A stretch of DNA of 64,000 nucleotides, from contig MELF01000004.1 in the NCBI GenBank assembly GCA_001767525.1, positions 1 through 64,000 on the forward strand, read 5' to 3'. The position numbers and the translations under genes are program-made. Within the stretch, counting starts at the first letter, position 1, and the number at the start of each line of letters is the position of its first letter. The stretch is from Acidobacteria bacterium RIFCSPLOWO2_12_FULL_68_19. Lineage in GTDB: Bacteria; Acidobacteriota; Vicinamibacteria; Vicinamibacterales; UBA2999. Positions 1 to 64,000 of the stretch are shown piece after piece. The notes under the pieces were generated by a model. The model was not told the origin of the DNA and made no database searches. It saw only the letters and a program-made list of their open reading frames with translations.

Positions 1-68
1 GTGCCGCCGCGGGAGCGCGGGCGCCCGCCGAGCCGTGCCGCCGCGGGAGCGCGGGCGCCCGCCGAGCC
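1..68. repeat. Two tandem copies of a 34-bp GC-rich unit (gtgccgccgcgggagcgcgggcgcccgccgagcc), possibly continuing left of the window
   Basis: Direct reading: positions 1-34 and 35-68 are identical. Confidence 0.9.
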
Positions 69-146
69 TGGAGCGTCCTCCGGCGAACCGCCCGTGGAGA
101 ATGGCCTCCGGTTAAATGGATACCCCCAACCGTCCAAATGAACGTC

Positions 147-240
147 ATCGCGACATCATGTCGCGATTGGTGTCGCGATTCGGGCTACGCGTCGTCGGGA
201 CGTGCTTATCGCGACACGGCGTCGTGATTCCTGTCGCGAT
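147..240. repeat. Cluster of ATCGCGACA/TGTCGCGAT words including a perfect 21-bp palindrome (147-167)
   Basis: atcgcgacatcatgtcgcgat at 147-167; further copies at 171-179, 208-216 and 232-240. Confidence 0.8.
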
Positions 241-539
241 CATGCCCGAACAACCTCGTAATTGGTCGCAGGCCCTTGCCCACGACGGCGCAGCAGACCC
301 AGTTCAACAAAGTGCGTCAGATGCCGCTGTGCGGTGCGGCCTGTGACTCCCATGTGCTGGGCGTATTCGCTTTGCGTCGTAGAGGTCCGACCTGCGAGGA
401 AAGACCAGCCCTTGCGTTCCTCGGATGTCAGTTCGCGAAGGAGCGCTCTGTCGGGCGTACGGGTCGCGCCTTCCGCCGTCCGGAACAGCGTCAGCACCAG
501 ATACGGGGCCTCCCACGCGTACCTGGGCAGAGGTAACAC
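240..539 (-). CDS. Winged-helix/HTH domain protein, possibly a C-terminal fragment of a larger AlbA_2/RecG-like regulator
   Basis: 99-aa ORF; TTQSEYAQHMGVTGRTAQRHLTHFVELGLLRRRGQGPATNYEV is wHTH-like. Confidence 0.5.
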   Translation of the reverse strand: MLPLPRYAWEAPYLVLTLFRTAEGATRTPDRALLRELTSEERKGWSFLAGRTSTTQSEYAQHMGVTGRTAQRHLTHFVELGLLRRRGQGPATNYEVVRA

Positions 540-559
540 TGCCCGTCATCAACGTTCTT

Positions 560-976
560 TCACGCTTCTCGTTTGCTGTGATAGGTTGGGATCGCGGCTA
601 TTGCTGCTTTGAACGCTCCCGCGTTCAGCGCACGAAGTTTTTCGAGCGCGCGATCCGCCCATCTCAGCGCAAGCTGCCCATCCGTCTGCCCGATTATCGC
701 GTTCATGTCGTAGTCAGCCTTGTTACGACTCGTGCGAAGGTCCTTCAGGGTTTGGCCAACAGACTGTAGCTGTGGGTTATTAGCCTTGGTAAGGTAATGA
801 ACCGCTCGCTGGTGATTCTCGGGGTCCATGGGAGGGAACGGCTTTATGGGCTCGAGTTGCAGGCGAACGTGGTTAAAAACCGCGTAGTACGAGCGGCCGA
901 TGGTCGTCCGCCACTCGGGTTCCTGGGTTGACCCGCTGAGATTTCTGGCTACACGCAGAAATTCCAGTGGATCCAT
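560..976 (-). CDS. HEPN-like domain protein
   Basis: TTIGRSYYAVFNHVRL and LRTSRNKADYDMN resemble HEPN/UPF0332-type motifs. Confidence 0.55.
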   Translation of the reverse strand: MDPLEFLRVARNLSGSTQEPEWRTTIGRSYYAVFNHVRLQLEPIKPFPPMDPENHQRAVHYLTKANNPQLQSVGQTLKDLRTSRNKADYDMNAIIGQTDGQLALRWADRALEKLRALNAGAFKAAIAAIPTYHSKREA

Positions 977-982
977 CTTCTT

Positions 983-1747
983 CTAACGGATGAATTCGTA
1001 ACCTATCGAAAATAGGTTGCGTCGCACCGGGGGGATCCTGCTGAACAAAGCTTCGTGCAACTCGTCCTCAGACTCCACGACGTTCTCGATCGTTGCGGAA
1101 GTCCAAACGCGGAAATGCACTGCGGCCGTTCCGTCTTCGGGATCACGAGTGACTGTCACGACCACTCGTTTGGTCTGCGGTACGACACGAAGACATAGTT
1201 CTGCAATAACAGATACATCTTCAAGGGCTCCGACGCTGCGCGCGTAATCGCCGACGCCAGGAGCCACGTCGATTCCTGACCTACGGGCGACACGCCCGGG
1301 TTCCGCACTGAATCGTGAGAATCGCTGATCCTCTGGCAGAGTGACCGCCCCTTCGCCGGGACGTTCCTCGAAGATGAACACGGAGGCAATCTTACGGTCG
1401 AAGATACGCCGCTCCGAACCTGCCAACGGCATGTTCTCGCCTCGAAGTACGACCGTTGAATCAGACACCGCGACGTAAAATGCTTCGTGTGGCAGTTCCT
1501 GCAACTGTTCCATAACGTCGCCAAAGATAAGTTTCAGAGCGCCGAGTCGAGGCTCGGGCATGCCCACGTAGACGTTCGACTCGCCTGTCGACGTTGTAAT
1601 CAAGTTTCCGAATGGGACCAAGGAATTCACCGGAGTGCATTGCCGAGACCAGCCTAAGATATGCGATGGGTATGCGGGCTCGATCGAGACACCATGAGCC
1701 CTCATAAAGCCAACTTCACGGGACTCGTGCGTTTCCATCCCCATCAT
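983..1747 (-). CDS. Hypothetical protein in RM-linked cassette
   Basis: 254-aa ORF; 4-nt overlap with upstream ORF and 6-nt gap to HEPN-like gene. Confidence 0.6.
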   Translation of the reverse strand: MMGMETHESREVGFMRAHGVSIEPAYPSHILGWSRQCTPVNSLVPFGNLITTSTGESNVYVGMPEPRLGALKLIFGDVMEQLQELPHEAFYVAVSDSTVVLRGENMPLAGSERRIFDRKIASVFIFEERPGEGAVTLPEDQRFSRFSAEPGRVARRSGIDVAPGVGDYARSVGALEDVSVIAELCLRVVPQTKRVVVTVTRDPEDGTAAVHFRVWTSATIENVVESEDELHEALFSRIPPVRRNLFSIGYEFIR

Positions 1748-2505
1748 TCAATTCTAAGAGGAAGGTCGAGATCCACAGCCTTCAGTTGCGCTCCAAGTTT
1801 GTCAGTAAATGCAGATATCAATTCATCCGCTCTGGGGGCACCTGATCCGAGATTGACTGTTGATCGCACGAACAAACCCTCCGGTATGTGGGTTGCCTCC
1901 TCAAGGCGTACCGACCCAATGGGTACGCTACCTTCACCGACCTGGACGAACTCTACGCTTGGCTTCCATCGGGCGGAATCGTCAGGTGCTTTGATGAACC
2001 GGCGGATATAGGAACTGAACGGCTCCTCTTTCAGACGAGCCCATGCGTGAAGCGTTGCTTCGTGCCTCATCGGCCGGAGAGACTCGTCTGTCTCTAACAT
2101 CACAGCAAAGGCGTGGGTGAGAATCTGTTCCACCTGCTTTTGACTACTCACGTCCGGCAGGTAGACTTCCAAGTGATCGATCCACACACGGACAATTCCC
2201 GTCGGCGATAAGAAGCAACTCACGTTCGCCTGCGCAAGCACCGACAAATTGATGCTCAGGTTGCTGACTTTCACGCCGAAAGGCGCCAGATGGCGCAGGA
2301 GATTGGAGTACAAGTTAGCCGGGTTCCCTAGAACGGCGAACACTGGCTCGGCGAAATACCCCCGGTACTGCGCCTGGACGCGTTCAGATTCCGCCGTCAC
2401 CCTGCTCATAGCACTCCAAATCGGCCGGTCACGAAAACACGGCCCAGTGATCCTATCGACAAGTCCCTTGCAGACCCTAGGCAATTTTGTTGCACAGACT
2501 GGCAC
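1744..2505 (-). CDS. Hypothetical protein, possibly TIGR04255-like
   Basis: 253-aa ORF, co-oriented 41 nt downstream of hsdS; family assignment is a weak impression. Confidence 0.55.
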   Translation of the reverse strand: MPVCATKLPRVCKGLVDRITGPCFRDRPIWSAMSRVTAESERVQAQYRGYFAEPVFAVLGNPANLYSNLLRHLAPFGVKVSNLSINLSVLAQANVSCFLSPTGIVRVWIDHLEVYLPDVSSQKQVEQILTHAFAVMLETDESLRPMRHEATLHAWARLKEEPFSSYIRRFIKAPDDSARWKPSVEFVQVGEGSVPIGSVRLEEATHIPEGLFVRSTVNLGSGAPRADELISAFTDKLGAQLKAVDLDLPLRIE

Positions 2506-2546
2506 ACGGCCTTTTCCCCCCTGTACCCACCCTACGGTACTGCCAA

Positions 2547-3938
2547 TTAAACGGCTGCCTCCACGAAGCGCTCAGCGTCATTGACTCGCAGCTCGCCGGA
2601 GATGAGCTTGGGCAGCACCGCGTCGCGCAGGGCGGCGAGGGTCCGAGATTGTACGGGCCGACGCCAAAGTTCCTCGATAATCGGCCCAAGCACCGTCCCC
2701 ATGCCCTGTAGCAGCGGCGAAGGTGGCAACACCACTCTGGCGTCCGATAGGTGATGGCGCTGAATGTGACCCATCGTCGTCGCCTTACCGGCAGCAATGT
2801 GCCTGAAGTCATCGAGATGCTGACGAATCCACAGATAGCAGAGCCAGCTTGGATACTCGGCGGAAGTGACCTTAAATAAATGCTGGTTCAGAGCACCCCT
2901 TCCACCTGCCCACAAGACGCATTCCAGTGACCCGGACCAAGAGAACAGAACATCGCCATTCTCGACGATGTAGTCCAACTCGAGATCAGCGCTCGCCGCG
3001 TCGGCACCTTCGGTGGTGCCCGCACGAAGTTGTGCGATCTTGATTACAGGCAGCGAGCGACTATCCTTCGGCGGGTACTTCTGAAGCGCCAGACCGTTCA
3101 GGAAACGCGCGATCTCATCCAGCCCTCTGACCTCCCATCCCGTCGGAATCCCCCCCAGCTCCGAGTCCTCGAAGGAATCCGGGAACAGGTCGGCGATGGA
3201 ACCCGGCAGGCCACTGTCTCGTCCTTCGGCCTTGGCGCGGACGGGGTCGAAGTCCACGAACCACGACGTGAAGAGCGCCCGCGCCATCGCCTCCAACGTC
3301 TCGTTCATCCGTCGGTTCAGCTCGATCTTGTCGTCGAGCGTGCCAAGGATGTGGGCGATGGCGCGTTGCTCGGAGAGCGGCGGAATCTGAAGCGGAAAAG
3401 ATCGAATGATGCCTTCGTTGAGGTTGGGCATCGTAGCCCCGATCGCGTGGAACTTGAACCACTCCACCGATGTCGGATTAGCAAGAACGTGCGACAGGAA
3501 GTCAGGACTGAGAGAACCGTCATCCCTGACGCGAAGGCGTATTGCGTCTGTTCCGCAGATAAACCCGCCTTCGGCCTCGCGAACGCATCCGATATGACCT
3601 GTCGCCTGCACACCTCGACGTGCGAACAGAATGTCGCCAGACTCGAGCCGGTGTCGCACGAGTTCGTCAGCCTTGTCTGGCGAGATCTTCGGAAGAACGG
3701 AATGATCGATTTGTCGATTGCGGATCGCTTCAGTCGGCACTACTGGGACTCCGTTCTCCACGTAGTCATGAGCGTGCAACTGCGTACCGAACGGCCCGGT
3801 CTGAAGTTCGGCAAGTCCCGCATCGCAGAGTTCCCCGATCGTGCAACCTCGCCACTCACCCACCATACCCAAGCTCCTTCCCGCCTTCACTTGGGCTGCG
3901 GCCGACAATCCCGTCACGGCGCCGGCTTCGGCAGACAA
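2547..3938 (-). CDS. hsdS: Type I restriction-modification specificity subunit
   Basis: Two TRD-like halves; PPLSEQRAIAHILGTLDDKIELNRRMNETLEAMARALFTSWFVDFDPV is typical HsdS. Confidence 0.93.
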   Translation of the reverse strand: MSAEAGAVTGLSAAAQVKAGRSLGMVGEWRGCTIGELCDAGLAELQTGPFGTQLHAHDYVENGVPVVPTEAIRNRQIDHSVLPKISPDKADELVRHRLESGDILFARRGVQATGHIGCVREAEGGFICGTDAIRLRVRDDGSLSPDFLSHVLANPTSVEWFKFHAIGATMPNLNEGIIRSFPLQIPPLSEQRAIAHILGTLDDKIELNRRMNETLEAMARALFTSWFVDFDPVRAKAEGRDSGLPGSIADLFPDSFEDSELGGIPTGWEVRGLDEIARFLNGLALQKYPPKDSRSLPVIKIAQLRAGTTEGADAASADLELDYIVENGDVLFSWSGSLECVLWAGGRGALNQHLFKVTSAEYPSWLCYLWIRQHLDDFRHIAAGKATTMGHIQRHHLSDARVVLPPSPLLQGMGTVLGPIIEELWRRPVQSRTLAALRDAVLPKLISGELRVNDAERFVEAAV

Positions 3939-4004
3939 GCAGGTTGGCGCCCCGGAGAGGTCTCTCGATCATTCCGGAAGGACGTGCGGCCGTTGGGTTC
4001 ATGA

Positions 4005-4512
4005 TCACGGCTTCCCGGGCCGGAAGCCGATCCGCTTGCTCGACGCCGACGGCGGCGTCATGAGCTCTCTGATCGCCTGAAACACCACCTTGAACTGCGC
4101 GTCGTACTTCGCTTCGAGCTCATCCAGCTTCTTCGCCAGCTCGGCGTTCGACTGGAGCATCCGCCGGAGTCTGACGAACACACGCATGATCTCGATGTTG
4201 ACCTTGACGGCCTGCCGGCTTCGGAGCACGCTCGACAGCATCGCCACGCCCTGCTCGGTGAAGGCGTACGGAGGAGTCCGACGGCCTCCCCACGATCTTG
4301 AGGTCACAATTTGTGACCTCAAGCTGGCGGACTCGTCGTGATCGAGCTGAAACATGAAATCAGAAGGAAACCTGGCGATATTACGCTTCACCGCCTGAAC
4401 GAGTGCCTTTGTTTGCACTCCGTACAGTGACGCGAGTTCCTCGTCGAGCATGACCCGGTGCCCGCGAAAAAGCAGGATCGCTCGCTCAATCCTTTCAACA
4501 GGAATCAGGGCC

Positions 4513-4523
<11 letters not shown>
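4005..4523 (-). CDS. ORF6N (KilA-N-associated) domain DNA-binding protein
   Basis: [49 protein letters not shown] is the ORF6N signature. Confidence 0.9.
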
Positions 4524-6090
<1,567 letters not shown>

Positions 6091-6200
6091 TATTCGACCG
6101 GCAGGACATAGTCGATCAAGAAGTTGGCTGCAACCGCGAGTGCCAGTGAAACCCGAGCAATGAGAATCGAGAGGCGAGGTCCACCCCTCGTCAGAAGGGA

Positions 6201-8951
6201 TCAGCTTCGGATCATCAACTGGCGCACGACGTAGGGCAGGATGCCGCCGTGGCGGAAGGCGACGAGCTCCTCAGGCGTGTCGATCCGCACCGTCGCCACG
6301 AACTCCCGCGACGTGCCGTCGGCGCGTGTCGCCACGACGCGCACGTCGCCGCGCGGCGTCAGCCCGCTCGCCACGCCCAGCAGATCGAACGACTCGGTGC
6401 CGGTCAGCCCGAGCGACGCGGCGTTCTCCCCCGCCTTGAATTCGAGCGGCAGCACGCCCATATTCACCAGGTTGCTGCGGTGGATCCGCTCGAACGACTC
6501 CGCAATCACCGCCTTGACGCCGAGCAGTTCGGTCCCCTTGGCCGCCCAGTCCCGCGACGACCCCGACCCGTACTCCTTGCCGGCGACGACCAGCAGCGGC
6601 ACCCCGGCCTCGCGGTACTTCACCGACGCGTCGTAGATCGTCATCACCGCGCCGCCCGGCTGGTATTGCGTGAAGCCGCCTTCGGTGCCCGGCGCCATCT
6701 GGTTCCGCAGCCGGACGTTGGCGAACGTGCCGCGCATCATCACCTCGTGGTTGCCGCGGCGCGCGCCGTAGGAGTTGAAATCCGCCGGCTTCACGCCGCG
6801 CTCGACGAGGTATCTCCCTGCGGGGCTGTCCGGCTTGATCGACCCGGCCGGCGAGATATGGTCAGTGGTGATGCTGTCGCCGAGCAGCGCCAGCACGCGC
6901 GCCCCGGTGATGTCGGCCGGCGGCACCGGCACCATGGCCATCCCCTCCAGGAACGTCGGCTGGCGGACGTAGGTGGAGGCGGGATCCCACTGGAAGCGGC
7001 TCCCCTCCGGCACGGGCAGCTGCCGCCAGCGCTCGTCGCCGGTGAAGACGTCGGCGTAGCTCTTCCGGAACATCTCGGCGCTCACGGCCTCGAGCATCGT
7101 CTCCTGCAGCTCCTGCTCGCTCGGCCAGATATCCTTCAGGTAGACCGGATTGCCGGCGCGGTCGCGGCCGAGCGGTTCGGAGGTGAGGTCTGTCGTCATC
7201 CAGCCCGCCAGCGCGTAGGCGACGACGAGCGGCGGCGAGGCGAGATAGTTGGCGCGCACGTCCTGCTGGATGCGTCCTTCGAAATTGCGGTTGCCGCTCA
7301 GCACCGAGCAGACGACGAGGTTCTTCTCGCGCACGACGGCCGCCACCTCCTCGGGGAGCGGACCGCTGTTCCCGATGCAGGTCGTGCAGCCGTAGCCGAC
7401 GAGGTTGAACCCGAGCTCGTCGAGGTACGTCGTCAGGCCGGCGGCGTTGAGGTATTCGGTCACGACCTTGGATCCCGGGGCGAGGCTGCTCTTCACCCAC
7501 GGCTTGCGCGTGAGCCCCATTTCGACGGCCTTCTTCGCCACGAGACCCGCGCCAATCATCACGCTCGGGTTGGACGTATTCGTGCAACTGGTGATGGCGG
7601 CGATGACGACGGCGCCGTGGTCGAGTTGGTCGAGGACCGAGTCGGCGACGGCCACGCCCGACTGCACCGCCACGCTCGTCTTCGTCGCGATCCCCTGGCG
7701 CGCCCCCCCGGCGTCGGCCGCCCGCGCCGCCGCCTTCGGCGGCGCCTGCATGGTTGGAAGCGCCGTCTCGAAGGCGGCCTTCGCGCGCCGGAGCGAGACG
7801 CGATCCTGCGGCCGCCTGGGGCCCGCCAGGCTCGGCTCCACGATCGACAGATCGAGCTCCAGCGTCTCGGTGTAGCGCGCCTCTAGACTCTGATCCGTGC
7901 GGAACAACCCCTGCGCGCGCGCGTAGTCCTCGACGAGCCGGACGTGCGCCTCGTCGCGCCCGGTCAGCCGCAGGTAATCGAGCGTCATCTCGTCGATCGG
8001 AAACATCGCGACCGTGGCGCCGTATTCCGGGCACATGTTCCCGAGCGTCGCCCGGTCGGCAATCGTGAGGTGTCGCAGCCCCTCGCCGAAGAACTCGACG
8101 AACATGCCGACGACGCCGTGCTTGCGCAGCGCCTCGGTGATGGTGAGCACCAGATCCGTGGCCGTGACTCCCTGGGGCAGCACGCCCTTCAGGCGGACAC
8201 CCAGCACCTGCGGGATGAGCATCGACACCGGCTGGCCGAGCATCGCCGCTTCGGCCTCGATGCCGCCGACGCCCCAGCCGACCACGCCGAGGCCGTTGAC
8301 CATCGTGGTGTGCGAGTCGGTGCCGACGAGCGTGTCCGGGTAGGCGACGGTTCTGCCGTCGATGGTCTCCGAGAAGACCACGCGCGCGAGATATTCGAGG
8401 TTCACCTGGTGGACGATGCCGGTCTCGGGCGGCACCACCTTGAAGTTGCGGAACGCCCGCTGTCCCCAACGCAGGAACGCGTAGCGCTCGCGATTGCGTG
8501 CGAACTCGAGCTCCGCGTTCAGCGAGAACGCATCGGATCTCCCGAAGTAGTCCACCTGCACCGAATGGTCGATGACGAGTTCGACCGGCTGGAGCGGGTT
8601 GACGCGGTCCGGGTCGCCGCCGAGCGACACGATGGCGTCCCGCATCGCGGCGAGATCGACGACGCACGGAACCCCCGTGAAATCCTGCAGCAGGACGCGC
8701 GCCGGCATGAAGGACATCTCGCTCGCCGCCGCGGACGCCGGATCCCATCCTGCGACGGCCCGGATGTCGTCGGCCTTGACGACTGCGCCGTCCTCGCGGC
8801 GCAGCAGGTTCTCGAGCAGGATCTTCAACGAGTAGGGCAGCCGCGAGACGCCGGGGAAACCGGCCTTCTCGAGCGCGGGGAGACTGTAGATCTGCACCGG
8901 TCGTCCGCCGCTGCGGATCTCGGTGCGCGTTCCGAAACTGTTCAATGTCAT
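6201..8951 (-). CDS. acnA: Aconitate hydratase
   Basis: 916 aa; [50 protein letters not shown] motifs. Confidence 0.96.
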
Positions 8952-9067
8952 GGGAGTGTCTTGGGTCGAGGTCGCAGCCTTCGATCATACTCTGCAGGGC
9001 GCACGGCGGAAAACGCCGCGGCACGTCGCGGCGATCGGATCGGTGACGCAGAACGGCTCGACCGATC

Positions 9068-9769
9068 TCAGAAACCGACGAAGAGGCTCCCCGAGACCGC
9101 GACGTGCGGTCTCGGACCGTCCGCAAGCGCAATCCCGCCGCGGACGAGCTGCAGGCGAACGTCTCCTCTCAGTCCCGCCGAACGCATGAACCCGCCCGGC
9201 CGCGCCAGCAGCCAGTACTTCACGCCGCCCCCGGCCTGATACAGCTGCCCGTGCTCGATCACCGTCCGCCCTTCGTGGAGCTGACGCACATAGCCGCCGC
9301 CGGCCGCGACGAACGGCACGAGCCGTGTCCCGATGCGCAAGGCGTCCAGCATCATGAGGACGCTCGCGTCGAAGACGTACTGATCGACGCGTTCGACGCT
9401 CGTCACCGGCGCGGCGCCTTCGGCATCCGCGGTGATCGCGGTCCGAATCTCGGGACGGCTCAACTCCGCGCCGCCCTCCACCGTGAAGCGCCGGCTGAAG
9501 GCGAACGCCGTCCTCGCGTGCACGGCCGGCGCAGGGGCGAACTCGCTCTCCGCGGCAAAGAGCCGGAACGCCTGCCGAGCCGGCGCGTTGGCGCGCAGAT
9601 TCGCGTCGCCGCCGCCCAGCCTGCCGCCGCTCGTCAGGCCGCCACCGACGTCGAATTCGATCCGCCGCAGGGGCCGTTCGCCCGCCGACGCCGCCGGCGG
9701 ACGCGACTGGGCGGCCGCCGGCGAGGCGGCGGCGCACGCCACCAGCAGGAGGACGAGGCGGGCACTCAC
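9068..9769 (-). CDS. Predicted outer-membrane beta-barrel-like secreted protein
   Basis: GTG start overlapping the upstream stop (GTGA); signal peptide ARLVLLLVACAAASPAAAQ; C-terminal aromatic (LFVGF). Confidence 0.6.
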   Translation of the reverse strand: MSARLVLLLVACAAASPAAAQSRPPAASAGERPLRRIEFDVGGGLTSGGRLGGGDANLRANAPARQAFRLFAAESEFAPAPAVHARTAFAFSRRFTVEGGAELSRPEIRTAITADAEGAAPVTSVERVDQYVFDASVLMMLDALRIGTRLVPFVAAGGGYVRQLHEGRTVIEHGQLYQAGGGVKYWLLARPGGFMRSAGLRGDVRLQLVRGGIALADGPRPHVAVSGSLFVGF

Positions 9770-10758
9770 TTCGGCGTCACCATCACGGCAAACATGTCGC
9801 CTTCGCCGCCCGCAGGCGCAACGACGAGCCGGGTGTGGAACGTCACCTGGAAGCCGATGTCGACCGGCGTCCGCCGGCTGAAGAAGCTCTCGGTATCGGC
9901 ATCGTCGAGCGGCTCCACCCTGATGATGTGCGGCCCCGGTGCGAGCCCGGCGATCTGAAACCCGCCGTCGCGGTCCAGCGTGAACCCCGCAACGACGCGG
10001 CCCGTCGCCTGGTGGAATGCAATCACGTGGGCGCCCTGCACTCCCGTCCCGCCGCGTGTCACGCGGCCCCGCGCGACGCCGGTCTGCCGGCGGAAGTTCC
10101 CGTCCGGGTACAGGTCCGACACTCCCGCCACGTCGTCGGGCTGCAGCTCCCGGTCGTGGATGAGACCGCGGCCGAACGCGATCGGGAACATCACGGAGCC
10201 GGAGGCGATCACGCGCCGGCCGCCGTCTGGGCGCGCCTCCGTTTCGCCGAGCGCCGAGTGTCCGAGCCCGAGGAAGTGGCCAATCTCGTGCAGGGCGACC
10301 GACTCGACGTCGAACGCCGCAGGATCGCCGGCAGGCGCCGTCGACCACGGAATCGCGGAGTTGAGGAAGATGTCCGCCTCGACGATCTCCCCGGTCACCG
10401 TGTCGATGAGGAACCCGGTCGCGCCCAGGACCCGGTCCATTCCCGGCTCGTCCTGGAAGCCGACGACCGATATCCCGTCGTCGTCGAAGGGCTCCGCACC
10501 GGTCGGACCGACGAACTGGAACGCGATCGAGGCGGTCGGCACCGCCTCCCATGTCGCAAACGCCCGCGCCACCGCCGCCTGGAACTCGGCCGCGGACACG
10601 CCCGGGGCGGCGCGGTCTCCGGCGAACCAGCGAACCGGCGATCGCGGCCATTTCAGCACGATCGATTCGCCGGCACGGGTCGTCGTGAACTGCAGGTACG
10701 CCTGCGCAGGCTGCGCGAGCGCGACCGCGGCAGCAGCGGCCAACGCGATCGCCTTCAT
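9766..10758 (-). CDS. Matrixin-like zinc metalloprotease
   Basis: HEIGHFLGLGHS zinc motif; signal peptide MKAIALAAAAAVALAQPAQA. Confidence 0.8.
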   Translation of the reverse strand: MKAIALAAAAAVALAQPAQAYLQFTTTRAGESIVLKWPRSPVRWFAGDRAAPGVSAAEFQAAVARAFATWEAVPTASIAFQFVGPTGAEPFDDDGISVVGFQDEPGMDRVLGATGFLIDTVTGEIVEADIFLNSAIPWSTAPAGDPAAFDVESVALHEIGHFLGLGHSALGETEARPDGGRRVIASGSVMFPIAFGRGLIHDRELQPDDVAGVSDLYPDGNFRRQTGVARGRVTRGGTGVQGAHVIAFHQATGRVVAGFTLDRDGGFQIAGLAPGPHIIRVEPLDDADTESFFSRRTPVDIGFQVTFHTRLVVAPAGGEGDMFAVMVTPK

Positions 10759-11306
10759 CGGTCCCGCTCCAGGACGGCCTCCACCTCCCGGGCGAACGCC
10801 TCGAGCGGCAGCGGCTGGCGGGCCGATTCGCCGCGCGCGACCCGCTCGGCGCCATCGCCCCGCGCCATCACCGGCGGCGGAGCGACGACCGGCCGCGCGC
10901 GGGCGCCGCGACTCACGCGGTACACACCCTGGCTCAGCCCGAAGAGCGCCGGGATCGCCGGCGCCTGGCCGCGGAGGAACACCACGACCTCGTCCCCACC
11001 GGCGAACTCCGGCGCGCCGACGAGCACGCGGCGGTACCGGCCCACCTGGCCGTTCGGCACGCGGAACGTCACGCTCGAACCCGGACTCCCCTTCCACGCG
11101 TCGAGGACCTCGACGGTGACGAAGGTCTCGATCGCGCGCCGCGGGCCGACCAGCGCCGACCGCACGTCAATCACGCGGCCGTGCACGATGGTGCCGGACC
11201 CGGCCACGACGGTCTGAAAATCGGCGGGAAGCAGGACCGTGGCGGAGGCGTGCCGCGCAGCCACGAAGGCCAGGACGACACTGCAGACGGCGCCAGTCAT
11301 GCGCAT
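10755..11306 (-). CDS. Secreted hypothetical protein
   Basis: Signal peptide; 4-nt overlap with the metalloprotease start; start placed at ATG 11306 (or 11300). Confidence 0.65.
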   Translation of the reverse strand: MRMTGAVCSVVLAFVAARHASATVLLPADFQTVVAGSGTIVHGRVIDVRSALVGPRRAIETFVTVEVLDAWKGSPGSSVTFRVPNGQVGRYRRVLVGAPEFAGGDEVVVFLRGQAPAIPALFGLSQGVYRVSRGARARPVVAPPPVMARGDGAERVARGESARQPLPLEAFAREVEAVLERDR

Positions 11307-11310
11307 GTGG

Positions 11311-11388
11311 GACTCCCAATTTTCAACTCCCAATTCCCAAGACCCGGTACCCATCGCCTTGGGAGTTGGAGGCTTGGGCGTTGGAAGC
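11311..11388. repeat. Word-repeat inverted element, family TTGGGAGT/TTGGGCG
   Basis: Left arm gactcccaattttcaactcccaattcccaag, right arm cttgggagttggaggcttgggcgttggaag. Confidence 0.85.
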
Positions 11389-11405
11389 TGACGAGCTCGC
11401 TGCCT

Positions 11406-12551
11406 CTACGCAAGACCCGCGCCGCCCGGCGCCCGCGCCGCCACCTCGAGTATCGCGTCGGCCGCCCGCTCACTCGCGCCAGGACCGCCAAGGCGTTCGC
11501 GCACCTCCCGGAGCGCCGCTCGCGTGCGCAGGTGACGATCCGTGTCGGTCAGCAGCGCGACGGCTTCACCGGCGATCCGTTCCGGCGTGCAGTCGTCTTG
11601 AATCAGTTCGGGAACGATGCGCCGCCCCGCCACCAGATTCGGCATGGCGTAGGTGTCCACCGTGAGAAACGGCTTGCCGAGACGGTACGTCAGCGGCGAC
11701 ACCCGATAGACGACCACCATCGGCCGCTCGTGGAGCGCCGCCTGCACCGTCGCGGTGCCGGATGCCGTGATGACCACGTCGGAGGAGGCGAGCACGTTGT
11801 CGGTCGCCCCGGCGACGACAACGGCCCCGGCGCCAGAGAGCGGCGCGAACAGGCCGTCGGAAAGATTCGGCGCCCGCGCCACGACGAACTGCGCCTCCTT
11901 GACCCGCGTCCGAACGAGCGCCACGGCTGCCGCCATCACCGGCGCCAGGCGCCGGAGCTCGTTCGGCCGGCTGCCCGGGAGCAGCGCCACCGTCGGCGCG
12001 TCCGGCCGGAGGCCGCGGTCCTGCAGGAAGGCGCCTCTTGCCTGGCTGACCTGCGCGAGATCGACGAGCGGGTGACCGACCAACTGCACCGGGATGCCCG
12101 CCCGCTCGTAGAACGGCGCCTCGAACGGAAAGATCACCAGGACGCGATCGACCAGCCGCCTCATCGTCTCCATTCGCCCCGGGCGCCACGCCCAGAGCTG
12201 CGGGCTGACGTAGTAGACGACGGGCACGCCGAGGCGCCGCAGCGCCGCCATGAGACGAAAATTGAAATCGGGGAAGTCAATCGCGACAAAGACGTCCGGC
12301 CGCCGGGCGCGCGCCGCGGCGACCAGCCGACGGTACATCGCGTACGAGCGCGGCAGCACCCGGATGGCCTCGGTCAGGCCGGTCACGGTCAGGCCGGTGA
12401 ACTCGCCCGCGAGCGACGCGCCAGCCGCCTCGAGCCGCCGGCCACCGAAGCCGACGATGTCCACATCCGGCGCGCGCGCGCGCAGCGCCGCCGCCAGCGC
12501 GCCGGCGTACAGGTCGCCGGACGCCTCGCCGCACGAGATCATGATCCGCAT
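11406..12551 (-). CDS. lpxB: Lipid-A-disaccharide synthase
   Basis: MRIMISCGEASGDLYAGAL..., LLPGSRPNELRRLAPVM. Confidence 0.93.
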   Translation of the reverse strand: MRIMISCGEASGDLYAGALAAALRARAPDVDIVGFGGRRLEAAGASLAGEFTGLTVTGLTEAIRVLPRSYAMYRRLVAAARARRPDVFVAIDFPDFNFRLMAALRRLGVPVVYYVSPQLWAWRPGRMETMRRLVDRVLVIFPFEAPFYERAGIPVQLVGHPLVDLAQVSQARGAFLQDRGLRPDAPTVALLPGSRPNELRRLAPVMAAAVALVRTRVKEAQFVVARAPNLSDGLFAPLSGAGAVVVAGATDNVLASSDVVITASGTATVQAALHERPMVVVYRVSPLTYRLGKPFLTVDTYAMPNLVAGRRIVPELIQDDCTPERIAGEAVALLTDTDRHLRTRAALREVRERLGGPGASERAADAILEVAARAPGGAGLA

Positions 12552-12558
12552 CTCGACG

Positions 12559-14319
12559 TCAGAGCGGCTGATCGACCAGCTTCTCGTCGATGCGTGTCTT
12601 GAAGGTGACGCTCTTGATCCGGCGCTCGATGACGAGGCGGCCGTTCGACAGGCCCGAGGCGTTCTTCCGTCCCTTCGGCACGTTCACGCGCGGGTTCCCC
12701 TGGGTCTGCCCGTGGGTGAGACGCCCCGAACGGACCCGTCCGAACGGTCCCGACGGCCCAAACGGCCCGAACGAATCAGCGCGCCGTGTGTCGCGTTTGA
12801 GCGTCGCCGACATCAGATCGAGCTCCTCGATCGGGATGACCTCGACGTCGGTGAAGCCGAGGCGCTGGAGCTGCGGCACGAACGCCGCGGCGTTGCCGAC
12901 GAGCACGATCGAGAGCCGGTCGGGCCGCACGTACTGGCGGGCGACGCGCTGGATGTCGTCGGGCCGGACCGCCTGCACGCGCTCGCGGAACGTCCCAATC
13001 TCCTCGACCGGCAGGTCGTAGAAGACGACGTTCAGCACCTGGGCGGCGATGTCGCCGGGCGTCTCGATCGTCAGCGGAAAGCTGCCCGCCAGATACGCCT
13101 GCGCGTCGGAGAGCTCGTTCTGCGAGACCCGGTCGCGCTGGAGCCGCGAGAACTCCTCCACCATGAGCCGCAGCGCCTCGCCCGTCGTATCCGTTCGCGT
13201 GTCGGTCTCGGCCACGACATGGCCGGCTTGTTTCCGCGCCTCCGTGTCGGCCTGCGCGCCGTAGGTGAGGCCGCGCTCGGACCGAAGCACCCGGTGGAGC
13301 CGGTTGGCGCCCTCGCCGCCCAGAATCTTCACGGCCAGGTCGAAGGCCATGTAGTCGTCGTGCTTGCGCGGAATCGCGAGCTGGCCGATGCGAATCTCCG
13401 TCTGCACGGCGTCGGGCTTGTCCACGATCACGATCCGGCGGGTCAGCGGCGGCGGCTCGACGACGGTGACCGGCGGGACCTCGGCGGGCGGCCATTCGCC
13501 GAAGGCGCGCTCGGCCGCCGCGAACGCCTGCTCGCTCGTGACGTCGCCCACGATGGCCAGAATCATGTTGTTCGGCACGAAGTAGCGGCGGTGGAACTGC
13601 TGGAGGTCGCCGCGGGTGATCGCGGAGAGCGTCTCCGGGGTGCCGCTGTTCGGCAGCCCGTAGGGGTGGAACCCGTACACGAGTCGCTCGAACAGGACGC
13701 TCGCGACCCAGTCCGGATCGTTGCCGCTGACCTGCAGGCTCGAGATCGCCTGCTGCTTCTGCCGCTCGATCTCCTCGGCGGCGAACGCCGGATTCCGCGC
13801 CACGTCGGCCAGCAGGTTCATGCCGACGTCGAAGGAATCCTCCATGACGACGACGTTGACGAACGTGAGGTCCGAGCCCGACCCGGTGGCCAGCGCGCCG
13901 CCGATGAAATCGATGTTCTCGGCGATCGCCTGCGCGCTCCTGGTGACCGTGCCCTGATCGAGGAGCGAGGCCGCCAGGCTCGCCACGCCCACCTTGCCCG
14001 GCGGATCCTGCACCGATCCGGCCCGCACCAGCAGCCGCATGCTGACGGCCGGCTGTTCGTGGTGGAGGACGGTGATGACCTGCAGGCCGTTCGGCAGCAT
14101 CCGCACCTCGTAGGGCGGGAACTTGACGCTTCGCGCCTGGAGCGGCCGCGGCGGCGACTCGGCGGGCCAGAAGACGAACCGCCCATCGGAGGTCCGCTCG
14201 AGCTGTGCGCTCGCCGCGCTCACGCACAGGACAACTCCCAAGACGCCAACTCCCAACTTCCAAAGGGATTGGCAGCGCACCGGTTGGGCGTTGGGCGTTG
14301 GGCGTTGGGCGTTGCTCAT
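12559..14319 (-). CDS. M16 family peptidase-like protein lacking the zinc motif (non-catalytic partner)
   Basis: ATG 14319 overlaps the upstream TGA (ATGA); M16 fold sequence with SLAASLLDQGT where HxxEH is expected. Confidence 0.88.
   Translation of the reverse strand: MSNAQRPTPNAQPVRCQSLWKLGVGVLGVVLCVSAASAQLERTSDGRFVFWPAESPPRPLQARSVKFPPYEVRMLPNGLQVITVLHHEQPAVSMRLLVRAGSVQDPPGKVGVASLAASLLDQGTVTRSAQAIAENIDFIGGALATGSGSDLTFVNVVVMEDSFDVGMNLLADVARNPAFAAEEIERQKQQAISSLQVSGNDPDWVASVLFERLVYGFHPYGLPNSGTPETLSAITRGDLQQFHRRYFVPNNMILAIVGDVTSEQAFAAAERAFGEWPPAEVPPVTVVEPPPLTRRIVIVDKPDAVQTEIRIGQLAIPRKHDDYMAFDLAVKILGGEGANRLHRVLRSERGLTYGAQADTEARKQAGHVVAETDTRTDTTGEALRLMVEEFSRLQRDRVSQNELSDAQAYLAGSFPLTIETPGDIAAQVLNVVFYDLPVEEIGTFRERVQAVRPDDIQRVARQYVRPDRLSIVLVGNAAAFVPQLQRLGFTDVEVIPIEELDLMSATLKRDTRRADSFGPFGPSGPFGRVRSGRLTHGQTQGNPRVNVPKGRKNASGLSNGRLVIERRIKSVTFKTRIDEKLVDQPL
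14231..14314. repeat. Word-repeat inverted element, family TTGGGAGT/TTGGGCG, lying inside the signal peptide coding region
   Basis: acaactcccaagacgccaactcccaacttccaaag ... ggttgggcgttgggcgttgggcgttgggcgttg. Confidence 0.88.
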
Positions 14320-15665
14320 CGGCCGGTCTCTCTCGGCAGCACGTGGAGCACCACGCGGTTCGACTCGTTGAAGTACGTCTTCGCCACGCGCTGCACGTCG
14401 GCGACCGTCGTCTTCATGAAGATGTCGAACTCGCCGTCGGCGGTCGTGATGTCGTTGTGGATGACCGCCGCGTGCGCCAGGTGCATCGCCTTGTCCTCGT
14501 TCGTCTCGCGGCTCAGGATGTAGTCGCGGGCGAACTGGTTCTGCGCCCGCTGCAATTCGTGCGCCGACACACCCTCGGTCTTCAGCTTCTCGAACTCGCC
14601 GATGAGCGCTTTCTCGGCGGCCTCGGGTGTCTGGCCGGGCTGGACGATGCAGACGGCGAAGAAGAGGTTCGGGTGCTCGGTGATGTTGCCGCTCCCGAAC
14701 GCGCTCAGACAGAGGCGCCGGTTGTAGATCAGCTCGCGCGAGATCCGCGCGCTCTGCCCGTCGGACAGAATCTTCGACGTGATGTGCAGCGGGTACGAGT
14801 CCGGATGCCCGTCGTAGGTCACATGGTAGGCCACGACGACCGCGGGCAGCGGCCATCCCTCCTCCACGACCGCGCGCCGCCCGCTCTTCATCGGCGGCTC
14901 CGTGGGGATGTCGCCAGGTACGCGGCGTCCCGCCTTCGGCACGCGGCCGAAGTACTGCGTCGCCAACTGGAGCGCCTGCGCCCCGTCGAAGTCGCCCACG
15001 ATCACGGCGGTGGCGTTCTCCGGCACGTAATAGGCGCCGTGGAAATCACGGACGTCGGCGATCGACGCGGCCTCGAGATCCGCCATGCTTCCGATCGTCG
15101 GGTGCTTGTACGGGTGTGTGGTGAACGCGTGATCGTAGATGATTTCCGAGAGCCGTCCGTACGGCTGGTTCTCGATCCGCATCCGCCGCTCTTCCTTGAC
15201 CACCTCCCGCTCGCGGCGGAACGCGATGTCGTCCACGCGCAGCGTCGCCATCCGGTCGGCCTCGAGCCAGAGCGCCATCGGCAGATACTGCGCCGGCAGC
15301 GTCTGCCAGAACACCGTCACGTCCTCGGTCGTATAGGCGTTGCTGCGGCCGCCGACGCTCGACACGATGGAGGTGTGGGCGTCGGGCTCCACGTTCTTCG
15401 AGCCCTTGAACATCATGTGCTCGAACAGATGGGCGAACCCGGTCCGGCCCGGCCGCTCGTTCTTCGAACCGACGTGGTACCAGACGGCGACGTGCACGAT
15501 GGGCGTCGAATGATCCTCGGACAGGACGACTCGGAGGCCGTTCGGCAGCGTGGTGATCTCGTACTGCAGCTTTGGCGGCCGGACCGCCGCCAGGACCGGC
15601 GTCAGCGCCGCGGCCGCCACGGCACAGGCCGCCAGGGCGATCGCGACGGGGAAGCAGAGGCGCAT
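14316..15665 (-). CDS. M16 family zinc peptidase (catalytic)
   Basis: HLFEHMMFKG (HxxEH) motif; signal peptide. Confidence 0.9.
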   Translation of the reverse strand: MRLCFPVAIALAACAVAAAALTPVLAAVRPPKLQYEITTLPNGLRVVLSEDHSTPIVHVAVWYHVGSKNERPGRTGFAHLFEHMMFKGSKNVEPDAHTSIVSSVGGRSNAYTTEDVTVFWQTLPAQYLPMALWLEADRMATLRVDDIAFRREREVVKEERRMRIENQPYGRLSEIIYDHAFTTHPYKHPTIGSMADLEAASIADVRDFHGAYYVPENATAVIVGDFDGAQALQLATQYFGRVPKAGRRVPGDIPTEPPMKSGRRAVVEEGWPLPAVVVAYHVTYDGHPDSYPLHITSKILSDGQSARISRELIYNRRLCLSAFGSGNITEHPNLFFAVCIVQPGQTPEAAEKALIGEFEKLKTEGVSAHELQRAQNQFARDYILSRETNEDKAMHLAHAAVIHNDITTADGEFDIFMKTTVADVQRVAKTYFNESNRVVLHVLPRETGR

Positions 15666-15763
15666 ATGCGCAGATTATGGCAGGAGGCGCGCGCAGCGCG
15701 GCAAAAAAGGCGCGGGCCGACCAGTCGAGGCTCTCCCGTCGCTGCACGGGAGTCGGTGGCCGG

Positions 15764-16615
15764 TCACCGGCCGACCAGCCTGAACCCGACGCTCACCCAG
15801 GAGCCGGTCCCGAATTCGAGCTGGTACGGGTCGATCCGCCGCTCCGCGCCCACGAACAGCTCGACAGCCGCGCCGCGCCCCTCCAGTCGAACGCCGCCTT
15901 CGCCGCCGACTCCATACTGCGTGCCGCGGTCGCGCGACCCGTCGACGCCCAGCACACGAACACCGCCGCCGGCGATGACGGCGGTCCGCGCGGCCACGCC
16001 CACGCGCCCGCGCGCTCGGGCGTCGACCTCCCACACGTAGTCGACGAACGACCGCTGCACGGCGCGCCGCACATCGACCCGAGTGTCGAGCGTCGTCCGG
16101 CCGCGGACCACCGCGCCCTGCACGCGGGCGCCAACCATGTTCCAGTCCACGGCCTGCCGTTTGGGGCGATCGCTCAGGTGCCGGGACACGTGATGGAACA
16201 CCCCTCCGAGCTCCACGCCGCGAGCCCGCGCGGAGAGTGCGCCCTCGAGCGTGTAGTTCCCCTGGTTGGGGTCGAACGGGCGGTACTGCTCCCCAAGCAT
16301 CGCCTGATATTCGGCCGCAAACGCCGCACGGCCGCGCCCGAAGTCGACCAAATCGATCTCGCCGCCGAACCGCGCGTCCCACACGAACCGGGGGTCGTCG
16401 CTGACGAGGTGATCGAGGCCCAGGACGAAGTCGAAGCGCGGCAGGAACTGGACGCCAGTCGTCCCGGCCGCCTGGGGTGCGGGAGCCGCCGTCTGCGCGG
16501 CCGCCGGGCCAGCGGCCACGCCACAGGCCACAGAGACCCAGAGACACAGAGAGAGACTCTGTCGTCTTGCTCTGTGTCTCCGCGCCTCTGTGGCCCATTG
16601 ACATGCGCCTCTCAC
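15764..16615 (-). CDS. Secreted/outer-membrane hypothetical protein (DUF1207-like impression)
   Basis: GTG 16615 overlaps the lpxD stop (GTGA); RRHRARRQSLSLCLWVSVACGVAAGPAAAQ signal peptide. Confidence 0.65.
   Translation of the reverse strand: MRGACQWATEARRHRARRQSLSLCLWVSVACGVAAGPAAAQTAAPAPQAAGTTGVQFLPRFDFVLGLDHLVSDDPRFVWDARFGGEIDLVDFGRGRAAFAAEYQAMLGEQYRPFDPNQGNYTLEGALSARARGVELGGVFHHVSRHLSDRPKRQAVDWNMVGARVQGAVVRGRTTLDTRVDVRRAVQRSFVDYVWEVDARARGRVGVAARTAVIAGGGVRVLGVDGSRDRGTQYGVGGEGGVRLEGRGAAVELFVGAERRIDPYQLEFGTGSWVSVGFRLVGR
16521..16595. repeat. Word-repeat inverted element, family CACAGAGAC/GTCTCTGTG, inside signal peptide coding region
   Basis: ccacaggccacagagacccagagacacagagagagactct ... 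ctctgtgtctccgcgcctctgtggcc. Confidence 0.85.
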
Positions 16616-17652
16616 GTGGGCGGCTCTCCGGAGCCCGCCGCGCCGAGCGCCGCGAGCCGCGCTTCGAGCTCCTCGATGCGCCGCTTCAGCTCGGGCAGAC
16701 GCTTGAAGATGACCGACGCCTTGCGCCACGCGCTGCTCTCGATCGCGGGATAGCCGGCCACCATCGAGCCAGGCGGGAGCGACTTGGTGACGCCGGACTG
16801 CCCGACCGCGACGCTGCCGCGCCCGACCGTCAAGTGCCCGCCGACCCCCACCTGGCCGCCGAAGATCACGTCGTCGTCGATGTCGGTGCTTCCGGCGACG
16901 CCGACCTGGGCGGCCATCAGCACGTTGCGCCCCACCGAGACCCCGTGGCCGATCTGCACGAGGTTGTCGATCTTCGTGCCGCTCCGGATGCGTGTCTCCC
17001 CGACGGCGGGGCGGTCCACGGTCGTGTTCGCGCCGAGCTCCACGTCGTCCTCGACGACGACCCCGGCAATCTGCGGAATCTTCTCGTGCGTGCCGTCGCC
17101 GCGCCGCACGAAGCCGTAGCCGTCGGCGCCGACGACCACGCCGTTCTGGAGGATGACGCGGCTGCCGATCACGACGCGTTCGCGGATCGCCACGTTGGAA
17201 TGGATGACGCAGTCGCTGCCGATCCGCGCTCCCGGACCGATGGTGACGTTGGGAAAGACGACCGTGTTGTCACCAACCGTCACGTCTTCCCCGACGACGA
17301 CGAAGGGGCCGATCGACACGTTCCGGCCGAGGCGCGCGCCTGCGGCGACGACGGCCAGCCGATCGACCCCTGGCGCCGGCCGCCAGGGCGGCGCGAAAAG
17401 CGCCACGGCGCGGGCGAACGCCAGGTAGGGATCGCGCGTCCGCAGCATCGCGCACGGCGCCCCCGGCGCCTCGTCCCGCAGCAGTACCGCGGAGGCGCGC
17501 GTCCGCGGCAGCATCGATTCGTACTTCGGGTTGGCGAGAAACGTCAGGTCGCCGGGCTGCGCGTCCTGAATGCCCGCCACGCGCACCACCTCGATGTCGC
17601 CGTCGCCCTCGAGGCGACAGCCCAGGCGCTCGGCCAGCTCGCGCAGCTTCAC
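16612..17652 (-). CDS. lpxD: UDP-3-O-acylglucosamine N-acyltransferase
   Basis: Left-handed beta-helix hexapeptide repeats; MKLRELAERLGCRLEGDGDIEV. Confidence 0.94.
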   Translation of the reverse strand: MKLRELAERLGCRLEGDGDIEVVRVAGIQDAQPGDLTFLANPKYESMLPRTRASAVLLRDEAPGAPCAMLRTRDPYLAFARAVALFAPPWRPAPGVDRLAVVAAGARLGRNVSIGPFVVVGEDVTVGDNTVVFPNVTIGPGARIGSDCVIHSNVAIRERVVIGSRVILQNGVVVGADGYGFVRRGDGTHEKIPQIAGVVVEDDVELGANTTVDRPAVGETRIRSGTKIDNLVQIGHGVSVGRNVLMAAQVGVAGSTDIDDDVIFGGQVGVGGHLTVGRGSVAVGQSGVTKSLPPGSMVAGYPAIESSAWRKASVIFKRLPELKRRIEELEARLAALGAAGSGEPPT

Positions 17653-17661
17653 CGCGCCGCC

Positions 17662-18345
17662 CTACGCATGGCGGACCGCCACGCGCTCGAAGAAGGTCGA
17701 GAGGTTCGGCAGCCGGAGCCGCGCGGCGATGTCGTGGACCCGGGCGGCGCGCGCCGGCGATTCCATCGTGAAAAGGTCGCGCAGCTCGGTCAGCGGCGGA
17801 CAGGGCCGCCCCGACCAGGACGCGCGGCACAACCCGTGCACGGCGCCCCGCATCGACAGCCAGTGGCCGACAACACGGAAGGCGAAGTAGTACGCCAGGA
17901 AGTTGGGCCCCGGGACGAGCGCGACCGGACCCGACAGGATGAGCCCCAGCATGTCGATGACGAGCCATTTCCGGTGGCGCTCGTAATCGCGCTGCAGGAT
18001 GCGCCGAACGAGCGCCATCACCTGGTCGAACGTCATGTCCGGCGGATGCACCGCCACCGCCGTGGCCTGCCGTCGCAGGTTCCAGAGGAGCCGCTGTTCC
18101 GCGATCCGCTGCGCCACCCACCCGAGCGCGCGATCCTGGATCCGGTGGTACGTCCCGCGCGCCGCATCGGCGGCATCCCGGCGCTGGCGTTCTTCGGCCG
18201 CGCGCAGCGTCGCTTTGAAGCGCTGCCGCAGGCTTCCGAAGATGCCGGTCGCAGGGATCTGGTCGGCGTCCGGTTCGTTGTCGCCGGCCGGTTCACAGTA
18301 GAGCTCGTGCCGATCGCGGCCGATCGGGATGACGTACACGTCCAT
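17662..18345 (-). CDS. Mitochondrial K+/H+ exchange-related (Mit_KHE1-like) domain protein
   Basis: MDVYVIPIGRDRHELYCEPA... with hydrophobic GLILSGPVALVPGPNFLAYYFAFRVVGH. Confidence 0.6.
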   Translation of the reverse strand: MDVYVIPIGRDRHELYCEPAGDNEPDADQIPATGIFGSLRQRFKATLRAAEERQRRDAADAARGTYHRIQDRALGWVAQRIAEQRLLWNLRRQATAVAVHPPDMTFDQVMALVRRILQRDYERHRKWLVIDMLGLILSGPVALVPGPNFLAYYFAFRVVGHWLSMRGAVHGLCRASWSGRPCPPLTELRDLFTMESPARAARVHDIAARLRLPNLSTFFERVAVRHA

Positions 18346-18375
18346 CACTCCTGACGATAGCAAAACTCCCGGCAC

Positions 18376-18673
18376 AAGTGCGATGGTGCGACGGTGCGAG
18401 GGTGCGAGGGTGCGTCCGACGGTGCGAAAGTGCAACGGTGCCAGGGTATCAGGGTCCGACAGTGCCAAGACCCGACGACGGTGCCAAAGTGGGAACGACA
18501 ACCCAGGGTGCGTGCGACGGTGCAACGAAGCGTCCGACGCGCTGGGGAGATGCGCGGGTGCAGGACTGTGCACCGTCGCACCCGCACCGTCGCACCCGCA
18601 CCGTCGCACCGTCGCACCGTCGGACGCACCCTCGCACCCTCGCACCCTCGCACCCTCGCACCCTCGCACCCTC
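18376..18673. repeat. Word-repeat inverted element, family GGTGCGAC/G with GGTGCGTCCGA variant words
   Basis: ggtgcgacggtgcgagggtgcgagggtgcgtccgacggtgcga on the left, cgcaccgtcgcaccgtcggacgcaccctcgcaccc on the right. Confidence 0.93.
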
Positions 18674-18679
18674 TTGCGT

Positions 18680-18913
18680 CTAGCGTCTGCGCCGCTGCGG
18701 TGGTCCCGGAGGCAGGTCGACGGGGACCGGCGGGCGACCCGCAGCCTCCCGGGCGCCGGCGACCATCGCCGCGACAGAGGCAATCGCGTCGCCCAGGCGG
18801 CGCTCGAGCACCGGTCCGGCTGAGGAGAAGAAGCCGGCGAAGTATGCCTCGTCGTACACCGCACGGGCGCCGATTGCCTCGCGGTCGTGCTCCAGAATCC
18901 CGCGGACGAGCAC
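18680..18913 (-). CDS. Small hypothetical protein
   Basis: 77-aa GTG-start ORF with protein-like composition (GILEHDREAIGARAVYDEAYFAGFFSS). Confidence 0.35.
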   Translation of the reverse strand: MLVRGILEHDREAIGARAVYDEAYFAGFFSSAGPVLERRLGDAIASVAAMVAGAREAAGRPPVPVDLPPGPPQRRRR

Positions 18914-18967
18914 GCCCGGCAGGAACAGCGGGAGTCCGGAACCTGTCGCGGTGCGACGAGGCGTCGC

Positions 18968-20686
18968 TCACCTGGTGTCGAGCCGCCGGATGCGGTTCTG
19001 CGGCCCCGGCGGCACCGGCGACGACTGGCGTGAGAAGTAGTCGGCGAAGATGTCGTGATCGGTGCCGACGAGCATCGCGTCGGTCGCGGCGCCGAGCGCG
19101 CGGAGGCCGTCGCCGCCGTCCCAGAGGTAGTTGCTCGTCGCGAGCCGGTACTGCCGCGTCGGCACGATCGGATCGCCGCGCAGGCGGACCGACGCGCGAT
19201 CGACGCGTTGGCCGATCGGCCGCGACAGGTCGTACGCGTACGTGAACCCCTCGGATACCTGCATGATGCGAACCCGCCCGGCTCCGGGTGCGCCGAACTG
19301 CTGCTCCAGGGTCTGCAGCAGCGCCTCGCCGCTGATCGACTTGACAACAAGCTCGTTGCCGAACGGCAGCACCGAGAAGACCGCTTCGTAGCTCACGGGC
19401 GCCGGGCCGCGGCCGGATCCGGCCGTCAGATCCGCGCGAATGCCGCCCGGGTTCCAGATGGCGAGGTCGGGACGTGCGCCGGGCGCGCGCATCGCCGCGT
19501 CGAGCAGCGCATCGGCCACGACGTCGCCGAGCACCGATTCGCCCGCGGCGTTGGGCTCCCGCGTCAGGCTCGCCGCGATCGAGCCGACGATCCGGCCGCT
19601 CACCGCCCGGGCGAACGGTCGGTAGTGCTCGAGGAGCGCCGTCTGGCGCCGATCCCTCTCCACGTCGCGCGTCACGACGAGGTTGCGCGCCGATCGGTCG
19701 ACCACTTCCCCGTCGGACCGCCGAATGCGCAGGTCGATATCGGTGACGAGCCGGCCGTTCGCGGCTGCGCTGGTCACGAGCTTGCCGTCGATCGTGCAGT
19801 TGTACGCCTGGTGACTGTGCCCCGAGACGACGGCGTCGATCTCACGGGAGAGGCTGGTGACGAGGTCGACGAGATCGCGCGAGATGCCGTCGCAGCCGTT
19901 GACGTCGGCGCCGGAGCGATCGCCCCCCTGGTGCATGAGCAGGACGATGGCGCGCACGCCCTCGTCGCCGAGCGCCCGCGCCGCGGCGTTGGCCGCCTCC
20001 GCCTCCGGCAGGAACGTCAGGCCGCGGATGCTGGAGGCGAGGGTCACGCCGGGTGCATCCTGCAGGATCACGCCGATGAAGCCGACGCGGACCCCGTCGA
20101 TTTCGCGCACCACGGAGGATGGCAGGAGCGGTCGCGGGTCGGAACCCTGAATGCCGGCGCGCGCCAGCGACGCCGGGTCGGCGCGGCGCGGATCCAGCGT
20201 GACGTTGGCCGCCAGATAGGTGAACGCCGCGCCGCCGTACGGTGTGCCGTCCTGGCAGCCGTCCAGGGGGTGGCAGCCCCCCCTCTGCATCCGGTACAGC
20301 TCCCACCAGCCTTCGTCCAGGTCGTGGTTGCCGAGCGCCGACACCTGCAAACCCGCCAGGTCGAGCGCCTCGACGGTGATTTCGTCGTGAAAGAGGCTCG
20401 ACAGGAGCGGGGTGGCGCCGATATTGTCGCCCGCCGAGACGAACACGGTGTTCGGATTGGCCGCCTCGAGCCGCGCCAGATGCGCCGCGAGGTACTCCAT
20501 CCCGCCGGCCTCGACCCCTCCGATCTGTCCCGTGCCGCCCGACGCAGCCTCGAGCGCTCCGTGGAAGTCGTTGATGGCCAGGATCTGCACGTCGACCGTC
20601 TCCGCAGGCTGGACGAGCGCCGCAACGGCCACCACGCCGGCGAGGGCGGCGCCGCAGGCAAGGCCGATTCGCGTACCGAAGGCCAC
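18968..20686 (-). CDS. 5'-nucleotidase / 2',3'-cyclic nucleotide 2'-phosphodiesterase family, secreted
   Basis: ILAINDFHG, SAGDNIGATPL, ALGNHDLDEG metallophosphoesterase motifs; start inferred at GTG 20686. Confidence 0.88.
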   Translation of the reverse strand: MAFGTRIGLACGAALAGVVAVAALVQPAETVDVQILAINDFHGALEAASGGTGQIGGVEAGGMEYLAAHLARLEAANPNTVFVSAGDNIGATPLLSSLFHDEITVEALDLAGLQVSALGNHDLDEGWWELYRMQRGGCHPLDGCQDGTPYGGAAFTYLAANVTLDPRRADPASLARAGIQGSDPRPLLPSSVVREIDGVRVGFIGVILQDAPGVTLASSIRGLTFLPEAEAANAAARALGDEGVRAIVLLMHQGGDRSGADVNGCDGISRDLVDLVTSLSREIDAVVSGHSHQAYNCTIDGKLVTSAAANGRLVTDIDLRIRRSDGEVVDRSARNLVVTRDVERDRRQTALLEHYRPFARAVSGRIVGSIAASLTREPNAAGESVLGDVVADALLDAAMRAPGARPDLAIWNPGGIRADLTAGSGRGPAPVSYEAVFSVLPFGNELVVKSISGEALLQTLEQQFGAPGAGRVRIMQVSEGFTYAYDLSRPIGQRVDRASVRLRGDPIVPTRQYRLATSNYLWDGGDGLRALGAATDAMLVGTDHDIFADYFSRQSSPVPPGPQNRIRRLDTR

Positions 20687-20704
20687 GATCGAAAATGATA
20701 CCGG

Positions 20705-21622
20705 ATGCTTCGCATCGGAGCGCACATGTCGGTGGCCGGCGGGGTGTCGAAAGCGGTCGAGCGCGCGGTCGCGCACGGCTGCGAGGCGCTGCAGATCTTC
20801 ACCAAGAACGCGAATCAGTGGCGCGGCAGGCCGCTCGACCTCGCCGAGGTCGAGGCGTTCCGCCGCCGGATCGACCGGAGCGGCATCCGGCCGGTCGTCT
20901 CGCATGCCAGCTACCTGATCAATCTAGCCACGAGCCGTCCGGCGCTGCGCGAGCAGTCGATCGCCGCCTTCATCGACGAGCTCGACCGGGCCGACGCGCT
21001 GGCTCTTCTCGGCGTCGTGATTCACCCCGGCACCTGCACCGCTGGCACCGAAGACGACGCGCTGCGGCTCATCGCCGACGCCATCCGCCAGGCCTTTCGG
21101 GCACGGAGGCGGCGGCGGGCGATGGTGATTCTCGAGCACACCGCAGGACAGGGGCGGACCGTGGGGTACCGGTTCGAGCATCTGGCCGCGATCATCGGCC
21201 ACCTTCGCGGCTCAGCCCGCGTCGGCATCTGCCTCGACACGTGCCATCTGATCGCCGCCGGCTACGACATCATCACCGAGACGGGGTACCGGGACACGTT
21301 CGCCGCCTTCGACCGCCTCATCGGCCTCGACCGCCTGAAGGTGCTCCACGCAAACGATTCCAAGAGACCGCGCGGCAGCCGCGTCGATCGGCACGAGCAC
21401 ATCGGCCGAGGCTGCCTCGGCGAGGAGCCGTTCCGGCGGATCCTGCGGGACCGCCGTCTTGCGGGGCTGCCGATGCTCATCGAAACCGAGAAGTCGAGGC
21501 GACGCGAAAAGGCCGGGACGATCGAGACCGACCCGTTCGACATGCGGAACCTCGACACGCTGAGGAGACTGCGAGGGGCGATTCACTCTCTTCCACGTTC
21601 CTCCGCGACCACCACGCTCTGA
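20705..21622 (+). CDS. nfo: Deoxyribonuclease IV (endonuclease IV)
   Basis: GAHMSVAGGVSKAVERA, EVEAFRRR, GICLDTCHLIAAGYD motifs. Confidence 0.93.
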   Translation: MLRIGAHMSVAGGVSKAVERAVAHGCEALQIFTKNANQWRGRPLDLAEVEAFRRRIDRSGIRPVVSHASYLINLATSRPALREQSIAAFIDELDRADALALLGVVIHPGTCTAGTEDDALRLIADAIRQAFRARRRRRAMVILEHTAGQGRTVGYRFEHLAAIIGHLRGSARVGICLDTCHLIAAGYDIITETGYRDTFAAFDRLIGLDRLKVLHANDSKRPRGSRVDRHEHIGRGCLGEEPFRRILRDRRLAGLPMLIETEKSRRREKAGTIETDPFDMRNLDTLRRLRGAIHSLPRSSATTTL

Positions 21623-22509
21623 ACGAACGGGCTGCCGCGGCCGACAAACCGCATGTCGCCCACCGACACCCGCGTGCCGCCGGGTACCGGCTCGAAGGTC
21701 CAGAACGGAAACCGCGCCCAGACGAGAAAGCCGCGAATGGCCGGGGCCGTGCGAGCCCGCGCCACGCGCGGGTCGGCGTCGTGCTTGGCGACGAAGGTCG
21801 GATCGAACCTGATGCGCGTCGGCAGCCACTCGAAGGTGCCGGTCTCGTACCCCCGCCCGTTGTCGACGACGATCTGCCGCCTGAACGGCGATACAGGCAC
21901 GGGGCCGACCATCAGGCCGGTTGGATCGCCGCCCCGCGTCCGGCGCCACTCCTCCGCCACGAGCGTCCGGGCCGCGCGCGCGTTCGCCGTCATCGACAGG
22001 ACGTAGACGAGCGCGAGCGCCAGCGCATGGCGCGCCGGGGCGGGCCCGCCGCGACGGGCGAGCCAGATGCCGGCGCCGAGGATCACCCACAGCCACGGAT
22101 CGACGATGAAGAGCACGTCGCCGTACAGCCAGCGCCAGTCGAACGGCGCCAGGAGGCGCAATCCGTACGGGTTGAGCAGATCGAGGGCGACGTGCGACAG
22201 CACCCCGACGTAGGCCAGCAGGAGCACCCACCCCGCCCGAAACGGCGGTCCATCGCGCCCGGCCGGGCGCAGGCGCGCCGCCGCCATCAGGACGAGCGTG
22301 AGCCCGACCGGCAGCAGCGCCTGCGCGATCGCGCCGTGCGTCCAGCCGCGGCGGAACGCAACCGACGGCAGGTCGGTCGCAAACACCAGCACGTCGATGT
22401 CCGGCAGGTTGCCGGCAATCATCAGGGTCGCAGTGGCGAAGCGTGTACGCCGTTTGAGCCCTGCCTCGCCGCACGCCGCGCCGGCGAGCGTGTGACACAG
22501 GTTATCCAC
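21583..22509 (-). CDS. Membrane-bound metal-dependent hydrolase (YdjM/DUF457 type)
   Basis: MDNLCHTLAGAACGEAGLKRRTRFATATLMIAGNLPDIDVL; several TM segments. Confidence 0.8.
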   Translation of the reverse strand: MDNLCHTLAGAACGEAGLKRRTRFATATLMIAGNLPDIDVLVFATDLPSVAFRRGWTHGAIAQALLPVGLTLVLMAAARLRPAGRDGPPFRAGWVLLLAYVGVLSHVALDLLNPYGLRLLAPFDWRWLYGDVLFIVDPWLWVILGAGIWLARRGGPAPARHALALALVYVLSMTANARAARTLVAEEWRRTRGGDPTGLMVGPVPVSPFRRQIVVDNGRGYETGTFEWLPTRIRFDPTFVAKHDADPRVARARTAPAIRGFLVWARFPFWTFEPVPGGTRVSVGDMRFVGRGSPFVQSVVVAEERGRE

Positions 22510-22575
22510 GGGATCGTCGTGGGGGAATGAAGCGGATCGCCCGGGCACCGAGGGCCCTCGGGCGCGCGCGGGGGC

Positions 22576-23148
22576 TCACGATGACGCCGCAGGCGTCGTC
22601 TTTCCCGCGAAGGCGATCTCGCCGAAGACTTGCGCCTCGAACACGAACAGCCGCGCACCGTGGCGCCAGGCATCGTGCGGGAGCCATGCCTTCAGACAGG
22701 CGTGGGACACGAAGGCGTGTCGATCCCACCGCTGCTCGGTCGCCACCTGCGGCAGCAGCAACCCCTTGGAGACGCCCCGCTCGACGATCACCCCGTGCCG
22801 ACCGAGCTCGATCTCCTCGATCGACTGGATTTCCCGCTCCGGCGTGAGCACCGAGATCTCGATGTCGATACGGGCGAGCTCGCGGAGCGAGACCGGAAAG
22901 AAGCGCGGGTCGGAGTCGGACACCGACGCCGCCAGTTGCGCGATCGTGTCGCCGAGCGGCGCCTCCGTGTCGAGGCGGCCCAGACAGCCGCGCAGCTCGC
23001 CCTGATTGTGGATCGTGACGAACGCGTTCGACGGCGTGTCGAGCGCTCCGCCGCGCGCCGGCTCGGGCGGCGGGTGCCGCCGCACCCGCGCCTCGAGCGC
23101 GCGTCGCGCCAGCGCCAGGAGTCGGCGCTGGTCTTCAGCTTCGATCAT
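22576..23148 (-). CDS. AMMECR1 domain protein (AmmeMemoRadiSam system protein A)
   Basis: GELRGCLGRLDTEAPLGDTIAQLAASVSDSDPRFFPVSLREL... LPQVATEQRWDRHAFVSHAC. Confidence 0.92.
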   Translation of the reverse strand: MIEAEDQRRLLALARRALEARVRRHPPPEPARGGALDTPSNAFVTIHNQGELRGCLGRLDTEAPLGDTIAQLAASVSDSDPRFFPVSLRELARIDIEISVLTPEREIQSIEEIELGRHGVIVERGVSKGLLLPQVATEQRWDRHAFVSHACLKAWLPHDAWRHGARLFVFEAQVFGEIAFAGKTTPAASS

Positions 23149-23149
23149 G

Positions 23150-23242
23150 GCAACTCTCAAGATCCAACTCCCAACCCCCAATAGACCCCACCTTCGACTC
23201 CTGCATCGCGTTGGGAATTGGGCTGTGGGAGTTGGGCGTTGA
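23150..23242. repeat. Word-repeat inverted element, family TTGGGAGT/TTGGGCG
   Basis: caactctcaagatccaactcccaaccccca ... gttgggaattgggctgtgggagttgggcgttg. Confidence 0.87.
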
Positions 23243-23247
23243 CTGCT

Positions 23248-24072
23248 TCACCAGACTGCCGCCGCCATGTAGCCCACGACCGACGACTTGTCGCCCGACA
23301 CGTCGCCGGAATCCCCGTAGCGCAGTACGCGCGCCTCCGTGCAGCCGAGCTCGATGGCCGCGCGCAGCACCGATACTATCGGTCCGCCGCCGCAGGCGTG
23401 CCGGGGTTCCCGTTCGATCAGCGTCATCAGGCCGTCCGCATCGAGCGCTTCGACACGGCGCAGCACGACGGCGTCGACGCGCGCGGCCAGGGTGGCATCC
23501 TCGTAGTGCGAAAGGTCGCTGCTGGCGATGAGCAGGATCCGCTCGCCGGGGCGCGCGGCCACCGCGCGCGCCAGCGCGTGACCCAGCGCCTGCGCCGTCT
23601 CGCGCCGCTGATGGCCCATGACGAGCGGCACGATCGGGACCCCCGGCAACAGCCGCGCCACGAACGGCAGCTGCATCTCGAGCGAGTGCTCCCGAGCATG
23701 GGCCGCCGGATATTCCACGACGTCGCTCGATTCGGCGGCGACGGCGGAGGCCAGCTCGTCGGCCACGGGCACGGCGCCAAGCGGCGTGTCCCACGCGCCC
23801 CGCGCCCAGACGGACACCCCGTCGAACCCCACGTGGTGCGACGGCCCGACGAGCACGACCGCCGTGTACGCGCACTGCCGGACGAGTCTATACGCGTAGG
23901 CGGCCACCGGCCCCGAGTACATGAGCCCCGCGTGGGGCGCGATGATGGCCCGCGGACAGGAGCGGGAAGAGTCGGACGCCGCCGCGATGTGCGCATCGAC
24001 CGCTTCGGCCAGCCGGGCCTGGCTCCCGGGATACCAGCTCCCGGCGACGGCCGACGGTCTGAGGTCGTGCAT
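23248..24072 (-). CDS. MEMO1 family protein (AmmeMemoRadiSam system protein B)
   Basis: [52 protein letters not shown]. Confidence 0.92.
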
Positions 24073-24131
24073 GGCTCGGATCGTACCCCAGTCGGCCGCC
24101 GGTCGCCCGGGCCAACCTCGGCGATCGGCGC

Positions 24132-24446
24132 ATGATAGCATCGCCGGCAGTGGCCCCCACGCTGACATCCGCCGACGTCGAGCGCATCGCGGCGCTCGCC
24201 CACCTCGAGCTCACCGCCGAGGAGAAGGCGCTCTTCACGCGGCAGCTCGCCGACATCCTCGCCTACGCGGAGCAGGTGCAGGCGGTCGACACGAGCGGTG
24301 TGCCGGCGACGGCGCACGTGCTCGCCGAGCGCACCGAGCGGGAGGACGAGCTGCAGCCATCGCTGCCGCGCGAGGAGGCGCTCGCCAACGCGCCGGACCC
24401 GGCGCCCGAGGCCGGCCTCTTCCGGGTGCCGCGCGTCATCACCTGA
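24132..24446 (+). CDS. gatC: Asp/Glu-tRNA amidotransferase subunit C
   Basis: [38 protein letters not shown]. Confidence 0.9.
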
Positions 24447-25951
24447 TGCTGGACGCGAGCGCACGCGCCATCCGCGACGAGATCGCCCGCGGCCGCGCCA
24501 CGGCCGTCAACGTCTGCCGGACGTTCCTGGACCGGATCGAGGCGGTGAATCCGTCGCTCAATGCCTTCACCCTGGTCGCCGCGGACCGGGCGCTCGCGCG
24601 GGCGGCCGACATCGACCGCCGGCGCGCCGCGGGCGAGCCGCTCGGCCCGCTCGCCGGAGTGCCTGTGGCCGTCAAGGACAATCTGTGCGTCCGCGGCGTG
24701 CGTACCACCGCCTCCTCGCGCATGCTCGAGCGCTTCGTGCCGCCCTACCACGCGACCGTCGTCGAGCGGCTCGAGGCCGCCGGCGCCGTGATCGTCGGCA
24801 AGACCAACTGCGATGAGTTCGCCATGGGATCGTCGAACGAGAATTCCGCGTTCGGCCCGGTGCGCAATCCCTGGGCGACGGATCGGACGCCGGGCGGCTC
24901 GAGCGGCGGGTCGGCCGCGGCAGTGGCCGCGCGATGCGTCCCGATGGCGCTCGGCTCCGACACCGGCGGGTCGATCCGGCAGCCCGCCGCCTTCTGCGGC
25001 GTCGTTGGCCTCAAGCCGACCTACGGACGCGTGTCCCGCTACGGCCTGCTCGCCTTCGCCTCCTCACTCGATCAGATCGGTCCGATCGCGCGAAATGCGG
25101 CTGACGCCGCCCTGGCGCTGGCGGTCCTCGCCGGCACGGATCCGGCCGACGCCACCTCGTCGCGACAGCCGGTGCCCGACTTTCCCTCCGCACTCTCGGG
25201 CGACGTGACCGGCCTTCGCCTGGGCGTCCCGCGGGCCGTTGTCAGCGAGGGCGTCGATGCGGACGTACGGAGGGCGTTCGAGGCGGCGCTCGACACCCTG
25301 CGGAGGGCCGGCGTGGCGCTCGTCGACGTCGAACTGCCGCACGCCAAGTACGCCGTCCCGGTCTACTACCTGGTGGCGACGGCCGAGGCCAGCTCGAACC
25401 TCGCCCGGTACGACGGTGTGCGGTTCGGCTACCGCGCGCGCGCCGAGACCGAGCACGATGTCAAGCAGATGTATTCCCGCACGAGAGACGAGGGGTTCGG
25501 GCCCGAGGTGAAGCGCCGGATCATGCTCGGCACCTACGTGCTGAGCGCCGGCTACTACGACGCGTACTATCTGAAAGCCCAGCAGGTGCGGACGCTGCTC
25601 AGGAGCGATTACCAGCAGGCGTTCGAGAGCGTGGACGTCGTCGCGATGCCGACGAGCCCGATTCCGCCGTTCCGGCTCGGCGAGAAGACGGCCGATCCGC
25701 TGCAGATGTATCTCGCCGACGTCTTCACGGTGAGCGCCAACCTGGCGGGGCTGCCGGCCATCAGCATCCCCTGCGGCTTCGTCGAACGATCCGAACAACC
25801 GGAACGATCCGAGCGACTCGAGCGCCTGCCCGTGGGCCTTCAGCTCACCGGCCGGATGTTCGACGAGTCAACGCTGCTCCGGATGGCCGACGCGTACGAG
25901 CGGCTGACCGACTGGACGAGACAGGCACCGAGCGGACCCGGCGTTATTTGA
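24446..25951 (+). CDS. gatA: Asp/Glu-tRNA amidotransferase subunit A
   Basis: ATG overlaps the gatC TGA; amidase signature [45 protein letters not shown]. Confidence 0.95.
25784..25825 (+). repeat. In-frame degenerate word repeat within gatA ([14 protein letters not shown])
   Basis: gaacgatccgaacaaccggaacgatccgagcgactcgagcgc. Confidence 0.6.
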
Positions 25952-26795
25952 AGATCTGTTCGAGCGTCTCGAACTGCGTCGGGTCCGTTTCGTCGATCTT
26001 CATCGGCGTCACCGAGACCCATCCGTTGTCGACCGCCCAGAAATCGGTGCCTTCCGGTTGCGGCTCGCTCTTCCGCTCGCTGTAGACGTTCCAGTACACA
26101 GTACGCCCCGACGGGTGCTTGATCTCGACGAAGCTCTCGGTGCCCGTGCGCACCTGCCCCTGCCGCGTGATCCTGTAGCCCTTGTAGCCGCCCGCCGGCA
26201 TGGGAGGGACGTTCACGTTCAGAAACGTCCGGGGCGGCAGCCCCCACTGCTTCACCCGTCGCGCCACCCACACCGCCTCTTCGGCGGCGAAGACCAGTTC
26301 TTTCGGGAACACCGCACCCGCCATGGATACCGCGATGGCGGGAATGCCGTGGCGCGCCGCCTCACGCGCCGCTCCCACGGTCCCGGATACCTGGGTCGAC
26401 AAGCCAAGGTTGTATTCGGTATTGACACCTGACACCACGAGGTCGGGCCGCGGCGCCACGATGTTGCGAACGGCGATGTTGACCACGCTCGCCGGAGTCG
26501 CCGTCAGCCCGATGGCGGGCAGACCATTCGGGAGCGTCAAATTCTCCCGGAACACCGTCTCGCTCGTAATGATGGAGTGCCCCTTGCCGGTCTGGTTCTC
26601 GACTGGCGCGACGATGATCGGCGTGCCGATCGCCTGGAGCGCCTGCGCAACGGCCGCGATGCCGGGCGCCCGCACGCCGTCGTCATTGGTCACGAGGATG
26701 CGGTACGGCGGAACCTGCCGGAACTGCTGCGCGTCGACCGGCGCGAGCAGGCCCACCGCGGCCAGCAGGACGAGCAGCGAACGGAGCTTGTGCAT
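25944..26795 (-). CDS. surE: SurE-family 5'/3'-nucleotidase with signal peptide
   Basis: [21 protein letters not shown]-terminal [22 protein letters not shown]. Confidence 0.88.
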
Positions 26796-26848
26796 GGGGC
26801 GAGATTATCACCCCTCGAGGACCTCGGGGTCAGACCCCTGCCGCGGGG

Positions 26849-27121
26849 CTACAGCCCGGCCGTCTGGGGCAACTCGTACAAGACGAGCCCGCGCCGCACC
26901 TCCTCCATGGCGACACGTTCGGCTTTGTGCGGATGTAGGCGAGGCACGTCGCCCCCGTCTTCGTCCAGACGAGGTCTGGCGCCGCGGCGCAGCTGTTTGG
27001 CACGCATCGCCGCGATATCGACGAACAGGAATCGACTGTCGATCGGGGGCGCCTTCTCACGTGGTGCGGGAGGTGCATCGGCCGCTTCAGCGGAAGAGAT
27101 GACGACGTCCTCGGTATCCAT
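26849..27121 (-). CDS. rpoZ: RNA polymerase omega subunit-like protein
   Basis: SRFLFVDIAAMRAKQLRRGARPRL...KAERVAMEEVRRGLV resembles the RpoZ core. Confidence 0.55.
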   Translation of the reverse strand: MDTEDVVISSAEAADAPPAPREKAPPIDSRFLFVDIAAMRAKQLRRGARPRLDEDGGDVPRLHPHKAERVAMEEVRRGLVLYELPQTAGL

Positions 27122-27238
27122 GACGCGAACAGCCTAACACCGATCCCGGGATCGGGGAATCCGGGATCGTCGACGCTGTCGTCCTTGGGCAGGACGTCGT
27201 CCCACCGCGGCTCGATCCATGCTTCCTCGACGTCGCTG

Positions 27239-27685
27239 TTACGCGGCCACGTCCACGTTGATGGTCCTCGGCCGAGCCTCGTCCCTGAACGGCAGCTTCA
27301 CGGTGAGCACGCCGTTCTTGTACTCGGCGCTCACCTTCGACGCGTCCACAGTGCTCGGCAGCGTGAACGACCGGCTGAAGGCGCCGTACTGGCGCTCCAC
27401 CCGCCGGAACTGCTCTTCCCGCACGTCTGCCGGCGCCTTGCGTTCGCCGCGAATCGAGAGCGTGTTGTTCTCGACGGCCACCTCGATGTCCTCGCGCGTC
27501 AGATCGGGGAGCTCGGCCTTGATCACGAGGTCGTGAGCGTCGGTCTCGTAGATGTCGACCGCCGGCGCCCACTTGGCCCGGTCGGTGACCTCTTCGTCCC
27601 GCAGATACATGCCGCCGACCAGCCGGTTCATCCGGTCCTGCAGCGTCGCGAATTCCCGAAACGGATCGAGTCGTGTGATAGCCAT
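27239..27685 (-). CDS. Hsp20/alpha-crystallin family small heat shock protein
   Basis: IKAELPDLTREDIEVAVENNTLSIRGERK... YGAFSRSFTLPSTVDASKVSAEYKNGVLTVKLP. Confidence 0.95.
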   Translation of the reverse strand: MAITRLDPFREFATLQDRMNRLVGGMYLRDEEVTDRAKWAPAVDIYETDAHDLVIKAELPDLTREDIEVAVENNTLSIRGERKAPADVREEQFRRVERQYGAFSRSFTLPSTVDASKVSAEYKNGVLTVKLPFRDEARPRTINVDVAA

Positions 27686-27774
27686 TGCTGTCTCCTTGTG
27701 CGTCGACGACTTCGCCTACCTTGACTTCGTCCTTACCTGAGGCGGCCTGAAGCCTGCCGGGACGCCTGTGGAGG

Positions 27775-27824
27775 ATAATAGCATTATCTTAGTGCTTGTC
27801 AAGCATATGATATGAGTCTATATC
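27775..27824. promoter_or_regulatory. Divergent sigma70-like promoters sharing overlapping -35 boxes in palindrome GCTTGTCAAGC
   Basis: Minus: TTGACA (27797-27802), 16-nt spacer, TATTAT (27775-27780). Plus: TTGTCA (27796-27801), 17-nt spacer, TATATC (27819-27824). Confidence 0.55.
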
Positions 27825-27941
27825 AATCAGAGCCGAGTCTTTGATCGCCGCTCTCAAACTCTCGCGACTACAGTGGCGAGTTGGGGGCCTCGTGCGCGCC
27901 CATCGAGCGTGCGAACGCTGTGCGATCATGGGTTCGCGTCG

Positions 27942-28409
27942 ATGACCCACTTCTCCCCGATCCCCGCCTCTGACGCGCCGGACCTCGCCGCCGACATCCG
28001 CGAGTTGTTCGACGATCTGTCGCGGGTCCTGGACCAGAGTCAGCGCGCCTATTCAGGCGAGTGCCATCCGGCGCTCGACGTGCTCGAAACCGACGAGGCC
28101 ATCGAGGTCTCGATCGACGTGGCGGGGGTGCCGGCCGAGGCGTTGCGGGTGCTCTTCCGCGCCGGCGTGCTGCTGGTGGTCGGCGAAAAAGCGCCCGGGC
28201 CGTCCCTGAACGAGCAGACGTTCCATCTGGTGGAGCGCGCCTTCGGCCGGTTCGCCCGCGCAGTCCGGGTGAGCGGCGCCTTCGACCTGCAGAAGGCGCG
28301 CGCCACGCTCCGCGACGGCGAGCTCACGGTCGTGCTGCCGAAGCTCGACGATCGCCGGGGCGGCGCCCATCGGATTGCCATCACCTCCGCGCCGGCCTCC
28401 CGGACATGA
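27942..28409 (+). CDS. Hsp20/alpha-crystallin family protein (divergent paralog)
   Basis: ALDVLETDEAIEVSIDVAGVPAEALRVLFRAGVLLVVGEK; start inferred at ATG 27942. Confidence 0.85.
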   Translation: MTHFSPIPASDAPDLAADIRELFDDLSRVLDQSQRAYSGECHPALDVLETDEAIEVSIDVAGVPAEALRVLFRAGVLLVVGEKAPGPSLNEQTFHLVERAFGRFARAVRVSGAFDLQKARATLRDGELTVVLPKLDDRRGGAHRIAITSAPASRT

Positions 28410-29248
28410 ACATCCTGTTCATCGGCGACATCGTCGGCCGCCCGGGACGTGAGCTGGTGTGCAAGGCGCTGCGCGCGCTCGTCGAGCGCCACGGGGTCGA
28501 CCTGGTGGTGGCCAACGTGGAGAACGCGGCCGCCGGATTCGGCCTCACCAGGGATATCGGACACACGCTGCTCGACGCGGGCGTCGACGTCATGACGTCG
28601 GGCAATCACATCTGGGACAAGAAGGAGGTCCTCGAGTACATGCCGGCCGAGCCGCGGCTCCTCCGGCCGGCGAACTATCCTGCCGGCGTGCCCGGCCGCG
28701 GGACGTGTGTCGCCCAGACCGGCGACGGGCGCGCGGTTGGCGTGATCAACGTGATGGGCCGCGTCTTCATGGCGCAAATCGACGACCCGTTCGCAGTGGT
28801 CCTCCGCGAAATCGAGGCGATCCGCCACCGGACGCGGGTGATTCTCGTCGACTTCCACGCCGAGGCGACCAGCGAGAAGACTGCCATGGGATGGCATCTC
28901 GACGGCAAGGTCACGGCGGTCGTCGGCACGCACACGCACGTGCAGACCGCCGACGAGCGCCTGCTCCCGAACGGGACCGCCTACCTCACCGATGCCGGCA
29001 TGACCGGCCCGCACGACTCGATCATCGGAATGGAGAGGGAGCCGTCGCTCACCCGCTTTCTGACCGCCATGCCGGCCAAGTTCGAGCCGGCGGCCGGCAA
29101 CCTGCGACTGAACGGCGCGCTTATCGAGGCCGACGACAAGACCGGGCGCGCGACCCGGATCATGCGCATCAGCTACTCCGAGGCTGAACTGGCGCGGCTC
29201 GCCGACGCACCCCGTGGCGCGCCGGAGCCGGTGGTACTGGACCGGTAG
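28406..29248 (+). CDS. TIGR00282 family metallophosphoesterase (YmdB-like)
   Basis: MNILFIGDIVGRPGRELV, VANVENAAAGFG, TSGNHIWDKKEV; ATGA overlap with upstream stop. Confidence 0.92.
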   Translation: MNILFIGDIVGRPGRELVCKALRALVERHGVDLVVANVENAAAGFGLTRDIGHTLLDAGVDVMTSGNHIWDKKEVLEYMPAEPRLLRPANYPAGVPGRGTCVAQTGDGRAVGVINVMGRVFMAQIDDPFAVVLREIEAIRHRTRVILVDFHAEATSEKTAMGWHLDGKVTAVVGTHTHVQTADERLLPNGTAYLTDAGMTGPHDSIIGMEREPSLTRFLTAMPAKFEPAAGNLRLNGALIEADDKTGRATRIMRISYSEAELARLADAPRGAPEPVVLDR

Positions 29249-30691
29249 ATGAGCTCTCTTTTCGATCTCCCCTTCGAGGAGCCCGCGCCATCCGCTTCCG
29301 CTGAGGCGCCGGCGGGCCGTCCCGCCGGAGAATCGGAGCGGGTGGAATCCGCCCACCAGCGGATTCTGACGGTCTCGGAGCTGACCGCGCGGATTCGCGT
29401 GCTGCTGGAGGAGCGATTCGCCGACGTCTGGGTCGAAGGCGAGCTGTCGAACAGCCGCGTCTGGAACACCGGACACATGTACTTCACGCTGAAGGACGCG
29501 GGCGCGCAGATCCGCGGCGTGATGTTCCGCTCGGCCGTGCGCACGCTGCGCTTCACGCCGCAGGACGGTCTGCGCGTGGTGGCGCGCGGCCGCGTCGGCG
29601 TGTACGACCCGAAGGGCGAGTACCAGATTGTCTGCGAGCACCTGGAGCCGGAAGGGCTCGGCGCGCTGCAGCTCGCCTTCGACCAGCTCAAGCAACGCCT
29701 CGCCGCGGAAGGATTGTTCGACGAGCGCCGCAAGCGCCCGCTTCCCGCGCTGCCGCGGAAGATCGGTGTCGTCACCTCGCTCGACGGTGCCGCCGTGCGC
29801 GACATCATCAAGGTGCTGCGGCGGCGCTACCCGAACGCGCATCTGGTGATTCGGCCGGCGCGCGTGCAGGGCGACGGCGCCGCGCTCGACATCGCCCGCG
29901 CCCTCGGCGCCGTCGTGACGGTTCCGGGCGTCGACGTGGTGATCGTCGGACGCGGCGGCGGGTCGATTGAAGACCTCTGGGCGTTCAACGAAGAGGTCGT
30001 CGCCCGCGCGATTGCCGGCTGCCCCGTGCCGACGATCTCGGCCGTCGGCCACGAAACCGACGTGACGATGGCGGATTTCGTCGCTGACGTGCGGGCGCCG
30101 ACTCCGTCGGCGGCGGCCGAAATTGTCGTCTCGCGGAAAGACGACTTCTCCGCGCGGCTGGATCGTCTGGCCCGGCGGGTGAGCGCCACCGTCGAGGCGC
30201 GGCTGCACCGGCTCGACTCGCGGCTGCGCACGCTCGAGGCGCGCCCCGGGCTCTCCGGCTTGCGGGCGCGGCTGGCGATGCGCGGCCGGCATGCAGCCGA
30301 ACTGACCCATGGGCTCCATCGCGGCATCCGCGCGAGGACGGCCGGGCGCGAGCGACTGTTCCGCACGCTCCGCCTGGCACTCGAGACGTTCGACCTGCGC
30401 CGGCGGCTTGGCCGGGTGCGCCAACACCTGACGGCGGCCGACCTCCGGCTGGCCGGCGCGAGTGCCGGCGTCCGCCACCGCGCCGACGGCCGGCTGGCCA
30501 GCGCGGCGGCGCGCCTGGAGGCACTGAGCCCGCTCGCCGTGCTCGGCCGCGGGTACGCGGTCTGCTGGAACCACACCCGCACCGCCGTCATTCGCGACGC
30601 CTCTGCCGTTGTCGGCGGCGACCGCGTGCGCGTCACGCTGGCGCGGGGCGAACTGGAGTGTGAGGTCACGGGCCGTGGCCCGGAAGGGTGA
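29249..30691 (+). CDS. xseA: Exodeoxyribonuclease VII large subunit
   Basis: VSELTARIRVLLEERFADVWVEGELSN, VIVGRGGGSIEDLWAFNEE. Confidence 0.95.
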   Translation: MSSLFDLPFEEPAPSASAEAPAGRPAGESERVESAHQRILTVSELTARIRVLLEERFADVWVEGELSNSRVWNTGHMYFTLKDAGAQIRGVMFRSAVRTLRFTPQDGLRVVARGRVGVYDPKGEYQIVCEHLEPEGLGALQLAFDQLKQRLAAEGLFDERRKRPLPALPRKIGVVTSLDGAAVRDIIKVLRRRYPNAHLVIRPARVQGDGAALDIARALGAVVTVPGVDVVIVGRGGGSIEDLWAFNEEVVARAIAGCPVPTISAVGHETDVTMADFVADVRAPTPSAAAEIVVSRKDDFSARLDRLARRVSATVEARLHRLDSRLRTLEARPGLSGLRARLAMRGRHAAELTHGLHRGIRARTAGRERLFRTLRLALETFDLRRRLGRVRQHLTAADLRLAGASAGVRHRADGRLASAAARLEALSPLAVLGRGYAVCWNHTRTAVIRDASAVVGGDRVRVTLARGELECEVTGRGPEG

Positions 30692-30697
30692 AGACGC

Positions 30698-30940
30698 GTG
30701 GATCCAACCATCAAGGACTTCGAGACGGCGATCGCCGAGCTCGAATCGATCGTGAAGAAGCTCGAGGAGGGCGACCTCCCGCTCGAGGCGTCGCTGCAGC
30801 TGTACGAGCGCGGCGTACAGCTCTCGCGCTTCTGTCATTCGCGCCTCGAGGAGGCCGAACGCCGCATCGAGATCCTGAACGAGCGCGGCGAGCTCAAGCC
30901 GGCACCCTCGGCCCTGGGGGATGACGACAAGGCGAGTTGA
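30698..30940 (+). CDS. xseB: Exodeoxyribonuclease VII small subunit
   Basis: FETAIAELESIVKKLEEGDLPLEASLQLYERGVQL. Confidence 0.95.
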   Translation: MDPTIKDFETAIAELESIVKKLEEGDLPLEASLQLYERGVQLSRFCHSRLEEAERRIEILNERGELKPAPSALGDDDKAS

Positions 30941-30974
30941 GAGCGCGCCCTGACAGTGCGCGCCCTCGACTGAC

Positions 30975-31892
30975 ATGGATTTCCACCAGTACCTGAAGGC
31001 CCGCCGCGCCGAGATCGACGCGGCGCTCGTCGCCGCGCTGCCGGCCCCGCCGGAGTGTCCCGCGGTCGTCGCCAGCGCCATGCGCTACAGCGTGACCGCC
31101 GGCGGCAAGCGCCTGCGCCCGATCCTGTGCCTGGCGAGCGCCGAAACGGTCGGTGGCGACCTCGCGCTGGCCATGCCGGCCGCGTGCGCCCTCGAATTCG
31201 TCCACACCTATTCGCTCATCCACGACGACTTGCCCGCGATGGACAACGACACGATGCGGCGCGGGCAGCCGACCCTCCACGTCGTGGCCGGCGAAGGGAT
31301 CGCCATCCTTGCCGGCGACGGGCTCCTCACGGAGGCATTCGCCCTGATGGCGCGCGAGCCCGCGACCGTCGATCCGATCCTCGCCGCGCGCAAGCTCCGC
31401 GTCATCGGCGTCGTGGCGGCCGCGGCGGGCGCAGCCGGCATGGTCGGCGGCCAGGCGCTCGACCTGGGAGCCGGCCGCTCACACGAGGCGGACCCGCCGG
31501 CGCCACCGCCAGGCGGCGAGCACCTCCGCATGATGCACGCGCGGAAGACGGGCGCGCTGATTCGCGCGGCGGCCGTGGCGGGCGCGATCATCGGGGGCGC
31601 CCCCGACCCCCTCGTCGGGAGCATCGACGCCGCGGCAGAGGAACTCGGCCTGGCGTTTCAGATCATCGACGACGTGCTCGACGTCGAGGGGGAATCGGCA
31701 CGCCTCGGGAAGACGGCCGGCAAGGACGCCGCCGCCGGGAAAGCGACCTACGCGGCGCTCTACGGGATCGACGGCGCCCGGCAGATGGCGGCCGCCTGCC
31801 TCGACCGCGCCGACCTCGTCCTCCGGAAGGCCGGGCTGGAGGGAACACTGCTGCCGGAGATCGGCCGCTGGATCGTGAACCGATCCCACTGA
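30975..31892 (+). CDS. ispA: Polyprenyl (farnesyl) diphosphate synthase
   Basis: GGKRLRPIL, SLIHDDLPAMDNDTMRRGQPT, FQIIDDVLDV. Confidence 0.93.
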   Translation: MDFHQYLKARRAEIDAALVAALPAPPECPAVVASAMRYSVTAGGKRLRPILCLASAETVGGDLALAMPAACALEFVHTYSLIHDDLPAMDNDTMRRGQPTLHVVAGEGIAILAGDGLLTEAFALMAREPATVDPILAARKLRVIGVVAAAAGAAGMVGGQALDLGAGRSHEADPPAPPPGGEHLRMMHARKTGALIRAAAVAGAIIGGAPDPLVGSIDAAAEELGLAFQIIDDVLDVEGESARLGKTAGKDAAAGKATYAALYGIDGARQMAAACLDRADLVLRKAGLEGTLLPEIGRWIVNRSH

Positions 31893-31895
31893 GGG

Positions 31896-32624
31896 ATGCC
31901 GAAGGTCCGCCTCGACCAGATCCTCGTCGAACGAGCGCTTGCGCCGTCGCGGGAACGCGCACGGGCGCTGATTCTCGCGGCACAGGTACGCGTCGACGGC
32001 CACGTCGTCAGCAAGGCTGGCGCCCAGGTCGAGCGCGACGCCACCGTCGCGCTCGCCGCCCCGGATCACCCGTACGTGGGCCGCGGCGGGCTCAAGCTCG
32101 CGCATGCGCTCGACACATTCGGCATCGCGGTCGCCGGCCGCGACGCCCTCGACGTCGGCGCCTCGACCGGCGGCTTCACCGACGCCCTCTTGCAGCGCGG
32201 CGCCGCACGCGTCGTGGCGCTCGACGTCGGCCACGGCCAGCTCGACTGGCGGCTGCGCAACGACCCGCGCGTCGTGGTCATCGAAGGCGTCAACGCCCGC
32301 TATCTCACGCCCGCTGACGTGCCCGGGCCGTTCGATTTCGTCTCGGTGGACGTCTCGTTCATCTCGCTGCGTCAGATACTGCCGGTGATTCCGCCGCTCC
32401 TGCGGCCCGGCGCCGACGTCGTCGCGCTGGTGAAGCCGCAGTTCGAGGCGGGACGTGCCGAAGTGCGCAACGGCGTGATCCGCGACGAAGCCGTCCGCGC
32501 CCGTGTCCTCGACGAGATTCGTGCGGCGGCCGCTGCGATAGGATTGACGCCGGTGGCCGTCACCCCTTCACCCGTCACGGGACAGAAGGGCAACGTCGAG
32601 TTCCTCCTGCACCTGCGCCGATGA
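31896..32624 (+). CDS. TlyA family S4-domain rRNA 2'-O-methyltransferase
   Basis: S4 domain, YVGRGGLKLAHALD, LDVGASTGGFTDALLQRGA. Confidence 0.92.
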   Translation: MPKVRLDQILVERALAPSRERARALILAAQVRVDGHVVSKAGAQVERDATVALAAPDHPYVGRGGLKLAHALDTFGIAVAGRDALDVGASTGGFTDALLQRGAARVVALDVGHGQLDWRLRNDPRVVVIEGVNARYLTPADVPGPFDFVSVDVSFISLRQILPVIPPLLRPGADVVALVKPQFEAGRAEVRNGVIRDEAVRARVLDEIRAAAAAIGLTPVAVTPSPVTGQKGNVEFLLHLRR

Positions 32625-33499
32625 CTGTACGCCGCGTTGGCCTCGTGGCCAAACACAACCTGGTGGCGGCTTCCGAGCACCTGGCGCGCCTCAGCGCCTG
32701 GCTCCGCGCCCGCGGCGTCGATGTGGTGTACGCGAGCGAGACCGCGGCGCTGGCCGGGGCGGCGGCGCACGGAGCCCGCACGGCCACGCGCGAGGCGCTC
32801 CCGTGCGAAGTCGATCTCGTCGTCGTGCTCGGCGGCGACGGCACGCTCCTCGCGATGGCCGCCCGCATCGCCCAGGCCGGCCGGGACATTCCGATTCTCG
32901 GCGTCAACTTCGGCAGCCTGGGGTTCCTGACGGAAATCCGGATCGACGAGCTCACCTCGTCGGTGGAGCGTGTGCTCGACGGCACGGCAACGTTCGACCT
33001 ACGGGCCATGCTTGCGGCCACCCTGCGCCGCCGGACGGGCGAGATCGACGCGCGGGTGGTGCTCAATGACGTGGTGTTCACCAAGAGCGCGCTCTCCCGC
33101 ATGATCGAACTGTCGGTCTGGGTGAACGGTGGATTCGTCACGCGCGTGAAGGCCGACGGCCTCATCATCGCGAGCGCAACCGGATCGACCGCCTACAACC
33201 TGGCGGCCGGCGGTCCCATCGTCCATCCGATGGGCGATGCGCTGATCGTCACGCCCATCGCGCCGCACACGCTGACCAATCGCCCCGTGATCATGCCGGG
33301 GAGCGCGGAAATCGAGGTGCGCATCGAAGCCGATGGCGCCGAGGACGTCTTCGTTACCTACGACGGGCAGTCAGGGTATCCCGTCGCCGAGGGCGATGTC
33401 GTTCGCGTCCGCAAGTCGGACCGGACGCTGCGGCTCGTCAAGCCCGCTCGAAGCTACTTCGAGGTGCTGCGGGAAAAGCTGAAGTGGGGCGAGCGCTGA
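32621..33499 (+). CDS. nadK: NAD kinase
   Basis: LGGDGTLLAMAA, GVNFGSLGFLTE, ATGSTAYNLAAGGPIVHP. Confidence 0.95.
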   Translation: MTVRRVGLVAKHNLVAASEHLARLSAWLRARGVDVVYASETAALAGAAAHGARTATREALPCEVDLVVVLGGDGTLLAMAARIAQAGRDIPILGVNFGSLGFLTEIRIDELTSSVERVLDGTATFDLRAMLAATLRRRTGEIDARVVLNDVVFTKSALSRMIELSVWVNGGFVTRVKADGLIIASATGSTAYNLAAGGPIVHPMGDALIVTPIAPHTLTNRPVIMPGSAEIEVRIEADGAEDVFVTYDGQSGYPVAEGDVVRVRKSDRTLRLVKPARSYFEVLREKLKWGER

Positions 33500-33591
33500 C
33501 GCGCATGCGTGGATCACAATTCCGTCAGCGCCCCGCCTGATTTCGGGATCGTCGCTTCACAGCCACCCCGTTTGCCCTGTATCCTGCCGAC

Positions 33592-34353
33592 GTGCAGTTG
33601 AAATTCGGGGCAGCAACCGATCCCGGGCTCGTGCGGGCCCGCAACGAGGATCGGCTCATTGCGGATTCCGACCTGGGGCTGTTTGCCGTCATCGACGGGA
33701 TGGGCGGTCACACGGGCGGCGAACTCGCGTCGGCCACGATCGCCGAGGCGATGACAACCTTCATCCGCGACACCGCCGCCGACTCGGACAAGACGTGGCC
33801 GGGCGGCCTCGACCCCGGGCTCTCGGCTCTCGCCAACCGCCTGCAGGTGGCGATCCGCAGCGCCAACCGGCTGCTGGCCACACGCGCCAAGACGAATGCC
33901 GCGCTCGACGGCAGCGGCGCCACGATGGCGGCCGCGCTGTTCGACGAAGGAGACCTCGCGGTTTCCAACGTGGGCGATTGCCGCGCGTACTTGCTGCGAG
34001 AGGGCAAGTTGTCTCAACTCACGCGCGACCACTCCGTCGTGGCCGAGCAGGTGGCGCTCGGCCTGATAGATTCCGAGGCGGCACGGACGCATCCGCTCCG
34101 CCACGTCGTCACACGGGCCGTGTCAGGCCAGGCGGGGATGCCGATCGACATCCTGGAGCTGAAGATGGAATCGGGCGATCGCCTTATTCTCTGCTCCGAT
34201 GGAATTCACGGCGTTTTGACCGATAACGAGATTGCAGTCATCGTAGGCGCCAGGGAGCCCAGCCTCGACCAGGCTTGCCTGACCATCATTGAAGCAGTGA
34301 ACGCCCGTGGCGGGCCTGACAACGCCACGGCGGTGATTGTCGAAGCCGTCTGA
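33592..34353 (+). CDS. PP2C family Ser/Thr protein phosphatase
   Basis: DPGLVRARNEDRLI, FAVIDGMGGHTGGELAS; GTG start. Confidence 0.92.
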   Translation: MQLKFGAATDPGLVRARNEDRLIADSDLGLFAVIDGMGGHTGGELASATIAEAMTTFIRDTAADSDKTWPGGLDPGLSALANRLQVAIRSANRLLATRAKTNAALDGSGATMAAALFDEGDLAVSNVGDCRAYLLREGKLSQLTRDHSVVAEQVALGLIDSEAARTHPLRHVVTRAVSGQAGMPIDILELKMESGDRLILCSDGIHGVLTDNEIAVIVGAREPSLDQACLTIIEAVNARGGPDNATAVIVEAV

Positions 34354-34361
34354 GGACGTTT

Positions 34362-36020
34362 GTGGCAGCTCCGGAGAAGATCGGTCAATTCGAGGTACTC
34401 CGCCAGATCGGCTCGGGCGGCATGGGCGCCGTGTACCTGGGTCGCGACCCCGAACTCGACCGGCAGGTCGCCATCAAGGTGATTCGGGAGGAGGTGCACG
34501 ACCAGGAAGTCCTGGACCGCTTCTTCCGGGAGGCGCGGGCCGCCGCCGCCCTCCGCCATCCGAACATCATCACGATCTACGCGAGCGGCCAGCACGAGCA
34601 CCAGCCGTACATGGTGATGGAGTTCGTCGACGGTGAGTCGCTGGCGGACATCATCCGCGGGAAGCGTTCGCTGCCACTTGCCGACAAGCTGTCGTACCTC
34701 GAGCAGGTCTGCGCGGGGTTGTACTTCGCCCACCGCGCCGGGATCGTCCATCGCGACGTCAAGCCGGCCAACGTCATGGTGGATCGCCACGGCATGGTGC
34801 GCATCCTCGACTTCGGCATTGCGCGCATCGAAGGCTCTGCGATGACGCAGGACGGCGCGCTGATGGGATCGCTGAACTACATGTCTCCCGAGCAGATGCT
34901 CGGGCGGCCGCTCGATCACCGCAGCGACATCTTCTCGGTGGGCAGCCTCGCCTACGAGCTCGTGTCGTACCAGCAGGCCTTCAAGGGCGGGCTCAACGAC
35001 GGGCTGCTGCAGCGGCTGCCGCACGAGGATCCGCCGCCGCTGCACGGGGTCGCGCCGGACATCCCGTGGGCACTGGAAGAGATCATCATGCGCGCGCTCG
35101 AGAAGGCGCCCGAGAACCGCTTCCAGGACCTTGCGGAGATGCGGAAGGCGCTGCTGGCGGTGCAGCAGGGCGCGCCGGCGGCTGCTCCCCCGGATATCGA
35201 CGACCGGACGATGGTGATTCCACGGGGAGCGATTCCACAGGAGCACTCAGCGGAGTTCCCTGCGGCCGGGCCTCCGCCGAGCCCTACCCCGGTCTGGCCG
35301 CAGGTGGACGCTCCACCCGTGGCGCCGACACCGGCCCCCGCGCCGGCTGTCGGCCCGGGAACCGGTTCGGGACGGGTGCCCGAGACCGTGGCAGGGCCGG
35401 ACTCGCCCGCTGCTGCGCCTCAGATGTGGCAGGTCAAGAAGAAGTCGGCGCAGCCGGCGCCGACGCCGGCCGAGACGGGCGCCGCCACGCGCCCAGGCGG
35501 CGCGGTCCACAAGGCGCCGGCGCCACGGCCGGCGACGACTCGCCCGCAGACGTCGCCGCGCGCCTCATCGCGCGGCTGGGTGCTCGGCGGTGCGGCGGCC
35601 GTGCTCATCGTCGGCGCGGCCGCGGCGATTCCATGGCTCACGGCCCCTCCCGTGAGCGTGCTCGATCGCGAGCGTCCGGGGATAGAGGCTGCCATGGAGC
35701 GCTATCGGATCGGTTATCGCAATCGGGACCTTCGGGCGGTGGCGGCCGCGTTTCCGACGCTGCCGCAGGAGCTGCGGCAGGCGATGCAGCGCACCTTCGC
35801 GAGCTGCCTCGTCTACGAAGTGACGTTCGACGAGGTACGGGTGCAGATGAACCCGGACGACGACGCGCGCGCCGAGGTCGCACTGCGCAGCGCGCACACC
35901 TGCACGCCGCAATCGGGCGGACGGCAGACGACCACGGCACAGGACGAAACCTTTTCGCTGCAGAAGAACGGCGAGACGTGGGCGATCGGCGGCGTGACCT
36001 CGTCGCGCCGCGGCGGCTGA
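34362..36020 (+). CDS. Ser/Thr protein kinase (Hanks type) with Pro-rich linker, TM and extracytoplasmic domain
   Basis: IGSGGMGAVYLG, IVHRDVKPANVM, DFGIAR; TM GWVLGGAAAVLIVGAAAAIPWL. Confidence 0.93.
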   Translation: MAAPEKIGQFEVLRQIGSGGMGAVYLGRDPELDRQVAIKVIREEVHDQEVLDRFFREARAAAALRHPNIITIYASGQHEHQPYMVMEFVDGESLADIIRGKRSLPLADKLSYLEQVCAGLYFAHRAGIVHRDVKPANVMVDRHGMVRILDFGIARIEGSAMTQDGALMGSLNYMSPEQMLGRPLDHRSDIFSVGSLAYELVSYQQAFKGGLNDGLLQRLPHEDPPPLHGVAPDIPWALEEIIMRALEKAPENRFQDLAEMRKALLAVQQGAPAAAPPDIDDRTMVIPRGAIPQEHSAEFPAAGPPPSPTPVWPQVDAPPVAPTPAPAPAVGPGTGSGRVPETVAGPDSPAAAPQMWQVKKKSAQPAPTPAETGAATRPGGAVHKAPAPRPATTRPQTSPRASSRGWVLGGAAAVLIVGAAAAIPWLTAPPVSVLDRERPGIEAAMERYRIGYRNRDLRAVAAAFPTLPQELRQAMQRTFASCLVYEVTFDEVRVQMNPDDDARAEVALRSAHTCTPQSGGRQTTTAQDETFSLQKNGETWAIGGVTSSRRGG

Positions 36021-36044
36021 CCAGACGCCGCGCCCGGCCCCGAA

Positions 36045-37547
36045 TCAGCCGACCGAACGCAGCAGCTCGGCGCGCATCGCGGCGGCGTCGGGCTCCTGGT
36101 AGAGCGCGGCGAACTCCTGTTCGAGGGCGTCGAACAAGTCGACCATCTCCGGGTCGAACTGTTTCCCGCGATCGATCCGCAGCCGGCGGGCGGCTTCCTT
36201 GGCGGGGAGCGCGCCGCGGTACGGACGCCCGGACGTCATGGCATCGTAGCTGTCGGCCACGCTCATCAGCCGTGCATGCGGATGGATGTCGACGCCGGCC
36301 AGCCTGTCCGGGTAGCCCATGCCGTCCCACCGCTCGTGGTGACCGCGCACCGCCGGGAGCGACGCGCCGAGGAACGGCAACGGCTCGAGCATGCCGTGGC
36401 CGATCGTGACGTGCGCCTGCATGAGCGCGCGCTCGTGCGGATCCAGCGACCCTTCCTTCAGCAGCACGCGGTCGGGCACGCCCACTTTGCCGATGTCGTG
36501 CAGCATGGCGGCGCGGCGAATGGTCTCGAACGCATCGGCGTACTGGCCGCTGTGCCGCGCCAGCAGCATCGAGTAGGCGGTCACACGCTCGGAATGGCCG
36601 GCCGTGTACCGGTCGCGTGCGTCGATCGCCTTCGCGAAGGCCTCCAGCGTGGCACGGAAGTGCCGTTCGCGGTCATCGTAGAGCTGCGCCGTCTCGAGCG
36701 CGGCGGCGGCGTGCCCGGCGAACGCCGAGGCGTACTCCGCCAGCTCGGGTGCGAACTGCTCGACGCCGAGCTTGTCGGCATACAGGGCGCCGATCGGCCC
36801 CGACCGGCCGAGCAGCGGGACGCAGATGACCGATCGCACGCCCGCGAGCATCACGCTGGCCGCCTGCTGCAGCCGGGGATCCATCCGGATGTCGTGCACG
36901 ATGAACGTATCGCGCGCGTTGAGCGCTTCACGGACGACCGTGGAGCTGGCAAACTCCGACACCGACGAATAGGCGCCCGCCGGCCGCACCGCGCGCGGGA
37001 TCATCGCGCCCGTCTCGCTGTCGACCAGGAGAATCGCCGCGCGATCGGGCTTCACGATCGTCGCCAGGCGATCGAGCACCCGATCGAGCAGCGCCGGCAG
37101 ATCCTGGAACGCCATCATCTCGCGGCTCGTGGCCAGCAGCGCCTCGAGGGCGAGACGATCGACCTTCGGCGCCTGACTCATCGAGACGCGCCGGAGAATC
37201 GTTTGCGACACGACGGGCGCGTCGGACACGCCGGGGGCGTCCGCGAAGCTGACGACGTACTCGACGCGGCCGAAGCGGACCGTGTCGCCCGGCACCAGAT
37301 ACGCGCTCAGCTGCTCGGTGCCGTTGACAAAGATGCCGTTGGTGCTGCCGAGATCGTCGATCGCCAGCTGTCCCGTGTCGTCGATGCTGAGACGCGCGTG
37401 CAGCCGTGACAGGCCCGGGTCGTCGACCACCACGTCGGCCTGGCGGCCGCGGCCGACAGTCTTCGACTCGCCCGCTTCGAGATCGATCACGGGCAGGTTC
37501 GGTGCGGGAGCCGCCGGAGCGAGCCGCAGGCTCGGCATCGCGTGCAA
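36045..37547 (-). CDS. FHA-GAF-HD-GYP domain protein
   Basis: FHA: GRGRQADVVVDDPGLSRLHARL; HD-GYP: HDIGKVGVPD, GHHERWDGMGYPDRL. Confidence 0.9.
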   Translation of the reverse strand: MHAMPSLRLAPAAPAPNLPVIDLEAGESKTVGRGRQADVVVDDPGLSRLHARLSIDDTGQLAIDDLGSTNGIFVNGTEQLSAYLVPGDTVRFGRVEYVVSFADAPGVSDAPVVSQTILRRVSMSQAPKVDRLALEALLATSREMMAFQDLPALLDRVLDRLATIVKPDRAAILLVDSETGAMIPRAVRPAGAYSSVSEFASSTVVREALNARDTFIVHDIRMDPRLQQAASVMLAGVRSVICVPLLGRSGPIGALYADKLGVEQFAPELAEYASAFAGHAAAALETAQLYDDRERHFRATLEAFAKAIDARDRYTAGHSERVTAYSMLLARHSGQYADAFETIRRAAMLHDIGKVGVPDRVLLKEGSLDPHERALMQAHVTIGHGMLEPLPFLGASLPAVRGHHERWDGMGYPDRLAGVDIHPHARLMSVADSYDAMTSGRPYRGALPAKEAARRLRIDRGKQFDPEMVDLFDALEQEFAALYQEPDAAAMRAELLRSVG

Positions 37548-37616
37548 ATATACCTCAACCGGCGGTCGCGCACGCGCGACGGGTGCGCACGACAGCGTGC
37601 GTGTCGTGCACCCGCC

Positions 37617-38645
37617 TCAGCGCCGGAAGTACAAGACTTGAAATCGCCGGACGTTGCGATTGTGCTCCGCGAGCGTTGTCGCGAAGACGTGCGAACCATC
37701 GTTCCGGCTCACGAAGTACAGATAACTGACAGGAGCGGGCATGAGCGCCGCCCCGAGCGAGGCCTGCCCGGGCGCCGCGACGGGACCGGGGGGCAGTCCG
37801 GCGTGCCGGTAGGTGTTGTACGGGGAGTCGAGCGCCAGGTCCTGCCGCCGGATATTGCCGTCGTAGCGTCCGGCCTTCCGGAGCGCGTAGACGACCGTCG
37901 GATCGGCCTGCAGCCCCATGCCGACCTTCAGCCGGTTTCGATAGACCGCCGCGACGAGCGGACGCTCCTCCGGCCGTCCCGTTTCCTTCTCGACGAGCGA
38001 GGCGAGCGTGACCACCTGTCGCGTTGTCAGGCCCTGCTCCTCGGCGCGCCGGCGGAGGTCGCCGGCATACGCCGCCTGAAAGCGCTCCACCATCGACGCT
38101 ACGAGGCGAGGTGCCGGTGTGCCCCGGGGCAGCGCGTAGGTATCGGGAAACAGGTATCCCTCGAGGTCGGTGGCGAGCGGGTCGAGATCGCGGATGAGCG
38201 ACACGTCCCGGGCGGCCTCGGCGAAGCTCGCCGCGCTGCCGAACTCACGCGCCTCGTAGACGCGCGCCATCTCGGCGATCGTGAGCCCCTCCGGAAACGT
38301 GATGCGCCTCGCGTAGACATCGCCGCGCGCCAGCCGATCGACCACCTCGACCGGGGCAAGCGGACGGTCGAACCGGTACTCGCCGGCCTGCAGCGCCCGC
38401 GAACGGCGCGTCCACCAGAGGGCCGCCCGGAAGGTGAACCCGTCACGGACCACACCGGCCTCGACCAGACGACGGCCGATGGCCGCAGTCGCCGTGCCCG
38501 CCGGGATGTCGACGAACTGTTCGATGGAGGCGTATCCCTTGTACGGTGTCAGGAGCCGGTCCCGCACGATCCATAGCGCTACGCCCGCGCCGATGGCCGC
38601 CGCGACGCTGACGAGGACGGCGGCGGAGGCCAGCCTGGGCGTCAC
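37617..38645 (-). CDS. mltG: Endolytic transglycosylase MltG
   Basis: EGYLFPDTY, LASLVEKETGRPEERPLVAAVYRNRLKVGMGLQADPTVVYAL. Confidence 0.93.
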   Translation of the reverse strand: MTPRLASAAVLVSVAAAIGAGVALWIVRDRLLTPYKGYASIEQFVDIPAGTATAAIGRRLVEAGVVRDGFTFRAALWWTRRSRALQAGEYRFDRPLAPVEVVDRLARGDVYARRITFPEGLTIAEMARVYEAREFGSAASFAEAARDVSLIRDLDPLATDLEGYLFPDTYALPRGTPAPRLVASMVERFQAAYAGDLRRRAEEQGLTTRQVVTLASLVEKETGRPEERPLVAAVYRNRLKVGMGLQADPTVVYALRKAGRYDGNIRRQDLALDSPYNTYRHAGLPPGPVAAPGQASLGAALMPAPVSYLYFVSRNDGSHVFATTLAEHNRNVRRFQVLYFRR

Positions 38646-39106
38646 GGTTCGGGATCGACCGAGAGCGGCACCGGCCGACCTGGCCGCAGGTCGAGGTACT
38701 CCTGCAGGATCACGGCGGCCGCGGCCGCGTCGAGCCGCTCCTTCCGCGAGCGCCAGTCCTTGTCGGTGACCGCCAGGCGGCTCTCGGCCTCGCGGCTGGT
38801 GAGGCGCTCGTCCTGGCGGACGACCGGGAGGCCCGTGATCCGTTCGAGCTCCGCGGCGAACGCCTCGACGCGCGCCGTGATCGCCGTGGGCGATCCGTCG
38901 AGCCGCCGCGGCAGGCCGACCACGACCGACGAGACGCCGTCTTCTTCCTCCGCCAGCCGGGCGACTTCGGCGGCGGCGACAGACGCTCCGTCGACCTCGA
39001 GTGCGGCAGCGCGAAGCACCGTCACCGGACGCGCCAGCGTCAGCGTGGCGTCGCTCACGGCCACCCCGATGCGCCGCGCTCCGACGTCGAGCCCCACGAT
39101 CCGCAC
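38642..39106 (-). CDS. ruvX: Putative pre-16S rRNA nuclease / Holliday junction resolvase YqgF
   Basis: RIVGLDVGARRIGVAVSD, DERLTSREAE, DAAAAAVILQEYLD. Confidence 0.92.
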   Translation of the reverse strand: MRIVGLDVGARRIGVAVSDATLTLARPVTVLRAAALEVDGASVAAAEVARLAEEEDGVSSVVVGLPRRLDGSPTAITARVEAFAAELERITGLPVVRQDERLTSREAESRLAVTDKDWRSRKERLDAAAAAVILQEYLDLRPGRPVPLSVDPEP

Positions 39107-39136
39107 GCTATAATTCTCTCACCCTTCCGCACGCAC

Positions 39137-40342
39137 ATGACTGGCCTCCCGACGAGCCCCGGAGACGCGACGGCACGGAGCGTGACCACGAGTCTCCCTG
39201 TCGCCGTGTCGCTGTGGCTCGTGCTCGCCGTGCTCGCCACGAGCGTCGTCCTCACGGCGCAGGATCCTGAACGCGCGCGGACCGAGGCGCAGGCGCGCCG
39301 CGTCGACGACCGGATCCGCGCGCTGCAGAGCGAAGCGGACCGATTGGCCGGGGAGGCGCGCACGCTGCTCGGCGAGCTCCGGGCGCTCGAAGTCGAGCAG
39401 CAACTCCAGACCGAGCGCGTGAGCGAGGCGCAGGCCGCCCTCGAGCGCGGGCGCGCGGCGGTGGACGAGGCGACGGCGAGGCTCGACGGGCTGGAGCGGC
39501 AGCGTCTCGCCCAGTTGCCGGACCTCGAGGCGCAGCTCGTCGACATCTACAAGCGGGGGCGCACCGGCTACGCCAAGCTCCTCTTCGGCACGACCAGCGC
39601 GCGCGAGTTCGGCCGCGCGCTGCGCGCGGTGGCGGCGCTGATGCACATCAACGAAGGACGCGTGGCGGAGCACCGCCGCACGCTCGACGAGCTGCGCCGC
39701 CAGCGTGCGGCGCTCGAGGAAGAGCTGCGCGCGATCGAGTCGCGGGACGCCGAGGCGCGGCGCGTGCGCGCCGCCGCCGACCGGGCGCTCGCCGCGCGCG
39801 CCCGGCTGCTCGCGCAGCTCGACAGCCGCCGAGACTTGACCGCGCAGCTCGCCGGAGAGCTTCAGCTCGCCCATGATCGACTCCAGCAGCAGGTCACGGC
39901 ACTCTCCGCGGGCCGCCCGGTCGAACCGGTCGCCGTTCCGGTGGCGCCGTTTCGTGGGGCGCTCGAATGGCCGGTCTCCGGCCAGGTGCTCGTCCCGTTC
40001 GGGAGCACGTCTGGCCGCCCCGGCGACAGCGCCGGGAGGAACGGCATCGAGATCGCCGCCCCGGCGGGCACGCCCGTGCATGCGGTGCATCCGGGCACGA
40101 TCTCGTACGCCGAGCCGTTCGGAGGATTCGGCAACCTCGTGATCGTCGATCACGGGGCGAACACGTACACCGTGTACGGGTACCTCGACACGATCACGAT
40201 GGCCAGCGGCACCCCTGTCGACGCCGGCGCCGAACTCGGCCGCGTCGGGTCGGCGCCGGCGGGGCCGCCGGCGCTCTATTTCGAGGTGCGCGTCGACGGT
40301 CGATCGGTCGATCCCATACAATGGTTGAGACCTAGCCGGTAG
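39137..40342 (+). CDS. EnvC-like coiled-coil protein with degenerate LytM/M23 domain
   Basis: Long coiled coil then NGIEIAAPAGTPVHAVHPGTISYAEPFGGFGNLVIVDHGANTYTVYGYL. Confidence 0.85.
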   Translation: MTGLPTSPGDATARSVTTSLPVAVSLWLVLAVLATSVVLTAQDPERARTEAQARRVDDRIRALQSEADRLAGEARTLLGELRALEVEQQLQTERVSEAQAALERGRAAVDEATARLDGLERQRLAQLPDLEAQLVDIYKRGRTGYAKLLFGTTSAREFGRALRAVAALMHINEGRVAEHRRTLDELRRQRAALEEELRAIESRDAEARRVRAAADRALAARARLLAQLDSRRDLTAQLAGELQLAHDRLQQQVTALSAGRPVEPVAVPVAPFRGALEWPVSGQVLVPFGSTSGRPGDSAGRNGIEIAAPAGTPVHAVHPGTISYAEPFGGFGNLVIVDHGANTYTVYGYLDTITMASGTPVDAGAELGRVGSAPAGPPALYFEVRVDGRSVDPIQWLRPSR

Positions 40343-40432
40343 GTGGTAGCCGGTAGGTGGTAGCCGGTAGGTGGTAGCCGGTAGGTGCTGTAGCGATACA
40401 AACCCCGCTACCGGCTACCGGCTACCGGCTGG
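40335..40432. repeat. Word-repeat inverted element, family GGTAGCC/GGTAGGT
   Basis: agccggtaggtggtagccggtaggtggtagccggtaggtggtagccggtaggt ... gctaccggctaccggctaccggct. Confidence 0.95.
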
Positions 40433-40445
40433 TTGTGGAACTGAC

Positions 40446-41600
40446 ATGCCTGTGCGCAACCGAACCGTCGTCCTCGCCGTGTCGACCCTCATCATGGCGT
40501 TCGCCTTCGTCGGCGGCTATCTCGGCCAGGCGATGGCGAAGGACGATACCTACCAGCACCTGCGCGTGTTCGAGGACGTCGTCTCGCTCGTCCTGAACAA
40601 CTACGTCGAGCCGGTGGACGTGCGCGAGGCGATGCAGGGCGCGATGCGCGGCCTGGCCGACGGACTCGATCCGGAGAGCAGCTATCTCACGCCCGCGCTC
40701 GTCAAGAGCCTCGAGTCGAACGATCGCGGCGGACCGGCGGAAGTCGGCCTGGATCTCACACGGCAGTACTATCTGCGCGTCGTCGCCGCGCGAGACGGAT
40801 CGCCGGCGGCGAGAGCCGGCCTCCGGCCGGGCGATTTCGTCCGCGCCATCGACAACCGGCCGACGCGCGACATGTCGGCGCACGAAGGCGCCCGCCTCCT
40901 GCGCGGCGCGCCAGGGTCGAAGGTGTCGCTGCTCGTCATCCGCGGGAACGCCGCCGACCCGCATGTGATCGACCTGGCGCGCGAGCCGATCGCCGGTCCT
41001 GAAGTCGTCTCGCGAATGGCCAGTCGAACGGCCGGCTACGTCCGAATAGCCGAATTCTCCGCCCAGTCGCCGGCGCGCCTCACGCAGGCGATCGACGGGC
41101 TGACCAAGACGGGCGCCACGCGGCTCGTCGTGGACGTGCGCGGCACGTCTCGCGGCGATCTCGACCACGGCGTCGCCGCGGCGCGACTGTTCGTGCGCAA
41201 CGCGCCGCTCGCCGTGCGGCTGACGCGCGGCGACCAGCGGGAAGTCATCGCCGCCGCGGCCGGCGACGGCGCCGTGACCGCGCCCGTGGCCGTGCTGGTG
41301 GACCAGGGGACGGCTGGCGCGGCAGAAGTGTTCGCGGCCGCGCTGGCCGGCAACGACCGGGCGGATCTGGTCGGCACCACCACGCTCGGCCGCGCCGCGC
41401 GCCAGCGGCTCGTCAAGCTGCCCGACTCGAGCGGCCTCTGGCTGACGCACATCCGATATCTCACGCCGGACAACGACCCGATCCACGAGACCGGCCTCGT
41501 GCCCGATGTCGTCGTGGAGCAACCCGAAGTGGAATTCGGCAGCGCTCCGCCCGCCGCCGACCAGACCCTGCAGAAGGCGCTCGACCACCTCGGACAGTAG
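40446..41600 (+). CDS. S41 (CtpA-like) family protein with PDZ domain; catalytic residues apparently substituted
   Basis: YQHLRVFEDVVSLVLNNYVEPVDV; PDZ; VDQGTAGAAEVFAAALAGNDRADLVGTTTLGRAARQ. Confidence 0.88.
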   Translation: MPVRNRTVVLAVSTLIMAFAFVGGYLGQAMAKDDTYQHLRVFEDVVSLVLNNYVEPVDVREAMQGAMRGLADGLDPESSYLTPALVKSLESNDRGGPAEVGLDLTRQYYLRVVAARDGSPAARAGLRPGDFVRAIDNRPTRDMSAHEGARLLRGAPGSKVSLLVIRGNAADPHVIDLAREPIAGPEVVSRMASRTAGYVRIAEFSAQSPARLTQAIDGLTKTGATRLVVDVRGTSRGDLDHGVAAARLFVRNAPLAVRLTRGDQREVIAAAAGDGAVTAPVAVLVDQGTAGAAEVFAAALAGNDRADLVGTTTLGRAARQRLVKLPDSSGLWLTHIRYLTPDNDPIHETGLVPDVVVEQPEVEFGSAPPAADQTLQKALDHLGQ

Positions 41601-41657
41601 CCGCGCTGAGTTTTGCTATACTGACGATTCGGGCTAAAGCCTGAATTCACAACAGAT

Positions 41658-41734
41658 AGGCGCGTAGCTCAGCTGGTTAGAGCGCCTCCCTGACACGGAG
41701 GAGGTCAGTGGTTCGAGTCCACCCGCGCCTACCA
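41658..41734 (+). tRNA. tRNA-Val (anticodon GAC)
   Basis: Cloverleaf by eye: AGGCGCG/CGCGCCT acceptor, CCTCC-CTGACAC-GGAGG anticodon arm, TTCGAGT T-loop, encoded CCA. Confidence 0.95.
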
Positions 41735-41738
41735 TTTG

Positions 41739-41817
41739 AGGCTTTCGGCTTTGGGCTATAGGCTTTGGTCTTGGCCACGGCCCAGAGCCCGGAGCCCAGA
41801 GCCTAAAGCCTAGAGCC
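41739..41817. repeat. Word-repeat inverted element, family GGCTTTGG/AGAGCC
   Basis: gaggctttcggctttgggctataggctttggtcttggcc ... ggcccagagcccggagcccagagcctaaagcctagagcc. Confidence 0.9.
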
Positions 41818-41831
41818 ATCCCTCGCATTTC

Positions 41832-43799
41832 ATGAGCGACGTCACGATTACACTTCCAGACGGCTCGACCCGTGCCGTCCCGGCGGGCACGCCCGCCCGC
41901 GACGTCGCCGCGGCGATCTCTCCGCGCCTGGCGAGAGCGGCGCTTGCGGCCGCGGTCGACGATCGGCTGGTGGATCTCTCCTTCCGCCTCGATCGCGACG
42001 CGAGGCTCCGCCTCGTCACGGCCGAGAGCCCGGAAGCGCTGCAGCTGTACCGGCACAGCACGGCGCACCTGCTCGCGGCTGCCGTGACGCAACTCTTCCC
42101 CGGCGCGCAGTGCGGCATCGGTCCCGCCATCGATGAAGGCTTCTTCTACGACTTCGTCGTCGCCCGTCCGTTCGTACCGGAGGATCTCGAGACCATCGAG
42201 CGGAAGATGCGGGAGCTCGCGCAGCAGGACCTTCCCTACGATCGACAGCTGTGGCCGCGAGAGGAGGCGAAGCGCTTCTTCGCCGAACGCGGCGAGCCGC
42301 TGAAGGTGCAGCTCATCGAGGAGAAGACCGAGGAGCAGTCCGAGGTCTCGTGCTACACGATCAAGGACCGCGACACGTTCGTCGACTTCTGCGTCGGGCC
42401 GCACGTTCCCTCGACCGGGCGGCTCAAGGCGTTCAAGCTGCTCGCCGCCTCGAACGCCTACTGGAAGGGGGACGCGCGCAATCAGCCGATGCAGCGGATC
42501 TACGGCACCGCGTTCTTCTCGGAGAAGGAGCTGCAGGCGCACCTGCACCGGCTGGAGGAGGCCAAGAAGCGCGACCACCGGAAGATCGGCCGTGAGCAGA
42601 AGCTGTTCATGTTCCATCCGTGGGCGCCCGGCGCGACCTTCTGGCTCGCCAAGGGGACTGCGCTCTGGAACACGCTGGCCGACTACATGCGCGGCGTGCT
42701 GTTCCCGGCGGGGTACGTCGAGGTCAGGAGCCCGCTCGTCTTCAACAAGGCGCTTTGGGAGACGTCGGGGCACTGGCAGCACTACCGCCAGAACATGTTT
42801 CTCGTGCAGGAGGGGGCCGACGGCGAGCAGCTGGCGCTGAAGGCGATGAATTGCCCGGGCCATTTCCTGATGTACGCGAGCGAGGTGCGGAGCTACCGGG
42901 ACCTGCCGATTCGGTTCCACGAGCAGACGCCCCTGCACCGCAACGAGGCGTCGGGCGTGCTGTCGGGCCTCACGCGGGTCCGGCAGCTCAGTCAGGACGA
43001 CGCGCACTGCTTCGTGATGGAGTCGCAGATGGCCGAAGAGGTGGAGCGGCTGCTCCGCCTCATGCAGCGCGTCTATGGCGATTTCGGCCTGGAGTACTCC
43101 GTCCGGCTGTCGACGCGCCCGGAGGAGCACCTCGGCACGATTGAGACGTGGACCCAGGCCGAAGCGTCGCTGAAGCAGGCGCTCGACCTCGCGCGGCAGG
43201 CGTACACGGTCGACGAGGGCGACGGCGCCTTCTACGGACCGAAGATCGACGTCGACGTCACCGACGCCATCGGCCGGAAGTGGCAGTGCGCCACGTTCCA
43301 GCTCGACTACCAGATGCCGGAGCGCTTCGACCTGACGTACATCGGCGCCGACAACACGGCGCACCGGCCGGTCGTCATTCACCGGGCCATCTTCGGCAGT
43401 TTCGAGCGCTTCATCGCGCTCCTCGTCGAGCACTTCGCCGGCGCGTGGCCGCTGTGGGTCGCACCCGTCCAGGCGGTAGTCCTGCCGATTGCCGACCGCC
43501 ACCTGGCGTACGCGGGGGCGGTCCGCGACCGGCTCGCGGCAGCCGGGCTTCGGGCGGAGCTCGACGAGCGCCAGGAGAAGATTGGCTATAAGATCCGGGA
43601 GGCGCAGTTGCAGAAGGTCCCCTACATGCTCGTGACGGGGGACCGCGAGGCCGCAGACGGTACCGTCTCCGTGCGGAGCCGGTCGGGCGGTGATCTCGGG
43701 CCACGAGCCGTGGAGGCGTTCATCGCGGACGCGCTCGCGGAGATCCAGCGGAAGGACCTGGGCGCGCCGGCGCCCGTTGGCGAGAACCAGCCGGCCTGA
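41832..43799 (+). CDS. thrS: Threonyl-tRNA synthetase
   Basis: TGS domain; HSTAHLLAAAV, MNCPGHFLMY, FYGPKIDVDVTDAIGRKWQCATFQLD. Confidence 0.96.
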   Translation: MSDVTITLPDGSTRAVPAGTPARDVAAAISPRLARAALAAAVDDRLVDLSFRLDRDARLRLVTAESPEALQLYRHSTAHLLAAAVTQLFPGAQCGIGPAIDEGFFYDFVVARPFVPEDLETIERKMRELAQQDLPYDRQLWPREEAKRFFAERGEPLKVQLIEEKTEEQSEVSCYTIKDRDTFVDFCVGPHVPSTGRLKAFKLLAASNAYWKGDARNQPMQRIYGTAFFSEKELQAHLHRLEEAKKRDHRKIGREQKLFMFHPWAPGATFWLAKGTALWNTLADYMRGVLFPAGYVEVRSPLVFNKALWETSGHWQHYRQNMFLVQEGADGEQLALKAMNCPGHFLMYASEVRSYRDLPIRFHEQTPLHRNEASGVLSGLTRVRQLSQDDAHCFVMESQMAEEVERLLRLMQRVYGDFGLEYSVRLSTRPEEHLGTIETWTQAEASLKQALDLARQAYTVDEGDGAFYGPKIDVDVTDAIGRKWQCATFQLDYQMPERFDLTYIGADNTAHRPVVIHRAIFGSFERFIALLVEHFAGAWPLWVAPVQAVVLPIADRHLAYAGAVRDRLAAAGLRAELDERQEKIGYKIREAQLQKVPYMLVTGDREAADGTVSVRSRSGGDLGPRAVEAFIADALAEIQRKDLGAPAPVGENQPA

Positions 43800-43810
43800 G
43801 AGGAGGAGTC

Positions 43811-44407
43811 ATCGCTTACGACCGTTCGCCCCGACGTGACGACCGCGTTCGCATCAACGAACGCATCCGGGTCCGCGAAATCCGCGTGATCGACGAAAAC
43901 GGCCAGCAACTCGGCATCATGCCTCCTCCACAGGCGCTCGCCGTCGCGAAGCAGAAAGGGCTCGACCTGGTCGAGATCTCGCCCACTGCGGCGCCGCCGG
44001 TCTGCCGGATCATGGATTTCGGCAAGTACCAGTACCAGGAACAGAAGCGGACCCGCGAGGCGCGGAAGCACCAGCGCGTCATCGAGGTCAAGGAAATCAA
44101 GTTCCGGCCGAAGGTCGACGAGCACGACTATCAGTTCAAGAAGAAGCACATCGAGCGCTTCCTCGCCGAGGGGGACAAGGTCAAGGCCACGATCTTCTTC
44201 CGCGGGCGCGAGATGGCGCACCCCGACATCGGCCGCCGGATCCTCGAACGGCTCATGGGCGAGCTGGCGGAGGTCGCCTCGCCCGAAATGATGCCGCGGC
44301 TCGAAGGGAACCAGATGCACGTCATCCTCACCCAGCGGACCGGGAGGAAATCGAGCGCCAGGCCGAAAGCGCTCGAGTCGGCCGAAGCGGCGACGACGGA
44401 CGAGTGA
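43811..44407 (+). CDS. infC: Translation initiation factor IF-3, predicted AUC start codon
   Basis: aggaggagtcATCGCTTACGACCGT...; reading frame continuous to [21 protein letters not shown]. Confidence 0.88.
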
Positions 44408-44410
44408 ACC

Positions 44411-44467
44411 GGCGTTGGGCGTCAGGCTCTTGGCTGTGGCCAAGCCCAACGCCCGAAGCCCAGCGCC
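44411..44467. repeat. Short word-repeat inverted element (GCGTTGGGC...GCCCAACGC)
   Basis: ggcgttgggcgtcaggctcttggctgtgg / ccaagcccaacgcccgaagcccagcgcc. Confidence 0.8.
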
Positions 44468-44477
44468 ACAAGGACAT

Positions 44478-44675
44478 ATGCCGAAGCTGAAAACCCATCG
44501 TGGAGCCGCCAAGCGGTTCAAGAAGACCGGCACCGGAAAGATCCTGCGTGCGGCGGCGTTCAAACGCCACATCCTGACGAGCAAGACGACGAAGGTGAAG
44601 CGCCACATGCGCAAGCAGCGCGAGGTTGCGCCGCCCGACGCCGCGAAGCTGAATCGGATGCTGCCCTACAAGTAG
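44478..44675 (+). CDS. rpmI: 50S ribosomal protein L35
   Basis: [46 protein letters not shown]. Confidence 0.96.
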
Positions 44676-44710
44676 ACTGCGGGCAGTTCACAGAACAAAG
44701 GGCACGATCA

Positions 44711-45082
44711 ATGCCGAGAGTGAAACGAGGAACCGTTCGCCGCGCCAAGCGGAAGAAGCTGCTCGCGCGCGCGAAGGGCTACTACCAGACCAAGAGCAAG
44801 CTGTATCGCGCCGCCAAGGAGGCGGTCGACATCGCGGGCAAGTACGCCTACGTCGGCCGCAAGAACAAGAAGCGCGACTTCCGCCGCCTCTGGATCGTGC
44901 GGATCAACGCCGCGGCGCGCGAGCACGGTCTCACCTACGCTCAGCTGATGCGCGGGCTGAAGGCGGCGGGCATCTCCATGGACCGAAAGGTGCTGGCCGA
45001 TCTCGCCGCCACAGAGTCCGCAGCATTCGCCAAGGTGGCGGCGCAGGCCAAGGCCGCGCTTCCCGCCCAGGCGAATGCCTGA
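44711..45082 (+). CDS. rplT: 50S ribosomal protein L20
   Basis: [33 protein letters not shown]. Confidence 0.97.
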
Positions 45083-46208
45083 CCCCGCCGTCGGGACGGC
45101 CATCGAAACGCTGCGCGCGGACTTCCGCGCGCGGCTGGCCGCCGCCGCCACCGACCGCGATCTCAAGGCGCTCGACGACGCGTTCCTGAGTCGCCGGAGC
45201 GGCTCGGTCACGGCGCTCCTCAAACAGGTGGCGTCGGTCCCCGCCGAGGCGCGCCGCGAGTTCGGCCAGCTCGTCAACGCGCTCAAGACCGAGATCGAGT
45301 CGGCCCTCGACGACAAGCGCACGGAGGTCGCCGCCACGAGGCCGCCCGCCGGCGCCGTCGACGTCTCGCTCGCCAGCCGCCAGGTCCCGGCGGGCCGCGT
45401 CCACCCGCTGATGCGCGTTCGGCAGGACGTCGAGGACATCTTCGCGCGCATGGGGTACGAGATTCTCGAAGGGCCGGAAGTCGAAGACGACTACCACAAC
45501 TTCGAGGCGCTCAACATGCCGCCGGAGCACCCGGCGCGTGACATGCAGGACACGCTGTACCTGGGCGTGCCGATTCCGGGCGGCATCTGGGGCGCGCACC
45601 GCTCGACTGGCGCCCGAGGCGCCTCGAGCGAGATCGCGGGACGAGGCCGCGTACCCGAGGCGCAGGTTCGCGCGGCCACCCTCCTGCGCACGCACACCTC
45701 CGCCATGCAGATCCGCTACATGAAGACGTTCCCGCCGCCGGTCCGCCTCATCGTGCCGGGGCGCGTCTACCGGCGGGACAACCTCGATCTCAGCCACACG
45801 CCGATGTTCCAGCAGTTCGAGGGGCTGGTGGTCGGCCGCGGCGTCACGCTGGCGGATCTCAAAGGGACGTTCGAGGCGATGCTGCGAGAGCTGTTCGGCG
45901 ACGTGAAGATCCGCCTGCGTCCGAGCTTCTTCCCCTACACCGAGCCGAGCGCCGAGGTCGACATCAGCTGCCAGGGCTGCGGGGGCGCCGGCTGCCCCAC
46001 CTGCAAGCACACGGGCTGGCTGGAGATTCTCGGCAGCGGCATGGTGCACCCGGCGGTGTTCGAGGCGGTCGGCTACGACGCCGACGAGGTGACCGGTTTC
46101 GCGTTCGGCTTGGGCATGGAGCGCGTCGCGATGCTGAAGTACGGCGTCGATGACATCCGCCTCTTCTACGAGAACGACATCCGCTTCCTGGAGCAGTTCC
46201 CCCTGTGA
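45075..46208 (+). CDS. pheS: Phenylalanyl-tRNA synthetase alpha subunit
   Basis: [66 protein letters not shown]. Confidence 0.96.
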
Positions 46209-48265
46209 GAGCCCTGCTCTCCTGGCTGCGTGAGTTCGTCGACGTCCCCGGCACGGCGGAGGAGGTCGCGCGCCTCATGTCGCTGCGCGGCTTCGCCGTC
46301 GAGGCGATCGAGCCGTTCGGCCCAGGCGATACGGTCATCGATTTCGAGGTCACCGCGAACCGCCCGGACTGCATGTCGATGGCCGGCATGGCGCGCGAGG
46401 TGGCGGCGGCGCACGGGCTGCGGCTGCGCACACCCGGTCCGCCACCGGCGGCGGCGCGGCCGCCGCGGACCCCGGCCCGCGTGCGCCGGAAGGGGCCAGC
46501 CGTCCTCGACATCGTCATCGAGAATCCCGGTCTCTGCCCGCGCTACGTCGGCGCGGTCGCAGACGTCGAGGTTGGCCCATCGCCTCCGTGGATGCAGACG
46601 CGCCTGCAGGCGGCCGGCATCCGCCCCATCAACAACATCGTCGACGTCACCAATTACGTGATGGTCGAGATGGGCCAGCCGATGCACGCCTTCGATCATG
46701 CGCGGCTGGCGGGCGCCGAGATCCGCATCCGCACGGCCCGCCCCGGCGAGACCCTGCGAACCCTCGACGGCCAGCCGCGGACGCTCTCGCCGGACATGCT
46801 CGCCATCGCCGACGCCGAGCGCGCGACAGCGGTCGCCGGGGTGATGGGCGGCGGCGACTCCGAGGTGACGCCTGCGACGAAGACGATTGTGCTCGAGAGC
46901 GCCTACTTCGACCCGCTGTCGATCCGCCGCACCAGCAAGACACTGGGGCTGAAGACGGATGCGAGCATGCGGTTCGAGCGGGGCGCCGACCCGGGATGTC
47001 CCGCGGCCGCCATGGCGCGCGCCCTGGAGCTCATCGAGCGGATTGGCGCCGGCCGCGGCCGCGGCGCGCTCATCGATCGGTATCCGAAACGGATGAAGCC
47101 GGTCGTCCTGCGCCTGCGCCGGGAGAGGATCGCCGGGCTGCTCGGCTGCCCGATCCCCGATCGCGACGTGAAGCGGATTCTCGATCGCCTCGGCTTCACG
47201 CTGGGGGTGGTCGCGGGCGGGTGGCGCGTCGTGGTTCCGTCCCGGCGGGTGGACGTGACGCGCGAAGTGGATCTCATCGAAGAGGTCGCGCGGCACTACG
47301 GCTTCGATCGCCTGCCGACCACGTTTCCCGCGCTGACGGCCGCGGCGCCCCCGATCGATCCCCGGATCGCCCGCGCCCGTCACCTGCGCGAGCTGCTCAC
47401 CGCGGCCGGATTCTTCGAGGCGGTGACCTTCGGATTCGTTGCCGAGCGCGCGGCGGCGCCGTTCGCCGCCGGCGGCGATCTCGTGCCGATCGCCAATCCG
47501 CTGTCGGAGCTGTTCGCCGTGCTGCGGCCGTCGTTGTTGCCGGGACTGGTCGATGCCGTGGCGCACAACCGCCGGCGCGAACAGCGCGACATCCGGCTGT
47601 TCGAGATCGGCGCGCGATTCACCCAGCGCGGCGGCGAGCGCCTGGCGCTCGCCTGCGTCTGGACCGGCGCAGCGGCGCCGGAGCACTGGAGCGGCACGGG
47701 ACGGCCGGTCGACTTCTTCGATGCCAAGGCGGTCGTCGAGCGCGTCGGTCAGGCGCTCGGCGCTGAAGTCCGGACCACCCCGTCGCAGGAACCCTGGCTC
47801 GCGCCGGGACGGAGCGCGGCCGTGATGGCAAACGGCGCGCGTGCGGGAGTCGTCGGACAGCTTGCCGACACCCTCGTCGACGCGCACGGGCTGCCGCGCA
47901 GCGACGCGGTATACGCGGTCGAACTGGACCTGGACGCGCTGGCGCCGCTCGCAGGACGTGTCGTCCGCGTCGAGCCGCTGCCGCGCTACCCCTCGGTGAC
48001 GCGCGACATCTCCATCCTGATCGACGACACGCTGCCGGCCTCCGACGTCCGCCGAACCATCGGTGGTGCCGCACCGCCGACCCTCGTGCAGGTCGCCGAG
48101 TTCGACCGCTACCAGGGCAAGGGCATTTCACCCGGGAAAGTCAGTCTGTCGTTGCGACTGACTTTCCGGTCATCTGACAGAACTCTCACCGACGGCGAAG
48201 TCCAGTCGGCCATGGACGACGTACTCGCCGCGTTGAAGGAGGCGCACGGCGCGGTGCAGCGGTAG
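46205..48265 (+). CDS. pheT: Phenylalanyl-tRNA synthetase beta subunit
   Basis: NRPDCMSMAGMAREVAA; NNIVDVTNYVMVEMGQPMHAFD; C-terminal FDX-ACB domain; GTG start. Confidence 0.96.
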   Translation: MRALLSWLREFVDVPGTAEEVARLMSLRGFAVEAIEPFGPGDTVIDFEVTANRPDCMSMAGMAREVAAAHGLRLRTPGPPPAAARPPRTPARVRRKGPAVLDIVIENPGLCPRYVGAVADVEVGPSPPWMQTRLQAAGIRPINNIVDVTNYVMVEMGQPMHAFDHARLAGAEIRIRTARPGETLRTLDGQPRTLSPDMLAIADAERATAVAGVMGGGDSEVTPATKTIVLESAYFDPLSIRRTSKTLGLKTDASMRFERGADPGCPAAAMARALELIERIGAGRGRGALIDRYPKRMKPVVLRLRRERIAGLLGCPIPDRDVKRILDRLGFTLGVVAGGWRVVVPSRRVDVTREVDLIEEVARHYGFDRLPTTFPALTAAAPPIDPRIARARHLRELLTAAGFFEAVTFGFVAERAAAPFAAGGDLVPIANPLSELFAVLRPSLLPGLVDAVAHNRRREQRDIRLFEIGARFTQRGGERLALACVWTGAAAPEHWSGTGRPVDFFDAKAVVERVGQALGAEVRTTPSQEPWLAPGRSAAVMANGARAGVVGQLADTLVDAHGLPRSDAVYAVELDLDALAPLAGRVVRVEPLPRYPSVTRDISILIDDTLPASDVRRTIGGAAPPTLVQVAEFDRYQGKGISPGKVSLSLRLTFRSSDRTLTDGEVQSAMDDVLAALKEAHGAVQR
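48135..48167. repeat. Perfect 12-bp inverted repeat with 9-nt loop inside pheT
   Basis: GGAAAGTCAGTC-tgtcgttgc-GACTGACTTTCC. Confidence 0.85.
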
Positions 48266-48284
48266 GTGGTAGGTGGTAGGCAGT
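48261..48284 (+). repeat. Single-arm GGTAGGT word repeat at the pheT 3' end
   Basis: agcggtaggtggtaggtggtaggcag; the pheT stop TAG lies inside it. Confidence 0.75.
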
Positions 48285-48347
48285 CGTCAGTGTCGTGTTA
48301 CCATTTCCCCGGCAGCGTTCCCCTTCCAGAGACGCGAGGCAGCACGG

Positions 48348-48623
48348 ATGGCAAAGCAGGCGGTGGCGCGTACGGTTGATCTCGATCCGATCGATCGGCT
48401 CGAAGAGAAAGTCAAGCTGCTGGTCACTGTCGTGACCAGCCTGCGCAGCGAGCAGGCGAAGACGGCCGAAGAGAACGCGCGGCTGACCGAGGAGCTCGAC
48501 GCGCTGCGCGCGCGCCTGGCCGACGCGCAGGGTGTCAACGCCGAGCTCGACGCGCTGCGCCACGAGCGTGAGGCGATTCGGCAGCGCGTGGCCGAAATGC
48601 TCTCGCATCTCGAGACCTTGTAG
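48348..48623 (+). CDS. Small coiled-coil protein (ZapB-like impression)
   Basis: LDPIDRLEEKVKLLVTVVTSLRSEQAKTAEENARLTEELDALRARL; immediately upstream of zapA. Confidence 0.65.
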   Translation: MAKQAVARTVDLDPIDRLEEKVKLLVTVVTSLRSEQAKTAEENARLTEELDALRARLADAQGVNAELDALRHEREAIRQRVAEMLSHLETL

Positions 48624-48633
48624 GACGCTCCGC

Positions 48634-48951
48634 ATGGCCGGCGTCGTCACCGTCGAAATCGCAGGCCAGCGTTATCCGATTCGCAGCGGCCTGGATCCCG
48701 CCTACGTCGTCGAGCTGGCCGGATACGTCGATCAGAAGATGCGGGCCGCATCCGAGGCGGCGTCGACCCCCGACATGCTCAGCCTCGCGATTCTCGTGGC
48801 GCTCAACCTCGCCGATGAGTGCTTCCGGGCGCGCCAGACGCAGTCCAGCTCCCACGGCGAGATCAGCGAGCGGGCTCTCCGGCTCGAACAGCTCGTCGAC
48901 GAGGTCCTCGGCGCGGCCGGAGAGCTGCGGGCTGGTTCGGGCAGCCGGTGA
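48634..48951 (+). CDS. zapA: Cell division protein ZapA
   Basis: VTVEIAGQRYPIRSGLDPAYVVELAGYVDQKM. Confidence 0.85.
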   Translation: MAGVVTVEIAGQRYPIRSGLDPAYVVELAGYVDQKMRAASEAASTPDMLSLAILVALNLADECFRARQTQSSSHGEISERALRLEQLVDEVLGAAGELRAGSGSR

Positions 48952-49027
48952 CCGCCTCCTGCTGCTTCGATAAGTCTTTCTTGATCCGTTACTTACGCGC
49001 CTTGACCGGCCCCTGGTGGCAGACTAA

Positions 49028-49230
49028 GATTGCGGTAGCTCCTGCTTTGCTCGTGATGGTTTCGGAGGCTCGTCTGAGCCAACGTTAAACCCCAAGCGAG
49101 CCGCGAGGACGCGCGGTGTGCATGCCTCCGAGGCGAGGAAGCCTGAAGCGCGACCGACAACAGCGGTTCCACCTGCTTTCGCAGGTTCATTCGACCTCCC
49201 CACACGGCAAAGCGGGGCTCCTGTCGCTGT
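49028..49230 (+). ncRNA. ssrS: 6S RNA (SsrS), approximate boundaries
   Basis: Located just after zapA; GCGGTGTGCATGCCTCCGAGGCGAGGAAGCCTGAAGCGCGACCGACAAC resembles the 6S core; 49031-49050 can pair with about 49205-49227. Confidence 0.72.
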
Positions 49231-49317
49231 CCCTCGTTGGTACGTGCCCTGACCGTATCGGTCTAATCCCTGAGGCGGTCGGCCGCACCGACGTGATCGC
49301 TCTCCGCACCCACTGAC

Positions 49318-50349
49318 TTGCAGACCACCATCTCCGACCTCGGCGAACGCGCGCTCATCGAGCGCATCACGGCGCGGCTGGCCACGCCCCCGTGGGTGGT
49401 GGTTGGTCCCGGCGACGATGCGGCGGTGGTCGAGCCGGAGCGCGGCGCCCTCGACGTCTTCACGACCGACGTCCAGGTCGAAGGCGTGCATTTCGACCGC
49501 CGGTTCGTGGCACCCGATGCGATCGGCCACCGGGCGCTCGCGGTGAACCTGAGCGACCTGGCGGCCATGGGCGCGCGACCGCGCGCGGCGCTGCTCTCCC
49601 TCGTGCTGCCGGACGCACTCGACCTCGACACGATCGACCAGCTCATGGGCGGGCTGCTCGCGGTGGCCGACGCCCACCGCGTCGCGGTCGTCGGCGGCAA
49701 CATCTCCCGCTCGCCGGGACCGCTCGTCGTCGATGTGACCGCGATCGGCTCCGTGCGGCGCCGCCGGGTGCTGACCCGGTCGGGCGCGCGGGCCGGCGAT
49801 GGAGTCTATGTCACCGGCACGATCGGAGACGCGCGTGTTGGTCTGGAGTCGCTCCAGCGCAGGGCGGACGTGAACGGCCACCCTGCCGCAGTCGCTGCAC
49901 GAGCCGACACGCAGGTCGGTCCGCAAGAACAGCGGTACCTGCGTCCCCAACCGCGCGTGCGCGCGGGACTGGCGCTCGCGGGCCACCGCGCCGCGACGGC
50001 GTGCATGGACCTGAGCGACGGACTCGCCGATGCCGTCCGGCAGATCGCCGAGGCGTCCCGTGTTGGCATCGCGCTCGACGCGGCGGCGCTGCCGATCGCC
50101 GACGAGGTCCGGCGCTGGCACGAAGGGCAGCGACGAGATCCCGTCGCCGCCGCCCTCGAGGGTGGCGACGATTACGAGCTGCTCTTCACGTCGCGTCCGA
50201 CCAACCGGGGGCGACTGCGCGGCGCCCAGCGGGCGCTCGGCACCCTGCCGCTCACGCGGATCGGGATCGTCACCAGGGAAAGGCGGCTCGTGGTGACGTC
50301 GGCGGACGGGACGCGCGAGCTGCCCGAAGGCTTCCGGCATTTTCGATGA
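49318..50349 (+). CDS. thiL: Thiamine-monophosphate kinase (TTG start)
   Basis: GDDAAVVEP, TTDVQVEGVHFD, HRALAVNLSDLAAMGARP, MDLSDGLADAV. Confidence 0.92.
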   Translation: MQTTISDLGERALIERITARLATPPWVVVGPGDDAAVVEPERGALDVFTTDVQVEGVHFDRRFVAPDAIGHRALAVNLSDLAAMGARPRAALLSLVLPDALDLDTIDQLMGGLLAVADAHRVAVVGGNISRSPGPLVVDVTAIGSVRRRRVLTRSGARAGDGVYVTGTIGDARVGLESLQRRADVNGHPAAVAARADTQVGPQEQRYLRPQPRVRAGLALAGHRAATACMDLSDGLADAVRQIAEASRVGIALDAAALPIADEVRRWHEGQRRDPVAAALEGGDDYELLFTSRPTNRGRLRGAQRALGTLPLTRIGIVTRERRLVVTSADGTRELPEGFRHFR

Positions 50350-51065
50350 TGCGCCACGCCATCTCGCGGTCGCTCTGGCGAAAGCTGGTCGTGACCTCCG
50401 TCGCCGTCGTCGCCTTCGTCTTGCTGTACGAGGTCAGCATGTTCGACTCGCGGCAGGCGGCGCCGCCGGGACCAGTCGATCCGACGCTGCCCGCCGCCGG
50501 CTCGCGCCTGGTCTTCACCGCGACGGCGTACTGCAAGGGACGCACGACGGCGTCCGGCGTAAGCGTGCGGACCGGCATCGCGGCGTCGGACCCGGCCATC
50601 CTGCCGGTGGGGAGCGTCGTGAACATCTCCACCGATACGCCGAAGTACAACGGCGTCTACACCATCATGGATACCGGCCCGAAGGTGCAGGGGCGCGTGC
50701 TCGACATCTACATGGGGAGCTGCCGCGAGGCGGTCGCCTTCGGGCGACGCCCCGTGGAGGTCAGCGTCCTGCGGCTCGGCTGGAACCCGAACGCGAGCAC
50801 GCCGAGTCTCATCGATCGCCTGTTCCGTCGCCGCGAAGCCGCGCGCCGGGCGCCGCCGGCGGCAGCCGACGGTCCCAAGGGCGTCGACGGTGCGGCCGGC
50901 GGGCAGGATGCCTCAGGTGGGACGCAGATCGATGGAACGGCAGAACCTGCCGCACCCTCGCACCTCGCACCCTCGGACGCACCCTCGCACCTCGCACCCT
51001 CGGACGCACCGTCGCACCTCGCACCGTCGCACCTCGCACCCTCATCCCCCCTCTCATCGCCCTGA
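50346..51065 (+). CDS. Membrane-anchored 3D/RlpA-like double-psi beta-barrel protein with repeat-encoded C-terminal tail
   Basis: FTATAYCKGRTTASGVSVRTGIAASDPAILPVGSVVNI...YTIMDTGPKVQGRVLDIYM. Confidence 0.8.
   Translation: MMRHAISRSLWRKLVVTSVAVVAFVLLYEVSMFDSRQAAPPGPVDPTLPAAGSRLVFTATAYCKGRTTASGVSVRTGIAASDPAILPVGSVVNISTDTPKYNGVYTIMDTGPKVQGRVLDIYMGSCREAVAFGRRPVEVSVLRLGWNPNASTPSLIDRLFRRREAARRAPPAAADGPKGVDGAAGGQDASGGTQIDGTAEPAAPSHLAPSDAPSHLAPSDAPSHLAPSHLAPSSPLSSP
50946..51045. repeat. GCACCCTC/GCACCGTC word array (complement of GGTGCGAS family), in-frame in the 3D-domain gene
   Basis: gcaccctcgcacctcgcaccctcggacgcaccctcgcacctcgcaccctcggacgcaccgtcgcacctcgcaccgtcgcacc. Confidence 0.92.
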
Positions 51066-51174
51066 GCGGCGAGCCCGCCCTGTACTGCCCGGGCTGCCCC
51101 AGCGGGGCTCGGGGCGCCAGGACGGGTGGCGCGTGGTCGGGACGTCCGAGACCGGCGCGGCCGCGCTCGTCGCG

Positions 51175-51843
51175 CTACTGGCGGGGCGGGGCGGGGCGGA
51201 CGTGCTCGCGCAGGAGCCGGCGGACGTCCTCGTCGGTGGTCTGCTCGAAATCGACATACCACTGCCCGACGGCGGTGAACCGTTCGGGCGTGCGGGTGCA
51301 GACCACCTCGTCCGCCTCCGCCGACAGCTCATCGCACGTCTGCGGCGCGCCCACCGGCACCGCGACCACGACGCGCGCGGGCTTGCGGCGCCTGACCGCC
51401 TGCACCGCCGCGCGCATTGTCGATCCGGTGGCCAGTCCGTCGTCGATCAGAATCACCGTGCGCCCCTCCACTGGCGCCGGCTCGCGCCCCTCGCGATAGG
51501 CGGTCTCGCGGCGCTCGAGCTCGCGCTCCTCTTCGCGCGCCACCGCGTCGATGCGGTCGGGCGTGATGCCGTACCAGCGCACGACGTCGTCGTTGAGAAC
51601 GCGTACGCCGCCCGAGGCGATCGCTCCCATCGCGAGCTCCTGGTGTCCCGGCGTGCCGAGCTTCCGCACCAGGAAGAGGTCGAGCGGAGCGCCGAGGGCG
51701 CGCGCCACCTCGACGGCCACCGGCACGCCGCCGCGCGGCAGGGCGAGCACGAGCACGTCCCGCCGAGCCGCGTACTGCTGCAGCCGCGCCGCCAGCGCGC
51801 GGCCCGCGGCTCGCCGGTCCTCGAACGGGCGGTCCTCGTCCAT
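51175..51843 (-). CDS. Phosphoribosyltransferase family protein
   Basis: ALPRGGVPVAVEVARALGAPLDLFLVRKLG; VILIDDGLATGSTMRAAVQAV. Confidence 0.9.
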   Translation of the reverse strand: MDEDRPFEDRRAAGRALAARLQQYAARRDVLVLALPRGGVPVAVEVARALGAPLDLFLVRKLGTPGHQELAMGAIASGGVRVLNDDVVRWYGITPDRIDAVAREEERELERRETAYREGREPAPVEGRTVILIDDGLATGSTMRAAVQAVRRRKPARVVVAVPVGAPQTCDELSAEADEVVCTRTPERFTAVGQWYVDFEQTTDEDVRRLLREHVRPAPPRQ

Positions 51844-51872
51844 CTCCCCCGTGCCCCCGTGTCCCCTCCCCC

Positions 51873-53681
51873 TCATCCGCTCGACGTGGCGCGCTGCTCC
51901 TCGAGCGCGGCCCGCGCCGGTTCGGGCTGGAACTGCAAACGGTACAGGCGGTGATAGATGCCGCGGGCGGCCAGCAGCGCCTGGTGCGTCCCGGATTCGC
52001 GCAACTGCCCCCGGTGCAGGACCAGGATGCGGTCCATGCCCTGAATGGTCGAGAGCCGGTGCGCAATGGCGAGCGTCGTCCGTCCGCGCATGATGACCTT
52101 CAACGCGTCCCGGATGAGCAGTTCCGTTTCCGTGTCGACGCTCGATGTCGCCTCGTCCAGGATCAGGACGGGACGGTCGAACGCCAGCGCCCGGGCGAAC
52201 GACAGCAACTGCTTCTGTCCGACCGATAGCGTCGCCCCTCGCTCGACGACCGGCGTCGCCGGCCCCGCGGGCAGCCGATCGACGAACACGTTGGCGTGCA
52301 CCGCCTCGATCGCGGCGCGCACCGCTTCGTCGGTGACCGAGGCGTGTCCCAGAGAGACGTTGCCCGCGATCGTGCCGGAGAAGAGGTGCACGTCCTGGAG
52401 CACGAGACCGAACATCCCGCGCAGCCCGCCGAGGTCCATGTCCCGGATATCGACGCCGTCGATCGTGATGCGCCCGCCCTGCACGTCGTAGAACCGCAGC
52501 AGGAGATTCACGATCGTCGACTTGCCCGCACCCGTCGCGCCGACGAGCGCGACCCGCTCGCCAGGCTCGACGCGAAACGAGACGTCCCGGAGCACCGGCT
52601 CGCCCTGGACGTATGCGAAGCTCACGCGCTCGAACGCGATGACGCCTCGACCGGCCGGGGCGATCGCTCGCGCCGGCGAGGCAATCCGCACCGGCGTATC
52701 GATCAGCGTGAAGATCCGCTCGGAGGATGCCATGGCCGCCTGCAGCACGTTGAATTTCTCGGACATGTCGCTGATCGGCCGGAAGAACCGCTGCGCGTAC
52801 AGCAGGAACGCCACGAGCGAGCCGAGGGTCAGGGCGTCCTGAATCACCCACCCGCCGCCGACCCAGATGATGAGCGCCGAGGCGAGCGCGCTCACGAGCT
52901 CGATCGCGGGATAGAACACGGCGTAGTAGAAGATCGACCGCAGGTTCGCGTCACGATGCTGCCGGTTGATCTCGTCGAAGGCGGCGAAGTCGCGCGCCTC
53001 GCGCCGGAACAGATGCACCGTGCTCATGCCGGTGATCCGCTCCTGCAGGAACGCGTTGATTCGCGCGATCCAGACGCGGACGGTGCGGTACGATTCGCGT
53101 ACGTTCGTCCTGAACCACTGCGTGAGGAGCACGATGAGCGGCAGCACCGAGAACGCCACGATCGCGAGCCGCCAGTCCATCCAGACGAGCACCGCCATGA
53201 TGCCGGCCAGCGTGAAGATGTCGCCGAAGACCGGCACGACCCCCGCGGTGAACAGCTCGTTCAGGGCGTCGACGTCGGTCGTGATGCGCGTCATCAGCCG
53301 CCCCACCGGATTGCGGTCGTAGTAACCGAGATCCAGCCGATTCAGGCGGCCGTGGATCTGCATCCGCAGGTCGAACATGATCCGCTGTCCGATCGTCTGC
53401 ATGGTCGACGTCTGCAGGTACTCGAAGACGAACGAGCCGCACAGCGTCAGGAGGAAGACGGCCGCCACCAGGCCCAGCCGCGAGAGGTCGCCCGCCGGGA
53501 TGACGTCGTCGATCACGAGCTTGGTCAGGTAGGGCGGCACCAGCTCGAGCAGCGCGTGCGCCACGATGGCGCCGAGGGCGAACGCCACCTGCGGGCGGTA
53601 CGGAAGGAGATACGTCAGCAGGCGCCGCATCAGCCGCGCGTCGTACGCCTTGCCGATCACCTCGTCTTCGTGGATGGACAT
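51873..53681 (-). CDS. ABC transporter, fused permease/ATP-binding (MsbA/LmrA type)
   Basis: Walker A GATGAGKST, LSVGQKQLLSFARAL, VLILDEATSSVD. Confidence 0.95.
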   Translation of the reverse strand: MSIHEDEVIGKAYDARLMRRLLTYLLPYRPQVAFALGAIVAHALLELVPPYLTKLVIDDVIPAGDLSRLGLVAAVFLLTLCGSFVFEYLQTSTMQTIGQRIMFDLRMQIHGRLNRLDLGYYDRNPVGRLMTRITTDVDALNELFTAGVVPVFGDIFTLAGIMAVLVWMDWRLAIVAFSVLPLIVLLTQWFRTNVRESYRTVRVWIARINAFLQERITGMSTVHLFRREARDFAAFDEINRQHRDANLRSIFYYAVFYPAIELVSALASALIIWVGGGWVIQDALTLGSLVAFLLYAQRFFRPISDMSEKFNVLQAAMASSERIFTLIDTPVRIASPARAIAPAGRGVIAFERVSFAYVQGEPVLRDVSFRVEPGERVALVGATGAGKSTIVNLLLRFYDVQGGRITIDGVDIRDMDLGGLRGMFGLVLQDVHLFSGTIAGNVSLGHASVTDEAVRAAIEAVHANVFVDRLPAGPATPVVERGATLSVGQKQLLSFARALAFDRPVLILDEATSSVDTETELLIRDALKVIMRGRTTLAIAHRLSTIQGMDRILVLHRGQLRESGTHQALLAARGIYHRLYRLQFQPEPARAALEEQRATSSG

Positions 53682-53710
53682 TCAGCGTGCTCGGAACCGG
53701 CCCTCGTCGT

Positions 53711-55459
53711 TCACGACGCTTCCAGCTCCTCTTCCAGCAGCTGCTTGCGGTACAGCGCCGCGTACAGGCCGTTCCGGGCAACGAGCTCGTCGTGGGTACC
53801 GCGCTCGACAATGCGCCCCTCGTCCAGGACGAGAATCTGATCGGCGCCGCGCACCGTCGAGATGCGGTGCGACACGATGATGACGGTGCGCTGCCGCGTC
53901 GCCTCGCGCAGGCGGCCCAGGATCTCTTCCTCCGTATAGGTGTCCACCGCCGACAAGGCATCGTCGAGGACCAGGATCGGCGGATCGACGGCGAGGGCGC
54001 GCGCGAGCGCCGTGCGCTGCTTCTGGCCCCCGGAGAGCGTGATGCCGCGCTCGCCGACGAGCGTGTCGTACGCCTTCGAGAATGCCGACACGTCCTTGTC
54101 CAGACGGGCAATCGCGGCGGCCTCCTCGACGCGCGGGCGCTCCTGCTGCCTGCCGCGCGCCCCGAAGGCGACGTTCTCGGCCACGGTGGCGGCGAAGAGA
54201 AACGGCTCCTGCGGCACGAACCCGATCGCGCCCCTCAGCACCTCGAGCGGGAGCCGCCGGACGTCGATCCCGTCGATGAAGACCGTTCCGACGGGCGGCT
54301 CGTGGAGCCGCGGCAGCAGGCCGAGCAGCGTCGACTTGCCCGAGCCGGTGGCGCCGACGATGGCGGTGGTCGTGCCGGCCGGGAGCACCGCGGAGATCTG
54401 GTGCAGCACGACGTGGTCGCCGTAGGCGAACGTCAACCGCCGGAACTCGATGCGGCCCGCGATCCGGAGCACGGCCGGGTGAGGCGCCGCCTCCGCGTCG
54501 GTGATGCGCGGCGGCGTGTCGAGCACCTCGAGCAGCCGCTTCCACGACGCCATGCCGCGCTGCGCCAGATTCGTCACCCAGCCGAACGCGACCATCGGCC
54601 ACGAGAGCATCATCAGGTAGGCATTGAACGCCACCAGCTCGCCAACCGTCATCTTCTTCGCCACCACCTCGCGGCCTCCCAGCCAGAGCACGAGCAGCGC
54701 CCCGATCCCCATGAAGAACGCCATCGTCGGGAAGTACATCGCCTCGATCTGGATGAGTCCTCTGTTCCGGCGGACGTATTCTTCGTTGGCGCGCCTGAAC
54801 CGCTCCGTCTCGAACGCTTCCTGGCCGTAGGCGCGCACGACGCGGACGCCCGACAGCGTCTCCTGCGCGATGGCGCTGATGTCGGCCAGCTGCTCCTGTA
54901 TGCGCTCGAAGCGCCGGTGGACGATCGTCCCGAAGTACCAGACGGAGATCGACACGAGCGGAAGCGGCACCAGCGCGACCAGTGTCAGCCACGAGTCGAT
55001 CGACAGCATCAGCGCGACGGCGACGACGCAGGTCAGCGCCGTAGTGGCCGAGTACATGACGGCCGGGCCGATCATCATGCGGACCGCGTGGAGGTCGTTG
55101 GTGGCGCGCGACATGAGGTCGCCGGTCCGGTGATGCTGGAAGAACGCCAGGTCGAGACGCTGCAGGTGCGCGAAGACATCGTTGCGGATGGCGTACTCGA
55201 TCTCCCGCGACGCGCCGATGATGATGCGGCGCATCATGAACCGGAACACGCCGCCGAGCGCGGCCAGTCCGAGCACCACGGCGGCATAGAAGCGGAGCTT
55301 CGCCGCGTCCACGCCGCGCGCGAGATCGTCGATGGCGAGCTTCAGCACCCACGGGCTCGCCAGCGCCACCGTGGTCGTCACCAGGACGCACGCGAGCCCA
55401 AGCAGGAAAGCGCGGCGATATCGGATGATGTAGGCCAGCAGCCGCCGGCGAGGGGACAT
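53711..55459 (-). CDS. ABC transporter, fused permease/ATP-binding (heterodimer partner)
   Basis: Walker A GATGSGKST, LSGGQKQRTALARAL, LVLDDALSAVD; start inferred at ATG 55459. Confidence 0.95.
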   Translation of the reverse strand: MSPRRRLLAYIIRYRRAFLLGLACVLVTTTVALASPWVLKLAIDDLARGVDAAKLRFYAAVVLGLAALGGVFRFMMRRIIIGASREIEYAIRNDVFAHLQRLDLAFFQHHRTGDLMSRATNDLHAVRMMIGPAVMYSATTALTCVVAVALMLSIDSWLTLVALVPLPLVSISVWYFGTIVHRRFERIQEQLADISAIAQETLSGVRVVRAYGQEAFETERFRRANEEYVRRNRGLIQIEAMYFPTMAFFMGIGALLVLWLGGREVVAKKMTVGELVAFNAYLMMLSWPMVAFGWVTNLAQRGMASWKRLLEVLDTPPRITDAEAAPHPAVLRIAGRIEFRRLTFAYGDHVVLHQISAVLPAGTTTAIVGATGSGKSTLLGLLPRLHEPPVGTVFIDGIDVRRLPLEVLRGAIGFVPQEPFLFAATVAENVAFGARGRQQERPRVEEAAAIARLDKDVSAFSKAYDTLVGERGITLSGGQKQRTALARALAVDPPILVLDDALSAVDTYTEEEILGRLREATRQRTVIIVSHRISTVRGADQILVLDEGRIVERGTHDELVARNGLYAALYRKQLLEEELEAS

Positions 55460-55495
55460 CGCTGACAGTATAGTGCCCGGGTCCATGAAGGTCCG

Positions 55496-55684
55496 GTGTC
55501 GATCGGCCGAGACGACTTCGACGTGAAGTTCATCGACGTCGACATCAACGGCACGGTGCTCTTCGGCGCCCACGTGGGCGCCCAGGTCGGCTACCGCTCG
55601 GTCATCGCGGAGTATGCGGTCGACCAGGACACCGGCGACCTGAAGATGCAGGGGCCCTACTTCGGCGGGATCGTCCGGTTCTGA
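55496..55684 (+). pseudogene. Short ORF resembling the C-terminal piece of a surface/outer-membrane protein
   Basis: DDFDVKFIDVDINGTVLFGAHVGAQVGYRSVIAEYAVDQDTGDLKMQGPYFGGIVRF; only 62 aa and no upstream in-frame remainder. Confidence 0.4.
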
Positions 55685-55685
55685 C

Positions 55686-56426
55686 CTACCCGGGTTTCCT
55701 GGCGACAATCAGCAGCGAACTGCCGAACGGCATGGGCACGCGGCGCGCCAGCGCCGCTTCCCCCTTCACGACGCCGGTCAGCACGGCGTTGATCGGCGCC
55801 GGCGGCACCAGCAGATCGACGTCGCCTCGCGGCAGCCGCCAGGCGCTCGCCACCCGCTGCGCGATCCGGACCGCCAGCATCAGCGGCAGGAGCGACGCGA
55901 ACAGGAACGAGGTCCGGACCACGGCCAGGCCCGCCCCTTCGACGAGCCGCGCCGCCCGCGCCGGCGTGTAGCGGCGCAGTTCCCCCCAGACGTCGCTGTG
56001 ATCGCCGCGCATGAAGTCGAGTGCGGTGACGTTCAGCACGACGTGTCCCCGCGGCCTCAGGATGCGCGCGATCTCGGCGAGCGCCCGCCGGTCGTCCGGC
56101 ACGCTCTGCATGACGTCGAACGAGGTCGCCAGATCGAAGGTCCCTGACGCGAAGGGGATGTGCTCCATGTGGGCGCGAACGAGCGGACGCCCGGCCGCGC
56201 GGGCCCGACCTATCGCGTCCATCGTCAGGTCGAAACCGAACGTGCGCCCGTAGGGGGCGAGCAGCATCCGCAGGTTGTAGCCGGTGCCGCACCCGCAGTC
56301 GAGGATGCGCAGATCCCGGCGGCCATCGGCAATCTGCCGAATCGCCGGTGCGACGTACGAGCGAAGGCCGTGGAACCAGAAGTGGATCGGCTCGGCCCGG
56401 GCCGTGAGCTCCAACAGGTCGCCCAT
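55686..56426 (-). CDS. Class I SAM-dependent methyltransferase
   Basis: ILDCGCGTGYNLRMLL, SFDVMQSVPDDRRALAEIARILRPRGHVVLNV. Confidence 0.92.
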   Translation of the reverse strand: MGDLLELTARAEPIHFWFHGLRSYVAPAIRQIADGRRDLRILDCGCGTGYNLRMLLAPYGRTFGFDLTMDAIGRARAAGRPLVRAHMEHIPFASGTFDLATSFDVMQSVPDDRRALAEIARILRPRGHVVLNVTALDFMRGDHSDVWGELRRYTPARAARLVEGAGLAVVRTSFLFASLLPLMLAVRIAQRVASAWRLPRGDVDLLVPPAPINAVLTGVVKGEAALARRVPMPFGSSLLIVARKPG

Positions 56427-56429
56427 GAA

Positions 56430-59150
56430 TCAGCGCGTAGCCGCCGCGGTCGTCAGGTTGGCGCCTCCATACAGCCGCCGGTAGTCGGCGGCGGTGCCGA
56501 GAATCCGTTTCACGTAGCTCTGGGTTTCGGCGAAGGGAATGTCGTCGATGAACTCATCCTGCGCCAGTCCCGGGCGTTCCTCGATCCAGCGTGCGACCCG
56601 GTGCTCGCCAGCGTTGTAGCTGGCCAGCGCGTAGTGCGCGACGCCGAAGCGGTCCATCAAATCCCTGAAGTAGCGCATACCGAGGCGGATGTTCGTGTCC
56701 GGCTGCGTCAGTGCCCGCGTGGAAAAGCGGATCCCGAGCTTGCCCGCGTAGCGCCGCCCGGTCGCCGGAATGAGCTGCATCAGGCCGACGGCGTTGGCCG
56801 AGGACCGGACGTCCGCGGTAAAGGTCGACTCCTGGGCGATGAGCGCCGTCATCAGGAACGGATCAAGCCGGTGCGCGTCGGAGTACTTGCGGATGAGAGG
56901 CCAGTAATCGAGCGGGAAGATCACGCGCTGGATGTCCGCCGGCAGCCGCTCGCCTCCGGCCGCCATGAACTGCGGGTAGGCACGGCGCATGAGCGTGACG
57001 GCGCCGCGCACGTCGGCAAAGCGATCGACGGCGCCAGGCTGCAGCCCCCGGCGGTGGCGAATCCAGGCGGAGGTGGCCTGCAGCGCCGCTGAATCCCCCC
57101 AGAGCTTCCGGGCGTATTCCACCTCGTCGAGCGCCGCGTCGTACAGCTCGAGCGTGACGAGCGCGCGAATGACCGCGTCGGTCGGCACGAGCGGCCCGGG
57201 CCCTGCGCCCGGATCCGTTCGCACGACCGGCTCGACTGGCGCCGCCTTGCGCTCGGAGAGAATCGCCGACGCCAGACGGCCGTAGTACGAGTTCAGGTAA
57301 TCGGCGGCGACGACGCGATAGAGCGTCGCGGCGCCGGCACGCTCATCCAGCCGGTCGCGCGACCGGGCGGCCCAGTAGAGCCACGCGGGCCGGTAGTCGG
57401 CGCGCGGAAACGTCGCGGCGGCCAGCTCGAAGGTATGCGCCGCGTCCTTGTACTGCCCCTGTCTGTACGCCCGCCAGCCAACCTTCCACGCCGCCCGATC
57501 CGTATAGCGTCCCCACGGGAAGCGCCGCATGATCTCCCGCAGCACCTGGTCAGCCGCCTCCTCGTCTTCCAGCCGGATGTAGAAGGACGCGAGGTCGTTG
57601 AGCGCCTCCTCCGCCCAGGTGCTCTCAGGATAGTCGGCGACGAGCTCGCGTACGAGCGGCACGTAGCCCGCGTGGTCGCCGAGCCCGCGTGTGGCGGAGA
57701 GGGACCAGAACCGCGCCTCCGCCGCGCGCGACGGGCTCTTCAGGTACGGGCGCAGCCCGTCCAGCGAGGCCCGGTGTCGCCCCAGGCGGTAGTCGCACGC
57801 CGCAAGCCGGAGCGCGGCCAGCTCACGCGCCTCCCCTGTCGCTGTCGATGCCAGCCCGGCGTACGCCGGCCGGGCCTGCGCCCACCGGCGCGCATCGAAA
57901 AGGCGCTCGGCGCGATCCAGCTCGAGCCGGACGCGGTCGGGTGGAACGAGCGCGGGCGTCTGCAGCCGCTCGATCGCCTCCTCCGCCGCGGCCGCCTGAG
58001 CGCTCAGCGGGAATTCGTAGTAGACGCGGTGATACGCCCGCAGCGCCCGCGCCGGATCGCCCGCGGCCTCGTAGGTCGAGCCCAGCCGGAGCAACACCTC
58101 CTCGGGCGCCGTCAGCGGCTGGTCGATCAAGGCGTTCAGGACGCCGGCCGCTTCGCGTGCGTCACCGCGGCCGAGCGCCGCCTCCGCCAGTCGCAGCCGC
58201 GCCGCCTCCTGGAGGTGCCCGTCCGTCCTCTTGTCGCCAATCGCGTCCAAGGCCGCCTCCGCGGCCTCGAACTGCTCGAGGCCGAGCAGCGCCACACCGG
58301 TGTAGTAGCGGCCGTAGTCGGAAAGCGGCGTCGCCGCCAGATCGGCGGCTCGCAGCAGCGGAAGCGCGGCGGCAAAGTCCTCCTCCTGGATCAGCCTGAC
58401 GCCGCGGGCAAACTGGACAGTGGGCGACTGGGCCGACCTCCGCGTGGACCGAGGCGCCAGAGCCGCGTCCGGGACGAGCCAGTACAGGGACGGGCGGGCG
58501 GGAACCGGCGGATGGTTGGTCGTCGAAACGGTCGCGGGCTGACCGGCCTCTCCCGCCCGCTGCGCATGCGTGTTGTCGCCTGCGCACAGGACAACGGCCA
58601 GCGCGACGGGGAGTACTCCGATGGCGCGCGTCACTGCGGGCCGACGCCTCCGCACTCCGCCGCCGTTGCTGTCCGCAGCCTGACCTCGGTGCAGTGGCAC
58701 GAGGCCGAGCGCCTTGTGCAACGTCATCGACTCGAGCAGCCGGCCGGCATACCGTGCCAGTGAGTCGAGAGCGGCCGCCGACTCCGGTCGAAGCGGGTCG
58801 GCAGACAGGATGGCGACGACCCTTCCGCCCACTACGATCGGAAACGTCCCGTGGCCGCCTTCGGCTGCCTGGAGCACGTCGGCGCCGGCGCCGCGAAGCG
58901 GCCACGGACGGACGCGCCCCTCGGTGACGAGAAACATCCCCGCGCGCTCGGCGCGTCGTCCCGCCTGATTGAGCAGCGCCCGCAGCACGTCGGCCAGCGA
59001 TACGGCCTCGTCGAGCGCCCGAGTATCCGCGGCGAGGTCGGTCGCGTCGATGATCTCCCGTGCGAGCGCACTCAGGTCACGTTCGAGATCGGCGCGTGCT
59101 CCCGCCAGCGCCCGATCGAGCGCATCGCGAAGACGATCGTCGAATGACAC
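56430..59150 (-). CDS. Lytic transglycosylase (SLT/Slt70-like) with N-terminal GAF-like region and internal TM
   Basis: MTALIAQESTFTADVRSSANAVGLMQLIPATGR...ALASYNAGEHRV; N-terminal GTG 59150 (VSFDDRLRDALDRALAG...). Confidence 0.85.
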   Translation of the reverse strand: MSFDDRLRDALDRALAGARADLERDLSALAREIIDATDLAADTRALDEAVSLADVLRALLNQAGRRAERAGMFLVTEGRVRPWPLRGAGADVLQAAEGGHGTFPIVVGGRVVAILSADPLRPESAAALDSLARYAGRLLESMTLHKALGLVPLHRGQAADSNGGGVRRRRPAVTRAIGVLPVALAVVLCAGDNTHAQRAGEAGQPATVSTTNHPPVPARPSLYWLVPDAALAPRSTRRSAQSPTVQFARGVRLIQEEDFAAALPLLRAADLAATPLSDYGRYYTGVALLGLEQFEAAEAALDAIGDKRTDGHLQEAARLRLAEAALGRGDAREAAGVLNALIDQPLTAPEEVLLRLGSTYEAAGDPARALRAYHRVYYEFPLSAQAAAAEEAIERLQTPALVPPDRVRLELDRAERLFDARRWAQARPAYAGLASTATGEARELAALRLAACDYRLGRHRASLDGLRPYLKSPSRAAEARFWSLSATRGLGDHAGYVPLVRELVADYPESTWAEEALNDLASFYIRLEDEEAADQVLREIMRRFPWGRYTDRAAWKVGWRAYRQGQYKDAAHTFELAAATFPRADYRPAWLYWAARSRDRLDERAGAATLYRVVAADYLNSYYGRLASAILSERKAAPVEPVVRTDPGAGPGPLVPTDAVIRALVTLELYDAALDEVEYARKLWGDSAALQATSAWIRHRRGLQPGAVDRFADVRGAVTLMRRAYPQFMAAGGERLPADIQRVIFPLDYWPLIRKYSDAHRLDPFLMTALIAQESTFTADVRSSANAVGLMQLIPATGRRYAGKLGIRFSTRALTQPDTNIRLGMRYFRDLMDRFGVAHYALASYNAGEHRVARWIEERPGLAQDEFIDDIPFAETQSYVKRILGTAADYRRLYGGANLTTAAATR

Positions 59151-59292
59151 GATGCCGTCATTATACGGCACGGCCACCGCACCGCTGTTGTGGTGCCGGG
59201 GATCGTAGTGCTCATCACTCGTCGAGTGGCGCTGACAGAATCCTGAGAGCTGTCGCGCGCGTGCGTCAGCGTGCGCGGCGTACAATCCGCTC

Positions 59293-59862
59293 GTGCATCG
59301 GAACCGCAGTCGACGCGCGTTCCTGTACGCTGCCCTGGCTGCCGTCCCGTTGACGCGGCGCGCCGTGGCGCAATCGACCGCCGAGCGGCTGATTGCTGCC
59401 ATGCAGGACGGCGGCAAGATCGTGTACCTGCACCACCTGCCGCCAACTGACGCCGCTCAGGCGCGCGAGATCGGCCGCGCGCTCCGTGCGCTCCGGGTGC
59501 CGCTCAACGAGATCCTCGCCAGCCCAGCCGCGCCGGCGCGTGAGACTGCCGAGCTGGCGTTCGGCGCCGACCGCGTGAGTGTGGCGATGGAGCTGGCCGA
59601 TGAGGGAGACCTGGGCGATCGGCCGCCGGCCACGCTCGAGGCGGCGCGGCGGCTGCTGGGCACGAGTCCGGGCCCGGGCATGAACCGCATCCTCGTCGGG
59701 CACCGCGCCCTGCTGGAACTGGCGGCGGAGCGCCGGTTTCCTGCGCCCGTCTTCCCCGACGGCGCAATGGCCGTCTTCCTCCCGGCACCGACGCCGCAGC
59801 TGCTCGGCACGATCACCGCGGACCGGGTCATTGCCTCGGCGAAGGCCCGAGGGGCGATGTAG
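59293..59862 (+). CDS. Secreted histidine-phosphatase-like protein with altered catalytic motif
   Basis: KIVYLHHLPPTDAAQAREIGRALRALRVPLNEILASPAAPARETAELAFG; Tat/Sec-like NRSRRAFLYAALAAVPL leader. Confidence 0.65.
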   Translation: MHRNRSRRAFLYAALAAVPLTRRAVAQSTAERLIAAMQDGGKIVYLHHLPPTDAAQAREIGRALRALRVPLNEILASPAAPARETAELAFGADRVSVAMELADEGDLGDRPPATLEAARRLLGTSPGPGMNRILVGHRALLELAAERRFPAPVFPDGAMAVFLPAPTPQLLGTITADRVIASAKARGAM

Positions 59863-59880
59863 GACGGACGAAAGACTACG

Positions 59881-60050
59881 GGGTGCGACGGTGCGACGGT
59901 GCGACGGTGCGAGGGTGCGTCCGATGCTGCGAGGGTGCGAGGGTGCATCGGACAGTGCGAGGGTGCGACGGTGCATCGGACAGTGCGCGGGTGCGACGGT
60001 GCGTCCGACAGTGCGCGGGTGCGACGGTGCGTCCGACAGTGCGCGGGTGC
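59881..60050. repeat. GGTGCGAC/G word array (left arm) with TCCGACAGTGCG variant words
   Basis: gggtgcgacggtgcgacggtgcgacggtgcgagggtgcgtccgatgctgcgagggtgcg... Confidence 0.93.
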
Positions 60051-60079
60051 CTTGGCCCCGCCCGACCCCGACGTGCCGG

Positions 60080-60500
60080 CGCGCTGTTGCGGACTGAAGG
60101 GCTCTACTCGTCCCATTTGGTGACCTGGCGCCGGCAGCGCGCGCACGGCTTGACGCCGAAGAAGCGGGGCCGCGAGGTGAGGTCGACCGATCCACGCGTG
60201 AAAACGTTGGAGCGGGCGGGCCGAGACGATCATCGCGTTCCAACAACAAGTTGCCGAGCTGCTGGCGGTCGAGACGGCGAGCGTCGCGATGGGCACGGCG
60301 GCCGCACTACGCCGCACCGGAACTGCTGGCCACGCGGCCGAACCACGCCTGGAGCTGGGACATCACCAAGCTATTCGGGCCCGCGCAGTGGACGTACTTC
60401 TATCTGTACGTGATCCTCGACACCTTCAGCCGCTACGTCGTCGCGCCGCACGAGAGCGCGGCGCTCGTCGAGCGCCTCATCGCTAATTCCTTCGTCCTTG
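60080..60500 (+). mobile_element. Degraded IS3-family-like transposase remnant with internal deletions/frameshifts
   Basis: ALLRTEGLYSSHLVTWRRQRAHGLTPKKRGRE (OrfA-like) followed in another frame by PELLATRPNHAWSWDITKLFGPAQWTYFYLYVILDTFSRYVV (rve integrase core). Confidence 0.85.
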
Positions 60501-60523
60501 GTGTCTCAATGTCATTGATAGCG

Positions 60524-60622
60524 CCCGACCGTCGCACCGTCGCACTGTCCGATGCACCGTCGCACCCTCGCACCCTCGGACGCACCATCGCACCCTCGCA
60601 CCCTCGCACCGTCGCACCCTCA
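60524..60622. repeat. CGCACCGT/CGCACCCT word array (right arm, inverted relative to 59881-60050)
   Basis: cgaccgtcgcaccgtcgcactgtccgatgcaccgtcgcaccctcgcaccctcggacgcaccatcgcaccctcgcaccctcgcaccgtcgcaccctca. Confidence 0.93.
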
Positions 60623-61810
60623 CATCACGGTCTTACGTAGCTCGTCGATCTCCTTGTCCTCGAACCCCGCTTCGCGCAGGACTTCTTCGGTGTGCTCGCC
60701 CAGCGTGGGCGCGCGCCGCCGGGCGGAGGCAGGCGTGGCGCTCAGCTTGATCGGCGATCCCAGGGCCTGGATCCGGCCAAGGGTGGGATGCTCCACGCTC
60801 ACCACCATGTCGCGCGCCACGATTTGCGGGTCCGCGAACACCTCCGCGTAGGAGTTGATCGGGCCGCACGGGATGTCGCGCGACTCGAACGCGTCCAGCC
60901 AGGAGCGCTTCGAACGGTGGCGGGTGACCGATTCGATGCGCTCGGCGAGCGCCGCACGGTTGCGCACACGGCTCGGATTGTCCGCGAATTCCGGCATCCC
61001 GGCCCATTCGGGATGCCCGAGCACCTCGCACAGCCGCGCAAAGAGACGATCGTTCGAGGCGCCAATCGTGACGTGCCCGTCGGCGCAGGCAATCGCCTGG
61101 TACGGCGCGACCATCCGGTGCGCGGAACCGAGCGGCTCCGGCACGCCGGTGCCGGCGAAATACTCGGTCGCCTCCCAGACCGACAGCGCGACGCCCGCCT
61201 CGACGAGCGAGGTGTCGACGTGCTGCCCTCGACCGGTGCGGTGCCGGTGGATGAGCGCCGACAGGACGCCGGTCGCCGCGAAGAGCGCCGCGCCGAGGTC
61301 GGTCAGCGGCACACCGGCCTTCATCGGCGGGCCTCCGGGCGCGCCGGTGACCGACATGATCCCGGAGACCGCCTGCGCAATCAGATCGAGCCCCCCTTTG
61401 GCCCGGTCCGGCCCGGTCTGGCCGTAGCCGGAAATCGACGCGTACACGATCCGCGGGTTGCGCTCCGCCAGCGCCTCGTAGCCGAGGCCGAGACCCGCCA
61501 TCACGCCCGGCCGGCTGTTTTCGGCAAAGACGTCGGCCGACCCGGCCAGCCGCAGCACGGCACGGCGTCCCGCGTCGGTCTTGATGTCGAGGACCACGCT
61601 GCGTTTGCCCCGGTTGACGGCGTTGTAGGCGGGCGTGTCGTGGCCGACGGCGCCGGGCATCCGGCGCGTCATGTCTCCCTCCGGCGGCTCGATCTTGATC
61701 ACGTCCGCGCCGAGATCGGCCAGCAGCATCGTGCAGAAGGGGCCGGCCATCACCTGGGTGACGTCGATCAGGCGCACGCCGGCGAGCGCTCCGGCTGTGG
61801 TGGAATCCAT
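60620..61810 (-). CDS. CaiB/BaiF family CoA-transferase
   Basis: LAGVRLIDVTQVMAGPFCTMLLADLGADVIKIEPPEGDMTRRM. Confidence 0.94.
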   Translation of the reverse strand: MDSTTAGALAGVRLIDVTQVMAGPFCTMLLADLGADVIKIEPPEGDMTRRMPGAVGHDTPAYNAVNRGKRSVVLDIKTDAGRRAVLRLAGSADVFAENSRPGVMAGLGLGYEALAERNPRIVYASISGYGQTGPDRAKGGLDLIAQAVSGIMSVTGAPGGPPMKAGVPLTDLGAALFAATGVLSALIHRHRTGRGQHVDTSLVEAGVALSVWEATEYFAGTGVPEPLGSAHRMVAPYQAIACADGHVTIGASNDRLFARLCEVLGHPEWAGMPEFADNPSRVRNRAALAERIESVTRHRSKRSWLDAFESRDIPCGPINSYAEVFADPQIVARDMVVSVEHPTLGRIQALGSPIKLSATPASARRRAPTLGEHTEEVLREAGFEDKEIDELRKTVM

Positions 61811-61837
61811 GCGCTATTAGTGTGATAAGACTTAGCC

Positions 61838-62623
61838 GTGGCTGCAACCGAAACGATCTTCCAGCTCGAGCCGCCGCTGGCCGTCCTGACGTTCAATCGC
61901 CCGGAGGCGCGCAACGCGATGACCTGGGCGATGTACGACGCGCTCGTGGAGGCGTGCGACCGCGTCGAGGGCGACGAGGCGGTCGGCGTGCTGGTGCTGC
62001 GCGGCGCCGGGGGCAAGGCGTTCGCCGCCGGGACCGACATCTCGCAGTTCCAGCGGTTCCAGACGCCGCAGGACGGCGTCACCTACGAGCAGCACATCGC
62101 CGACGTGCTCGACCGCCTGGAGCGCGTCACCAAGCCGACGATTGCGCAGATCGAAGGCGTGGCGGTCGGCGCCGGCTGCGCGATCGCCGTCACGTGCGAC
62201 CTGCGCGTTGCCACGCCGGAGTCGACCTTCGGCATTCCGATCGCGCGCACCCTGGGCAACTGCGTGACCGGCGCCGCGTTCAGCCGCCTCGTGGATCTGG
62301 CGGGGCCGGGGCGCACCAAGGACATGCTCTTCACCGGCCGGCTCGTGCCGGCGGAGGAAGCGCACGAGGTCGGGCTCGTCGACCGCCTCGTGCCGGCCGG
62401 GGAGATCGAGAAGGCCGTGCGTGAGCTGGCCCTGCAGATTGCGTCGAACGCGCCGCTCACGGTGCGGGCGACCAAGGAGATGACGCGCCGGCTCCTGGCC
62501 AAGCGGCGCCTGACCTCGCCCGAGGCCCGGGACCTGATCGAGATGTGCTACGGAAGCGCGGACTTTCGCGAAGGCGTCGCGGCCTTCCTGGCCAAGCGAG
62601 CGCCGAAGTGGACCGGGCGATAG
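61838..62623 (+). CDS. Enoyl-CoA hydratase/isomerase family protein
   Basis: LAVLTFNRPEARNAMTWAMYDAL, KAFAAGTDISQF, IEGVAVGAGCAIAVTCDLRVA. Confidence 0.93.
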   Translation: MAATETIFQLEPPLAVLTFNRPEARNAMTWAMYDALVEACDRVEGDEAVGVLVLRGAGGKAFAAGTDISQFQRFQTPQDGVTYEQHIADVLDRLERVTKPTIAQIEGVAVGAGCAIAVTCDLRVATPESTFGIPIARTLGNCVTGAAFSRLVDLAGPGRTKDMLFTGRLVPAEEAHEVGLVDRLVPAGEIEKAVRELALQIASNAPLTVRATKEMTRRLLAKRRLTSPEARDLIEMCYGSADFREGVAAFLAKRAPKWTGR

Positions 62624-62669
62624 CCTGGTGCGGACCCGGAGACCCGAAGGCCTCCGGGTCCAAGAGCCG

Positions 62670-63353
62670 TCAGTTCACCGCGAAGCAGTAGAGGAAGCCG
62701 GCGCCGCCGGTCTTCACGAGCGCTTCCTGGCTGCAGCCGGCCGTCGAGTGCGCCGCGTTCCACGACGAGTTCGCCCCGCCCAGGCGGTCGTGATGGCCGA
62801 CGATGGCGTTCCCCATGGCGTTGCTCGTCCAGTTGCCGCAGGTGACGATGGCCGGGTTGCCAATCAGCACGCGGCCGGTGGAATCCGAGCCCGTGAGGAT
62901 GTCGTGCTGGTTCGGCATGTCGCCGACGCCGTTCACCATGCCGCCTTTTTCGTTGAGCGCGGTCGGCTTCCGCACGTTGTTGCGGTCGCGCTCGATGTCG
63001 CCGTGCAGGTCCTGCACGTTGGCGGCGATGAGCTGACCCTTGGCGTTGTACCACGGACCGGTGCCGATACGGTCGCGGGCGTTCACCGCCGGCACGTCGC
63101 CGGCCTGAGACTGGCTCAGATAGGCGTGCCAGGTGCGGTTGCCGGCCCCGGCAGCCGCCGCCAGCTTCTGGCAGTGGGCGTCGGCGCCGGTCAGGCCCCC
63201 GAAGTTGGCGCCGTCACCGCCTCCCACGCTCGTGACGAAGAAGCTCATTGGCTGCGCCGGCATCTGTGCCTGCCCCTGGCTCGACGAAACACCGGGCGAC
63301 ATCAGTACCGCCGCCAGGACGAGTGCAGCGGACAGTCCAAGCGTCTTTCGCAT
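62670..63353 (-). CDS. Secreted lectin-fold-like hypothetical protein
   Basis: Signal peptide; FFVTSVGGGDGANFGGLTGADAHCQKLAAAAGAGNRTWHAYLS. Confidence 0.7.
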   Translation of the reverse strand: MRKTLGLSAALVLAAVLMSPGVSSSQGQAQMPAQPMSFFVTSVGGGDGANFGGLTGADAHCQKLAAAAGAGNRTWHAYLSQSQAGDVPAVNARDRIGTGPWYNAKGQLIAANVQDLHGDIERDRNNVRKPTALNEKGGMVNGVGDMPNQHDILTGSDSTGRVLIGNPAIVTCGNWTSNAMGNAIVGHHDRLGGANSSWNAAHSTAGCSQEALVKTGGAGFLYCFAVN

Positions 63354-63480
63354 CGTTCTCCCCTCGCATCTTAGGTTAATGATTGAAAGAACAGGAACGG
63401 CTCGGGCCGTTCGCGGTCGTCAAATATACCCCATCCTGCGTCTCACCGTTTCAGCAGCGCGGCGCGGTGTGCCGGCGGCG

Positions 63481-64000
63481 CTACCGGGCCCGCGCGTCGG
63501 CCAGCAGGCCGTCGAGGGTGGTCTTGAAGGTCGCAAATGGGAGGGCGCCGTTCAGTTTCCGCAGGACCTTCATCTTCCCGTCCGGCATCGTCAGGCCGAC
63601 AAAGAAGGTCGGCGTCGAGTTGACGCCCGCCTGCGTCCCCAGGGTCACGTCTTGCCGGACGCGAGCCGCCGTCTGCCCGGCGAGACAGCCGGTGAACTTC
63701 GCCTCGTCCAGGCCGAGCGCCTGGGCGTGCGTGACCAGGTCGCCGGGGAAGAGCGCCTGCTGGTTGGCGAAGAGGCGGTCGTGCATGTCCCAGAAGCGGT
63801 TCTGGGCGGCGGCGCACTCGGCGGCCTCTCCCGCCTTGAACGCCTGCGGGTGAATCCGTTCCAGCGGGAAGTGACGAAACACGTACTTCACCGCGCCGGT
63901 GGAAACGTATTCCTTGTCGAGCTGACCGTAGGTCTGCGTCCAATGGCGTCCGCAGAACGGACACTGAAAGTCGGAGAATTCGACGATCGTCAGCACGGCG
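63481..64000 (-). CDS. DsbA-family thioredoxin-like protein, 5' end cut by the window edge
   Basis: VLTIVEFSDFQCPFCGRHW; STPTFFVG. Confidence 0.9.
   Translation of the reverse strand, partial: AVLTIVEFSDFQCPFCGRHWTQTYGQLDKEYVSTGAVKYVFRHFPLERIHPQAFKAGEAAECAAAQNRFWDMHDRLFANQQALFPGDLVTHAQALGLDEAKFTGCLAGQTAARVRQDVTLGTQAGVNSTPTFFVGLTMPDGKMKVLRKLNGALPFATFKTTLDGLLADARAR

Follow-up and report, generated by a model that had tools for sequence, protein, structure and literature searches.

Word-repeat hairpins at gene junctions of an acidobacterial genome as probable, mostly gene-less relatives of rRNA intervening sequences

Closest described systems

The rRNA intervening sequence (IVS) of Coxiella contains an S23p ORF and a variable number of GACAGAT heptamers, and is excised by RNase III (PMC4990558). 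In Xanthomonas and Nostoc, the heptamer repeats GGGNATC and GGGGA(C/T)T have been treated as G-quadruplex simple repeats; 70-75 inverted pairs of them were counted per Xanthomonas genome (PMC4692102). "IVS protein" genes have also been reported inside cas loci (PMC3936711). Within the limited coverage of our literature search, we found no report linking word hairpins, IVS proteins and GxxExxY proteins; the papers searched mention the GxxExxY family only in passing, and inverted word repeats enclosing its genes not at all (PMC8934634).

We analysed a stretch of 64,000 nucleotides (hereafter referred to as the window) from an Acidobacteria bacterium, in which runs of degenerate words form inverted arms at gene junctions. 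As a class, such elements resemble the 23S rRNA IVSs with an S23p ORF (those of Leptospira and Coxiella, and our Azospirillum record L308) in having complementary ends, an ORF in the loop and a heptamer stem, as well as in their sporadic distribution and the existence of gene-less forms. Unlike these IVSs, the window elements lie between protein genes, have no ORF and comprise several word families per genome, and RNase III excision, published for the Coxiella IVS (PMC4990558), is only putative for them. They are filed here as mostly gene-less, intergenic relatives of IVSs, not as IVSs proper. The only insertion in an rRNA gene that we encountered was L308, a four-helix-bundle case with GAGGACG arms inside an Rfam LSU_rRNA match in 23S rRNA; the classical rRNA IVS is therefore the same kind of object. 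The earlier note's remark that no named class fits was thus only partly right: REP/RAYT systems do not fit, but a gene-carrying parent and a relative named in the literature, the rRNA IVS, exist.

Like the Xanthomonas and Nostoc repeats, the elements consist of heptamers, are intergenic, form inverted convergent pairs and are rare between divergent genes; however, the words differ, and the paper describing those repeats draws no link to a loop gene (PMC4692102). GGG is missing from some units of several window words (CACAGAG, GGTGCGA), and GGGGAYT words occur in the relative G015. A CRISPR array was ruled out by the contiguous degenerate words and the inverted arms.

Word arrays in the window and at orthologous junctions

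The earlier note had described at least ten loci at which inverted word arrays flank a short loop. On re-scanning the window, we found inverted arms at nine of the 11 loci listed. Fold z-scores ranged from -2.3 to -12.5 for the eight hairpin loci that were folded; at the 59881 locus the arm pairing was identified by an ungapped score of 71 and not by folding. The other two loci are single-arm arrays without a hairpin: a short GGTAGGT array at 48259-48285 on the plus strand (48261-48284, z +1.2), and a GGTGCGA array at 50946-51045 on the minus strand (z +2.1), which lies over the 3' end of the called gene 50346-51065. Nor are all loops short, those of 18376-18673 and 59881-60622 being long. The window copies are located between protein genes and none carries an ORF.

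Three hairpins have words of the TTGGGAG type: 11311-11388 (z -3.1), whose loop lacks an ORF; 14231-14310 (TTGGGAG/GTTGGGC, z -2.3); and 23150-23243 (z -3.9), which fills the gap between two minus-strand genes. The hairpin at 16521-16597 (z -7.4) belongs to the CACAGAG family, with 8-9 nt words of the GxxExxY type; the same words are found in the GxxExxY carrier G000:C19:6658-7107. The GGTAGCC/GGTAGGT hairpin at 40333-40432 (z -4.9) has 7 nt words of the four-helix-bundle type, shared with the four-helix carriers in G000:C3 (L037, 9496-10138) and G001:C107. A GGCTTTG-family hairpin at 41737-41820 (z -5.4) has a tRNA-like stretch on one side and the gene at 41832 on the other, and a GTTGGGC-family hairpin at 44411-44472 (z -3.5) separates infC and rpmI, the genes being assigned by Pfam. 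The GGTGCGA family contributes a 298-nt hairpin with a long loop at 18376-18673 (z -12.5) and a large hairpin with a 5' arm at 59881-60050 (plus strand; palindrome score 71, loop 555) and a 3' arm, an inverted word array, at 60528-60621 (minus strand). The loop of the latter contains an integrase-core (rve) fragment at 60328-60483 on the plus strand (PF00665, E 1.6e-8), which we read as a secondary IS insertion.

Two hairpins overlap the signal-peptide-like starts of minus-strand genes: that at 14231 with the gene 12559-(14304), the frame being open with KLGVGVLGVVLCVSAASAQ, and that at 16521 with the gene 15764-(16617). As the elements at 14231, 16521 and 50946 all overlap genes, the elements are not all strictly intergenic.

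At orthologous junctions of relatives, elements were absent, shared or composed of other words. The 11311 hairpin is missing from the junction in G001, while G014 has TTGGGAG/TTGGAAG-type words there inside a gene start; the 40333 element is missing from the same site in G001, and the 16521 element from five relatives. At the 41737 junction, 93 nt separate the flanking alignments here vs 14 nt in G001, and at the 59881 junction about 785 nt vs 8 nt. The 23150 element is present in G001 and absent from G003 and G014. At the 14231 junction, G001 and G015 both have hairpins, with differing words in G015. The 18376 junction has a remnant in G001 and GGGGAYT words in G015, and is free of any element in G003, G004 and G014. 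At the 44411 junction, G001 has a hairpin in the same place built of TTTGGTC words, and at the place corresponding to 50946 it has GGTGCGA-type words on both strands. Presence/absence variation among relatives, as envisaged in the earlier note, was thus seen and extends to the words themselves.

Dispersal and placement in the genome

The sample of the organism's own genome comprised about 1.0 Mb of stretches, part of them picked for GGTGCGA. GGTGCGACGGTGCG has 174 genome copies (86 on the plus and 88 on the minus strand) vs 0 in the reversed control, and the 10-mer GTGCGACGGT was seen 141 times vs 2.6 expected, in a sample biased to GGTGCGA contigs. Hairpins were scanned for as ungapped palindromes; 19 palindromes scoring at least 16 were present in 381 kb of own sequence, the window included, vs 1 in a third-order Markov simulation. 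At 69% GC, scanning by minimum energy gave no useful information. These results bear out the earlier note's proposal of a dispersed class made up of different word families, and show an excess over chance. The words recur in relatives and in other phyla, and in the own genome the polarity of the arms is constant inside each word family.

In a sample that was 83% coding, 99 of 113 GGTGCGA word pairs and 52 of 54 GGTAG pairs lay outside called genes. The elements avoid divergent (promoter) gaps, being present in 1/55 of them vs 84/434 (p = 4.5e-4). Hairpins were enriched in convergent and co-directional gaps, a placement at gene ends that ordinary rho-independent terminators or attenuators would share, and one hairpin occupies infC-rpmI, a place with known leaders. 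We nevertheless regard this explanation as most improbable, given that the hairpins are missing from many orthologous junctions, change their words wholesale, contain genes in their loops and have arms of up to 64 nt and beyond.

An ordinary MITE or REPIN whose mobility depended on a RAYT or IS transposase would also be dispersed, palindromic and multi-copy, and conserved ends (ACGGGCCACAGAG, TCGTTCAC) are present in some families, as observed for the CACAGAG and GTTCAC families. The elements resemble REP/BIME/REPIN sequences as small palindromic intergenic multi-copy repeats, and MITEs in having non-autonomous copies whose ends are common with a gene-carrying form. However, REP/BIME/REPIN sequences lack word-iterated arms, and the search for RAYT genes returned one RAYT-type gene in the own genome (L351), which adjoins an unrelated palindrome of its own, GGGGTCTGACCC, and is almost free of these words; the earlier dismissal of REP/BIME therefore stands. 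Unlike in MITEs, the length of the terminal inverted repeats does not appear to be fixed, arm length and word both vary, no known transposase is encoded by the parent gene, and no target site duplication was recognised in the listed flanks. Mobilisation of this kind is thus very unlikely. No clean excision site was seen. Word arms adjoin neither of the two reverse transcriptase (RVT_1) genes of the genome. Three "loops" of about 1.5 kb on own contigs held other genes lying between two elements; the two that were read both contained host genes.

Genes in the hairpin loops and a proposed origin

In the own genome, word hairpins enclose all four four-helix-bundle (PF05635) genes, their words being GGTAGCC, GGTTGTC, GTTCAC and, for the GGTGCGA-armed gene, GTTCAC nested inside GGTGCGA. 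The sole PF13366 (GxxExxY) gene lies within a CACAGAG hairpin; GxxExxY/PDDEXK_3 genes (TIGR04256) are the loop genes of CACAGAG-type elements. An empty site for this element was sought in G001, where a 4-kb rearrangement was found. Among 159 other small own genes, three passed the enclosure test, one being the four-helix gene itself. Across several phyla, 77/84 four-helix genes were enclosed vs 10/168 shifted controls (p = 1e-44), and 39/54 GxxExxY genes vs 9/108 (p = 9e-17), counts that include orthologues and same-genome loci and are not fully independent; detectable arms were missing from seven and 15 of these genes, respectively. All 12 four-helix genes taken from named records were enclosed (among them those of Nostoc, Calothrix, Anabaena, Azospirillum and Gemmatirosa), as were four of six GxxExxY genes.

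The arms differ with the gene. Of the four-helix arms, 40/58 had their best lag at period 7, vs 1/40 GxxExxY arms (p = 3e-12), the former being mostly of 7 nt and the latter of 8-10 nt words. The GGTGCGA words of the window border four-helix genes in G004, two Verrucomicrobia genomes and one Bacteroidetes genome. Moreover, arms and gene recur together as a unit at unrelated loci: the alignment of L311 with L314 is confined to 1140-1606, and L306 and L312 have arms and gene in common, with secretion and cas genes as neighbours. The dN/dS of the gene was 0.11-0.12 in two pairs. The four-helix protein, a relative of the retroelement protein Avd, matches XCC0516 (2GSC); no solved relative of GxxExxY was found by sequence. 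We found no TTGGGAG/CAACTCC hairpin with a gene, and this family, unlike most carriers, has its C-rich arm first, so its members are assigned by architecture only.

Gene-less hairpins are more numerous than carriers and one loop has received an rve fragment, as would be expected if the hairpins came first and the four-helix-bundle or GxxExxY genes were inserted into their loops later. Such a role as landing sites is unlikely, because word length depends on the gene carried, the unit aligned between unrelated loci comprises arms and gene, and identical words stand beside four-helix genes in different phyla. Simple-sequence heptamer arrays arising by replication slippage and possibly kept as G-quadruplexes, like GGGNATC in Xanthomonas and Nostoc, would match in unit length, intergenic bias and divergent-gap avoidance (PMC4692102), and arm expansion is clear between L364 and L378. 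This account leaves unexplained the inverted pairing with fixed polarity, the enclosure of two specific gene families and the word families without G-runs (GTTCGTG, CACAGAG); the inverted pairs in Xanthomonas, reported in the same paper, and L311/L314, suggestive of joint inheritance of arms and gene at new loci, also speak against it. We judge it decidedly improbable.

Our preferred reading is that the loci are probably, for the most part, gene-less copies of a class of short selfish hairpins whose arms are degenerate word runs. The earlier note had recognised them as dispersed and multi-family; a gene-carrying parent form was not anticipated. Gene enclosure, the difference in word length and the finding of arms and gene together at unrelated loci are observed for the class; we infer that it has a way of moving to new sites. 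In this genome and many others, the full-length element has a single small gene in its loop, for a four-helix-bundle IVS protein or a GxxExxY PD-(D/E)XK protein, and this protein may act on the word-repeat hairpin, in trans on gene-less copies as well. Inserts would be tolerated owing to the folding of their transcripts into a long stem, which RNase III can presumably cleave, as it has been reported to do in rRNA IVSs. Arm words would change fast, by slippage and by one arm being copied from the other, and locus-specific families would arise therefrom. rRNA IVSs would then be members that landed in rRNA helices, and the window elements members that landed in gene-gene junctions.

More tentatively, and with somewhat less than even confidence, we propose a single pan-bacterial superfamily that would unite rRNA IVSs, the Xanthomonas and Nostoc heptamers and many orphan four-helix and GxxExxY genes. 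The encoded protein would recognise its word-iterated stems, these would be rebuilt arm-from-arm, and its way of moving or persisting would be unlike that of any described transposon. The element class also offers a common account of rRNA IVSs, unexplained heptamer repeats and the "IVS protein" genes of cas loci (PMC3936711); the last of these resemble insertions more than genes with a Cas function. Gene junctions are reshaped by the elements, which also supply signal-peptide-like coding sequence to two genes of the window. Two widespread families of proteins of unknown function, the four-helix IVS protein and the GxxExxY PD-(D/E)XK protein, are given a physical place, in the loop of a word-repeat hairpin, and the substrate of both can therefore be guessed and tested.

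Architecture and distribution of the word hairpins

The earlier note had ascribed one inverted-word architecture to eleven places in the window (G+C 69%). We observed it at nine of them, as hairpins with arms of degenerate words; the places starting at 48261 and 50946 proved to be single arrays. Eight of the nine hairpins were folded and gave z-scores of -2.3 to -12.5, and the ninth (59881-60621) had an arm pairing score of 71. Palindromes were in excess over chance: 19 ungapped ones scored at least 16, as compared with 1 in a Markov simulation (381 kb of own sequence). The word GGTGCGACGGTGCG has 174 copies in the genome (4.2 Mb, 52 contigs), and its reversed control has 0. Counting revealed the further families GTTCGTG/GTTCTCG (ends TCGTTCAC, GAAGTGGAAAA) and CACAGAG (ends ACGGGCCACAGAG). 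Our own-genome sample comprised about 1.0 Mb, part of it selected for GGTGCGA.

Among the listed own-genome pairs, arm order is constant per family, the 5′ arm being GGTGCGA, GGTAGCC, GTTCAC or CACAGAG, and CAACTCC in the TTGGGAG family. With genes called by a home-made finder based on coding score, hairpins occupied co-directional gaps in 39 cases, convergent gaps in 15 and a divergent gap in 1; among all gaps measuring at least 40 nt the corresponding numbers were 287, 63 and 84 (p=4.5e-4). Median distances to the neighbouring gene were 20-21 nt. The hairpins at 14231-14310 and 16521-16597 overlap gene starts with signal-peptide-like open frames (KLGVGVLGVVLCVSAASAQ and RRQSLSLCLWVSVACGVAAGPAAAQ, respectively), supplying or overlapping their coding sequence; at 16521-16597, the charged n-region is read from one arm and the hydrophobic core from the other.

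Other repeats were seen as well. The spacer CCGCACTCTTCATGAATCAGTC (or ...CTATTC...) repeatedly links GTTCAC arrays with GGTGCGA or GGTAGCC arrays (loci L044, L045, L037 and L196; own contigs C13, C3 and C11), forming composite or nested hairpins, particularly dense on C13. What looks like a classical MITE is present in at least three copies (L194 8886-9167, L201 12514-12795 and L286 19613-19894); it is 282 nt long, and its terminal inverted repeats of 34 nt (CTAGGAGCCTGTCCGAGTAATAGCATGGG...) enclose a loop of 214 nt. Window positions 1-68, at the extreme contig start, form a perfect 34-nt tandem duplication. The sole RAYT-type (Y1_Tnp) gene of the genome (L351 1215-2025, contig C5) is flanked by GGGGTCAGACCC/GGGTCTGACCCC palindromes, a motif also found in the junction of the relative G015 that matches 11311.

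Genes enclosed by the arms

All four PF05635/TIGR02436 (four-helix) genes of the genome lie inside word hairpins, and the CACAGAG hairpin at L201 6658-7107 contains its sole PF13366 (GxxExxY) gene, whose sequence has a PD...EVK motif in line with superfamily expectation. We scored enclosure by the best ungapped palindrome with arms on either side of the gene (score at least 13). Four-helix genes were enclosed in 77 of 84 cases (23/24 in the order, 19/21 among family relatives, 12/12 in plasmid records and 23/27 in other phyla) versus 10 of 168 shifted controls, and GxxExxY genes in 39 of 54 (19/23, 4/6 and 16/25) versus 9 of 108; the p-values (1e-44 and 9e-17) are somewhat optimistic, as the counts include orthologues. 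As a second control, 3 of 159 small own genes were enclosed, one being a four-helix gene itself. No gene carrier of the TTGGGAG family was found among the loci examined.

Lag 7 gave the strongest arm autocorrelation in 40 of 58 four-helix loci versus 1 of 40 GxxExxY loci, in which the peak lay at 8-10. By this word-length rule, the CACAGAG element of the window is of GxxExxY type, and the GGTAGCC, GGCTTTG and GTTGGGC elements are of four-helix type. GGTGCGA(C/G) is an 8-nt unit, yet the genes between its arms are four-helix genes in the own genome, the relative G004, two Verrucomicrobia and one Bacteroidetes genome.

Turnover and movement

Almost the entire window aligns with contig C33 of G001, a genome from the same genus, and four other genera align with parts of it. 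These junctions show turnover. Read by eye, the words in G001 are similar at 14231, 23150 and 50946, persist as a remnant at 18376, and are different at 44411 (TTTGGTC) and 48261; no element is present at 11311, 16521, 40335, 41739 and 59881. G015 has a TTTGGGA hairpin at 14231. The infC-rpmI junction holds a hairpin in both the own genome and G001, built of different words (both folded). At one site, L364 and L378 encode proteins 97% identical within arms unlike in number and words.

Elsewhere, arms and gene recur in unrelated surroundings. The alignment of L311 (Geminocystis) with L314 (Nostoc) is limited to the arms and gene (1140-1606); L306, beside secretion genes, and L312, beside cas genes, have arms and gene in common; and L254 shares its arms, but not its flanks, with L323 (the latter from G001), their genes being 81% identical over 52 aa. 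The loop gene is under purifying selection: dN/dS was 0.11 and 0.12 for the two pairs whose values are reliable; L254/L323, L322/L342 and L328/L333 were left out, their frames apparently misread.

Published relatives and a possible mechanism

A link to the ribosomal intervening sequences (IVS) is given by the Azospirillum lipoferum copy (L308), which is placed inside a match to Rfam LSU rRNA and whose arms consist of GAGGACG-type heptamers. The Coxiella IVS carries an S23p ORF, is excised by RNase III and has GACAGAT heptamers varying in number among strains (PMC4990558). Among the rRNA insertions of CPR, forms with an IVS protein and forms lacking an ORF both occur, and the insertions mostly sit at the top or the base of stem-loops (PMC11270868). 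GGGNATC heptamers between genes of Xanthomonas and Nostoc were reported by Rehm et al.; they are scarce between divergent genes and make up 70-75 inverted pairs per Xanthomonas genome, and the authors drew no connection with any gene (PMC4692102). In the literature covered, which was limited, we found no prior report tying word hairpins to loop genes. A survey of cas loci listed 18 IVS-protein genes (PMC3936711). The cas-locus copies L307, L309 and L312, on cyanobacterial plasmids, are word hairpins that hold four-helix-bundle genes and are flanked by cas genes, which suggests insertion rather than a CRISPR function.

The word hairpin is most likely a selfish element, its arms most likely renewed by slippage and copying from arm to arm. 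What the data demonstrate is limited to the elements' architecture, distribution and turnover; we infer transposition, RNA processing in the own genome and an action of the loop protein, which would be on the word-repeat hairpin. The element is most likely tolerated because, in 3′ regions or between cistrons, its RNA would fold into a long stem.
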